From positions 78,024,706-78,088,705 of the forward strand of contig OZ024934.1 in NCBI GenBank assembly GCA_964017235.1: DNA of 64,000 nt, given 5' to 3'. Each line of letters begins with the position of its first letter. The first letter of the stretch is position 1. Made by a program: the position numbers and the translations under genes. Positions 1 to 64,000 of the stretch are shown in pieces. The notes under the pieces are model-generated. The model saw only the letters and a list, made by a program, of their open reading frames with translations. It made no database searches and was not told the origin of the DNA. Source of the DNA: Sabellastarte sp. h YS-2021. Taxonomy: Eukaryota > Annelida > Polychaeta > Sabellida > Sabellidae.

Positions 1-118
1 CAGCAGTTTACAGTACAGAACCCTGACGAACTGTATGTACTGGTTTCCTCTGCCCTTTCAACTACCCGTCGTGATATGACCTGTACAGTGTTGAAAGCGA
101 CGTAAAACCCCAAATAAA
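1..118 (+). repeat. tRNA-SINE body fragment (family 1)
   Basis: This matches the reverse complement of the body of the SINEs at 11874-12092 and 23440-23646 (shared words GTACTGGTTTCCTCTGCC, ACCCGTCGTGATATGACC, GTGTTGAAAGCGACGT). The tRNA-like head lies off the left edge. The fragment ends in an A-rich tail (aaataaataaattt), as expected for the 3' end of a LINE-mobilised SINE. Confidence 0.7.
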
Positions 119-483
119 TAAATTTAGTATCACATACGACTAAAGAATGAATGATTTTGAATGTTCTCCAAGCTCTGGACTTTTTGCTTTTAAATATACA
201 TTAATTTCCCATATAAAGTTACAAAACATTGGGTCATTCTTAATACCTGAAGGCAATGCTCATGTCATTTTTGCAGTGTTTTGTATTTCTTAATTTCATT
301 TATATATTCTGTTTGGCTCTCATTAAATGCAAAATTGTTACATCCTGGTTGCTAAAGTAAGAGATGTGAAATTCACCACTGACAATATGAGAAATTTATT
401 AGTAAGTTAAATTAGATTTTTTTATATGAAAACCAACAAAGGAACTTTTTTGGCATAAAGAATAATTATGGTCAGTCCTTGGC

Positions 484-535
484 TAACACAGACTGTCACG
501 TCCGTGTGGTGACAATGCTGAGGACCTCTCCCGAA
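484..535 (+). repeat. tRNA-SINE fragment (family 2)
   Basis: A short stretch containing GACAATGCTGAGGACCT matches the middle of the SINEs at 14480-14640 and 55008-55159. Head and tail are missing. It lies in the intron just upstream of the first visible SLC23 exon. Confidence 0.5.
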
Positions 536-658
536 ATACTCTGATTTGCTTCATGTCACAAAAAAGGCAGAAATAATGAAGTACTGGCCACTTTGGTTAC
601 TAGGCCCCAAGATAGATTTAACATTTGAAATGGCTTACTATGTCCAATGTACTTGTAG

Positions 659-812
659 CTATGCCTCCAAACAATGGTGGATCACTCTAGTCACCGTGAT
701 ACTGATTGCCATGTTTTCTCAGTACACTAAGAACATCGGTATTCCCTGCTGTAAATATGAGAGGGGCCGTGGACTGGTTAGAATCAGCTTCCCACTCTTC
801 AGACTCTTTCCT
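659..812 (+). CDS. SLC23: SLC23 exon (FSQY transmembrane block)
   Basis: About 51 residues containing QWWITLVTVILIAMFSQYTK, corresponding to the HWGI...LLFSQYARN transmembrane block and following loop of vertebrate SLC23A1/2. The donor gtaagt at 813 is strong and leaves phase 0. The acceptor is taken as acttgtag ending at 658, because the conserved W-I residues precede an alternative AG at 690. The start is therefore less certain than the end. A stretch open further upstream (from 546) is probably intronic read-through. Confidence 0.8.
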
Positions 813-1219
813 GTAAGTAATCTCAGCCAATTATAAATGGAGTTGCATTTAATTCTAATACATGTAATAGACTTAATGGTGACCATAAATGAGAGTCTTG
901 ACCCCAATGGTAATTTCACTTGCCATGGGTTTATTTTCCATTTATTCCTCTGTTTATTCACCCACCTCCACTTCACCACCCACAAGAGCTACTCCTTAGA
1001 TCTTCAAACCTTTCCAATTCATTCTAATAATAAAGTTATTGGTTTAACTTTAATTAGGTACTATTCACCACCTGTATTGTGTTACTATTGTAATATATGT
1101 AGGTAATTAAATCCTAGATTTCTTCTACTCTTCTTCTTCTTATATGTTAAAATTACATAATAAAATTACATCCTATACCATTCACCAGTTGTGTTGTTTG
1201 CCTATTGTAATCCATTCAG

Positions 1220-1370
1220 GTAATTCTAGCCGTGGTCATCACCTGGATTATAGTGTGGATCTTGACTGTAGCCAAGGTGTTCAGTGCAGACATGTGGGGA
1301 TTTGGTCAAGAGGAAGCTGTACAGATGAACCTGTTAAAGGAATCTGCTTGGTTTAGAATTCCATATCCAG
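1220..1370 (+). CDS. SLC23: SLC23 exon (TM plus WFRIPYP loop)
   Basis: Encodes VILAVVITWIIVWILTVAKV, a transmembrane helix, then a loop ending WFRIPYPG. The acceptor ccattcag|GT at 1219 keeps the frame of the preceding phase-0 exon and restores V-I-L-A. A second AG at 1229 would break the frame and was rejected. The donor gtaagg at 1371 gives phase 1. A decoy open frame continues past the donor. Confidence 0.88.
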
Positions 1371-2228
1371 GTAAGGATCAGTTATGGTTAGATTTCGATA
1401 CCCAGTTGGGATCAAATTATTCATGTCCAGGTGAGGTTAGAATTTCTATAAACAGTTTGGGTCATGGATTATCCATTTGTAGGTAGAGCCAGATTTGCAT
1501 ATCCAGTTAAGGTCAGATAACCACCTACTTGCTGATATTAACAACTTTTTGTCGTCTCAATTTACTTTGTTGACTCACAATAGATGGCAAGTGATGAATT
1601 GCACATTGATGACTGTTTTGTTCTGTGTGTATTTCTGATCTTTATAATAAATTAAAACTCCATAAGGGTCTCCTTGTATCGGTCTGTACCATACTAATTA
1701 AGTAGTGTCAAGGTAATTGTAAGACTTCTTGTGGTGCCGAAGTTTTGCTTATCAATTTATTAATCAGGCAAACAATTTAGTTAGAGTATTGTTTTTGATG
1801 CACCCACAGTGTGGAATGAGTTGCCTACTGATATTCCTTTATTACATGCTTCATAAAAAAAGATTTTCATCTTAGCTCTGTCTCAAAGAATATCCCTAAT
1901 GGTCTCTTTATCAATCCTTAATTTCCTTGTTAGAGGAGACTAAGCTATATAAAAGATGGTTAGAATTAGCATTAGTGATCACAAATCACATACATGTCAA
2001 CAGAGTCTTAGGCTACATTTCCTTGTAGTCAATTCTTGTTGACCAGTTAGTTTTGAAAAGCTTCCTTTTGTCAGATTTTCATCAAATCTAATAAGATTTC
2101 AGGCAACATCAACATCTGTTTTTAAATTGAAGCCAAAAAAATCAGGCTGTCAGATACAATCAACTGACATTTCCAGTGGAAGAAATGCAGAAAGCAACAC
2201 CTCCACTTTACTTTTGATGACCATTTTT

Positions 2229-2477
2229 ACCTCTACCAAGGAGGTGTTATGTTTATGTCTGTCCATTTGTCTGTTTGTTTGTTAGCAGGATTACACAAAT
2301 ACTACTGATTGGATCTTCCTGAATAAAAATCAGAAGATGGGTCTTGGTCCAACTTAGATCCCATTACATTTTGAGAGTGAATTGGATCATTGTCTGCACA
2401 CAAAAAAGATAATGCGGATTTTCCTATGGTACTTATTATTTGCTTCGGCGGAGTTATACGCTCTCCAAGTGCTCTTG
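2229..2477 (+). mobile_element. Short Helitron-like element N
   Basis: Begins after TT with the hairpin ACCTCTACCAAGGAGGT followed by TATG and a GTCTGTC-rich stretch. It ends with a subterminal GGCGGAGTTAT and CTCTTG directly before TT. The tail block is the inverted counterpart of an ACCTCCGCC-like head; the head here has drifted. At 249 bp it has no array and no ORF, so it is non-autonomous. Confidence 0.6.
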
Positions 2478-3097
2478 TTTATTTTTGATCTGACAAAGGA
2501 AAACACTACAAAGGCCAAAGTCTGTTTTCGTAGGATCAGTTTGGGTGAGATATGTTCAAAGTGTCACTTTTTTTACAGATTTTGACTCATCGTTCTAGGA
2601 GAGACATTAATAATGAAAAAAATGTATCACAATGTATTTTCTTTAATTTAGATTTGTTTCTCTTTTCTTCCTGCAACTCCATATGCTCCACAAGAATTTA
2701 AAATATAGAGGCTTATCTAAACAAAATCTTCAAAATTAGTTGTCTTGCCTCAACAGGAAGTTTAGTACAAAAATAAGGTATTTGGTATCTGTTCATATTT
2801 TATAGAGTAAAAAAGATGTAAAATTCACAGCAGTATGTTAAATTTACTTGTGAAGAAACTCCCTTCTATTTCCTTCCTACACACAGTTCTGATATTTTTG
2901 TGACAACACCAGGCTTTTTATCTTCCCTGATGCAAAATTGCCACCAAAATTATGTTTATTTTACCTAACTTTTAAATTGTGCCCATATTGGCAACTTTTA
3001 CATTCTGTTACCAATTTCTACATGTCTAAAGAAATGAAGAAAGAATAAAAAAAAATTATAAAGTTGATAATCATCCAATAATATATTGTTCTTTATT

Positions 3098-3625
3098 AGG
3101 ACAATCTTGTGACATCGGATGTCCTTATGGTTTCATCAAAATTTTTTTTCTCCTTTGTTTTCCTTCACTTTCTGCCTTTCTTCATTACAGCAAAAATGGT
3201 TCATGATATCATCTTCAGGTTTTCTGTGTTCGTTTCAGGGTCAAGGGGACAACTTTTGAAAAAAAAATTTTTACTTCCGCCATCTTGTTTCCAAGATGGT
3301 CGCCACCCATTTTTAAAGCTTGTTTGTCTTCAAACTTTGTACAGTAATTGATATTACTAATGGGAAGAAGCCTATTTATTTTAGACAAAATTGATATGAA
3401 AAAATGGCTGCCAGAGGCGATTTTGTAAAATGCAATTTTACCGATGCAATGCTAAGTACCACAAGGCTTGCTTCAGATGTCTCAGAAATGTTCCCATTGT
3501 GTTTTTTTTTGACATCTTTTATCCTATATAGGCCATACTAAAAAATATGACTGTTGCAATGATGAAAACTGACTTTTCTGCATGTCTCTGGAGGACGTCC
3601 CTAGGCCTGTAGGCCTTTTTCTCAA
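3098..3625 (+). mobile_element. Putative Helitron-like element J
   Basis: The head after TT is AGGACA...TGTCCT, an imperfect hairpin. The tail holds the hairpin AGGCCTGTAGGCCT and ends CTCAAG before TT. The internal sequence has the CCATCTTGTTTCCAAGATGG palindrome common in these elements. The match between head and subterminal tail is only partial, so the boundaries are tentative. Confidence 0.4.
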
Positions 3626-6600
3626 GTTGTTTTTTAATATTCAAAAAAATAGTTTATAGATATAAGGCAGTCCAGACACTCAGTCATCTTGAGTCAGTTC
3701 TGAAGGTAACCTATACAACCCCCCTGGGACCACTGTCCTTTTATAATCTTGCTTGTTATCTGTCCGGTGTACACACACCATGGCCATCAGGGCAGGCCCA
3801 TTCTAGGCCATGTGGACCTGTAATCCAATAATTACATTGGACTCTAGGCCCCACCAGCCGAAGGCCTTGGGCAATTAAACTGATACCCTGGTCCACAAAT
3901 ACACCCCTTTCATGGCCTATTTATTTAAAACGGACACACTCTAGTACACAATGAGCCTCTTCTGATGAACCTCTCTGGTGAAACCATGCCCCACTTGCAC
4001 CAGTATCCCCCACCCAGTTTATATTGATGTCATAATGATATCATCAGTGACGTCATTTTAAGTGGACCCAACTCAGTGACATCACTGTCCATCCGTAGTG
4101 TTGCCTATTTGCCATTTATTTTGAATTGATTGGTCCAACAAGCTTTTGTATATTGGTTACCAATATGACTTGTGACATATTCAAAGTCATTTCATGCACA
4201 GTCGAGCACCCGGCAAGACCTATTTTCGGAGTCAGAAACAATAAATTGCCACGTTTGAAACATCTTTTTTTTAAATTTTCACTTTTTACACAGTATAATA
4301 CACAACATATTATAAATAAATAAGACACCAATGGAAACAAACATGACATCACCGTATTTTAAGGTTAAGAAAAACAACATGATCATGTTGATAATAATTC
4401 AGTCTATTTTTTTAAAAAGTGCTCTTTAAACCAATTCCAGCCTTACACATATCTCTCATCATTCAGAAAGAAGTTGAAACCTGCCTCTTTACAAAAGCAT
4501 ACCCATCCTAGTTTTCTGGTCTTGTCTCGGTCTTTCTCCATGGCGCTGACTCCTGCGATGTTTCTGGCTTAATGATTAATGATCTCTGCTTTCTGGTATT
4601 ATGCGCCTTGGAGTCTATCAATAGATGGAGATTGAGTACTATAAAAATACTATTAGAATTAGAGTCTAAGGAAACAGGAGAGAATATACAGACATCTGTT
4701 GGAAATAAATTGCTGCAGCTTACACCCCAGTTCCACATTTGTAGTTGGCTGTCAGACCTAGCTGATGTTAACCTAGGGATACTTTTAAGTGTATGTACAC
4801 ATGTATGCAGCTTATGACACCCGACAACTGATTTGCGACAGTGTTTTTTTCCCTCCTTCTAGTTTATGTATGGTTGTTGACATGTATCCGACTCTGATTT
4901 CCGACGTCTGATTTGCGATGATGATTTTTTCGCTCTGGGAGAGCAAAATTTGGATGACAAGTAAATTTAGATGTATGTCAACAAAATATTGGGGAGGTTG
5001 AAAAAATCGCCGTCGCAAATTGGCCGTCATATGTCGTAAGCAGCATACATGTGTACATACACGTAGACTGATACTGATGAAAGGCAAAAAAACTGGAATA
5101 TCCTCCCAAACATTTGGGATTTATCCTAACTGAAAAAAATAGGTCCTAGAACTGAAAAGGTGTGTTGTAAGACCCTTGTAACTGGACAAGCTTGGATGTG
5201 TGTAATTGGGACCGTGCTGCTCACTGGCAAAGATTATTAAACATGTTAGATAATTTCTGTCAAATTGAAAAAAATTTGTCCTTTAACCGACATGGTTTTG
5301 CTCATGAAGACATAATACGATGGGTCCGGAGGCAAACTCACAACAGTTGAATTTGGGTGTTGACTTGAAAAAACATACTTTTGTGTAACAAAACGGGTGA
5401 CTATTGGATTGTATTTGTAGTACATACCTTTTTTCAAATTTTTATTTTGCTTTTCAAAATAATTACAGGACAAAATGTATTTTATACACCACTATGTAAG
5501 GTACAAATATGATGCTCAGATTATAAAAATCTTCAAAAGCCAAAAGACTTTTCTTTTAATTTACTGCTTGTTTTAGTAGCAATATTTGATCATATCAAAA
5601 CAGCCATGCATTTTCCAGGTTCTGTTTGAGTTCAGACAATGTAAAATGTAAGTGCTATTTATTCAGACAATGATCAACTTTGGTAATTGTTGCACCTTAC
5701 TCATATGTTTTCACATTGGCAACATTTCATTTTATTGTATTTGTATAACATAACACAGAGCCACAAGGCAAGTAAACATGTTGCACCAAAAACATTAACC
5801 ACTTCCCACACTCAGTCTTAAATAGTACACATAGTAACTTTGCATCCTGATTATATAATTTCTTACAGTTTTTCAGCCAATAGGCATTGTATGTTATTCC
5901 ACATTTGAGAAAGTCAGTGTCGGATGTATTTCTATCAGTTAATCACTGCTACCAGAACAATCCTCTTCAGCAAATCTAGTTTGGCACTGACCCTTGTGGT
6001 TAAGGTTTGAATTGAAGTCATGACAATGTGCGGGAAATAGTGATAGTGGAATGATTCTATCTGTTAAAAGGAATGTAAGAAATCAAATTTTGTTGTTCGC
6101 TGATATTCTGCAGTATTCAGTTGCCAAAGAATGATGCAAGAATCTATATTACACTCATGCCAAGAATATAACAAAGATGTAGCTAATTTGCATAACAGAC
6201 TGACAGGTTTAGCTTAATTTGTTTACATACAGCCTATAGCTGTTAGTTTTGGTTACATAACTGATTAGGAATTCATTTACATGTATTTAGTGTAAATACT
6301 TTATGAACATTGAACACCTGCAGTAAATATGTTTGTTTATGAAGATTTCTCCACTGCATATCTGCATATATCTAACAAGCCAGAGCTAGCTTTTAAGATG
6401 AACATAAATACTCAGTTTTTCATTTGAATATGTTATAATGGCCTTTCTGTGACATACCATGCTTTATCACTTTCTGCAAATCTGAAAAACAACTTTCTGA
6501 GATTAGTTAGAATATAAACATACTTTGGCTGTACCATGCTGTAGTTTTTCAGGTTTCCTCTAATTTTGTGAATCAATGAGGTTATTCTAAAATGAAGGGC

Positions 6601-6628
6601 ACGGTGTCACTAGTGGAATGTTTTTAAA

Positions 6629-6769
6629 GAAGGCCGAAAAGCTGTTCGGTCTACTAGCATGAGCGCAAAGCCATCAGAGACACGAGTAGTGCACTGAAGC
6701 GGTCACCCATCCCAGTACGGAGATACGCATCTTGCTAGGCCACAATTAATGACAGTCCGGAGACAAAAA
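6629..6769 (-). repeat. 5S rRNA-derived SINE, internally deleted copy
   Basis: Matches the copies at 21516 and 21696 (shared words GTAGTGCACTGAAGCGG, CACCCATCCCA, GACAGTCCGGAGAC). Read on the minus strand it holds the 5S-like C-box region TGGGATGGGTGACCGCT but has lost much of the A-box side. It is followed by an A-run and the module AGTGATCTCTAGAAGCG, which also follows the copy at 21696. Confidence 0.65.
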
Positions 6770-6819
6770 AAAGTGATCTCTAGAAGCGCTAGCATCGTTA
6801 GACCTCGTGCTTAATTTTT

Positions 6820-7620
6820 TGTGAAACAATTTGTTCAACTACTTTTTGATGTTCTGTGTCATGGTAAATTTCCACAACCAGTTGAGTAATAGCTATTTTG
6901 ACATTTTGCCAATGAGTAAGTTGCTTGTAACTTCAAAAGTATTTAATTAAGAGGTTTTTCATCAAATGAGTCATACAGCTACTTTTTGATGTTCTGTGTC
7001 ATGGCAAAGTTTGAGAGCTGCAGCTATAATAGCAACTGAGTAATAGCTACTTTGACATTTTACCAATGGGTAAATCACTTGTCGATCAATCCCTTTTTTT
7101 CTTTGTAACCATAAAAGTAACAGTGTTTTGGTTAAACATGTTGTTCAGTTACTTTTGGGTGTTTAGCTAACCAAGTTAGAGCTACTTTGATAGTTCAGCT
7201 TTGACTAAATCACTTGTAACTACAATACTATGGAAATGGAAAATGTTGTTTATCTGGAAAATTAAGAGATAGAGCAATTTTGGGCAAATTTTGGACCCAC
7301 AGGGTATTAAGGAGTACTCCTCTAGGACCTTTGAAAAATTTAGACTTTTCCAAATTTCGGCTGCCATCTTGAATTTGGGCAGAAATGGAAAGTGTTTCTT
7401 ATCTCGAAAACTGTAAGAGATAGAACGATTTTGGGCAAATTTTGGGCCCACAGGGTACATATAGGACTACTCCTCTATGATCTCTGAAAAATTGAGACTT
7501 TGCCAAATTTAGTTTTCTTAATTTCAGTCGCCATGTTGAAAATTGTTGTTTATCTTCAAAACCATGTTACTTGTCTTTTTCTGGTGGCTACATCTTGCAT
7601 CTAGCCAAAGATGTGTCCTT
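6820..7620. repeat. Decayed Helitron-type tandem array
   Basis: Two kinds of imperfect repeats. The first half repeats a TAGCTACTTTGACATTTT-type unit. The second half has two to three units with GAGATAGAGC.ATTTTGGGCAAATTTT.G.CCCACAGGGTA, the same monomer family as the arrays at 9960-10930 and 14840-15745. No clear head or tail was found. Confidence 0.55.
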
Positions 7621-7812
7621 GGTCTAGCATTACAATGTATTCCAATATACCAGGGGATTTAATAACATAGGAAGGTGAAAAACCAGAATATATGGCAGTT
7701 GACTACTAACCAGCTGGACATGGATGAGATCACTTTGTTGTCAACTGTTAGTCAACAGAGAAGGTCTTTTAAGGGGTTAAGATCAGTAAGATTTCCTTCA
7801 TGGTTTTTACAG

Positions 7813-7962
7813 GTCAATGGGGTCGTCCCACAGTTAGTGCTCCATCAGTATTTGGGATGTTGGCAGGAGTGCTTGCCAACATGCTGGAGTCAGTAGGAGA
7901 CTACTATGCCTGTGCCCGGATAGCCAGAGTGCCTCCACCTCCCATGCATGCCATAAACAGAG
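7813..7962 (+). CDS. SLC23: SLC23 exon (GDYYACAR block)
   Basis: Encodes [20 protein letters not shown], then [31 protein letters not shown] in sequence. The G-D-Y-Y-A-C-A-R and P-P-P-P-x-H-A-I-N-R-G blocks are among the most conserved in animal SLC23 proteins. Acceptor tttttacag at 7812 and donor gtatgt at 7963 are both good, phase 1 at each side. A helix plus re-entrant substrate-cavity segment is expected here. Confidence 0.95.
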
Positions 7963-8338
7963 GTATGTACTGTTTTAGTAATCCTTTATGATAATTTTGA
8001 AAAAAAATCTTATTCTTAGAATAAGAATGCATATGAAATTATGCCTAGTAGTATAGACTTCAGTATGGAGATATCATATACACACATTTTTTTTATATTT
8101 TTGTAAGAATTTTAGCTTGTTTCCTTTGGATTAGCATATTAGTTATTTCCTATTATAGATTACATCCATTTGTTATTTCCTTATGCTTTATCATTTTTAT
8201 AGTGGAGATAAACCAGACAATTACAAGCCAAAATATAAAAGTGCTGCCTCCGGCCAGTAATACAAAGCTTGTATTTAAAAAATAATATACAAGTGTAAAG
8301 GTATACACAATGCACTAGTTCTATATTTCTATGTGTAG

Positions 8339-8442
8339 GGATTGGTATTGAAGGGATCGGCTGTGTTCTGGCTGGCGCCTTTGGAACAGGAAGTGGAACA
8401 ACATCCTACAGTGAAAACATTGGTGCTATAGGAATCACCAAG
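8339..8442 (+). CDS. SLC23: SLC23 exon with NAT signature motif
   Basis: Encodes [20 protein letters not shown] followed by [15 protein letters not shown]. The E-N-I-G-x(4)-T-K stretch fits the NAT signature [QEP]-N-x-G-x4-T-[RKG], which lines the substrate site in this family. The first residue is E, as in many nucleobase transporters, where vertebrate ascorbate transporters have P (from memory of those proteins). Acceptor ctatatttctatgtgtag at 8338, donor gtatgt at 8443, leaving phase 0. Confidence 0.95.
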
Positions 8443-8612
8443 GTATGTCTCTGTGGTAAAGTAACAAATTTCAAAATTATTTTTTAAGGATGCCCACTGG
8501 TTTCACTTTGAATTTTAAGGCATGCTTTTTCTATTTTATTACAATTTAAGCTGTGTATGTAATATCATTGTACAGGTAATCTACTAACTTTTACAGTGCG
8601 TAATCAAGGGGC

Positions 8613-8930
8613 TATATTCATGATAGATAAGGTGATCTTAGATCTCAGCAAGGGGAGATTTTTCACTTGAATAAGTTTTTCTTGGAATTTGTATTCATAA
8701 AACAGTTCTCAGATGAGGTCACCTTAGATTTTAATTAAGGAAAATATACTCATGTATTTGTTTATAAAATTTTGAATGGAACAAAACGTATATGGCTATT
8801 ATGTCAACAAAAAGTTATTGTTGTTGTTGTCTGCTTGTTTACATATCTCACCAAGGTAGCTTCTAGCCTAACTTAAAATCTCAGTAGAGATTCTAAGGTC
8901 ACCTTAGAGTTAGGAATGTTTATGAATACA
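8613..8930. repeat. MITE-like inverted-repeat element in intron
   Basis: Starts TATTCATGA...AAGGTGATCTTAGATCTC and ends with the imperfect reverse complement (CTAAGGTCACCTTAGAG...TATGAATA). Arms of roughly 50 bp surround an AT-rich centre. There is no ORF. It resembles the other GTATTCA-ended elements in the window at 27993 and 29527. Confidence 0.55.
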
Positions 8931-9546
8931 ATTTCATAATTTCTTGCTTGCAGTCTAAGTTATACTTACCATATAAGTTAGGAATGGCCTTAGTATTGCT
9001 CATGCACCCAGCCCCAGGTACTAGCATATTGGGAGGTGAAGAAAAACAGAATTATCATTCAAAATATACTCAGTCATTTGATGTGTAGTGTATGGATGGT
9101 AAACAAGAGACATCAGAGAAACATGGAAAAACTAACTGTGAGGGGATGTTACATCTTTCTTTTGTTGTATAACTGTTACATTAGATGTGTTGCCCCACAT
9201 TCACAGTAGATAAACAAGTACTTTTCATATTATTAAAGTCAGTGATGTCAAGTGTTAAACAGTAAACACATGTTTACAAGCTGCAGGTGTATTTGTTGTG
9301 TACACACTGTTACAATTTATTGTTAGTTGTGCTTGTGACTGTTGGCAATATAAAAATAAACATGGTTGTATACATTTTAATGCTGTTAAAATATATCTTA
9401 AATTACCAGATAAATGCTTTAAGTCAGTGTCTAAATTTCAATAAATAAAGGCTCTCTGAAGCCATGATAGATTCTTTTTACGATTTACTATGATTTTACC
9501 ACAGATCATTTCACCACAGGGGTACAGTGATCTCACCACACTTTTT

Positions 9547-11070
9547 AGCTTACTGGCCAACGGCCGTAAGCTAATGGCATGGCCTGGCGTCGTCTTCGTT
9601 GTTGTTGTTGTTGTTGTCGTCAACAATTTTTTCCAGCCTCTTCTCCTCAGAAACTACTGCACCGATTTCTTTGAAATTTGGTATGGAGCTTCCTTGGGTA
9701 GAGGACTATCATTTTTCCTCATTGCATGTTTTTCAACCAATCAGAGAAGGTCACATGACCAAAAACATGTTTTTCAAAAGGGTGTGCTTGTCTGGATGAT
9801 AACTTAAAAAGCGCTTCACCTATTCACATGAAATTTTGCAAGTAGGTTCGTTATATACATGTCTGGAAATCAATAACTTTTCGAAGTGATCCAATACAAA
9901 ATGGCCGACTTATTAATAATTTACTAAATGTCTCGATTTTTCTTAACGCTGAAAAAACAAAAACGTGTTTATCTCAGAAACAGTGCGAGATAGAGCGATT
10001 TCGTCGAAATTTTCGACCCCCGGGGTTTCTAAGGAGCGTACTCTTTGGAATTTTCAAAAAATTTTCCCCTCCCAAAAATGGCGGCCATTTTGAATTTTCG
10101 ATTTTTTGCCAAAAATGGAAAAACACAAAATTGCTTGTATCTCCTTAACCGTGCGAGATAGAGCGATTTCGTCGAAATTTTCGACCCAGAAGGTATCTAA
10201 GGAATGTACTCTTGACAATTTTCAAAAAATTTTCCCCTCCCCAAAAATGGCAGCCATTTTGAATTTTTGCCAAAAATGGCAAAACACAAAATTGCTTCTA
10301 TCTCCTTAACCGTGCGAGATAGAGCGATTTCGTCAAAATTTTCGACCCACAGGGTGCCTAAGGAATGTAGTCTTGCCAATTTTCAAAAAATTTTCCCCTT
10401 CCCAAAAATGGCGGCCATTTTGAATTTTCGAATTTTTGCCAAAAATGGAAAAACACAAAATTGCTTCTATCTCCTAAACCGTGCGAGATAGAGCGATTTC
10501 GTCGGAATATTCAACCCACAGAGTATCTAAGGAATGTACTCTTGCAATTTTCAAAAAATTTTCCCCTCCCCAAAAATGGAAAAACACAAAATTGCTTCTA
10601 TCTCCTTAACCGTGCGAGATAGAGCGATTTCCTCAAAATTTTCGACCCACAGGGTATCTAAGGAATGTAGTCTTGCCAATTTTCAAAAAAATTTCCCCTT
10701 CCCAAAAATGGCAGCAATTTTGAATTTTCGAATTTTTACCAAAAATGGAAAAACACAAAATTGCTTCTATCTCCTTAACCGTGCAAGATAGAGCGATTTC
10801 GTCGAAATTTTCAACCCACAGGGTATCAAAGGAATGTACTCTTGGCAATTTTCAAAAAATTTTCCTGTCCCCAAAAATGGCGGCCATTTTGAATTTTCAA
10901 ATTTTTGCCTGAAATGGAAAAACACAAAATTACAGGCAAAATGTGTTCTTTTTTATTTTACATTTATTGTTGTATAAAACATATATTAATTGCTGCACAT
11001 TTATAGCATGAAAAAAGTATTTGGGTGGCACAACCACAACATGCGGGTCGCCAGTAAGCAGCAGGCCTTG
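9547..11070 (+). mobile_element. Helitron-like element E with ~165-bp array
   Basis: After TT the element starts with the hairpin AGCTTAC-T-GGCC-AAC-GGCC-GTAAGCT, then a GTT microsatellite, TTCTCCTCAGAAACTACTG, and a body shared with A/B (CCAATCAGAGAAGGTCACAT, GGATGATAACTT). Six monomers of about 165 bp follow (9960-10930), marked by CGTGCGAGATAGAGCGATTT and AAAAATGGCGGCCATTTTGA. The tail holds GCCAGTAAGC at 11050, the inverse of the head's GCTTACTGGC, and the short palindrome GGCCTTGGCC. The exact 3' end is uncertain by about 10 bp. The short array ORFs on both strands are repeat shadows. Confidence 0.75.
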
Positions 11071-11267
11071 GCCTATTTTTTAACATGTTTTATTTGCTGT
11101 ATATATTTCTGCCATAACAAGTTGTACTTTTTTACCTCCCATTGGTTCATGAAAACTGACCCAAAATTATACTTGAACAGGCATTGACTGTGTTTATTTC
11201 TCATCAACAAACCTTGGCATAAAAACAATAATGTGTAAAGGTGAACCTCAGTCTTTTGTATTTTCAG

Positions 11268-11397
11268 GTGGCAAGTCGAATGGTGTTCATAGTTGGTGCT
11301 GTGATGATGATTTTCTTTGGCATCTTCACCAAGATTGGAGCTGTATTTCTCACTATACCTCAGCCAATCATTGGAGGAGTCTTTATTGTCATGTTTG
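11268..11397 (+). CDS. SLC23: SLC23 exon (TM after signature)
   Basis: Encodes VASRMVFIVGAVMMIFFGIF then TKIGAVFLTIPQPIIGGVFIVMFG, two transmembrane segments equivalent to human VGSRRVIQCGAALML and DPVLGALFCTLFG. Acceptor gtattttcag at 11267 in phase 0, donor gtaggt after 11397 in phase 1. Confidence 0.94.
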
Positions 11398-11873
11398 GTA
11401 GGTTTGTGGTACTGATTTGAACCCTTCTCAGCCTATATGCTGGATCTAGTCCATCAGATTTCCTATTGCTAGGATGCCTATGTGCTGGTTCCAGTCCATC
11501 AGATTTCCTATTGTTTGGATGCTTATGTGCTATATTACTAAGTTACCTTCCTTCAGCACTGTGTAATGAAAACCCTTGAATATTGGATTCCATTATTTAG
11601 AATAATCTGTATTAGCACCTTATAAATGGCAAAGAACAGTTATGGTGCCAGTTTTTGCACTGTACACTGTAAATTGTCTATTTTAACCCTTTGAATTCAT
11701 TTCGCACAGTTGAATACTTCTCCAGTGGAGGCAAAGATATTAAAGGTGTATATTCAGAATTTTTGGACAAATTACAAAGTTTACTCAGAATGATATTACT
11801 TATGCACAAACAACATATTCATAATATTTTTAGTTCTCCAAATCTTACCATATGTTCAATTTATTAATTTATT

Positions 11874-12092
11874 TGGGTTTTAATGTCGCTTTCAACACAT
11901 TGTACAGGTCATATTGAGACGGGTAGTTTTATGGGCAGAGGAAACCAGTACAAACACTTGGTCAAGGTTCTGTACTGTAAACTGCTGATCAACGGCAAGC
12001 AACTACCAACTTTCTCACTTGAGGTCGGGCTGGGAATCTAACGCCGATCTCAGAGGTGGGAGGCGAGAGTGTTACCACTCTGACCCCCTACC
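11874..12092 (-). repeat. tRNA-derived SINE (family 1)
   Basis: Minus-strand SINE with its tRNA-like head at the right (GTGGTAACACTCTCGCCTCC, then a degenerate B box) and a body ending GCGACATTAAAACCC at the left. Flanks read TACCATATGTTCAA (left) and TACCATATATTCAA (right), a likely 14-bp target-site duplication with one mismatch. Matches 23440-23646 closely. Confidence 0.75.
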
Positions 12093-12494
12093 ATATATTC
12101 AAATAAAGACTTTTAACTAAATAACAACACACATGTATGTTGTTTTTGTTGTTTAACTATATTCATATCACATGACATTGGTGCCCTCCAACTTTCACAC
12201 AATACATAAAGAACCCACCAAGAAAGGTGATCACAACAAAGCTTGCCAGTGAAATAAACCCTTCAATCAGAATGAAAATTATTACTTCTTGTGTGTTGTT
12301 TTGACAAAACATAGGCAACACCACAGGTGCCATCGACATTTTTTGCCCAAATTTTGGGAAAAATTGAAACAAAACAGTTTTATATACAGTTGTCAATGCA
12401 GGGAAAGTAAAATTAGAGCAATTTTAAAATATGAATATACACGTTGAAAATTTCAAAAATAATAGTATCATTTAATTTTTGTTTTCCCATGTAG

Positions 12495-12638
12495 GTATGG
12501 TCACTGCGGTTGGGATTTCAAACCTTCAGTTTGTGGATTTGAATTCTTCACGTAATCTCTTCATCATCGGCTTCTCCTTCTTCTTTGGACTCAGTCTACC
12601 AAAGTACATCCAAGATAATCCAAATGCAATACAAACAG
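12495..12638 (+). CDS. SLC23: SLC23 exon ([14 protein letters not shown] block)
   Basis: Encodes [20 protein letters not shown], then [20 protein letters not shown] and a short loop. N-L-Q-F[10 protein letters not shown] is a near-invariant SLC23 block. Acceptor ttcccatgtag at 12494, donor gtaaag at 12639; phase 1 on both sides. Confidence 0.95.
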
Positions 12639-12954
12639 GTAAAGTAAATCATGTTTAACTTACAGTCAGGACCCTTTTTAAGTAGAAGTTTTAATATGTG
12701 GAATTATATTTTATGTGGAAGTTAATGTTGATTCCTTATTGCATTGTTTTCATTTAAGTTTATCATTCTCTACAAGTCTGTTGAAATAAAAGTGTTTGTA
12801 AACTATTGGACAGTACTAAATGTGCCGTTATCTGACATTAAACACACATACCATATTTGTATTTATTTATTAAAAGGTAACAAGTGTCATGTGAATGTCA
12901 TATTCACTTAATCGGTATAAAAATATTAACATTCAACCTATATAACTAATTATT

Positions 12955-13890
12955 AGGCGGGTTGCATGTAACCAACCCGCCTATTAGATTGATGTGTCCG
13001 ACGTCCGTCTGTCCGTCTGTCCGTCTGTCTGTCTGTCTGTCCGTCTGTCCGTCCACATTTTTCGTTTCCGGACTCTAACTTTAAAACGGTTTGACCAATC
13101 AAATTCAAACTTCACAGGGAGATAGATCACCATCATAGCTAGGTTCCTTTCAAAATTGGTGAAATTCCGTGTGTTCGTTTGTCCGTTTTTCGTCCGTTTG
13201 TGTGTCCATCCATCTGTTTGTCCACATTTTCGTTTCCGGACTCTAACTTTAAAACGGTTTGACCAATCAAATTCAAACTTCACAGGGAGATAGATCACCA
13301 TCATAGCTAGGTTCCTTTCGAAATTGGTGAAATTCCGTGTGTTCGTTTGTCCGTTTTTCGTCCGTTTGTCTGTCCATCCATCTGTTTGTCCACATTTTCG
13401 TTTCCGGACTCTAACTTTAAAACGGTTTGACCAATCAAATTCAAACTTCACAGGGAGATCGATCACCATCATAGCTAGGTTCCTTTCGAAATTGGTGAAA
13501 TTCCGTCTGTTTGTTTGTCCGTTTTTCCGTCCGTTTCTTCGTTTTTGTCCGTTTTTCTGTCCATCCATCTGTCCGTCCACATTTTTGTTTCCGGACTCTA
13601 ACTCGAAAACGGTTACTCCAATCTAATTCAAACTTCACAGGGACATACATCACCATCATAGCTAGGTTCCTGTCGAAATTGGTGTAAATCCGTCTGTTCA
13701 TTTGTCTTGTTTTTCTGTCCATTTGTTCGTTTTTAGATTAGAAGTATTACATTTCTTAGCACGTCGAACACATTTACCTTAAGTGGGTAACCTAACATTT
13801 CTTTCCTTGTTCCTAAATTTAATGAGAGCAGTTGCTAACCTTGTTTCCTGCGTGCGCAACCCGCCTTTTGGGGCACCTCTGACCCTCTTG
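12955..13890 (+). mobile_element. Helitron-like element D with ~170-bp array
   Basis: After TT the head is a 10-bp perfect hairpin, AGGCGGGTTG / CAACCCGCCT with an 8-nt loop (12955-12982). It is followed by GTCCGTCT microsatellite and about four monomers of roughly 170 bp (GGACTCTAACTTTAAAACGG, ATCACCATCATAGCTAGG). The tail has GCAACCCGCCTT, the inverse of the head, then CCCTCTTG at the end. The long minus-strand open frame here (198 codons, D-G-Q-x rich) is read-through of this repeat and not a gene. Confidence 0.75.
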
Positions 13891-14251
13891 TCTTAGTCAC
13901 TGATACTAAAGTAACTTTTGATTGGTGAAACTATATTCACAAAGATACCTTCTTCTCAAACATTAATTTTTTTGAGAAAGTTAACTCCTTCAGGACAGTT
14001 TAATAGTAATCAATTTTCAGTGTATAATAACTTCTGTTGTCTTACAAAGGCCTTATTCTGAGAGGTAATGGGCAGGTACACAATACATACTTGAACTTTC
14101 TCAGTTGGGCTGAAGTTTTTCAATACCTGTATGGCATTGATGTACATTACACAACAAATTGCATGTAAGATCGCAGATTAGTGTCACAATCGTGCAAGTA
14201 ATGTTTCTCTTTTACATTACAAAGTAAATACCTTGATACTGCTTGTTTCAG

Positions 14252-14347
14252 GGAACGATGCTGTTAATGAAATCATCAGTGTGTTACTGGGAACCAGTAT
14301 GTTTGTGGGAGGTCTTGCAGGCTTTGTACTGGATAATACAATTCCAG
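14252..14347 (+). CDS. SLC23: SLC23 exon (last TM, DNTIPG)
   Basis: Encodes GNDAVNEIISVLLGTSMFVG then GLAGFVLDNTIPG, matching human GIDQVLNVLLTTAMFVGG...LDNTIPG. Acceptor cttgtttcag at 14251, donor gtaaga at 14348, phase 1 both sides. The next intron is 7.7 kb. Confidence 0.95.
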
Positions 14348-14479
14348 GTAAGATAATAAATACAGTAGTTGTTCTGCTTAAAGGCTGTGCTGGTATTCAT
14401 AAAAAAGTGCCATACTCAATCTCAAACTCACACTCAGTCCTCAGTACTCAGTACAAACTCAAGTTTAGTACTTTCAGGT

Positions 14480-14640
14480 TAATGGTGGGCTAGTGGTTAG
14501 CAAGTATGGCATCTATTCACAGGCTGTCACCTCTGTGTGCATTCGACTACCACAAGTGACAATGCTGAGGACCTGTCCCAGTATGACCATGGCTGTTGAA
14601 TGGGATGAAAAAGCCCAAATTAGAACCTTAATTTAAACTC
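14480..14640 (+). repeat. tRNA-derived SINE (family 2)
   Basis: GGCTAGTGGTTAGCAAGT is an A-box-like tRNA head; the B-box region is degenerate (TGCATTCGACTACC). Then GACAATGCTGAGGACCTGTC, as in the SINE at 55008. More diverged than that copy. Confidence 0.65.
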
Positions 14641-14679
14641 GGGTGAAATCCCAAGTAGTATATTTATTTATCAACTTCT

Positions 14680-15745
14680 ATGCTATTAAGCCTAGCTTTC
14701 TGAAATTTGGTATGGAGGTTCATTGGGTTAATAGCTTGTATGGGATTGCTTTTGGGGGGAATTGCTTCATAGATGAGTGAGTAATTAATTAAATAAATGA
14801 GTAATTTGCTATTTTGAATACTGAAAAAGGTAAATGTGCTCATATCTCCTAAACCGTGCGAGATAGAGCGATTTCGTCGAAATTTTCGACCCAAAGGGTA
14901 TCTAAGGAATGTAATCTTTGCAATTTTCAAAAAATTTTCCCTTCCCCAAAAATGGCGGCCATTTTGAATTTTCGAATTTTTGCCAAAAATGGCAAAACAC
15001 AAATTTGCTTCTATCTCCTTAACCGTGCGAGATAGAGCGATTTCGTCAAAATTTTCGACCCACAGGGTATCTGAGCATTGTACTCTTGGCAATTTTTAAA
15101 AAAATTTTCCCCTCCCCAAAAATGGCGGCCATTTTGAATTTTCGAATTTTTGCCAAAAATGGCAAAACACAAATTTGCTTCTATCTCCTTAACCGTGCGA
15201 GATAGAGCGATTTCGTCAAAGTTTTCGACCCAAAGGGTATCTAAGGAATGTACTCTTTGCAATTTTCAAAAAATTTTCCCCTCCCCAAAAATGGCGGCCA
15301 TTTTGATTTTTCGAATTTTTGCCAAAAATGGCAAAACACAAATTTGCTTCTGTCTCCTTAACCGTGCGAGATAAAGCGATTTCGTCGAAATTTTCGACCC
15401 ACAGGGTATCTAAAGAATGTACTCTTGGCAATTTTCAAAAAATTTTCCCCTCCCCAAAAATGGCGGCCATTTTGATTTTTCAAATTTTTGCCAAAAATGG
15501 CAAAACACAAATTTGCTTCTATCTCCTTAACCGTGCGAAATAGAGCGATTTCGTCAAAATTTTCAACCCACAGGGTATCTAAGGAATGTACTCTTTGCAA
15601 TTTTCAAAAAACTTTCCTTTTCCCAAAAATGGCGGCCATTTTGAATTTTCAAATTTTTGCCAAAAATAGAAAAACAGGAATTTGCTTCTATCTTCTTAAC
15701 CGTGCAAGATAGAGTGATTTCGTCAAAATTTTCGACCCAACCAAT
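14680..15745 (+). repeat. Headless E-type element: six ~170-bp monomers
   Basis: Starts within an E-like body (TCTGAAATTTGGTATGGAGG) with no head hairpin. Then six monomers of about 170 bp carry ACCGTGCGAGATAGAGCGAT and AAAAATGGCGGCCATTTTGA, breaking off at 15745. This is a truncated relative of element E in the neighbouring intron. The overlapping about 70-codon frames on both strands are shadows of the repeat. Confidence 0.7.
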
Positions 15746-15949
15746 GCAAAAAGGCATGAGGTTGAATTAATTTACATCTACACTAATAAATATTTAAGCA
15801 TCATTGATATATTTTACAAATGAAACAGGGTCTTGTAAGACTACTGTACAATTTTGGAAAAAGGTTCATGGGGTGGACATTACACATGATAATGTGTGTT
15901 CTTCTATGCTATCCTGTTTCTATTCGCACCTACTATCAACAGGGCGTCC

Positions 15950-16334
15950 TATATCTAGTTTAAAAATCATTAAGATGCTCTAAAACTTGAAATATTGCAG
16001 CTCAAATATGCGCAAAATATATAAGGCTAGGAAAGCTAGCCTGATAGTAATTTAGCCTAGTTTCAAAAACAAAATGGCCGTCATATCACATGTTAAATGG
16101 GATTATCCTATTAAAATGGCCTTATATCTCCCATATCATTGTTACTAGGGGTTCCAAATGTGAAAACTGATACGAAGTCAAGGCCTGAGACTATTTTACA
16201 ATTGCTGACTTTTTCCTTTGAGCCCTTCTTCATTGTCAAGTGGGGTTATCTTACTACAAATGCCTTATATCTCCTTTAGTTCTCCATCATTAGTGATTCT
16301 AAGGCGGGAGATAACCGCTGCGGCAGTGGCCTTG
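15950..16334 (+). mobile_element. Helitron-like tail L
   Basis: Ends GGCGGGAGATAACCGCTGCG-GCAGTGGCCTTG directly before TTTTTT (16303-16334). This is the same tail type found internally in A (minus strand, 16912-16945) and B (41044-41074), and it shares GGCGGGAGATAA with the tail of element C. No matching ATCTCCCGCC head was found, so the left limit is arbitrary. Confidence 0.5.
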
Positions 16335-16501
16335 TTTTTTAAATTGCACATATGAATTTTCCTGTTGTTATTATTATGCAAATAAAAAATGTGCCAATTT
16401 AAAAAGCAATAATGCAATAGAAAGATCAGAATTTATTAATTAAACCCCTTTTTTATCTGTACAGACATGGCAAACATAAATTATGTGAATGTAAAAAATA
16501 A

Positions 16502-19500
16502 CTAGAGGATGGCTCGCAAAAAAAAGATAATGTTTTTGCATAGCAAAAACAAAGTGTCCCGAAAAGGATATAAAGGTGAGTGCTAAAAGTGAAAATGCTT
16601 CGTTTCTAGCCTTATACTGTTGTGGCAACCAAAGTCAGCGCAGTCTGCTCTATCTAGCACGGTTTTCAAGATATAAGCATTTTTGTGTTTTGCAAAAAAT
16701 CCGAAAATTCAAAATGTCCGCTATATTTGGCAAGACAAAAATATTTTGAAAATTGGCATGGCTACTCTGCAGAGATATCCAGCAGGTCAAAAATTTTGTT
16801 GAGTTCGCTCCATGTAGCACAGTTTTCGAGATATAAGCATTTTTGTGTTTTGCAAAAACTTTGAAAATTCAAAATGGCCACCATTTTTGGGGAGACAAAA
16901 ATTTTTGACAAGACCACTGCCGCGGTGGGTATCTCCCGCCGAGCATTAAAGGAGAAGAAATAGCTTTTCCGAGATATTCACAATTTTTCATTTTCGTGTG
17001 TGAAAGCTCTTCTGCAATACTATTAAGAGATAATTCACATTTACTCCTTTTGAGTAGGTGAGTAATTACCTACGGGTCTGGAACTTCACCAAGTGAAAGT
17101 TCTCCCAAAAGTAGATGAATGAGTTATTTGAGAAAAATTGGGTATCCGCATTTCTTTTAGAGATAATTCACATTTACTCATTTTGAGTAGGTGAATAATT
17201 AGCTATGGGTCTGAAACTTCACCAAGTGAAAGCTCTCCCAAAAGTAGGTGAATGAGTTATTTGAGAAAAATAGGCTATCTGCAATACTTTTAGAGATAAT
17301 TCGCATTTACTCATTTTGAGTAGGTGAGTAATTAGCTATGGGTCTGAAACTTCACCATGTGAAAGCTGTCCCAAAAGTACATGAATGAGTTATTTGATAA
17401 AAATTGGGTATCCGCAATAGTTTTTCAGATAATTAGCATTTACTCATTTTGAGTAGGTGAGTAATTAGCTACGGGTCTGAAACTTCACGGAGTGAAAGCT
17501 CTCCCAAAAGTAGGTGAATGAGTTATTTCAGAAAAATTGGCTATCTGCAATACTTTTAGAGGTAATTCGCATTTACTCATTTTGAGTAGGTGAGTAATTA
17601 GCTATGGGTCTGAAACTTCACCAAGTGAAAGTTCTCCCAAAAGTAGGTGAATGATTTATTTGAGAAAAATTGGCTATCTGCAATACTTTTAGAGATAATT
17701 CGCATTTACTCATTTTGAGTAGGTGAGTAATTAGCTATGGGTCTGAAACTTCACCATGTGAAAGCTCTCCCACAAGTAGATGAATGAGTTATTTGATACA
17801 AATTGGGTATCCGCAATACTTTTACAGATAATTAGCATTTACTCATTTTGAGTAGCTGAATAATTAGCTATGGGTCTGAAACTTCACGGAGTGAAAGCTC
17901 TCCCAAAAGTAGGTGAATGAGTTATTTGAGAAAAATTGGCTATCTGCAATACTTTTAGAGATAATTCGCATTTACTCATTTTGAGTAGGTGAGTAATTAG
18001 CTATGGGTCTGAAACTTCACCAAGTGAAAGCTCTTCCAAAAGTAGGTGAATGAGTTATTTGAGAAAAATTGGCTATCTGCAATACTTTTAAGAGATAATT
18101 CACATTTACTCATTTTGAGTAGGTGACGTAATTATCTACGGGTCTGAAACTTCACCATGTGAAAGCTGTCCCAAAAGTACATGAATAAGTTATTTGATAA
18201 AAATTGGGTATCCGCAATAGTTTTTCAGATAATTAGCATTTACTCATTTTGAGTAGGTGAGTAATTAGCTACGGGTCTGAAACTTCACGGAGTGAAAGCT
18301 CTCCCAAAAGTAGGTGAATGAGTTATTTCAGAAAAATTGGCTATCTGCAATACTTTTAGAGGTAATTCGCATTTACTCATTTTGAGTAGGTGAGTAATTA
18401 GCTATGGGTCTGAAACTTCACCATGTGAAAGCTCTTCCAAAAGTAGATGAATGAGTTATTTGAGAAAAATTGGCTATCTGCAATACTTTTAAAAGATAAT
18501 TCGCATTTACTCATTTTGAGTAGGTGAGTAATTATCTACGGGTCTGAAACTTCACCATGTGAAAGCTCTCCCAAAAGTAGATGAATGAGTTATTTGATAA
18601 AAATTGGGTATCCGCAATAGTTTTAGAGATAATTAGCATTTACTCATTTTGAGTAGGTGAGTAATTAGCTACGGGTCTGAAACTTCACCGAGTGAAAGCT
18701 CTTTGGGATAGCTGCTCTGCAGAGGTACCCTGAAGATCAAAAATTTCGTCGAAATCGCTCTATGTAGCACGGTTTTCAAGATATTAGCATTTTTGCGTTT
18801 TGCAATTTTTGCGAAAAATTCGAAAATTCAAAATGGCCGCCATTTTTGGCGACACAAAATTTTTTTGAAAATTACCATGGCTACTCTCCAGAGATACCCT
18901 GCGGGTCAAAAATTTCGTCGAAATCGCTCTATCTAGGACGGTTTTCGAGATATAAGCATTTTTATGTTTTGCAAGTTTTGCGAAAAATTGAAAATTCAAA
19001 ATGGCCGCCATTTTTTGTGAGACAAAATTTTTTTGAAAATAGGCATGGCTACTCTGCAGAGATACCCTGTGGGTCAAAAATTTCGTCGAAATCGCTCTAT
19101 CTAGCACGGTTTTCGAGATGTAAGCATTTTTGTGTTTTCCTTATTTGGAAAATTCATAATGATTAATTAATCATTAATTACTCGGCCATTTCTTAACCAA
19201 TCAATGCCAAAATCTAATAATTTCCAGATTTTAATAGAATGAATGTATTGGCCAAGTTTCGGGTGAATTGATAAAATTCCTTTCAAGTTATCATCCGGAC
19301 AAGCTTCCCCATCGAAAAAAGACATTTTTGGTCATGTGACCTCTCTGATTGGTTGAAATGTCACTGCAGCATATTCAAAAAAATTCCCCAAGGCTACTGC
19401 CTAAACCTGCCAAATTTGAAAAGAATCCGCCTAACGGTTACACAGTTATAAGGAAAACAAAATGCGGAGCCGGCGGAGCCTGAAGGTCTCCCATACACAA

Positions 19501-19524
19501 ACAAGCGTCCCTTGCGGGATGCTT
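16502..19524 (-). mobile_element. Composite Helitron-like element A
   Basis: Minus-strand element; same family as B (36312-41493). On the minus strand the head is AAGCATCCCGCAAGGGACGC-TT after TT, near-palindromic. The body has CCAATCAGAGAGGTCACATG and GGATGATAACTT. The tail has the inverse block GGGACACTTTG, the hairpin TTTTTGC-TAT-GCAAAAA, and ends CTAG before TT. Inside are about 160-bp monomers (18720-19110), a 13-copy 133-bp array (17030-18705) and an internal foreign tail (16912-16945). No ORF of note; non-autonomous. Confidence 0.8.
16912..18705 (-). repeat. 133-bp array with foreign tail inside A
   Basis: Thirteen copies of a 133-bp monomer (landmark GGGTCTGAAACTTCAC). It is bounded at the left by a complete tail of another Helitron-like family (minus strand GGCGGGAGATACCCACCGCG-GCAGTGGTCTTG). 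A higher-order pattern is visible: the variant unit with GGGTATCCGCAATAGTTTTT at about 17400 recurs at about 18200, a period of six monomers (800 bp). Confidence 0.8.
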
Positions 19525-19932
19525 AATGAAGGATTTCTTTAATTGTTTGTTATTGTAAAAGGACACTATACATGACCCTAAATGAAAAGTGTTTTAAGGT
19601 CACTTTACTAAATGAGATTTAAGTCCCTCCTGTGGTGCATGGGTGGTGTTCAGTGAATATGGCTCCATGGCCTTGTAATTAAACCAAACAGAAAGAATTA
19701 CACCAGCAAGTGTGGATGTGTTAAAACTTCCACAAAATGCAAATTCCCCTGAAGTCAAAGAATGAAGTTAGTATAGCCTATCAGCCCTTCAGCAATATCA
19801 CTCACCCTCAGGCTTCATAAATCATAAGATTGTCCAGAAAAAGGTGTTTTATTCTGTTATTGTAGTTCACAAAGTCACACTAGTTGATGAATTTGTAAGG
19901 ATAATTAAGTACACGAAGTAGTGCTGGCAATA

Positions 19933-20073
19933 GGAAAACTTCCCGAATGACATATACAGAAAATATATCACCAATGAAGATGTCAATATTATACGAGTAC
20001 GTAGCATGAGTATTATATTGTTAGTCTTCACAAGTGATATATTTTTCTGTATATGTCTAAAGGGATGTTTTCC
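19933..20073. repeat. Foldback (imperfect palindrome)
   Basis: The left arm GGAAAACTTCCC...GACATATACAGAAAATATAT is mirrored by ATATATTTTTCTGTATATGT...GGGATGTTTTCC. Arms are about 60 bp. Probably a MITE-type foldback; no coding content. Confidence 0.6.
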
Positions 20074-20319
20074 TTTTATTATCCACCATTTTGTATGATT
20101 AATGAGTTAAATAAACCCAGATTTAAAAAGAGAATGTGAAAGAATTCTGTCATTTTTCAGGAACACCTATCAATATAAAAACCTCAATATTTAACTTGTG
20201 ATTTCGAGGCCATTTCTGTATGGATTTTATGCAATAAATATGAAACGAAGCACTGTAAAAATACCTTTCTGATGATATATACATATTTGTAGATTTCATA
20301 GTTCCCAAAATAATAACTA

Positions 20320-21400
20320 AAAATAGCCAGCCTCAGCAGGCAAGAACCCCAGACCACAGGTACAGGTAAATGGCCAATGACATTGAGATTTGGGAAAATC
20401 TTAGGAACAACGTCCATTGTAAAAAGTATAGAGGACCCACAAGATGTTCTACAAAAGATTCACAGGCCATGATTTCTTACAAGTAGTTTTCATATTTTGA
20501 AGCCATAGAAACAATTTTAAGGGAGATATAAGGCCTTTTTGACATGATCACCCTCCTATTTGGCATTAACGATGTGATATGGCGGCCATTTTGTTTCCAA
20601 AACAAGGACACAATTACTCTGACACAAGCTTTCCTGTCCATTTACATTTTGTGCAAATCTGATGAAGCTAGCTGCAATATTTTAGGTTACAGAAAATAGT
20701 AAAGATTTTAGAACAAACTTTAAGACCCCAAAGTGTTGCCATGGCAGCAGTTGCTGCCAGATACCCCAAAAAACCTAATCAGCTCTAGATTCTCTTCGGG
20801 TAAACATATCCTGAAAATTTGGTGAAAATCCATGCAGGGGTTAAGGCTGTGGAACAAACACAAACTTTAAGACCTGAAAATCTTAAAAGTGTTGCCATGG
20901 CAACAGTTGTTACTGGATACCACCCAAATCCTAATCACCTCTAGATCCTCTTAGGGTAAACATGCCCTAAAAATTTGGTGAAAATCCATGCAGGGGTTTA
21001 GTCTGTGGAACACCTACAATCTTTAAGACCTGAAAATCTTAAAAGTGTTGCCGTGGCAACAGTTGTTACCAGATACCCCCCAAATCCTAATCAGCTCTAG
21101 ATCCTCTTGAGGTAAACATACCCTGATAATTTAGTGAAAATCCGTGCAGGAGTTTAGGCTGTGGAACACCCACAAACTTTAAGACCCAAAAATCTTAAAA
21201 GTGTTGCCATGGCAACAATTGTTACTGGATACCCCCCACAACCTAATCAACTCTAGATCCTCTTGGGATAAACATCCCCTTAAAATTTGGTGAAAATCCG
21301 TGCAGGGGTTTAGGCTGTGGAATACCCACAAGCTTTATGCCCGCCGCCGCCCGGACTGCGTATGGGACGACTATAACCCCAGCCTTTATGGACTGGGGTT
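20320..21400 (-). mobile_element. Helitron-like element I with ~145-bp array
   Basis: The minus-strand head at 21400 follows TT on that strand: AACCCCAGTCCATAAAGG-CTGGGGTT, an 8-bp stem. About four to five monomers of roughly 145 bp (20690-21330) are marked GTTGCCATGGCAACAGTTGT and CTAATCAGCTCTAGAT. The tail block AACCCCAG (plus, 20345) is the inverse of the head. The exact 3' end near 20320 is uncertain. Confidence 0.6.
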
Positions 21401-21515
21401 AAAAACTGGTACATGGCACTGATCTATGTTAAGGAGACGCTGCTGTATACTAAAAAATATATATCCCATTCAGTACATCCACCCTATATTAAACATATGT
21501 GGCACTAGATTATAA

Positions 21516-21692
21516 CAAGGCCGAAAGGGGTTTCAGTCTACTAGTGCGAGCCAGAGAGCCATTAGAGAAACAAGTAGTGCACTGAAGCGGACACCCATCC
21601 CAATACTAACATAGCCCATTGCTGCTTAACTTCAGTGATGTGACAGGTACTCATCACGATACACCACATTTCATGAAAGTCTGAAGACACAA
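21516..21692 (-). repeat. 5S rRNA-derived SINE, copy 2
   Basis: Read on the minus strand, positions 21665 to 21588 follow 5S rRNA: GAAGTTAAGCAGCAATGGGC lines up with the A-box/intermediate element (GGAAGCTAAGCAGGGTCGGG) and TTAGTATTGGGATGGGTGTC with the C box (TTAGTACTTGGATGGGAGAC). The remainder (CACTAGTAGACTGAAACCCC) is a non-5S body. This fits the SINE3 class transcribed by RNA polymerase III from a 5S-type internal promoter. Confidence 0.72.
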
Positions 21693-21695
21693 AAA

Positions 21696-21880
21696 ACAAG
21701 GCCAAAAGGGGTTTCAGTCTACTAGTGCAAGGTACAAAGCCATCAGAGACACGAGTAGTGCACTGAAGCAGTCACCCATCCCATTACTAACGTAGTCCAT
21801 TCCTGCTTAACTTCAGTGAAGAGACAGGCACTCATCACACTACGCCATGATTTATGAAAGTCTGGAGACCAAAAAAAAAA
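21696..21880 (-). repeat. 5S rRNA-derived SINE, copy 3
   Basis: Lies in tandem with copy 2, same orientation and about 85-90% similar by eye. It is followed by an A10 run and AGTGATCCCTAGAAGCG, then a second AGTGATCTCTAGAAGCG. This brings the repeat cluster to within about 130 bp of the last SLC23 exon. Confidence 0.72.
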
Positions 21881-22053
21881 GTGATCCCTAGAAGCGTGAT
21901 ATTTTTAAAAAACAAAAAAGTGATCTCTAGAAGCGTGAGCCTCGATAGAAAAAGTGTGTTGCAGTCTGTATGTTCCCCCCGTTTAGGCCAAATACTGCTC
22001 AGTGTTGATAATAAAAGCAAAACATACCAGTATGTTTTTAACTGTACCAACAG

Positions 22054-22358
22054 GCACAGATGAAGAGCGAGGCTTGACAAAATGGCGACAGACTCTCATC
22101 AAACGTAAGAAGAGTAGGAGAGGTCCGGATGATCCATACTGGGCACAAACGAGTGTGTATCAGATCCAGGCCTTGTCCACATATCTGAAGAAATTCACCT
22201 GGACAAAATACATTCCTTTCCTGCCAACATTTGATGAGGACCTGTTCAAGGTGAAGAACAGATTCCCTGGTAGAAAGAATAAGAAGAAAAAGAGCAACAA
22301 AAATAACACGGCTGGTAGTGGTAATGGTAGCAACAGAGGTGCTGATACAGCTGTTTGA
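22054..22358 (+). CDS. SLC23: SLC23 terminal exon and stop
   Basis: Encodes the cytosolic C terminus: GTDEERGLTKWRQTLIKRKK, a segment with VYQIQALSTYLKKFTWTKYI (matching the [22 protein letters not shown] region of human), a lysine-rich tract (RKNKKKKSNKN) and the end GADTAV. Acceptor accaacag at 22053, phase 1; TGA at 22356-22358. The final residues T-A-V fit a class I PDZ-ligand pattern, which is a suggestion only. Confidence 0.94.
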
Positions 22359-22960
22359 TGATTTAAAAATTCAAAATTGTATCAGGTTTTGTTATTGGTT
22401 GACAGTGTTGCAATATGGTTATGCTGAGGTTTATGAAGGATCTGCTGAGCCAGCGGTGTAAAGACCTAAAAAGTTTTCTTCAGTTAGGTTTGTTATAAGC
22501 TACTGTTCAAGAATAGATTGTGTGGTAGAATGTTGAAGGATTTCACTGCAATGGATGGGGATGGTGGTTACAACAAACATAGGCCCAGATATGGCTTTAT
22601 AAAGATTTTAGAAGTTTTCTTGTCAGATTTTGTTATTGGTTGCTGTCTGAGGATTGATCTGATGAACAAAATAACCTTTTTGGATAAGAATCTGTTTTTG
22701 TAAGAGTGAAAATATGGTAGAGTCAGTCAGAATACTTGAGGAATTACAAAAAAAATGGAACAAAAATTCTTGTATAATTAATCCATTATTGAGTGTCAAC
22801 TAGGTGTAAGCATTTTGTGGTGTACAACTGTAGAGTGTTTGTAGATTAACAATCCACTTTATCATAAAACAATTCCAGTTGCATCTGTATGTCTGATCTT
22901 CTGTTATCCAAATATTCCATTTTTAAACCTCATTTTCCACTCTCCTGACAAACCATCATA
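22359..22960 (+). other. SLC23 3' UTR and downstream sequence
   Basis: Follows the stop. No canonical AATAAA was found in the next 600 bp, so the cleavage site cannot be placed. The 61-codon open frame at 22518 looks like chance. Confidence 0.5.
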
Positions 22961-23439
22961 TAAGCAGAATTTTAATATGGTTTGAGGTTATAAACCACAA
23001 AGGCGAAGCATGAGGTAAAATTTTGCACATGTTATGATTGGCAATGTATTATTCCTATTCTAACATGACAAACTATTTAAACTTCTTTAATTATCCCAAA
23101 TTTTACAGCAAAACAAGACTCTTTCATCGATTATACTTTGCAGAGATTAATACCAGAATAGCCAATACAAATTATTATACCATAGCTCTCAACCAATCAG
23201 ATTTACTGACAGAGCCATGTCATGTGAGAATCTATTTTATGACTTCTATTTATTGATTAAAATCTTTCTCTTCTAACATGAGTATACAGCGACAGAGGTT
23301 ATATTGTAATTGTTTTTGATTCAATGGTGGTTTAGTTTCATAACATTATTTTAGTAATAATCCCTCAGTGGGCAGACATTATGCAGAATCATTATTAGAT
23401 ACCAGTAGGTGTGCAATACCAGCACATTAACTTCGGGAT

Positions 23440-23646
23440 TGCTTTCAATACTGTACAGGTCATATCATGATGGGTAGTTGGAAGGGCAGAGGAAACCAGT
23501 ACATACAGTTGGTCAAGGTTCTGTACTGTAAACTGCTGACCAACGGCAAACAATTACAAGCTTGTCCCACTTGAGGTCAGGCCGGGATTCGAACTGTGAT
23601 CTCAGAGGTGGGAGGCGAATGTGTTACCACTGCGCCACCATGGCTC
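23440..23646 (-). repeat. tRNA-derived SINE (family 1), well preserved
   Basis: The minus-strand head CATGGTGGCGCAGTGGTAAC carries an A box and AGTTCGAATCCC a good B box. The body has the GTACTGGTTTCCTCTGCC-type block shared with positions 1-118 and 11874-12092. Confidence 0.8.
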
Positions 23647-23654
23647 CTGAATAG

Positions 23655-24600
23655 CGCATTAACAGCACTTATGTGTAAGGTAAACAGTATAGTTTACACT
23701 TCACTGAGTGGTGGGCTGTTAATGAGAGTGCTGCACTATTAACAGCTCGCCTCTGACCTCATCAAGTATTTGTTTACAAATATTCTACTTGCACTTGAAA
23801 GTTTTAACTAACGATATCTCCCTTATTTCTGCATGGATTTTGATCAAACAAAAGCGAGGGTGTAAAAATATTTTTTCTAATGATACATCAGATATATTAG
23901 TAGGTTAAATAGTTTTGAAAATATTTACTGTAAAAAAGACGGAAATTATTTGCAGAAATTGGTAGACACATATAACCTTTGTAACTGTGTCACTAACACG
24001 TCACAATAACATCTGCAGGAAGTAAAGGGCAATTTGTCCATGTGATGTCACAATATTATTTAAGACTAAACTGATGCTTTGATATATACATTTTTGAGAA
24101 GCAAATTTAAATTGTGGCAATAAATTGTAATTGAATTATATTATAATAATAATAGCAATAACATGATTTTGTACAGGCATTTTTGGGTTTTAGCAGCATT
24201 TATTAATCATTTACAGCCCTCGGGCCTAACGGCCCTTGGGGTGTTAATGATTAATGTCATGCTGCTAAAATCCTATATCACCCTACAAAATCATGTTATT
24301 GTACTATAATAGTCCAATTGGCAGTTTACTAACACCAATTAAGGGAAGCCTGGGTGGTTCTAACTTGTCAGACGGACGATAATGCTGCATAATATTCAAC
24401 CAATGATGGATTATTACTATTCAAATATGATAAGAGTTATGTTTAAATCTGCTATTAAATATCACTTTTATATGGGCAATAATTGGGCGTACTTTTAGGC
24501 AGAGTTATAATCCAAAGATTTTTTTCCTCTCGACCAATCAGATTCACTGACACAACCATGTGGTATTAGAATCATTATTATTGATAGCAACCAAAGTATG
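23655..24600. repeat. Inverted-repeat cluster with a 146-bp palindrome
   Basis: CATTAACAGC...GCTGTTAATG arms occur at about 23655-23725. A long imperfect palindrome (24156-24301) has arms CAATAACATGATTTTGTA / TACAAAATCATGTTATTG, TTTTAGCAGCAT / ATG-CTGCTAAAA and ATTAATCATT / AATGATTAAT around GGGCC-TAAC-GGCCC. No ORF. Such palindromes can extrude cruciforms or give hairpin RNA. Confidence 0.6.
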
Positions 24601-24858
24601 TATTTTTGTCAAAATTTTCGTCAATAAGTTCTGTTCTCTTGCACGCTAGTGTACAGGCCTTATCACAGTATTATATAATGATCTGTTTGTGTTCATTTTT
24701 GTGCTTATGCATTTGTTTTTCATTATTTAGATCAGTCATTTTTGAAGTGACCAGTTTTGAAAATCTTGTTGCATTTAATTTTTTTTTTACACATTAACTA
24801 TTTGTAGAAGGACTTAAGTAAAAATTTATATATTATGTACTTATAGAATTTCCTTGTT

Positions 24859-25726
24859 ATATATGTTACAGTAAATATGTGAAATCAGTAAATACTGATT
24901 TGGTCAGTAAATACGTGTATTCCATGAAAATTTCAGTAAATACGCGTATTTATGGTTTTTTGGTCCAGTAAATACGGGTATTTACTAAAATCATAATGAA
25001 GACTTTATAGCTTCAATAGTTGGGTGTTATCTGGTCTGTCTTCATCTTAACAGTTTTTTAAAACTTTAAATGGCTTTGTCATATTCAAAGTTTGGTACTT
25101 ATTTACAATCCAACACTGGGATTACTATTTTATATCACTTATCATTTCAAAAGCAGTTGCGTGTCATATGTGATACAAACTTCTATTTTTTTCATATAAA
25201 ATAAATTGTAATGTAAATCAACTAGTTTATAAATTTAAATATTCAAAGTCAAACCAGTAAACTTGTGAAATAACACGGGTCATAAATCAGTGAATATGCA
25301 TATTTAGTGAAAATTTTAGGGAATATGCGTATTTACTGAAAATATCAGTAAATTATCATTATTATTATTATGTATTTATACTCAGCGCAATATCTCCATA
25401 TACTACAGGACTCAAAGCGCTATTTAACCAATCTGACTGTACAGGTACAGCCCCAACTCACAAGTAACTGACATTCCCCTAACTGGAAGATAGAGGCTCA
25501 AGGATGACCATTTATCAACGTCCTTGAGGTTCTTTAACCTGCCACTGGGGATAGGACCCAATGACAGAGGATCGCCATTTTAAGTGGTCATCCGAGCCAC
25601 TATGTATCTGCCTGTACCTGGGATTGAACCCACGTCCTCTGAGTTCCTAGACAAGTGTGTTGCCTGCTAGGCCATAGTGGCAGATACGCGTATTTACTGA
25701 TTTCACATATTTACTGCAACATATAC
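24859..25726. mobile_element. Foldback element with ~40-bp inverted ends
   Basis: The left end CAGTAAATATGTGAAATCAG-TAAATAC is matched by the exact inverse at the right end (GTATTTACTGATTTCACATA-TTTACTG). Several internal CAGTAAATACG.GTATTTA inverted units are present. About 870 bp including a nested SINE (25376-25683); no ORF. Confidence 0.6.
25376..25683 (-). repeat. tRNA-derived SINE (family 3) nested in foldback
   Basis: Minus-strand head TGGCCTAGCAGGCAACAC with B box GGTTCAATCCC. The body contains the inverse of ACGTCCTTGAGGTTCTTTAA and ends at CTCAGCGCAATATCTCCATA. A second copy is at 59930-60236. It lies within the right arm of the foldback, so it inserted later. Confidence 0.75.
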
Positions 25727-26469
25727 ATGTTAAGATTGTCATCCAATATTTTATAAAACATTACATGCTATTAAATCATGGTTAGCTATTATTACGTCCA
25801 GAAAAAATCTAACTTTATGCTGTTGAGTTACATATAAGCATACATGCTCTGTGTTGCTAGAGCTTCCTTTAATAACCAAGACTTTGTGCTGGCTTGTGCT
25901 TAGATTCCAGTTGTACCTACAAATACATTTTCTGATGCATCTACGAGAAAGCACAAAGAAGAATGGATTTGAAAATATGAATGTATGAGGGCCGAAGGCC
26001 TGTTTACAATTGTACTACGAATCTACTGTTCCAAGTGCTTTCTCTGACTTAAAATACTGTATAATAGTATGCTAGTAACAGTTTTGGCATTTTTTGTTAG
26101 TATATCAGTCGAAATATAGAAAATTTTAAATATTCATATTATAGCTTCATCCCATTTGATTGTACTTGGAAGTATTACCATTAATTGTTGTAAATATGTC
26201 AAATTATAAATATTTCAGCCTAAATAAAATCTTAAATACTTAAACTATAGAAATTAGAATGCCAAATAGATCTGGGCTTTGACTGAGTATACATGTTACA
26301 CATAGTCTTGCAAAACGTAAAACCTTTAAATATTGGTGTCTTTAATATTTTCCCTTTAAAGTTTTACACAACAAAAAATTAATGTAAGTAAATGTTAACA
26401 CATTTTTACATAGTTCTTAAATCCCAACTTGTATTACATTAAGAATATGACACAGAAAACAGTCTATTT

Positions 26470-26890
26470 TGAAAAAGTTTGTCCGGGCTGTATCTCAGAA
26501 ACCGTAAGGTGTAGGAAGTTGATACTTGGTAGGGACATTGGTTAGGGGGTGTAGGTGTGCAACGTCATGGTCTGACCTTGATTTGACCTTTGACCTTGCC
26601 CTAGTGGCCTTGACCTCTAAAATCTTGTCCAGGGTATATCTCAGAAACCGTAAGGTGTAGGAAGTTGATACTGAGTAGGGACATTGGCTAGGGTGTGTAG
26701 ATGTAAAACGTCATGGTGTGACCTTGATTTGACCTTTGACCTTGCCGTAGTGACCTTGAGCTATAATGCCTTGTCTGGGCTATATTTTGGAAACCATAAG
26801 GTGTTGGAAGTTGATATTTGGTAGGGACATTGGTCAAGGGTTATATGTGTGCAACATCATGGTGTGACCTGGATTTGACCTTTGATCTTG
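26470..26890. repeat. Three-copy ~148-bp array with DR1-like sites
   Basis: Three monomers with TATCTCAGAAACCGTAAGGT and TTGATTTGACCTTTGACCTTG. The second word holds TGACCTTTGACCT, the complement of a perfect AGGTCA-A-AGGTCA direct repeat, in two of three units; the third has decayed. The whole array recurs at 30702-31122 in the duplicate. Confidence 0.75.
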
Positions 26891-27594
26891 CATATCTGAT
26901 GCTATTTATGTCTCTACGAGGATATCTGATACTATTTATCTCTCTTATATCTCTCTTATATCTTTTTACTTGAATCTTGGTTGTTGCACGTTTGGGTGTC
27001 TTTTGGTGTAGATTAAGCATTGTTAAAGTCATATTAGAATTCATTAACCATTTTACTTTTGCAACTTCCCATTGTAACAGATGGTATTGCATCAAGTGAG
27101 CCACAGGTTTTGCCCCAATTCCACATAAAAGCATGTATTGCTACATCTGTATGTATGGGTAATATTCAAAACATCCAAACCATAATTCAACCATACAAAT
27201 GAAAATCAAAATGGGAGAAATCTTAAAGCTTCATAATTTTTAGTTTACTGAATTGTCTTGTTGTAATACTTATTCTTTACATGCAATTTCTTTCTCTTAG
27301 ATGTTATTTTCTCTACTTAAACATTGTTTGGACACTGACACTGCTCTGAAAGTATCCCAATCTGTGTACTGTTTTACCACTTCTATATCTTATGGTGTTG
27401 AAAACTATTTTCCCAGGCTGTGGGGTACGGGCATCTCTGATGCTATTTTTAAAGAATGTAACACTGAAACAGGAATTTAAAATGTAGCAATATTTGAAGG
27501 CTAAACTGTAAATGATCAAGCTTTGAATTTTGGTTCCCTTTGAAAAAACAGTAGAAAATACAGAACATTCTGTTGTACGAATCTACTGTTTTAA

Positions 27595-27827
27595 AGATTT
27601 AGATTTATTTTTTGTTTTACGTCGTGTTCAACAGCCAGGGTCATATTGCGACGGGTAGTTTATGGTTGGAGGAACCAGTGCATACTAGTAGGTCAAGATT
27701 CTGCACTGTAAACTACTGGGCATCAAGTAACTACCAGCTTTCTCACAAGAAGCACCTGGGCTGAGATTTGAACCGGGGACCTCAGAGGTTGAAGTGAAGC
27801 ACTCTAATCGCTACACCACCGAGCCCC
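27595..27827 (-). repeat. tRNA-SINE with perfect 15-bp TSD (copy 1)
   Basis: Flanked by identical AATCTACTGTTTTAA at 27580-27594 and 27828-27842. The minus-strand head is GGTGTAGCGATTAGAGTGCT with a B-box-like GGTTCAAATC. The right TSD shows the insertion is complete; the family 1 body is diverged. Confidence 0.85.
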
Positions 27828-27992
27828 AATCTACTGTTTTAACAATGGAGTGACGTCACTACTGTATTTTAATTCCACTTAATTGTAATTTCAACGTACA
27901 CTGCCTCTACTGGTACAATGGCGACTGTACACTCTTAAAGTGTGCTGACAGTAACCATAAATGTAATCATTCATAAAAAAATACCTGGTCTT

Positions 27993-28362
27993 GTATTCAT
28001 TAACTCAATCTTAAACTCAAACCTCAGATATAGACTTTCCTCAAGTACTTTTGTCTTAGATATTATATGAGGACTGAATGACTTTTTTTTCAAGCATTTG
28101 GTGCTGACAAAGTGTTTCATCCCATGGTAAATTCCCCACCCATCATAATGGATTCATAATAATTTCATGTATGTGACTTTGCGCAAGTCTACCTCGGATA
28201 TAAATCCCTAGAACTTGGTGTTTAAAATTTAAGTTTGCGAATGTACTTAGTGTAGGATTGTACTGGATAATACTTAGTATAAGTTTATGCTTCAGGACTG
28301 AGCTTCAGTTTGACACTGTGAGTCTGAATTTCGGCTTTATTTTTAGATTTTTTTGTGAATAC
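27993..28362. repeat. GTATTCA...GTGAATAC MITE-like element (copy 1)
   Basis: Bounded by GTATTCATTAACTCAATC and TTTTTTGTGAATAC with loosely complementary interior (CTCAAACCTCAG / CTGAGCTTCAG). The duplicate is at 32225-32594. Confidence 0.45.
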
Positions 28363-29526
28363 TAACCAAAATCTTTTATAAAATTTAAGTTCAACATTAT
28401 TAAGTGGCATCCAGCCATTAAGTTTATATGATAGAAACCCCATAAGACAGTTATAGGTTATAAAACCCCTTGAACTGAAATCAATTAATTAATGGAATAA
28501 TTTTACACCTTTTACTAAATGGTCAAGCAATGCAATTTCTGCAAGGTTTGCTTTGGTGTGAATACCATATAGGGCTTTCACTAAATTAGTTCTGTGTTCT
28601 TTTTAATTTCAATACACAATCAATATTGTTTTACCACATGTATCACTGGTTTTCCTTTTTGGGGAAATAAATTTAAATTTGGATAGACCTTGAAAACTGT
28701 GATCAAAATCTGAACCACAAACTTTAACCATGGATAGTGGAGAAAATTGGAATCCTTGAATTACAGAAAGCACTTTCCAGAAATTAAAGTTTAGATTGTT
28801 CATATGACAAGGTTAATTCTGTGGATAATTTGTTGTGGTGAGTTTTTCATGTTACTATACTGCTGTACTGACTTGTGCTTATTTTAAGACAGCAAGTGTT
28901 TACTTTTGGTTTCATGCATGGAAAGTACTATAAACTGTTAAATTAGTTTCTTGGGTTTTTTTTTTTGTGTTGACGTTTTCATATTTCATATGATTTATAT
29001 TTTTTTGTCTTTCTGTGTCTCTAAATTTTCAAGGAAAAATGCCTCCTAGAAAGATTTCTCCTGGAAAAAATGCCTCATAAAAAGAATGCATACTCCATAT
29101 TTTGCATTCCAGAAATGCCTCTTAACAAGTAAATCCACAACATTTAAAAAGAAAATTCATTTTCACAATGAAGAGTGTATTATGTGAAAAGTATATATTA
29201 ACAAAATATTACAAGATTATTTAAAATCCATGTTTTGAATTTAAAGAATTTTGAATTTAAATCAAATGTAAATCGAGTACTATGCATATCAGCATTATGG
29301 CACTACGTTTTTGTATTCCGTTTGACTTCAGTAAAAAATATCTTTCATGTGGCATAATTTGGATTGTAAATTAGTAACAATGTACATTCTGAGCCCATAA
29401 AACCACTCCTTGCAATATAGTACCCTGGGATAGATTTTAACAATGCACACTGTAAGCCACCAAAGCCGATGTCTTTTATTGATCACTACGCATTACAACA
29501 CATGACTTTAATTGGGACCTGTGCCT

Positions 29527-30110
29527 GTATTCACAAAGATTCTTATTGTTAGAATTTTTCTTAGAACTGCCGTTTTTCTTACAAAAATTCTAAGAATAAG
29601 AATTTTCCTATTCACAAAGATTCTTATTCTTAGAATCACATATTCTGGTTTTTAATTCTTAGAATACATGTACTTCTAAGAATAAGAATTTGTTATTCAC
29701 AAAACTCTTCTTCTTTGAATATTCTAAGAATTTGATTTAAATCTAAGACTGGTACATAGCTTACTTAACTTAAGAAAAATGGTTGCTTTGGTGATTATAG
29801 TGCAGCACCTGATTGCCAATATATATAGTGCAGCACCTGATTGCCAAGCAACATCCAGAACAGATTGTTACATACTAAGTTGTCCATTGTGTGTACTGTA
29901 GCGAAATACAGCCTTTTTATATCGTGTTTAAAATTTCTCACTTTCTGTTCACATATGCCAAGATCTGTATTCACAAAGATTCTTAAAATTTTCTTAAAGT
30001 CAAACTTAGTCTAAAAAAATTCTACTTTGTGCACATATTTCTTAAAACTTCTATTCTTAGAATTATTCTTATCAAAGAATTGTTTTGTGAATAGAATTTT
30101 ATTCTACGAG
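29527..30110. repeat. Two GTATTCACAAAGATTCTTA inverted-repeat elements (copy 1)
   Basis: Two adjacent AT-rich foldbacks each start GTATTCACAAAGATTCTTA (29527, 29966) and end with its inverse (TAAGAATTTGTTATTCAC near 29700; TTGTTTTGTGAATA near 30095). They are dominated by TTCTTAGAAT / ATTCTAAGAA units. Duplicate at 33759-34342. Confidence 0.55.
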
Positions 30111-30625
30111 TAAGAAAATTCTTACACATGGGGTTATTGGAAAGTCTTATTGTAAAGAAAATCCAAAAACTTAAAGTGTCCAACTTTATAAATTAAATTA
30201 CTTGTTTTTTTTTTTATTTTAGGTATTTTTTCCAGGTAGCTTTTTTCTATGAGGTATTTTTCCATGTACTCTGAATTTCATAGATAATTCAAAAGGCTAG
30301 AAATGTACCCACTGATTCAGAACTAATTAATATAAAAGTTGTGAAAACAATTCAATATTGAATGTAGTGTGCTGAAGATAACTGGCAAACACCCTTTTGT
30401 TCTTTGCAGACTGCCCACTGTACTAAACCACATTTCACTGTTAGAGAATAATATAATGTTGACTCTCCATTATGCAAAAGTAATGAAGAGTTAACACAAT
30501 AGCATGGTCACTGGTCTGGGTTTTATATACTGTTACTTCATCATGTGTATCAGTGCTGGTATTCGCAAAAGGGATAAGCAAAAGATCAGCAAAAAATTAG
30601 TCAATTCAAAAATTGGGTTAGGCAG

Positions 30626-33600
30626 GTTAACACATTTTTACATAGTTCTTAAATCCCAACTTGTATTACATTAAGAATATGACACAGAAAACAGTCTATT
30701 TTGAAAAAGTTTGTCCGGGCTGTATCTCAGAAACCGTAAGGTGTAGGAAGTTGATACTTGGTAGGGACATTGGTTAGGGGGTGTAGGTGTGCAACGTCAT
30801 GGTCTGACCTTGATTTGACCTTTGACCTTGCCCTAGTGGCCTTGACCTCTAAAATCTTGTCCAGGGTATATCTCAGAAACCGTAAGGTGTAGGAAGTTGA
30901 TACTGAGTAGGGACATTGGCTAGGGTGTGTAGATGTAAAACGTCATGGTGTGACCTTGATTTGACCTTTGACCTTGCCGTAGTGACCTTGAGCTATAATG
31001 CCTTGTCTGGGCTATATTTTGGAAACCATAAGGTGTTGGAAGTTGATATTTGGTAGGGACATTGGTCAAGGGTTATATGTGTGCAACATCATGGTGTGAC
31101 CTGGATTTGACCTTTGATCTTGCATATCTGATGCTATTTATGTCTCTACGAGGATATCTGATACTATTTATCTCTCTTATATCTCTCTTATATCTTTTTA
31201 CTTGAATCTTGGTTGTTGCACGTTTGGGTGTCTTTTGGTGTAGATTAAGCATTGTTAAAGTCATATTAGAATTCATTAACCATTTTACTTTTGCAACTTC
31301 CCATTGTAACAGATGGTATTGCATCAAGTGAGCCACAGGTTTTGCCCCAATTCCACATAAAAGCATGTATTGCTACATCTGTATGTATGGGTAATATTCA
31401 AAACATCCAAACCATAATTCAACCATACAAATGAAAATCAAAATGGGAGAAATCTTAAAGCTTCATAATTTTTAGTTTACTGAATTGTCTTGTTGTAATA
31501 CTTATTCTTTACATGCAATTTCTTTCTCTTAGATGTTATTTTCTCTACTTAAACATTGTTTGGACACTGACACTGCTCTGAAAGTATCCCAATCTGTGTA
31601 CTGTTTTACCACTTCTATATCTTATGGTGTTGAAAACTATTTTCCCAGGCTGTGGGGTACGGGCATCTCTGATGCTATTTTTAAAGAATGTAACACTGAA
31701 ACAGGAATTTAAAATGTAGCAATATTTGAAGGCTAAACTGTAAATGATCAAGCTTTGAATTTTGGTTCCCTTTGAAAAAACAGTAGAAAATACAGAACAT
31801 TCTGTTGTACGAATCTACTGTTTTAAAGATTTAGATTTATTTTTTGTTTTACGTCGTGTTCAACAGCCAGGGTCATATTGCGACGGGTAGTTTATGGTTG
31901 GAGGAACCAGTGCATACTAGTAGGTCAAGATTCTGCACTGTAAACTACTGGGCATCAAGTAACTACCAGCTTTCTCACAAGAAGCACCTGGGCTGAGATT
32001 TGAACCGGGGACCTCAGAGGTTGAAGTGAAGCACTCTAATCGCTACACCACCGAGCCCCAATCTACTGTTTTAACAATGGAGTGACGTCACTACTGTATT
32101 TTAATTCCACTTAATTGTAATTTCAACGTACACTGCCTCTACTGGTACAATGGCGACTGTACACTCTTAAAGTGTGCTGACAGTAACCATAAATGTAATC
32201 ATTCATAAAAAAATACCTGGTCTTGTATTCATTAACTCAATCTTAAACTCAAACCTCAGATATAGACTTTCCTCAAGTACTTTTGTCTTAGATATTATAT
32301 GAGGACTGAATGACTTTTTTTTCAAGCATTTGGTGCTGACAAAGTGTTTCATCCCATGGTAAATTCCCCACCCATCATAATGGATTCATAATAATTTCAT
32401 GTATGTGACTTTGCGCAAGTCTACCTCGGATATAAATCCCTAGAACTTGGTGTTTAAAATTTAAGTTTGCGAATGTACTTAGTGTAGGATTGTACTGGAT
32501 AATACTTAGTATAAGTTTATGCTTCAGGACTGAGCTTCAGTTTGACACTGTGAGTCTGAATTTCGGCTTTATTTTTAGATTTTTTTGTGAATACTAACCA
32601 AAATCTTTTATAAAATTTAAGTTCAACATTATTAAGTGGCATCCAGCCATTAAGTTTATATGATAGAAACCCCATAAGACAGTTATAGGTTATAAAACCC
32701 CTTGAACTGAAATCAATTAATTAATGGAATAATTTTACACCTTTTACTAAATGGTCAAGCAATGCAATTTCTGCAAGGTTTGCTTTGGTGTGAATACCAT
32801 ATAGGGCTTTCACTAAATTAGTTCTGTGTTCTTTTTAATTTCAATACACAATCAATATTGTTTTACCACATGTATCACTGGTTTTCCTTTTTGGGGAAAT
32901 AAATTTAAATTTGGATAGACCTTGAAAACTGTGATCAAAATCTGAACCACAAACTTTAACCATGGATAGTGGAGAAAATTGGAATCCTTGAATTACAGAA
33001 AGCACTTTCCAGAAATTAAAGTTTAGATTGTTCATATGACAAGGTTAATTCTGTGGATAATTTGTTGTGGTGAGTTTTTCATGTTACTATACTGCTGTAC
33101 TGACTTGTGCTTATTTTAAGACAGCAAGTGTTTACTTTTGGTTTCATGCATGGAAAGTACTATAAACTGTTAAATTAGTTTCTTGGGTTTTTTTTTTTGT
33201 GTTGACGTTTTCATATTTCATATGATTTATATTTTTTTGTCTTTCTGTGTCTCTAAATTTTCAAGGAAAAATGCCTCCTAGAAAGATTTCTCCTGGAAAA
33301 AATGCCTCATAAAAAGAATGCATACTCCATATTTTGCATTCCAGAAATGCCTCTTAACAAGTAAATCCACAACATTTAAAAAGAAAATTCATTTTCACAA
33401 TGAAGAGTGTATTATGTGAAAAGTATATATTAACAAAATATTACAAGATTATTTAAAATCCATGTTTTGAATTTAAAGAATTTTGAATTTAAATCAAATG
33501 TAAATCGAGTACTATGCATATCAGCATTATGGCACTACGTTTTTGTATTCCGTTTGACTTCAGTAAAAAATATCTTTCATGTGGCATAATTTGGATTGTA

Positions 33601-34857
33601 AATTAGTAACAATGTACATTCTGAGCCCATAAAACCACTCCTTGCAATATAGTACCCTGGGATAGATTTTAACAATGCACACTGTAAGCCACCAAAGCCG
33701 ATGTCTTTTATTGATCACTACGCATTACAACACATGACTTTAATTGGGACCTGTGCCTGTATTCACAAAGATTCTTATTGTTAGAATTTTTCTTAGAACT
33801 GCCGTTTTTCTTACAAAAATTCTAAGAATAAGAATTTTCCTATTCACAAAGATTCTTATTCTTAGAATCACATATTCTGGTTTTTAATTCTTAGAATACA
33901 TGTACTTCTAAGAATAAGAATTTGTTATTCACAAAACTCTTCTTCTTTGAATATTCTAAGAATTTGATTTAAATCTAAGACTGGTACATAGCTTACTTAA
34001 CTTAAGAAAAATGGTTGCTTTGGTGATTATAGTGCAGCACCTGATTGCCAATATATATAGTGCAGCACCTGATTGCCAAGCAACATCCAGAACAGATTGT
34101 TACATACTAAGTTGTCCATTGTGTGTACTGTAGCGAAATACAGCCTTTTTATATCGTGTTTAAAATTTCTCACTTTCTGTTCACATATGCCAAGATCTGT
34201 ATTCACAAAGATTCTTAAAATTTTCTTAAAGTCAAACTTAGTCTAAAAAAATTCTACTTTGTGCACATATTTCTTAAAACTTCTATTCTTAGAATTATTC
34301 TTATCAAAGAATTGTTTTGTGAATAGAATTTTATTCTACGAGTAAGAAAATTCTTACACATGGGGTTATTGGAAAGTCTTATTGTAAAGAAAATCCAAAA
34401 ACTTAAAGTGTCCAACTTTATAAATTAAATTACTTGTTTTTTTTTTTATTTTAGGTATTTTTTCCAGGTAGCTTTTTTCTATGAGGTATTTTTCCATGTA
34501 CTCTGAATTTCATAGATAATTCAAAAGGCTAGAAATGTACCCACTGATTCAGAACTAATTAATATAAAAGTTGTGAAAACAATTCAATATTGAATGTAGT
34601 GTGCTGAAGATAACTGGCAAACACCCTTTTGTTCTTTGCAGACTGCCCACTGTACTAAACCACATTTCACTGTTAGAGAATAATATAATGTTGACTCTCC
34701 ATTATGCAAAAGTAATGAAGAGTTAACACAATAGCATGGTCACTGGTCTGGGTTTTATATACTGTTACTTCATCATGTGTATCAGTGCTGGTATTCGCAA
34801 AAGGGATAAGCAAAAGATCAGCAAAAAATTAGTCAATTCAAAAATTGGGTTAGGCTT
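30626..34857. repeat. 4,232-bp segmental duplication, copy 2
   Basis: Near-identical to 26394-30625 in every stretch compared by eye. The junction between copies (TTAGGC-AG-GTTAACA) has a 2-bp filler. The right breakpoint falls inside an inverted-repeat MITE that is complete only in copy 2 (34791 to about 35136). Confidence 0.93.
31827..32059 (-). repeat. tRNA-SINE with 15-bp TSD (copy 2)
   Basis: Duplicate of the SINE at 27595-27827, carrying the same TSDs. It was copied by the segmental duplication, not by retroposition. Confidence 0.85.
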
Positions 34858-35136
34858 AAGGTTAGTATTCACAGAAAAGTTAAGCTATCAGCAAAAAATT
34901 AGCTGATTCAAAAATTGGGTTAGGCTTAAGGTTAGTATTCACAGAAAAGTTAAGCTAAGTTTTGGCTTAACTTTAATCAACTTGTAAAAATGGATTAAAT
35001 TTTGGATTAAATATTATTGAATCTGCTGGATGTAATCCAAAAATTAGTTTAATTTGTAAATACCAATTTAATTCAAAGATTACCTAAGCCATTTTTCTAT
35101 AAAAGTTAAACAGTTAGCTAATTTTTGTAATCATGA
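34791..35136. repeat. MITE-like inverted repeat spanning duplication breakpoint
   Basis: Starts GTATTCGCAAAAGGGATAAG and carries two tandem AATTGGGTTAGGCTTAAGGT units. It ends with weakly inverse sequence (TTAGCTAATTTTTGTAATCA). Only its first 65 bp exist in duplication copy 1 (30559-30623). Confidence 0.45.
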
Positions 35137-36311
35137 ACACGTTTTGCAATGTGCAGTATTTGTATATTTGAAATGTTACCATATCGTAAATATACATATA
35201 GTTTCTGATTCAACGTTGTACATTATCTTTCTTGTTAGAATAAGTCAGTTTGTTTTTCTTTTATGCAGCGTTTAAAGCCATAGCAATTGTAATTTTATTT
35301 AGATCGATGTAATTCCTTTCATGTTGGTCCAACAAGATTATAATTTAAAAGCAAAGTGTGAGTTTTAAAGAAGTTTTTTATGTCAGCTGACTTGTCAGTC
35401 AGCTGACATTATGTCGTCACTTTGCGGCGTGGGCGTATGCGTCCGCGTGAACAACTTCTTCTCCAAAACTACAAGGCCTAGAGACATGCTGTTTTTTTTA
35501 AAAGATACCTTATCTATCAAGGATGAAAAATTGTTCAAGGCATGCAAATCTGTTTGTTCGTCTGTTTGCTAGAGACGTTACAAGGGAGGTACCCCCACCA
35601 AAAGTGTGAAAATTTCAACACTTGATCACAATTTTCTCAGTGACTATTGCAGGGATTTCTCTCATATCTTGCATATATGTACTAGGCCAGAGGTAGATTC
35701 TCTTGTGTGAGTATGAGACCTGGATCTGTCTTAGTTTTTTTTAAATAAATTTTTTTAATAATTTTTAATGCATTAAAATTCATGAAATCATGCACTAAAT
35801 CACTTATAACTTGAAAAGTGTTGCCTTTAGAGAATTTTGTTAAAATATGTTATTCAGCTACTTTTTTCATAGCTACAACATGGTGAATAACTTGGGTGTC
35901 TGTCTCAATAGCTAAGTGAGTAATAGCTACTTTTGGGCTTTTCAGTAACTACTATCTTGAGTAAAATCACTTGTAACTTGAAAACTATTGCATTTAGAGA
36001 ATTTCTTATAAATATGTTATTCAGCTACTTTTGGGTCAGCTATAACATAGTAAAATTTCAGACCTGTAGCTCATGGCATAGCTGAGTAATAGCTACTTTT
36101 AGGTTATCACTGTTGAGTAAATCACTTATAACTTGAAAGTATTGCATTTAGAGTATTTTGTTTCATATGTTATTCACCTATTTTGGGGTCAGCTATAACA
36201 TAGTAAAATTTCAGACCTGTAGCTCATGGCATAGCTGAGTAATAGCTACTTTGAGGTTATCACTGTTGAATAAATCACTTATAACTTGAAAACTATTGCA
36301 TTTGGAGTATT

Positions 36312-39300
36312 AAGCGTCCTGCAAGGGACGCTTGTTTGTGTATGGGAGAGCTTCAGGCTCCGCCGGCTCCGCCGGCTCCGCATTTTGTTTTCCTTATAAC
36401 TCTGTAACCGTTAGCCAGATTCTTTTCAAATTTGGCAGGTTTAGGCAGTAGCCTTGGGGAATTTTTTTGAATATGCTGCAGTGACATTTCAACCAATCAG
36501 AGAGGTCACATGACCAAAAATGTCTTTTTTCGATGGGGAAGCTTGTCCGGATGATAACTTGAAAGGAATTTTATCAATTCAGCTGAAACTTGGCAAATAC
36601 ATTCATTCTATTAAAATCTGGAAATCATTAGATTTTGGCATTGATTGGTCAAGAAATGGCCGAGTAATTAATGATTAATTAATCATTACGAATTTTCCAA
36701 ATAAGGAAAACACAAAAATGCTTATATCTCGAAAACCGTGCTAGATAGAGCGATTTCGACGAAATTTTTGACCCGCAGGATATCTCTACGGATTGGTTTT
36801 CCCAATTTTCAAAAAATTTTTGTCTCGCCAAAAATGGCGGCCATTTTGAATTTTCGAAATTTTCGCAAAAATTGCAAAACACAAAAATGCTTATATCTCA
36901 CAAAACCGTGCTAGATAGAGCGATTTCGACGAAATTTTTGACCCACAGGGTATCTCTGCAGATTAGTTTTCCCAATTTTCAAAAAAATTTTGTCTCGCCA
37001 AAAATGGCGGCCATTTTGAATTTTCGAAATTTTCGCAAAAATTGCAAAACACAAAAATGCTTATATCTCAAAAACCGTGCTAGATAGAGCAATTTCGACA
37101 AAATTTTTGACGCGCAGGATATCTCTGCGGAGTACTTTTTCCAATTTTCAAAAAATTTTTGTCTCGCCAAAAATGGCGGCCATTTTGAATTTTCGAAATT
37201 TTCGCAAAAATTGCAAAACACAAAAATGCTTATATCTCGAAAACCGTGCTAGATAGAGCGATTTCGACGAAATTTTTTACCCGCAGGGTATCTCTGCAGA
37301 ATAGTTATCCCAATTTTGAAAAAATTTTTGTCTCGCCAAAAATGGCGGCCATTTTGAATTTTCGAATTTTTCGCAAAAATTGCAAAACATAAAAATGCTT
37401 ATATCTCGAAAACCCTGCAAGATAGAGCGATTTCGATGAAATTTTTGACCCGTAGGGTATCTCTGCAGAGTAGCCATGCCAATTTTCAAACAAAAAATTT
37501 CTCGCAAAAAATGGCGGCCATTTTGAATTTTCGAATTTTTGCGCAAAAATTGCAAAACACAAAAATGCTAATATTTCGAAAACCGTGCTACATAGAGCGA
37601 TTTTGACGAAATTTTTGATCTTCAGGGTATCTCTGCAGAGCAGCTATCCCAAAGAGCTTTCACTTGGTGAAGTTTCAGACCCATAGCTAATTGCTCACCT
37701 ACTCAAAAAGAGTAAATGCGAATTACCTCTAAAAGTATTGCAGATGGCCAATTTTTCTCAAATAACTCATTCACCTACTTTTGGAAGAGCTTTCACTTGG
37801 TGAAGTTTCAGACCCGTAGCTAATTACTCACCTACTCAAAATGAGTAAATGCTAATTATCTCAAAAACTATTGCAGATACCCAATTTTTATCAAATAACT
37901 CATTCATGTACTTTTGGGAGAGCTTTCACATGGTGAAGTTTCAGACCCGTAGATGATTACTCACCTACTCAAAATGAGTAAATGCGAATTATCTCTTAAA
38001 AGTATTGCAGATAGCCAATTTTTCTCAAATAACTCATTCACCTACTTTTGGAAGAGCTTTCACATGGTGAAGTTTCAGACCCATAGCTAATTACTCACCT
38101 ACTCAAAATGAGTAAATGCGAATTATCTCTAAAAGTATTGCAGATAGCCAATTTTTCTCAAATAACTCATTCACCTACTTTTGGGAGAGCTTTCACATGG
38201 TGAAGTTTCAGACCAATAGCTAATTATTTACCTACTCAAAATGAGTAAATGCTAATTATCTCTAAAAGTATTGCGGATACCCAATTTTTATCAAATAACT
38301 CATTCATCTACTTGTGGGAGAGCTTTCACACGGTGAACTTTCAGACCCATAGCTAATTACTCACCTACTCAAAATGAGTAAATGCGAATTATCTCTAAAA
38401 GTATTGCAGATAGCCAATTTTTCTCAAATAAATCATTCACCTACTTTTGGGAGAGCTTTCACTTGGTGAAGTTTCAGACCCATAGCTAATTACTCACCTA
38501 CTCAAAATGAGTAAATGCGAATTATCTCTAAAAGTATTGCAGACAGCCAATTTTTCTCAAATAACTCATTCACCTACTTTTGGGAGAGCTTTCACTTGGT
38601 GAAGTTTCAGACCCATAGCTAATTACTCACCTACTCAAAATGAGTAAATGCGAATTATCTCTAAAAGTATTGCAGATAGCTAATTTTTGTCAAATTAATC
38701 ATTCACCTACTTTTGGGAGAGCTTTCACTTGGTGAAGTTTCAGACCCATAGCTAATTACTTACCTACTCAAAATGAGTAAATGCGAATTATCTCTAAAAG
38801 TATTGCAGATAGCCAATTTTTCTCAAATAACTCATTCACCTACTTTTGGGAGAGCTTTCACTCTGTGAAGTTTCAGAACCATAGCTAATTACTCACCTAC
38901 TCAAAATGAGTAAATGCGAATTATCTCTAAAAGTATTGCAGATAGCCAATTCTTCTCAAATAACTCATTCACCTACTTTTGGGAGAGCTTTCACTTGGTG
39001 AAGTTTCAGACCCATAGCTAATTACTCACCTACTCAAAATGAGTAAATGCGAATTATCTCTAAACGTATTGCAGATAGCCAATTTTTCTCAAATAACTCA
39101 TTCACCTACTTTTGGGAGAGCTTTCACTTGGTGAAGTTTCAGACCCATAGCTAATTACTCACCTACTCAAAATGAGTAAATGCGAATTATCTCTAAAAGT
39201 TTTGCAGATAGCCAATTTTTCTCAAATAACTCATTCACCTACTTTTGGGAGAGCTTTCACTCTGTGAAGTTTCAGACCCATAGCTAATTACTCACCTACT

Positions 39301-41493
39301 CAAAATGAGTAAATGCGAATTATCTCTAAAAGTATTGCAGATAGCCAATTCTTCTCAAATAACTCATTCACCTACTTTTGGCAGAGCTTTCACTTGGTGA
39401 AGTTTCAGACCCATAGCTAATTACTCACCTACTCAAAATGAGTAAATGTGAATTATCTCTAAAAGTATTGCAGATAGCCAATTTTTCTCAAATAACTCAT
39501 TCACCTACTTTTGGGAGAGCTTTCACTTGGTGAAGTTTCAGACCCATAGCTAATTACTCACCTACTCAAAATGAGTAAATGCGAATTATCTCTAAAAGTA
39601 TTGCAGATAGCCAATTTTTCTCAAATAACTCATTCACCTACGTTTGGGAGAGTTTTCACTCTGTGAAGTTTCAGACCCATAGCTAATTACTCACCTACTC
39701 AAAATGAGTAAATGCGGATTATCTCTAAAAGTATTGCAGATAGCCAATTTTTCTCAAATTAATCATTCACTTACTTTTGGGAGAGCTTTCACTTGGTGAA
39801 GTTTCAGACCCATAGCTAATTACTCACCTACTCAAAATGAGTAAATGCGAATTATCTCTAAACGTATTGCAGATAGCCAATTTTTCTCAAATAACTCATT
39901 CACCTACTTTTGGGAGAGCTTTCACTTGGTGAAGTTTCAGACCCATAGCTAATTACTCACCTACTCAAAATGAGTAAATGCGAATTATCTCTAAAAGTAT
40001 TGCAGATAGCCAATTTTTCTCAAATATATCATTCACCTACTTTTGGGAGAGCTTTCACTTGGTGAAGTTTCAGACCCATAGCTAATTACTCACCTACTCA
40101 AAATGAGTAAATGCGAATTATCTCTAAAAGTATTGCAGATAGCCAATTTTTCTCAAATAAATCATTCACCTACTTTTGGGAGAGTTTTCACTCTGTGAAG
40201 TTTCAGACCCATAGCTAATTACTCACCTACTCAAAATGAGTAAATGCGAATTATCTCTAAAAGTATTGCAGATAGCCAATTTTTCTCAAATAATTCATTC
40301 ACCTACTTTTGGGAGAGTTTTCACTCTGTGAAGTTTCAGACCCATAGCTAATTACTCACCTACTCAAAATGAGTAAATGCGAATTATCTCTAAAAGTATT
40401 GCAGATAGCCAATTTTTCTCAAATTAATCATTCACCTACTTTTGGGAGAGCTTTCACTTGGTGAAGTTTCAGACCCATAGCTAATTACTCACCTACTCAA
40501 AATGAGTAAATGCGAATTATCTCTAAAAGTATTGCAGATGGCCAATTTTTCTCAAATAACTCATTCACCTACTTTTGGGAGAGCTTTCACTTGGTGAAGT
40601 TTCAGACCCATAGCTAATTACTCACCTACTCAAAATGAGTAAATGCGAATTATCTCTAAAAGTATTGCAGATAGCCAATTTTTCTCAAATAACTCATTCA
40701 CCTACTTTTGGGAGAGCTTTCACTTGGTGAAGTTTCAGACCCATAGCTAATTACTCACCTACTCAAAATGAGTAAATGTGAATTATCTCTAAAAGTATTG
40801 CAGATAGCCAATTTTTCTCAAATAACTCATTCACCTACTTTCGGGAGAGCTTTCACTCTGTGAAGTTTCAGACCCATAGCTATTTATTCACCTACTCAAA
40901 ATGAGTAAATGTGAATTATCTCTTAATAGTATTGCAGATAGCCAATTTTTCTCAAATAACTCATTCACCTACTTTTGGAAGAGCTTTCACACACGAAAAT
41001 GAAAAATTGTGAATATCTCGGAAAAGCTATTTCTTCTGCTTTAATGCTCGGCGGGAGATACACACCGCGGCAGTGGTCTTGACAAAAATTTTTGTCTCCC
41101 CAAAAATGGTGGCCATTTTGAATTTTCAAAGTTTTTGCAAAACACAAAAATGCTTATATCTTGAAAACCGTGCTATATGGAGCGAACTCAACAAAATTTT
41201 TGACCTGCTGGGTATCTCTGCAGAGTAGCCATGCCAATTTTCAAAATATTTTTGTCTCGCCAAATATAGCGGACATTTTCAATTTTTTTATTTTTTGCAA
41301 AACACAAAAATGCTTATATCTTGAAAACCGTGCTAGATAGAGCAGACTGCGCTGACTTTGGTTGCCACAACAGTATAAGGCTAGAAACGAAGCATTTTCT
41401 TAATACTTTAGCACTCACCTTTATAGCCTTTTCGGGACGCTTTGTTTTTGCTATGCAAAAACATTATCTTTTTTTTTGCGAGCGATCCTCTAG
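36312..41493 (+). mobile_element. Composite Helitron-like element B nested in F
   Basis: Starts after TT with AAGCGTCCTGCAAGGGACGC-TT (perfect 8-bp stem). The tail holds GGGACGCTTTG (inverse of the head), hairpin TTTTTGC-TAT-GCAAAAA, and ends CTAG before TT. Interior: about 160-bp monomers (36700-37640), a 25-copy 133-bp array, a foreign tail (41044-41074), then two more 160-bp units. The uninterrupted target is seen in sister monomers of F (about 42569: GGAGTATTTTGTTTCAATAT). Same family as A. Confidence 0.85.
37650..41074 (+). repeat. 25-copy 133-bp array with foreign tail inside B
   Basis: Twenty-five monomers (landmark GAAGTTTCAGACCCATAGCT) with very high similarity. The array is followed by CGGCGGGAGATACACACCGC-GGCAGTGGTCTTG, a tail of the L/C type. 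The same array has 13 copies in A, so copy number differs between two copies of one element. Confidence 0.85.
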
Positions 41494-43210
41494 TTTTGTT
41501 TCAATATGTTATTCACCTATTTTGGGGTCAGCTATAACATAGTAAAATTTCAGATCTGTAGCTCATGGCATAGCTGAGTAATAGCTACTTTGAGGTTATC
41601 ACTGTTGAGTAAATCACTTATAACTTGAAAACTATTGCATTTACAGAAATTTGTGTAAATATGTTATTCAGCTACTTTTGGGTCAGCTATAACATAGTGA
41701 AATTACAGACCTGTAGCTCATGGCACAACTGAGCAATAGCTATTTTCAGGTACTGTATGTTGAGTAAATCAGTTGTAACTTGAAAAATATTGCATTTGGA
41801 GTATTTTGTTAAAATATGTTGTTCACCTACTTTTGGGTCAGCTATAACATAGTGAAATTACAGACCTAGAGCTCATGGCATAGCTGAGTAATAGCTATTT
41901 ACAGGTTCTCACTACTGAGTAAATCAGTTGTAACTTGAAAACTATTGCATTTACAGTATTTTGCTTAAATATGTTGTTCACCTACTTTTGGGTCAGCTAT
42001 AACATAGTAAAATTTCAGACATGTAGCTCATGGCATAGCTGAGTAATAGCTACTTTGAGGTTATCACTGTTGAGTAAATCACTTATAACTTGAAAACTAT
42101 TGCATTTAGAGTATTTTGTTTCAATAAGTTATTCACCTATTTTGGGGTCAGCTATAACATAGTAAAATTTCAGACCTGTAGCTCATGGCATAGCTGAGTA
42201 ATAGCTACTTTGAGGTTATCACTGTTGAGTAAATCACTTATAACTTGAAAACAATTGCATTTACAGAAATTTGTGTAGATACGTTATTCAGCTACTTTTG
42301 GGTCAGCTATAACATAGTGAAATTACAGACCTGTAGCTCATGGCACAACTGAGCAATAGCTATTTTCAGGTACTGTATGTTGAGTAAATCAGTTGTAACT
42401 TGAAAAATATTGCATTTGGAGTATTTTGTTAAAATATGTTGTTCACCTACTTTTTTGTCAGCTATAACATAGTGAAATTACAGACATATAGCTCATGGCA
42501 TAGCTGAGTAATAGCTACTTTTAGGTTATCACTGTTGAGTAAATCACTTATAACTTGAAAACTATTGCATTTGGAGTATTTTGTTTCAATATGTTATTCA
42601 CCTATTTTGGGGTCAACTATAACATAGTAAAATTTCAGACCTGAAGCTCATGGCATAGCTGAGTAATAGCTACTTTTAGGTTATCACTGTTGAGTAAATC
42701 ACTTATAACTTGAAAACTATTGCACTTACAGTATTTTGTTTCAATATGTTATTCACCTATTTTGGGGTCAGCTATAACATAGTAAAATTTCAGACCTGTA
42801 GCTCATGGCATAGCTGAGTAATAGCTACTTTGAGGTTATCACTGTTGAGTAAATCATTTATAACTTGAAAACTATTGCATTTACAGAAATTTGTGTAAAT
42901 ATGTTATTCAGCTACTTTTGGGTCAGCTATAACATAGTGAAATTACAGACCTGTAGCTCATGGCACAACTGAGCAATAGCTATTTTCAGGTACTGACTGT
43001 TGAGTAAATCAATTGTAACTTGAAAAATATTGCATTTGGAGTATTTTGTTAAAATCAGTTGTAACTTGAAAACTATTACATTTAGAGTATTTTGTTTAAA
43101 TATGTTATTCACATAATTTTTGGTCAGTTATATCATAGTGAAATTGCAGACCTCTATGTCATGCTATAGCTGAGCAATAGCTACTTTCAGGTTCTCACTA
43201 TTGAGTAAAT
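41494..43210 (+). repeat. ~155-bp array of element F (right part)
   Basis: About 11 monomers with GAGTAAATCACTTATAACTT, TATTGCATTTGGAGTATTTT and GTCAGCTATAACATAGT. Subtypes (TTGTGTAAATATGTTATTCA versus TTTCAATATGTTATTCACCT) alternate, giving higher-order blocks. The left part of the same array lies at about 35820-36311. Confidence 0.8.
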
Positions 43211-43539
43211 CATTGTATCCACTGGATAGCCGCAGTGTGTAGAGAGATTTCACCATTACCGCTCTAATGAAAAAAATATTATAGCTAGCCTTCTCAAGTT
43301 TGCAGAATATATTAATAACCATAAAATGTTGCCTGGGAATATTTTTGAAAAACAAGATGGCCGCCAGGGACGTTTATTCGACTTTAAGCAAGGACTTTTG
43401 TTGGCCCTCTAGAGGAAAGGGTATTATAGGTAGAGATCTCAAATTTGCAGGATATGTTCCTAATTTATAAAATCTTGACTGGGAATATTTTTGCCCTCAT
43501 TTTGAAAAACAAGATGGCCGCCACAGGTGCTTCTTTGTC

Positions 43540-44420
43540 AGTCATGAAAGTGTTTATATCTCCCTTATTATTGGTCCTAAAGGTTTGGGATGGTAAACCA
43601 TCCTATAGGAAATCATGGGCTGGGAATCTTTTGGTGTGGTCAGATTTGACCTTTGACCCCTCCTTCAAGGTCAAATGAGGATAGCCAAACTTAAAAGTGC
43701 TTATAACTCACTTATTATTGGTCCTAGAGGTTTGGGATGGTAAACAGACATATAGGAAATCATGGGCTGGGAATCTGTTGATGTGGTCCGATTTCACCTT
43801 GGACCTCTTCTTCAAGGTCAAACGAGGATAGCCAAACTTAAAAGTGCTTATAACTCGCTTATTATTGGTCTTAGAGGTTTGGGATGGTAAAACAACATAT
43901 AGGAAATCATGGGCTGGGATTATTTTGGTGTGGTCCGATTGACCCCTCCTTCAAGGTCAGTTGAGGATAGCCAAACTTAAAATTGCTTATAACTCGCTTG
44001 TTATTGGTCCTACAGGTTTGGGATGGTAAACCAACCTACAGGAAATCATGGGCTGGGAATCATTTGGTGTGGTCAGATTTGACCTTGGACCCCTCCTTCA
44101 AGGTCAAACAAAGATAGCCAAACTTAAAAGTGCCTATAAATCGCTTATCATTGGTTCTAGAGGTTTGGGATGGTAAACCATCCTATAGGAAATCATGGGC
44201 TGGGAATCTTTTGGTGTGGTCAGATTTGACCTTTGGACCCCTCCTTCAAGGTCAAATAAGGACAGCCAAACTTAAAAGTGCTTATAACTCGCTTATTATT
44301 GGTCCTAGAGGTTTGGGATGGTAAACCAACCTATAGGAAATCATGGGCTGGGAACGTTTTTGTGTGGTTGGATTTGACCATGGACCCCTTTTTCAAGGTC
44401 GTACGAGGATACTGCATTTG
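43540..44420 (+). repeat. ~150-bp array, second module of F
   Basis: Six units with TTATTGGTCCTAGAGGTTTG, GGAAATCATGGGCTGGGAAT and CTCCTTCAAGGTCAAA. The same module makes up the array at 63340-64000 in element H, whose head is unrelated to that of F. Confidence 0.8.
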
Positions 44421-45140
44421 CAGTATTTCTTTAAATATGTTTTAACCTACTCTTTACACTTAAACAGTTACCTTGTTACATTCCTTCATAATACCATTTG
44501 CAGGGCAAAACTTTTCTGTCAGGTTCAGAATTTCTTTTGAACATGCTGTTCAATTACCATTTACTCTACTTCTGTACAGCACTTTCCTTGATAATTATGC
44601 TTTCCTCTCATTATTACCTTCACAAATCAAAAACACTCAGTCAGCTGACACAGTGCCCGTTCACGGGCACTCTCCTCTTGTTTAAATTTATGTCTAGTCT
44701 GTAGTTAGGCCACGTTGTCCATTGCCTTAATATCTTCTATGCATATTGATCATATGGTTAATAATCTTTCCTTTGATATAATAGCTTGATCCATTGCTTT
44801 TTATGTCAGCTGACATTATGGCATCACTCTGCGGTGTATGTGTTGGCATCTGCATGAACAACTTCTCCTCCAAAAGTTCAAGGCCCACTGACATTCTGTT
44901 TCTTTTAAAAGATACCTAATCTATTGAGAATGGAAACATGTTCAAGGCATGCAGATCTGTGTGTTTGTCTCTTCCACAGATCCATTACAAGTGAGGTACC
45001 CCCACCCAAAGTGTGAAAATTTCAACACTTTATCATAAGTTCCTCATTGACTACTGAAGGGATTTGTTTGTGATCTTGCATATATGTATTCAGTGCCAAG
45101 CAGATTCCCTTGTGTGAGTATCAGTCTTGGATCTTTCTTA

Positions 45141-45363
45141 GAGTAAGAAATCTAAAATTCGCCACATATCTGAAATTCGCCACATGTGGAAATACTAATA
45201 AAATAAATGAATTAGGTGAGATTTGTTGAATGTACAGTAAGTTAAGGCTTTTTGAACTGAAACATGCCAATTTTCAGACAAAACATCATTTTCTTCATAA
45301 AATTAACTAAGGTTTTAGAGGTGGCAAATTTTAGATGCCTGGCGAATTTTAGATTTCTTACTC
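45141..45363. mobile_element. TA-flanked (mariner-type) MITE, 223 bp
   Basis: Perfect terminal inverted repeats of at least 24 bp (GAGTAAGAAATCTAAAATTC...) flanked by TA on both sides. The equivalent site in sister element F reads GTCTTAGTTTTTTT without the insert, confirming both ends. No ORF. A 21-T run follows at 45365. Confidence 0.8.
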
Positions 45364-47139
45364 TAATTTTTTTTTTTTTTTTTTTTGAATTTATAAAATA
45401 AGTTTTAATGCATTAAATTTCATGAAATCATGCACTAAATCACTTATAACTTGCAAAGTATTGCATTTAAAGCAGTTAGTTAAAATATGTTGCTCAGCTA
45501 CTTTTTGCATAGCCACAACATGGTGGCTAGCTTGGGAGCCTATCTCAACAGCTAAGTGAGTAATAGCTACATTCTGACTTTTCAGTACCTTCCATAATGA
45601 AGCAGACATAAAGTTTTGCATTTATAGATTTGTGTTAAATATTTGTTATTCACCTACATTTGAGTCAGGTATAACAGTAAAATGGTAGACCTGTAGCTCA
45701 TTGCATAGCTGAGCAAAGGCTACTTTCAGGTACTCACTGTTGAGTAAATCGATTGTAACTTGAAAACTATTGCATTTAGGGTATTTTGTTAATACATGTT
45801 ATTTACCTACTTTTGAGTCAGCTAAAACATAGTAAAATTGCAGACCTGTACCTCATAGCATAGCTTAGCAATAGATATTTTGAGATTCTCACTGTTGAGT
45901 GAATCACTTGTAACTTGAAAAGTATTGCATTTAGAGCATTTTGTTAAAATATGTTGCTCAGCTACTTTTTGCCTAGTTACAACATGGTAACTTGGGAGCT
46001 TATCCCAATAGCTAAGTGAGTAATAGCTACTGTCTAATTTTTCAGTACCGACCATAATGAAATCACTTATAGCTTGAAAAATGTTGCATACAAAACATTT
46101 TGTTGACATATATTGCTCAGGTACTGTTTCCATAGCTAAAACATGGTCTGTAGTTTGTAAGTCTATCTCCATAGCTGAGTGAGTTATGTCTGCTTTCACA
46201 TGTTTCAGCAGTTACATTATGAGTAATGGCTTGTGTCTTCAAAAGTATTGCAGCTGTGCAATTTCTTTTGAAACTGTTAACTATAGCATATGAAGTTTTA
46301 AACTTGTTACTCAATATATAAGTGAGTAATGGCTACTTTTATGATGTTATATTAAGTAAATTGCATATATCTTGAAAAGTAATAGATTTTAGCATTTTCA
46401 TGAAATTGATTTTCCAGATACTTTCTCTTTAGTTAAGAGTTGGTCATTGTTTGGAATGGCTATCGCAGTACCTGAGTGAATAACAACCATTTTATTGCGT
46501 TAATACTTCCTATCCAATGGACAATTGCTAATCCGGTCGGCGCAGACCGGCCCGCCAAACGCCAGAAAAAGACGTCCTGTGTCTCCACCGGCCGGCCGGT
46601 CCCAGTACTGTGCACTCGCAAGGTGGCGCATCGTACTTCCTTCCTGTCTAGACAGAGTGACGTCATAGCATCTTTTTCGTTTGGCGCATGTACTGTGCAG
46701 ACATGTTTTTCAACATCTCCAGAGTTCTTAAAGGAAAAAGTGTGCTTTATGACGGATTTTCAACCTAATTATTTGGTGTGAAAGTGTTATCTACATATCA
46801 AGCACGGATATACATTTAGAAATCTGCTGGAAACGCTCCGTAACTGACTCAATTTGGTGTTGATGATAGGGCAGTAATCGACGAGAAATATAAGGCAGCC
46901 TTTTTTCTAGTTTCCTCCCATTCAACCATTGTGTTGTTAGGGGCAGATCAACAATATTAAGAAAATAATGGAGATACTACTTACAAGGTATTTTTATCCG
47001 TGTCTTTTGTTTGAATGTGCCTTCTGTAACCTTCCGGTTACAATCACCATAGAAACGTCTTTTCTAGTAGTACAAATAGAAATCACGGACAACTTCAGTC
47101 TACGTAGTTTTGAACACTGCAAATAGAAGGAATTCCCAT

Positions 47140-47870
47140 ATAAAGAGGTGCATTCTTCAGAGCGCACTGGTACCGACTTCTCTGCTGTATAGCATCAGTC
47201 ACACCAGCCAGCTCGAGTATTTAGTGTTTTTTCATCAGAAGCATGAGATGAATTCTTCAGATTTCTTCAGAGCGCACTGGTACAGGCTTCTCTGCTGTAA
47301 AGCATCAGCCACACCAGCCTAGCTCGAGTATTTGGTGTTTTCAACAGAAGCAAGAGATGGATTCTTCAGAATTTTAATCTTCAGAGCGCACTGGTCCAGA
47401 CGTCTTTGCTTGTAAAGCATTAGTCGACTGGCAAGCTCCAGTTCAGCCTACCTCTCAATAGAAGGTGATATTAGTCCCTCCGTTGCAGACCCGGCTTTGT
47501 TGTCGGTAGTGGGGGTTGTGGATGGCCAGTTCACTGGTTTTATCACGAAAGGAATAAAGAATTTCATCTACACATCTACAGAGCGCACTGGTCCAGGTTT
47601 CTCTGCTTTTAAAGCATCAGCTGACCGGCCAGCTCAAAAGAACGCGACCTCTGACGTCATCTACACGAAGCTGATCACGTGATTCACCGACCAGGAAGGT
47701 CGGAAGTGCGTTCTTCAGAACTCATGTCTACTGTGATTCCAGTCCCAGTCTTGCAGACCCGGTCTTGTTGTCGGTAGTGGGGTTTGTGGACTAGCATAAT
47801 AGAATTACAGACCGACCAGGTTTTTTCCTTCTTCAGAGTGCACTGGTACCGACTTCTCTGCTGTAAAGCA
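47140..47870 (+). repeat. Internal repeats of DIRS 5' region
   Basis: The phrase TTCAGAGCGCACTGGTACCG plus TTCTCTGCTGTAAAGCATCA recurs about five times (47157, 47270, 47384, 47578, 47834) at irregular spacing. A second phrase, GACCCGG.TTTGTTGTCGGTAGT, recurs nearby. They probably arose by local duplication in the 5' region of the retroelement. Confidence 0.65.
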
Positions 47871-47910
47871 TCAGTCTACCAGCCAGCTCTGGCCAACCAC
47901 ACAGCCAACT

Positions 47911-48627
47911 ATGTTGTCGGTAGTGGGATTTTTGTGGACGGTAAAAATACTGTTAAGTTGCCTGTTGAGTATCACAAAGAACGCGACCACTGACGTCACC
48001 TCCAATCAGCCAATCGCGTGTCCTTCCGACCAGCAAGCTGGTCACGTGACACGCCGACCAACAATTGCTTCTAAAAATAGCTCGCAGGGGCTTTCCCAGC
48101 AACTGTCAAATCTACAAATAAGACGTGCGTTTAAAAGAAATACTTTAATTAATGGAGGAAACGCACAGAAAATTCAACACAAATTCAACACAAAAGATAG
48201 TTGTAAACTTGCTTCAGCAACTGGTTACAGAGTGTACCGACCGGGTACCAGCTACACAGCCTTGTACAGTTGCTTCCACAACTGCTTACAGAGTGCACCG
48301 ACCAGGTACCGGCTACATAGCCTTTGTGCAGCTTACCCGACCCAAACTGGTTACAGAGTCATCCGACCCAGTCCATTCAACTCTGTGTTGATTCTGGGGC
48401 AGGTAGACAGCAAGTATCTACAAATATGGCTTCAGCTGGTTACAGAATCTTCAAATCACCAGACCAGTTTACCGGCTATACAGCCTTATTTTCACCACAA
48501 CCGGTTACAGAGTGATCACTTCAACCACTGGTTACAGAGCCTACCAACAAGATACTGGCTATACAGCCTTGCTTCACCAAAACCGGTTACAGAGTCTACC
48601 CACCTAGTCCATTCAACTCTGTGTTGA
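47911..48627 (+). CDS. Gag-position ORF of DIRS-like element
   Basis: An open frame of 238 codons upstream of the reverse transcriptase. I recognise no gag domain. Much of it is built from a nucleotide repeat (CTGGTTACAGAGTGTACCGA; GGTTACAGAG occurs a dozen times from 48225 to 48890), which yields recurring T-G-Y-R-V and L-Q-S-x-P-T-R-Y peptides depending on frame. It may be a gag relic expanded by the minisatellite. Start codon uncertain. Confidence 0.35.
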   Translation: MLSVVGFLWTVKILLSCLLSITKNATTDVTSNQPIACPSDQQAGHVTRRPTIASKNSSQGLSQQLSNLQIRRAFKRNTLINGGNAQKIQHKFNTKDSCKLASATGYRVYRPGTSYTALYSCFHNCLQSAPTRYRLHSLCAAYPTQTGYRVIRPSPFNSVLILGQVDSKYLQIWLQLVTESSNHQTSLPAIQPYFHHNRLQSDHFNHWLQSLPTRYWLYSLASPKPVTESTHLVHSTLC

Positions 48628-49402
48628 TTCTGGGGCAGGTAGATGTGGAAGCATTTACAAGAATTCGACTGACTGGTTACAGAGTGTACTGACCAGATGC
48701 TGGTCTACACAGTCCTTATTTAGAAACTCGGAAAGCTAGCTTATTATGGACCAGTAGCTGTCTAAATTCATTGGTGACTCCAGCCTACCAGTTTTGCCAG
48801 TTACAGAGAATTACTGGTTACAGTGAATTACCGGTTACAGAGACCTGGTACCGGACAGAGTTGCCTAAGGTAATTTTGGTTACAGAGAATTCTTAGACCA
48901 GTCAGTTGGTCTTGATATTTCAATGTCCCAAGCTACTACCAGGCAACCTTCCCTTATCACACCTCTCACCAGCCTGTTATCGGTGCTGGTTTTGACTGGA
49001 AAGATAATAGATTTCAACCTTTCAATCAATCGGTTAGACACAGGAAAAACCAATAGGTCATTTCAGCAGCAAGAGAAAAGGTGGTCTACAGTCAAACAAG
49101 TTTTCATCACGTCCGGCCAGGGGTCAGCCATCTTTGTAAACTGTGTATATGCTGCACCTTGCAGGCAGCTGGCCTGGGGCAAAAGACCACAACAACTTGG
49201 ATCATTGTCACCAGACCGGACCAGTGTCCGGAGGGACATTTGGTTGTTTGTCAGACTACCAAATGTCCCAAATGTGACGCACATTCTGCCTGTAGGATCC
49301 AGGCTAAATCCGTTTTAGGAACTTTGGAAGCCTTGGGGGCTGTACCCTAGGTAGTATAAATGTTGAGGGAGGGCTACACTGCCTTTCTAGTCAAGACCAA
49401 AC

Positions 49403-50160
49403 TTGATAAGGTCACCAAAACTCATCAACTGCTATGTATATTCTCACAGGAACCTATATTGGTTAGTAGGCATTACATCAGCCTATGGACAAAGATGCAG
49501 TCAAGCCAGTTCAAAATCTCTTGGCTTCCTCGACTCGCCTTTCTTGGTTCCAAAACCACACAGCTGTTTGAGACCTATTCTAGATCTGAGCAAACCAAAC
49601 CTTTCGGAGACCATCAGGACCTCCCTCCAACAAGGGAAGTGGGTTACCTCAATAGATTTCAAGGACGCCTACTTCCATATACCTATACAGGAACAATCCA
49701 GGAAATACCAGATTTTACATCCAAGGTCGGGCATACCAGTTCAAGGCCCTGCCATTCGGTTTGTCCACAGCACCCATGGAGTTCACTGGGATACCAAAGG
49801 AGGTTAAACTGATGGCCATACACAAGGAGTGAAGAATCCACCAGTACCTAGACGACTGGTTGGTGAGAGCCAGATCCCACCAGGTTTGTCTCCAACATAC
49901 AGTGGAACTAGTAAAAATGTGTCAGCAACTGGGTTGGTTGGTGAACTTACAGAAATCAGAGCTGGAGCCCAGACAAAACTTCGATTTTGTAGGCTACCAG
50001 TTTTACCTCAGGTCTGGTCGGGTCCGACTGACTCCGGACTGGTGGCAGAACCTTCAAGAGAAAATGCTGAAACTGCTATCCCGACCGGCTTGCCCGGTCC
50101 GGGAATTCATGTCCTTGCTTGGTTTACTAACAGCTACAGAAAGTATGTTCATCTAGGCTG
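49403..50160 (+). pseudogene. Reverse transcriptase of DIRS-like element, frameshifted
   Basis: Synthesises cDNA in intact relatives. The frame at 49403 has P-F-L-V-P-K, L-R-P-I-L-D-L-S and the first catalytic block S-I-D-F-K-D-A-Y-F-H-I-P-I. The frame is lost around 49715. The catalytic Q-Y-L-D-D-W-L-V box is at about 49842-49865 in another frame, followed by LVNLQKSELEPRQNFDFVGY (thumb side). At least one frameshift and one stop separate the blocks, so the gene is broken. S-I-D-x-K-D-A-Y is typical of DIRS and related elements. Confidence 0.8.
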
Positions 50161-50500
50161 ACTTCATATGAGACCCATTCAGTGGCATCTCAAAAACAAC
50201 TGGAGGGTACCAGAACCAGTAGAAAAGGTGATCCCAATCCCCTGGTCCCTGAACTAAAAGCAGTCTTTCTGGCTTTAAAGAGTTCCAAGACCTTTGCTCA
50301 AACAAGATAGTACTTGTAGCAACCGACAACACAGTAGTGTCATACATAAACAAGGAAGGTCGGGCCCACTTTGTGCCCTACTATGGAGAATCTTGACCTG
50401 GTGTACCAGGAAACAAGTGACTCTAAAGCCCGACACATTCCAGGCCGGCAGAACGTGGTAGCAGACAAGCTATCCAGGCTAGGCCAGACCATCTAAACAG
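50160..50500 (+). pseudogene. RNase H region of DIRS-like element
   Basis: VLVATDNTVVSYINKEGR (from about 50312) holds the D-N-T RNase H box typical of DIRS elements. ARHIPGRQNVVADKLSRLGQ (about 50428-50490) is the usual end of the domain. The two blocks are in different frames. Confidence 0.75.
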
Positions 50501-51470
50501 AGTGGTCTCTCCTTCCAGAGGTCTTCCACTCGATATGCAGCAGGTGGCACCGGCCCAAAATAGACTTATTTGCCACAAGGTTCAACAACAAGTTGTCTCT
50601 GTTTGTGTCACCGGTACCGGATCCCCTGGCCACAGCAGTAGATGCGCTCAGTCTGCCATGGTAGGATCTGGAAGCATACACCTTCCCACCATCAGCCATA
50701 TTGGAAAAAGTGGTGGAGAAGTTGCAAGACTCCCCATGCAAGAGAATCATCCTGATTGCCCTGGGGTGGCCCAACATACCTTGGTTTTGGGATCTAGTGG
50801 CCATGTCCAGCCAAATCCCACTGAGCCTGCCCAATCTGACCAACCTGTTGACAGTCATTTAATCAGATCCCTTACAGAAATCTGAATCTCCATGCATGGC
50901 TCCTAGAGCCTCAGCAATTGAGGAGCAGGGCTTGTCTGAGGAAGTGGCAGCAAGAATTGAGGCTCCTCAAGCGGGATCAATCAGATCAGTCTATGAGGCA
51001 AGTGGGCCATTTTTACAAAGTGATGTATCATTTATCAGGTGAACTTCGGGGCACCCCCTGTTAAGTCAGTTGCTGACTTCCTTATGTACCTGTTTCAGGA
51101 CAGGAAGTTGCAGCCCAGCACCACTGATGGTTACAGGTCAGCCATTGCTGATAGACTGGGAAATTCACCCATCAATATCAGTAAGGATGAAATCTCACTC
51201 GTCTCCTGGATAGTTTCCACTGAGACAGACCCAAAGGCCGGAGGGGAATCCCCTCCTGGAACCTCTCCCTGGTTTTTGCACCAGCTGACAAGGTTCATTT
51301 TGAACCAATTAAAGAGGCCTCCTTGAAGCATTTGACCTTCAAGACAGATTTCCTCTTGGCACTGGGGTCGGGCAAGTGTAGAAGGGAGATACATGCTTGG
51401 CAACCGACCATGGCCTTACAGGGTTTCCTGACCTTAAGGTCAACCCAGGCCAAGTCAGCCAAGACCATAG
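50500..51470 (+). pseudogene. Tyrosine recombinase-like region of DIRS element
   Basis: An N-terminal linker is visible in pieces (IDLFATRFNNKLSLFVSPVP near 50560; DALSLPW near 50640). Then SVADFLMYLFQ and PSTTDGYRSAIADRL (51069-51160) match the SAM-like core-binding domain. LKHLTFKTDFLLALGSGKC-RREIHAW (51325-51400) matches the box carrying the first catalytic arginine. The downstream H-x-x-R and Tyr boxes were not found. Frameshifted; not functional. Confidence 0.7.
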
Positions 51471-52251
51471 GCTAAAATTTGCTATTACTTGTGAGTTCAC
51501 ATAAGGCCCTAGTAACTTACCCGCCGACCAAGCGGTAGTTATTCAGCAATTGTCCATTGGATAGGAAGTATTAACGCAATAAATATAATCCCACCGACCC
51601 CGCTATCAGCTTACTAGGGGTCTAATAGGTTTAGACAACAAAAAAGATGCTATGACGTCACTCTGTCTAGACAGGAAGGAAGTATGATGCGCCACCTTGC
51701 AAGTGCACAGTACTGGGACCAGCCGGCTGGTGGAGACACAGGATGTCTTTTTCTGGCGTTTGGCGGGCCGGTCTGCGCCAACCGGATTAGCAATTGTCCA
51801 TTGGATAGGGTATTAACTTATAAAAATTTAATTTGCTTATTAAATTTGCAATTTTCTCATTTTTCAGCAGTTAGCATAATGACTAAATGGCTGATATCCT
51901 CAAAAGTGTTGCAGCCATGCAATTTCTTGTAAAGGTTTTCTCATCTACTTTTTTGTGAACTCTAACATAGTTAAGTTTCAAAGTTGTTGCTCAGTGTTTG
52001 AATGAGTTATAGCTACTTTTTCACTTTTCAGCAGTTACCATTATGAATAAATGGCTTCAATCTTTTAAAGTATTGCAGGTACATAATTTCTGTCAAAGGT
52101 GTTGTTCATTTACATTTTTGTGAACATGGTAATGTTTCAGACTGGTTGCTGAATGCATGAACGTCTGAATACCATTTGCAGCATACAACTTTTGTGTCCT
52201 TTTCTACTTTCACTTGTACTCTGAAACTCAAAACATAAAGTCAGCTGACAC

Positions 52252-52672
52252 TAGTGGGTGGACGATTAGATGTGTGCTCGATTAATCGTCGGTGACAGTG
52301 TAGAATCGCGGTCGGTCACTGACGTTTTCTAATGATCGATTATAAAGCTTATATCTTACCTTTCCTGATTTATATCAATATCCACGTATTTTAAAAATGT
52401 TTTAGGTATTTTTACTTAATAAACTGGCAGTTTTGTCTTGAATTTGAAGTTTGTTTATGTCTACCGCCATATTTACAGGAAGTGGGTGCTTTCGGTAGAT
52501 TCCAAATGTCGGAACACCGTTATTCTTACCGGATTGACCAATACTTTATCCCAGAAAGTGTTTCTTAAATAATAAACAATAATGGAGTAAAATAATCGAT
52601 TATGGGTCGATCATCGCTCGGACAAATGGGCGAATAATCGACCATGAAAATTGGAGGCGATTCCCAACACTA
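52252..52672. mobile_element. hAT-like MITE, 421 bp
   Basis: Ends TAGTGGGTGGACGATTA and (inverse) TAGTGTTGGGAATCGCC, flanked by the 8-bp duplication GCTGACAC (52244-52251, 52673-52680). The empty site is visible in element F (GTCAGCTGACACAGTG). 8-bp duplications and TAGTG ends fit the hAT superfamily. Internal CGATTAATCG/CGATTATGGG inverted segments; no transposase. Confidence 0.8.
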
Positions 52673-52899
52673 GCTGACACAGAGCCCATTCACGGTTACT
52701 GATTGCTTGTTATCTCCCGCCGGGCTTTAGCCCGGGAGGGAGATTATGAAATGATGCCTGTGTGTGCGTGCGTGCGTGTGTGCGTTAGTTAGTCACGCAG
52801 ATTTCTCCAAAACTACTACAGCTACAGATTTTTTGTAAATTAATTGTCCCAATGAATTTTTACGCCCTCGAAAAATTTTTTGGTTTTATGGACTTAGGC

Positions 52900-54700
52900 T
52901 TAAAGATAAGCGAGTAATAGCAATCTTAGCTACTTGGAGTAAAGGGCTCATAACTCAAAAACTATTGCAGTTACAACTTTTTCTTCAAATATGTTGTTCA
53001 GCTACTTTGTCCTTAGCTATAAGATGGTACATAGTTTGGGGTCCCATTGCATGCCATAAGTGAGTAATAGCTATTTTCTTATTTGTAGCAAAATAATGAC
53101 ATAAGTAAATGTCAAATATCTTCAAAAGTATTAAAGTTAGGGAATTCTTTTCAAATATGTTGTTCATATACTTTTTGATAAGCTATCACATAGTAAAGTT
53201 TCAGATCTGTTGCACATTGGATAGCTGAGTAATAGCTACTTTGAAATTCTACAGTTGAGTAAATCCATTGTAACTCCAAAACTAGTGCAGTTAGAGTATT
53301 TTCCTAAAATATGTTGTTCAGCTACTTTGTCCTTAACTATAAGATGGTATATAGTTTGGGGTTCTATTGCATGCGATAAGTGAGTAATAGCTATTTTCTT
53401 ATTTGTAGCAAAATAATGACATAAGTAAATGTCAAATATCTTCAAAAGTATTAAAGTTAGGGAATTCTTTTCAAATATGTTATTCATCTACTTTTTGATA
53501 AGCTATCACATAGTAAAGTTTCAGATCTGTTGCACATTGGATAGCTGAGTAATAGCTACTTTGAAATTCTACAGTTGAGTAAATCCATTGTAACCCCAAA
53601 ACTATTGCAGTTAGAGTATTTTCCTAAAATAAGTTATTCAGCTACTTTGTCCTTAACTATAAGATGGCATACAGTTTGAGATTCTATTGCGTGCCATAAG
53701 TGAGTAATAGCTATTTCCTTATTTGAAGCAAAATAACGACATGAGTAAATTTCAAAGATCTTCAAAAGTATTAAAATTAGGGGATTCTTTTGAAATATGT
53801 TATTCATCTAGTTTTTGGTAAGCTATCACATAGTAAAGTTTCAGACCTGTTGCACATTGGATAGCTGAGTAATAGCTACTTTGAAATTGTGACTGTTGAG
53901 TAAATCCATTGTAACTCCAAAACTATTGCAGTTAGAGTATTTTCCTAAAATATGTTATTCAGCTACTTTGTCCTTAACTATAAGATGGCATACAGTTTGG
54001 GATTCTATTGCATGCCATAAGTGAGTAATAGCTATTTCCTTATTTGAAGCAAAATAACGACATGAGTAAATTTCAAATATCTTCAAAAGTATTAAAATTA
54101 GGGAATTCTTTTCAAATATGTTATTCATCTAGTTTTTGATAAGCTATCACATAGTAAAGTTTCAGACCTGTTGCACATTGGATAGCTGAGTAATAGCTAC
54201 TTTGAAATTGTGACTGTTGAGTAAATCCATTGTAACTCCAAAACTATTGCAGTTAGAGTGTTTTCCTAAAACATGTTATTCAGCTACTTTTTCCTTAACT
54301 ATAAGATGGCATATAGTTCGGGGTTCTGTTGCATGCCATAAGTGAGTAATAGCTATTTTCTTATTTGTAGCAAAATAACAACATGAGTAAATTTCAAATA
54401 TCTTCAAAAGTATTCAAGTTAGGGAAATATTTTCAAATATGTTATTCATCTAGTTTTTGATGAGCTATCAGATAGTAAAGCAGCAAACCTGTTGCACACT
54501 GGACAGCTGAGTAATAGCTACTTTGAAATTGTGACTGTTGAGTAAATCCATTGTAACTGAAAAACTACTGCAGTTACAGGATTTTCCTAAAATAATTTGT
54601 TCAGCTACTTTTTCCTTAACTATAACATGGCATATCGTTTCGGGTTCCATTGCATGTCATAAGTGAGCAATAGCTATTTTCTTATTTGTAGCAAAGTTAT
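52900..54700 (+). repeat. 320-bp dimeric array of element C
   Basis: Alternating half-units: one with CAGCTACTTTGTCCTTAACT, the other with AAGCTATCACATAGTAAAGT. The combination repeats at a period of about 320 bp (52993, 53310, and onward). Both halves share GAGTAATAGCTA, so the unit is a diverged dimer. Confidence 0.75.
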
Positions 54701-56990
54701 GATGGAAATACCACATAGTGAAGTTGCACAACTGTAGCTCTTTGGATAGCTGAGTAATAGCTACCAAAATGAGTAAATGTCTTTTATCTCTAAAAATATT
54801 ACACATAGGCAATTTCTTCTAAATAAGTCATTCACCTACTTTTGTGTGATCTACCACATAGTGAAGTTGCAGAACTGTAGCTCTTTGGATAGGTGAGTAA
54901 TAGCTACTAAAATGAGTAAATGTCTTTTACCTCTAAAAGTTTTACAGATACACAATTTCTTCTAAATAACTCATTCACCTACTTTTGGGTCATCTACCAC
55001 ATAGAGAGGTCCTCAGTGGCCTAGTGGTTAGCAAGTTTGGCATCTAATCATAGGCTGTCACCTCTGTGGGTTCGAGTCCCACAAGTGGCAATTCTGAGGA
55101 CCTGTCCCAATATGACCCTGGCTGTTGAACGGGACGTAAAACCCCAACTTTGACCTTTGTCTACCACATAGAGAAGTTGCAGAACTGTAGCTCTTTGGAT
55201 AGCTGAGTAATAGCTACTAAAATGAGTAAATGTCTTTTATCTCTAAAAGTATTACAGGTAGGCAATTTCTTCTAAATAAGTCATTCACCTACTTTTGGGT
55301 GATCTACCACATAGTGAAGTTGCAGAACTGTAGCTCTTTGGATAACTGAGTAATAGCTACTAAAATGAGTAAATGTCTTTTATCTCTAAAAGTATTACAG
55401 GTAGGCAATTTCTTCTAAATAAGTCATTCACCTACTTTTGGGTGATCTACCACATAGTTAAGTTACAGAACTGTATCTCTTTGGATAGCTGAGTAATAGC
55501 TACTAAAATGAGTAAATGTCTTTTATCTCTAAAAGTATTACAGGTAGGCAATTTCTTCTAAATAAGTCATTCACGTACTTTTGGGTGATCTACCACATAG
55601 TTAAGTTACAGAACTGTATCTCTTTGGATAGCTGAGTAATAGCTACTAAAATGAGTAAATGTCTTTTATCTCTAAAAGTATTACAGGTAGGCAATTTCTT
55701 CTAAATAAGTCGTTCACCTACTTTTGGGTGATCTACCACATAGTGAAGTTGCAGAACTGTAGCTCTTTGGATAGCTGAATAATAGCTACTAAAATGAGTA
55801 AATGTCTTTTATCTGTAAAAGTATTACAGGTAGGCAATTTCTTCTAAATAAGTCATTCACCTACTTTTGGGTGATCTACCACATAGTTAAGTTACAGAAC
55901 TGTATCTCTTTGGATAGCTGAGTAATAGCTACTAAAATGAGTAAATGTCTTTTATCTCTAAAAGTATTACAGGTAGGCAATTTCTTCTAAATAAGTCATT
56001 CACCTACTTTTGGGTGATCTACCACATAGTTAAGTTACAGAACTGTATCTCTTTGGATAGCTGAGTAATAGCTACTAAAATGAGTAAATGTCTTTTATCT
56101 CTAAAAGTATTACAGATAGGCAATTTCTTCTAAATAAGTCATTCACCTACTTTTGGGTGATCTACCACATAGTGAAGTTGCAGAACTGTAGCTCTTTGGA
56201 TAGCTGAATAATAGCTACTAAAATGAGTAAATGTCTTTTATCTGTAAAAGTATTACAGGTAGGCAATTTCTTCTAAATTAGTCATTCACGTACTTTTGGG
56301 TGATCTACCACATAGTGAAGTTGCAGAACTGTAGCTCTTTGGATAGCTGAGTAATAGCTACTAAAATGAGTAAATGTCTTTTATCTCTAAAAGTATTACA
56401 GGTAGGCAATTTCTTCTAAATAAGTCATTCACCTACTTTTGGGTGATCTACCACATAGTAAAGTTGCAGAACTGTAGCTCTTTGGATAGCTGAGTAATAG
56501 CTACTAAAATGAGTAAATGTCTTTTATCTCTAAAAGTATTACAGGTAGGCAATTTCTTCTAAATAAGTCATTCACATACTTTTGGGTGATCTACCACATA
56601 GTGAAGTTGGAGAACTGAGCTCTTTGGATAGCTGGGTAATAGCTACTAAAATGAGTAAATGTCTTTTATCTCTAAAAGTATTACAGGTAGGCAATTTCTT
56701 CTAAATAAGTCATTCACCTACTTTTGGGTGATCTACCACATAGTGAAGTTGTAGAACTGTAGCTCTTTGGATGGCAGAGTAATAGCCACTAAAATAAGTA
56801 AATATCTTTTATCTCTAAAAGTGTTACAGATAGGCAATTTCTTCTAAATACGTCCTTACCTACTTTGGGTTGATCTACTGCATAATAAAGTTGCAGAACT
56901 GTAGCTCTTTGGATGGCAGAGTAATAGCTACAAAAGTGAGTAAATGCCTTTTGTCTTTAAAAGTGTTGCAATCAAACATTAAACTTGTTG
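54700..56990 (+). repeat. ~142-bp array of element C
   Basis: About 15 monomers with GATCTACCACATAGTGAAGT, GAGTAAATGTCTTTTATCTC and GTCATTCACCTACTTTTGGG. Interrupted by the SINE at 55008. Closely homologous to the 133-bp monomer inside A and B. Confidence 0.85.
55008..55159 (+). repeat. tRNA-SINE (family 2) with perfect 15-bp TSD
   Basis: Flanked by TCTACCACATAGAGA at 54993-55007 and 55160-55174. The tRNA-like head has A box TGGCCTAGTGGTTAGCAAG and B box GGTTCGAGTCC; the body ends GGGACGTAAAACCCC. The best preserved family 2 copy in the window. It is a SINE, not a functional tRNA gene: the sequence between the boxes does not fold to a standard anticodon arm by eye. Confidence 0.88.
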
Positions 56991-58130
56991 TCACTTCTAC
57001 ATGTGCCTCCATCTCACAAGAAAGTTTATATTCCACTATCTTTAGTACATCTAATTTATATGGCGGGAGATAAATGCATGTGTCAGAATGCTTGTTATAA
57101 AAATATGTTAATTACATGCACACTTGTCCTGGTATGATTGTTGTTTTGTTTATGTTTGTTTCAACCCCACAATAAATCCTAAGAATCATTGCATCGGGTG
57201 TGATGTAATATTTATTTGTGATCTGTGGATGACCTTGAACAAAGAGCTCCAAAGTCAAATTTGTGCAGGTTTGTAGACGATATGTAGATCTAATGTAGAT
57301 CTATTATACATATAAATGACACTGCAGCAGTACATGGTAAATGATGTTTAAATTGCCAAACAATATTCTCAATCAATAAGAATTATACTTCACATTACAA
57401 TTTATACTAGTTTTAAACAAATTACACACAACTGCAACTGTATCTAATGACATGAAGCAGGAGACTTTACTCTCATAAATTAACACCTACAATTGACACA
57501 ACATATTCAATTTAGAAAATTATTAAGAAAATAAGAACACAAAGGCAAAATTAGCTAGAAAACACTCCTAGAGTACAGACCTCCACCAATTAAGCCAAGT
57601 ACACAGAATATGTTCTAGATGAATTCTTTCTCTCATCAAAAATTTCAGAAAGATCCATTCATAATATTTTGGAGTAATCTCAATAACAACAAAAACAAAC
57701 TCATTGAAAAATAGGCCTAATTGAAAGTTTGTGATTTTTTTCATATCCATGATGTAGATCTTTCCCAAAATTTAATCACTTCTTCCTTTCACCTGACATG
57801 TGTGTGCATTAATTTTCGAGAAATTGTAAACAGATAGACAAAAAATTAATGAACCCCAAAACATAACCTCCTCGGCTGGATAATTAAGAAAATGTAATAC
57901 TGGATGAATATTTCTATAACGCTTGTAAATTTTCAATATTTTGAGTCATTTTCGAGATCTGTTGCATAATTTCAGTGAATGTTATTTGTTGTCTCATTTA
58001 AGGAGCCACACTGTTAAATTTTACATGCACTGGCAAATTTCTTACTTTGTACATTACCCTTAAATTGTAGTTTCCTATGAAGAACACTATTGCATAAGTA
58101 TAGTGCTCGTTAAGCTTTGCATTTTTGTCT

Positions 58131-58577
58131 TCAGATCTGAATATAAACTTGACACTGTATATGTATATTTTGTGCAAAGTCATGCTGTATACAAGAAGAC
58201 AATATTTTGGAAAATAAAATATTTTTAGAAATTGTGATCTTTGCTATCTCAGTTACACAACAAGCATGTTTTCCCCCTCTGACAACCAACACATATTCTA
58301 TTCCTTTCAGTGAGTTTTGAAGTGTTTGCTTGGACCCAATTTTTGATGCTGATTTTAATTTCACTCCTTGTGGCAACAAAAATATGATTGTCTGTAGCCT
58401 AAGAGCTCTGCACATGTATCTCCATACTGTCTTATTTTTCCATTTGTTTGTCATTTCGGAACCCCATTCAGGACAGCAGAACAGCCCTGTTATACACAGA
58501 TGCATATTGTGTTGGCAATCAAGCCAGATGATAATAGCAGTATTCATAAAGCCCCAAACTAGCAAAAATGCCCTCAA
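58131..58577 (-). CDS. Unrecognised 148-codon ORF
   Basis: A single open frame beginning MRAFLLVWGFMNTAIIIWLD, hydrophobic at its N terminus and cysteine-containing. No family resemblance. The plus strand of the same DNA is also open over 88 codons, which argues for chance. Listed because it is the longest frame in this gene-poor stretch. Confidence 0.15.
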   Translation of the reverse strand: MRAFLLVWGFMNTAIIIWLDCQHNMHLCITGLFCCPEWGSEMTNKWKNKTVWRYMCRALRLQTIIFLLPQGVKLKSASKIGSKQTLQNSLKGIEYVLVVRGGKHACCVTEIAKITISKNILFSKILSSCIQHDFAQNIHIQCQVYIQI

Positions 58578-59929
58578 AAGGGAAAACAGATTGTAACCAA
58601 AATACTAAGTAACCTCCAATCAGGAGGATGACTAGGAAGTTGAGATTGCTTATTTGATGCTATTAGTGTTTAGGTTGAGAGAATGGAAAGATTATTTTTT
58701 GACCAGTAAGGCCACTGGCTGAACCTAAAGATTGACTCTTTTAATCGTTGGCTTTAAAAAAAACAGAATTTGTGATTTAAAAGGATATACTGTTCAAAAG
58801 GCAGGTTAGATGAGCTCAACCAGATGAAGAAATTTTATAGTGGCTAAAATATAACACCTGTGCAAGCAAAATTGAACATGAAATATACCTCAGTTCTATT
58901 GGCATGGTTATTATAAGATTTCTGAATAAACAGTTAAACTGTTATTGCATTACAGCCAAAACAATAACTAACATCTAAAAATATAAGTCTAACAACATCT
59001 TCCTAACTGCAATCATTCAAGAAGAAAACTTTCCACACCAAGTTATGAGCACTTATGTAAATTTCTATCTGGTTTTGGAGCTGTTCCTATGCATTAAGGA
59101 ATATTCTGGGACATATATGATGTTCAGGACTACTCTGCATCTTTCTTTAACCATATTGGATCATTCATGGACAGTTTCCTTACCTGTGGGGGGCAGTGTT
59201 TTGTATCTTTGTTCAGTAAGATGTTGGGAGTAGTTATGGTCCACCCGTACAAGAATCCCATGAATTTGCTCCATAATGACCACAAAGAAGCAAAGAAAAT
59301 CATGAAACCTCCATGAGAGTGCCCCTGACCCATTCATAATAGTGGGGCAAGCCCCTAACAGAGTTATCAATTAGAAGCATCATGTACTTTAAACTGCACA
59401 CAGCTGTCTCTATGTTGTGGAATATATTGGTTGATGGGCCAGACACAACTTATTCAAGTGTGATAGCAAATCTAAACTTGATAAGTGTTATTGTAAATAA
59501 AGCAATAAATGAATGTAATAAATGTCGATCACTTACATATCACAGATATGTTTAATTTGTTACAATTTTATACAGATAAACTTGGCAAGTGAGTGAGAGA
59601 CAAGTAATTACTTGATGTAAGTGGGACACTTGAAGTTGTATTTCACATAAGTGATAAGAGGTTCTTCTAAATATTAGAAGTGCATTATATGTTATGTATG
59701 ATCAACACACTTAAAATTTAGTATTGGGAGAAATTTCACAACACAAAAAAGTCACATTTTGGTCACAAACAATTTTGTGAAGATCATCATGTGCTTGAAA
59801 CTTAGGGAGATATCGTTATACAGTAGACAAGGATAAGAGTACAACTGGTGGTAGTTGAAATAAGGTTTATGTGGAAACATTGTGGAGATCGCAACATCAG
59901 AAATTGTTTTAATTTTTGTAAGTATATTT

Positions 59930-60236
59930 ATACTCAGTGCAATTTCTCCATGTACTACAGGACCCAAAAGTGCTATTTGACCCATCTGACTTCACAAGGA
60001 CAGCCCAAGCTCTCAAATTACCAACATTCCCCTAACTGAAAAACAGAAGCTCAAGGATGACCATTTATCAACGTCCTTGAGGTTCTTTAACCTGCCACTG
60101 GGGATTGGACCCAATGACAGAGGACTGCCTTTTTAAGTGATCATCTGAGCCACTATGTATCTTCCTGTACCTGGCTTTGAACTCACAACCTTTGTGTTCT
60201 TAGGCAAATGCATTATCCACTAGATGAGTCATAGTA
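59930..60236 (-). repeat. tRNA-derived SINE (family 3)
   Basis: Second copy of the SINE at 25376-25683 (shared CAACGTCCTTGAGGTTCTTT, AACCTGCCACTGGGGAT). More decayed, with a degenerate B box (GAGTTCAAAGCC on minus). Confidence 0.75.
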
Positions 60237-61469
60237 CCATTAAGGTAAGTCACATTTCCATAGAAATAAGCCATTACTGCCTTACTAACAAGCATTTACA
60301 ATCACCTCTGAGTCAATTATGCTCGATACCGTCTTAAATTAATAGCAAGTTACACAACAATACGATAACACTCAAGACGGCATACTAGAGACAGTCAGGA
60401 GGCAAAGTCACAAATGTGGAACTGGGGTATTAGCCATAATAAGAACCAAATGAAGCCAATTTTGTTTAGCCTGCTGTGTCTCTTTTGTTTTTACCTTTGG
60501 TGTATTCAGAGTTATTTTGAAATTTCTAGTGTCATTAAACCTTTGTAACAAATTGTAAATTTTACTCCTTACTGTAATTATTGATATCTAAGCTACTTTT
60601 GCTGAGATTTCTGTTGAGCCCCCGATGTCTCTGTTAACAGGCTTCAGACAAAAATATCTCACTGATTTCTTAGCAGCTTAGAAATGTTTGTCTCAAAGGG
60701 GTGATTGTCACAATAGGAGAATGTTAAAGTGCTTACTCTGTTGTACAAATATTTTTGTTGCTGTATAACTATGTGTGTTAAAGTGGAGAAAACATTTCCA
60801 GCTAGATTTTAAAATCAGTGAACAAAATCTTTATTTCAGTCTTCAGTTGACAAAAATCTATATTGACATTCTCAACTATGACAAAAATGTGATGGGATAA
60901 ATTTCTGATGTTAAAAATATGAAACTGTCAAGATATAAATAATTTGTCAAAAAAATGTATGCTTTATTTTTTTCTTTTCAATGCAATGTATTATTTTTAC
61001 GAAATTAGGTATTTGTAAGGCCTTTATAGCTGGCTGACTGAAGTTGGTGGAAAATCCACAATACTGGACAATTTCACATTTTATTATGCTACAGAAGTGC
61101 TGTTTAAAATTGCCTTGACATTGATAAATATCTGTGAAGCCTCTGTTGCTAGGTAGTTGGTGTTATGCATGAAAATAAAAAACTTTAAAATCTGAAATAA
61201 CACGTAATACTTAAATTGTGATTTTCAATTTGATTTGGAATTAAAATCACACTGAGGTACATTAAACGTTTAAAATTCCAATAGAAAACATCAAGATGAG
61301 AGTATTTTCACTTAAACATGACATGAAGGGGAAAATATATGGAAACCCCAAAATCTGAAATTCCTTTTATTCTCTATTAGAAGAAATATTAAAGCTGTAA
61401 GACCTACACTAGTGTACCTATCCGTAAGTTTTAAAAATACAGAAAATTAAACTAAGAGTATTTACAAGG

Positions 61470-61633
61470 ATGAATGAAATCAAGGTGAAAATAGAAGACC
61501 CTGCATTCGTGAAATATCCTATGAGCCGGGTAGAGAGGATAGAACACAGACACCAACAAAGGATCATGAGGATTAAAGTGACCAATACATTGCTGGATCA
61601 AAAACTGGAGTCTCAGATATCACACCTCACAAG
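61470..61633 (+). CDS. Possible exon of an unrecognised gene
   Basis: Frame beginning MNEIKVKIEDPAFVKYPMSR then VERIEHRHQQRIMRIKVTNT and LLDQKLESQISHLTR. It is strongly charged, with helix or coiled-coil character and normal amino-acid composition, and ends at AAG|gtattg (donor at 61634). The ATG at 61470 could be a start (context aaggATGa) or internal to an exon starting after an upstream AG. No family recognised. Confidence 0.35.
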
Positions 61634-61663
61634 GTATTGTATTTATTTATTTGCATGTTCATT

Positions 61664-61800
61664 ACCTTCACTAGGAGGTTATGTTTTTGGGTGCATTCAT
61701 TTGTTTGTGTTAGTGATAACTCTAATAGCAATTAACAGATCTTTATATGGGTATGGCCTGACCAAAGGAAGAATTGACTAATTTTTTTTCATATTCATAT
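61664..61800 (+). mobile_element. N-type Helitron-like head fragment
   Basis: After TT: ACCTTCACTAGGAGGTTATG then a GTTTGTGTTAGTGATAACTC stretch, matching the head layout of element N (2229). No matching tail was found; the right end is arbitrary. Confidence 0.4.
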
Positions 61801-62549
61801 TCTGGATTCAAAAAAAATCTTGAATTTTCAAAGGTTCCATTATTTGTGATGTTAATTGGTTGCAGCATTTGTCTTGTTTTTATTCTATATTCTAATTGCC
61901 AGAACATTGACCAAAACATTTTTTATTGATGGTGATGTCAATAGAGTTTCTACCATTTTTTCACACTTTCACCTGTTTCTCATACATTTTAGCAAGGAAT
62001 ATGTCATTATTATTATCATTATTCTATACAAACTTTTTCAGCACTTATTTCCATGTTAGCATGAATTCTAAGGTACAACAGCAATAACATGGCCATAAAT
62101 CACTAGTCCATTGATAGACATGAGTTGGTAACACTAGCATTATATACAAGGGGTTAGCTAATTTCTGGAGTGTTTACATCCTGAAACAGGTGTGCCCTTA
62201 GTTGCCTCCTGAAGGCTGATAATATGGAAGCCAGTGATATGTTTTTATAAGGTAGTTCCAAATTCTTGAACCATCATTAGTCAATCAGCCATCGAATTGA
62301 ACCTTGGACTTATGGACCCAGGCATTTTATGGTGAAACCATAGGATTTCTGTTCTTAGCATTAGATCTACATGTGTCTAGGGTAGACATCTTCTCAATTC
62401 ATCAGAAAAAATTTGACCTTGAATCTCTTCAATGAAGATCATCCAGAGACTGCAAATGTCTCCCACTGAGACCTTTTTCAGCCATGTTTTAGCATATTTT
62501 AATTTGTAGTTATGGAAGTACACATCCATTTTCTGTAAGAGAGCTTGAA

Positions 62550-62943
62550 AATAGTATTACTATAGAATACCTAGACATGATGTGACTCATCTGACCTTTG
62601 GCACCTTGCTTCATGGTCAAAGAGGATTAACTTATCCAATATGCCTATGCCTCACTTATTACTGGTCCAAGGGTTTTTGGATGTTAAAACAAGTAAAAAT
62701 AATTCAAGGTCTACAAATTTTAGGTGGAGTCTGATTCGGCCTTTGACTCCTGCTTCAAGGTCAAACCAGGTCTTTATTCTAAAAAGGCCTATATCCTCCT
62801 TGTTATAGGTCTCAGAGTTCTTGAACATGAAAAATCTTACACTAAATCATTGACTATGACTCTTTCTGTTTTTAGATCAAATGGGTTCTTCATACCAAAA
62901 AGTTTTTTATCTCCCTGGAAGGCCTTACATCTCCCCTTTTATT
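62550..62943 (+). repeat. Decayed monomers of the F/H second module
   Basis: Two to three diverged units recognisable by CTTATTACTGGTCC, GATTCGGCCTTTGACTCC and CTTCAAGGTCAAA. They lie directly upstream of the head of H and belong to an older element. Confidence 0.5.
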
Positions 62944-64000
62944 AAGCATCCCTTGAAAGGGGGGACGCTTATTGTTTTCACCCCCAGTTTTCAGACAGCT
63001 GCCGCTGCTGCATTATCATCTCCCATGAATATCTCCCTTGATATTAGGCCTATCCAAATGATATTTAGCAGTTATCTTCTATAGGCATGGGAAAAAATTT
63101 TGGACAGGCATAAATTTGACCTTTCATTTTTATCAAGGTCACATGATCAAAAACAATTTTTTTTTCTTGTGCTTCTGTCTCACCAGATTTTCTAAGAAAG
63201 TACAGACTGTGGGTCAACCAAATTTGGTAAGCATATCCTCACATCACAATCTCAGCGCCAGTCGATTTTGAGATCAATCAGGCTTTAATTGACTGATTGT
63301 TGGGCAATTATCAGCTGATAAAAAACATACTAAAATAGTACTTATAACTCACTTATTATTGGTCCTAGAGGTTTGGGATGTGAAACCAACCAAAAGGAAA
63401 TCATGGGCTGGGAGTCTTTTGATGTTGTCAGATTTGACCTTGGCCCCCCAGCCCCTGCACGGTCAAACAAGGATAGCCAAACTTAAAAATGCTTATAACT
63501 CACTTATTATTGGTCCTAGAGGTTTGGGATGTGAGACCAAACTACGGGAAATCATGGGCTGTAAATCTGTTGATGTGGGTCAGATTTGACCTTGGACCCC
63601 TCCTTCAAAGTCAACCATGGATAGCCAAACTTAAAAGTGCTTATCACATGCTTATTACTGGTCCTAGATATTTGGGATGTGAAACCAACTTATAGGAAAT
63701 CATGGGCTGAGAGTCTTCTGATGTGGTCAGTTTTGACCTTGGGCCCCTCCTTCAAGGTCAAACGAGAATGACCAAACTTTAAAGTGCTTATAACTCACTT
63801 ATTATTGGTCCTAGAGGTTTGGGATGTGAGACCAACCTATAGAAAATCATGGACTGTGAGTCTTCTGTGGTCAGATTTGACCTTAGACCCCTCCTTCAAG
63901 GTGAAACGATGATAGCCTAATTTAAAAGTCCTTATAACTCACTTGTTATTAGTCCTAGAGTTTTGGGAAGTGAAACAGACTTATAGGTAATCATGGGCTG
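62944..64000 (+). mobile_element. Helitron-like element H, cut by window end
   Basis: After TT the head is AAGCATCCCTTGAAAGGGGG-GACGCTT, the same type as the head of A/B. The body has AAGGTCACATGATCAAAAAC. From 63340 the ~150-bp module TTATTGGTCCTAGAGGTTTG repeats about five times up to the window end. The tail is outside the window. Confidence 0.7.

Follow-up and report, generated by a model that had tools for sequence, protein, structure and literature searches.

The window analysed here, a stretch of 64,000 nucleotides (C8:78024706-78088705) from a Sabellastarte genome of 1.79 Gb in 647 contigs, contains many elements with unrelated end sequences, which raises the question of whether such elements can follow one structural rule and be moved by one enzyme system. 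The first-pass annotation had proposed both, based on nine heads that were each said to start with an A directly after TT, and this is what is found at all nine positions. The nine heads represent seven head families, with those at 35380 and 44803 belonging to one family and those at 36312 and 62944 to another. We consider it very probable that the seven families are non-autonomous Helentrons (HINEs) with satellite-like cores, because their ends, the T-rich target, the absence of a constant duplication, the satellite cores and the Helentron-type Rep genes of the same genome all agree with the class to which they had been assigned. The shared layout is already published for HINEs, and the families described here are further examples of it.

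Copy numbers are given as exact heads on both strands of the genome, which understates the families since only exact matches are counted. The F1 element (2229-2477, forward strand) is a short copy without a satellite core, with the head ACCTCTACCAAGGAGGT and a tail that runs from GGCGGAG to GTGCTCTTG, followed by TT; its consensus head has 764 exact matches, and satellite arrays are present in all window copies but this one. The F2 element (9547-11081, forward) has a core of about 161-169 bp between the head AGCTTACTGGCC..GTAAGCT and a tail composed of GCCAGTAAGC, a short hairpin and TATTTTTT, with 270 exact heads and four further copies that have both ends in one locus. The F3 element of the AGGCGGG head family (12955-13890, forward) has a 168-bp core, the head AGGCGGGTTG..CAACCCGCCT and the tail GCAACCCGCCT..GACCCTCTTG followed by T; 326 exact heads were identified, and complete copies number 24 with the window copy counted (374-1485 bp). 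On the reverse strand, the F4 element (20319-21400) has a 156-bp core, the head AACCCCAG..CTGGGGTT, the tail CTGGGGTT..GGCTATTTTT and 24 exact heads, its 3' end being less certain with a single tail seen in full. At 7812-8442 and neighbouring positions, a permease gene (Xan_ur_permease, PF00860), likely a nucleobase/ascorbate transporter, is represented by two exons, and HINEs occupy the noncoding sequence around them.

Other elements are nested or placed end to end. F5 is the largest family, with 5,721 exact heads if any two loop bases are allowed, and its element at 35380-44680 (forward; head ATGTCAGCTGAC..GTCAGCTGACAT, tail GTCAGCTGACACAGTGCCCGTTCACGGGCACTCTCCTCTTG, then TT; 155-bp and 147-bp cores) is split by a copy of F6. 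The latter (36312-41493, forward) lies within F5's 155-bp array and has 169-bp and 133-bp cores, the head AAGCGTCC..GGACGCTT and a tail of GGACGCTT, a hairpin and GCGATCCTCTAG, then TT, with 32 exact sites in the genome. A second F6 copy of 3.0 kb (16502-19524, reverse) has the same ends, with the terminus CCTCTAG followed by TT, and is 92.5% identical to the copy at 36312 across 2,247 bp. The second F5-family copy (44803-52709, forward; tail AGCTGACACAGAGCCC..GATTGCTTG, then TT) has lost the second arm of its head, of which just a short palindrome is left. Its tail is split by a small element at 52252-52670, with ACACTAG on either side as judged by eye, which we take to be hAT-like; when the flanks of a copy interrupted by an F3 HINE were joined, 38 related places matched across the junction. 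Inside the same HINE, the GC-rich stretch at 46500-51800 has a weak reverse-transcriptase match (PF00078, below cut-off) and may be a decayed retroelement that the HINE captured or that inserted itself there. The F8 element (52712-57094, forward) follows the tail of this copy after two T, with 321/143-bp cores, the head ATCTCCCGCC..GGGAGAT and the tail GGCGGGAGAT..GAATGCTTG, then TT; three heads of this family were seen. An F6-type head (AAGCATCCC..GGGACGCTT) at 62944-64000 (forward) precedes a different interior with a 147-bp array and has its tail past the window end.

A further family, F10, has a 3' end in the window at 27421-27450 (forward), composed of the GGGCATCTCTGATGC hairpin and TATTTTT, and 17 copies of this end were collected. 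The region from 26200 to 34530 is a tandem duplication with a shift of 4,232 bp, in which 3,953 of 4,100 bases are identical and the repeat arrays are duplicated too. At 16303-16334, a tail GGCGGGAGATAACCGCTGCGGCAGTGGCCTTG is followed by TT, with no matching head recognized upstream by eye; inner stretches resembling it occur at 41050 and 16940 (reverse), within the F6 copies, and all of these are possible traces of another ATCTCCCGCC element.

The annotation had described the heads as beginning in a hairpin. This is the case for six of the seven head types, which fold better than all of 200 shuffles, but not for the F1 head at 2229, the fold of which is unremarkable (18 of 200 shuffles equally good), nor for the head at 44803, with its lost second arm. 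A 3' hairpin is clear in five of the eight tails folded; the tails of F4, F5 and F10 beat 200 of 200 shuffles (z -5.4 for the F10 3' end), F6 all but one and F3 all but three, and equally good shuffles were many for F1 (18 of 200), F8 (75) and F2 (87). Likewise, an inverted copy of the head had been placed within the opposite end and not at its tip, which is true of six of the seven window copies. The first 14 head bases have an inverted match in their own tail of 10 nt in F2, 11 in F3, 8 in F4, 12 in F5, 8 in F6 and 10 in F8, about 22-51 bases inside the opposite end, as compared to at most 7 nt (mean 4.5) in 42 mismatched head/tail pairs. Random 60-base draws from the window, some of which may include elements, match that length in 12-129 of 20,000 cases for these six families. 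The F1 window copy, with an inverted match of just 5 nt, failed the test.

The 5' boundary was followed in head copies taken from the window's own genome. TT precedes 113 of 116 heads (F1 10/11, F2 31/31, F3 35/37, F4 11/11, F5 5/5, F6 18/18 and F8 3/3) and is missing before three, against a background of TT at 11.7% of positions in the sequence compared, and copies at unlinked sites part from each other exactly before the A of the head. The proposed TT|A rule thus describes nearly all heads, but five of the families are more exactly captured by TTTTT|A. TTTTT was found before 28/31 F2, 27/37 F3, 10/11 F4, 5/5 F5 and 2/3 F8 heads, together 72 of 87, as compared to 2/18 F6 and 3/11 F1 heads, together 5 of 29 (Fisher p ~3e-10). 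Conversely, ATT precedes 15/18 F6 and 5/11 F1 heads, together 20 of 29, as compared to 6 of 87 in the other five families (Fisher p ~9e-11). Both values refer to a grouping that was chosen after the data were seen, and F1 by itself is mixed. Among TTA words in the sequence compared, TTTTTA accounts for 5% and ATTA for 26%. For F5, the genome contains 5,083 exact TT-loop heads preceded by TTTTT; among the first 100 of the 5,721 heads listed, the TT loop is present in 97, of which 80 are preceded by TTTTT, so that the share varies. Five families therefore prefer TTTTT|A and the AAGCGTCC family (F6) prefers ATT|A. Three of the 31 F2 heads are preceded by a piece of an F2 head and are thus partial head duplications with non-independent ends. 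At locus L035 (719-2370), three consecutive F3 heads have an almost identical flank (GCTATGGTTTTT where shown), probably reflecting a local duplication of the element with its flank.

At the 3' boundary, the annotated rule that tails end in CTAG or CTTG holds for F1, F3, F5, F6 and F8, whereas F2, F4 and F10 end in a hairpin followed by TATTTTT. Complete copies were those in which the tail fell within the locus sampled around the head. The terminus GACCCTCTTG is followed by T in 23 of 24 complete F3 copies, CCTCTAG terminates three of three F6 tails, and CTTG terminates three of four F5 tails, the fourth of which diverges before the end. The hairpin-TATTTTT(T) terminus was seen in four of five F2 copies and hairpin-TATTTTT in the one F4 tail of the window, and exactly five T after an end of this type were found in 12 of 17 F10 copies. 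We also considered whether the CTAG tail type is tied to the ATT target and rejected it, as F1, a family that does not lean towards five T, has 2,747 exact CTCTTG tails in the genome versus 76 of the CTAG variant.

The flanks were compared in the 28 of 33 copies that were delimited at sound ends (24 F3, 2 F6 and 2 F8), the other five being F2 copies delimited inside their 3' hairpin. Among the 24 complete F3 copies, 17 have 2 flanking bases in common, 7 have 3 and 1 has 4 or more. A shared flank of 6 was found in none of the 28 sound-ended copies, and a length of 5 in two, both of which are T runs. A constant target duplication beyond T was hence not found in these copies; ordinary terminal inverted repeats with a duplication of fixed length were the pattern that the annotation had set against its own reading. 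A clean empty site is available for the F6 copy at 36312, where uninterrupted monomers read TATTTTG and the occupied site reads TATT|element|TTTTG, with two extra T. Two F3 sites compared to paralogs at about 73% identity also have two extra T each and are weak cases; in one of these, L003, the right flank aligned over just about 22 bases. The joined flank of L003 gave 40 matches, namely its own two flanks and 38 across the junction, and the latter, at 76-82% identity, are too diverged for T to be counted by coordinates. Taken together, the three sites point to roughly two T being gained, but the right flank does not begin with TT in 7 of 24 F3 copies; at the clean site, the extra T could be either a TT duplication or T borne by the element. 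Thomas et al. (2014; PMC4067079), in the sections drawn on here, saw no modification of the target site and did not settle how the T are distributed.

Some insertions have landed on other HINEs. An F2 or F3 head lies directly behind the five T of an F10 end at 6 of the 60 loci sampled by F2/F3 heads, with F3 at L043 and L045, and F2 at L065, L072, L073 and L076. The F10 copy at L073 is closest to the unoccupied copy at L014 (96%), and that at L045 to the unoccupied copy at L032 (98%), and the copies at L043, L072 and L076 are 83-88% alike. The occupied F10 copies are not one clone, which therefore argues for several separate landing events. Furthermore, the F10 copies at L045 and L065 are 97% alike, yet one is followed by F3 and the other by F2. 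The idea that the five T are part of the 5' end of F2 and F3 was rejected because unoccupied F10 ends are already T-rich: ends without a following head have at least five T in 10 of 11 cases and exactly five in 6 of 11, and the six occupied ends have five T each. The F6 copy at L010 also appears to be lodged in the run of T with which an F4 copy ends. Despite their unrelated ends, the families share interiors, such as F2 and F6 (75% over 1,153 bp), F6 and F8 (74% over 1,706 bp), F5 and F8 (71% over 1,540 bp) and F5 and the element at 62944 (82% over 662 bp), and the F6-type head is found with at least two interiors.

A search of the genome for Rep-helicase genes flanked by the same ends had been recommended. 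Helentron-type Rep domains are present, but none could be tied to any of these ends by its distance to them. The Helitron_like_N domain (PF14214) has 24 matches in the genome, some within long open frames such as those at C3:168674076 (2,245 aa) and C2:137362922 (1,783 aa), and 0 in 14 control genomes. Two of the 24 domains were read; both were confirmed as PF14214 and are of the Helentron type, with the motifs EFQHRGSPHLH and KFQARGSPHSH (GSPHxH), and they are 35% identical. An S before PHxH in Rep motif 2 is given as a Helentron mark in the relevant section of Thomas et al. (PMC4067079). With both domains as queries against all sequence compared, only their own loci were recovered, each query also recovering the locus of the other. 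Judged from these sequences, the genome holds at least two Helentron-type Rep lineages. An autonomous element with these ends was not found in what was a weak search, by distances from exact F2, F3, F4 and F6 heads and F1 tails to Rep matches. All 32 F6 and 24 F4 exact heads are at least 0.43 Mb from the closest of the 24 Rep matches. For F2 and F3, the comparison was made around the Rep matches of contigs C1 and C2, five in number; the closest exact head was once at 17 kb, on the opposite strand from a weak Rep match, and more than 350 kb away for the remaining matches. For F1, the comparison covered 68 of the 76 CTAG tails, those on contigs C1-C14.

How, then, might these elements move? By analogy with the family, a Helentron Rep/helicase would nick the 5' end after a T run, one strand would be displaced up to the 3' hairpin, and the displaced strand would be joined to the target after a stretch of T. 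The layout observed starts with TT|A and the head hairpin and finishes with the inverted head copy, the 3' hairpin, where one is clear, and CTTG, CTAG or TATTTTT. It could be argued that one and the same Helentron enzyme serves all seven families by reading the hairpin and the TT rather than the end sequence, as the common layout, the near-universal TT and the interiors common to families with unrelated ends would suggest. However, the extended target is family-specific, at least two Helentron-type Rep lineages were recognized, and head and tail are matched family by family, a matching that would be needless if structure were all that is read, so that we find this scenario unlikely. One enzyme system for many families is thus a fitting description at the level of the superfamily, whereas one enzyme for all families is not supported, given that the two Reps are 35% identical and the targets differ. 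It is likely that several related Helentron enzymes are at work and that each family is moved by whichever recognises its ends. A more elaborate hypothesis, which we put forward tentatively, is that the genome houses several Helentron enzymes that differ in their end code and in their TTTTT or ATT context, that these act on a shared pool of satellite cores able to move from one end module to another, and that the 3' end of a HINE with its five T serves as a preferred landing pad, giving rise to chains of HINEs with their satellites.

Explanations outside the Helentrons fare worse. Canonical Helitrons (HLE1) could account for CTAG, a form of the Helitron CTRR seen in F6 and a minority of F1, and PF14214 is common to both groups. 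But the heads begin with A and not with TC, the flanks are TT/T instead of A|T, the ends contain subterminal inverted repeats and both Rep domains read have GSPH, not GLPH, making this assignment highly improbable. The elements might instead be taken as ordinary MITEs of a transposon with terminal inverted repeats and a 2-bp TT or a TTAA duplication, considering that inverted ends are present, that F6 starts TT|AA, that TT is on either side of 17 of 24 F3 copies and that the clean empty site has two extra T. This is just as improbable, since the repeat is terminal on one side but lies in the interior of the opposite end, the right flank lacks an initial TT in 7 of 24 F3 copies and TTAA follows none of three F6 tails. 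As for chance, arising from T-rich flanks and selection by the first-pass annotation, the window has 37 places with TT|A and a stem of at least 7 bp, six of which are the annotated heads, and TT|A plus a hairpin is on its own non-specific. Yet unlinked copies diverge exactly at the boundaries in F1-F6, and on three copies in F8, which leaves practically no room for chance. We therefore return to HINEs as the preferred reading.

In the sections of Thomas et al. (2014; PMC4067079) on the HINEs of Metaseiulus, Culex and Drosophila, including DINE-1, the elements resemble those described here in their palindromic subterminal inverted repeats and T-rich target, in the 3' palindrome of those tails here that have a clear one, and also in the variable number of T and the central tandem repeats. 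They differ in that the repeats of the mite HINEs are placed 2-4 nt from the 5' tip, whereas the hairpin of the window families begins at base 1, and in that some have an autonomous partner, whereas none was found for the window families. Asymmetrical terminal inverted repeats with palindromes at either end, the 3' one being clear in part of the families, are also a likeness to Helitron2, which is distinguished from Helentrons there by a Rep/helicase without an endonuclease domain (PMC4067079). Vojvoda Zeljko et al. (2020; PMC7492417) describe the Cg_HINE elements of Crassostrea gigas as each combining end modules with satellite-like cores in a way of its own, and several HINEs that mix such modules and cores are also what we see here, by layout. 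Furthermore, as far as the consulted parts of PMC7492417 go, both have an oligo-T target, no target-site duplication and some insertions within other transposable elements, and the autonomous partner of the oyster elements is unresolved as well. The split between five T and ATT, and the landing at the exact 3' end of a HINE, are not stated for Cg_HINE in those parts. What is added here are boundaries fixed across the genome, two target contexts, landing sites of five T and evidence of Rep genes from the same genome.

HINEs spread satellite DNA across genomes, and the account of PMC7492417 referred to above left it unresolved which enzyme moves the oyster elements. Families that have an enzyme in common are predicted to fall on the same side of the divide between TTTTT and ATT targets. 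With seven sharply bounded families, some of them in thousands of copies, alongside Rep loci, end recognition becomes testable in one genome.
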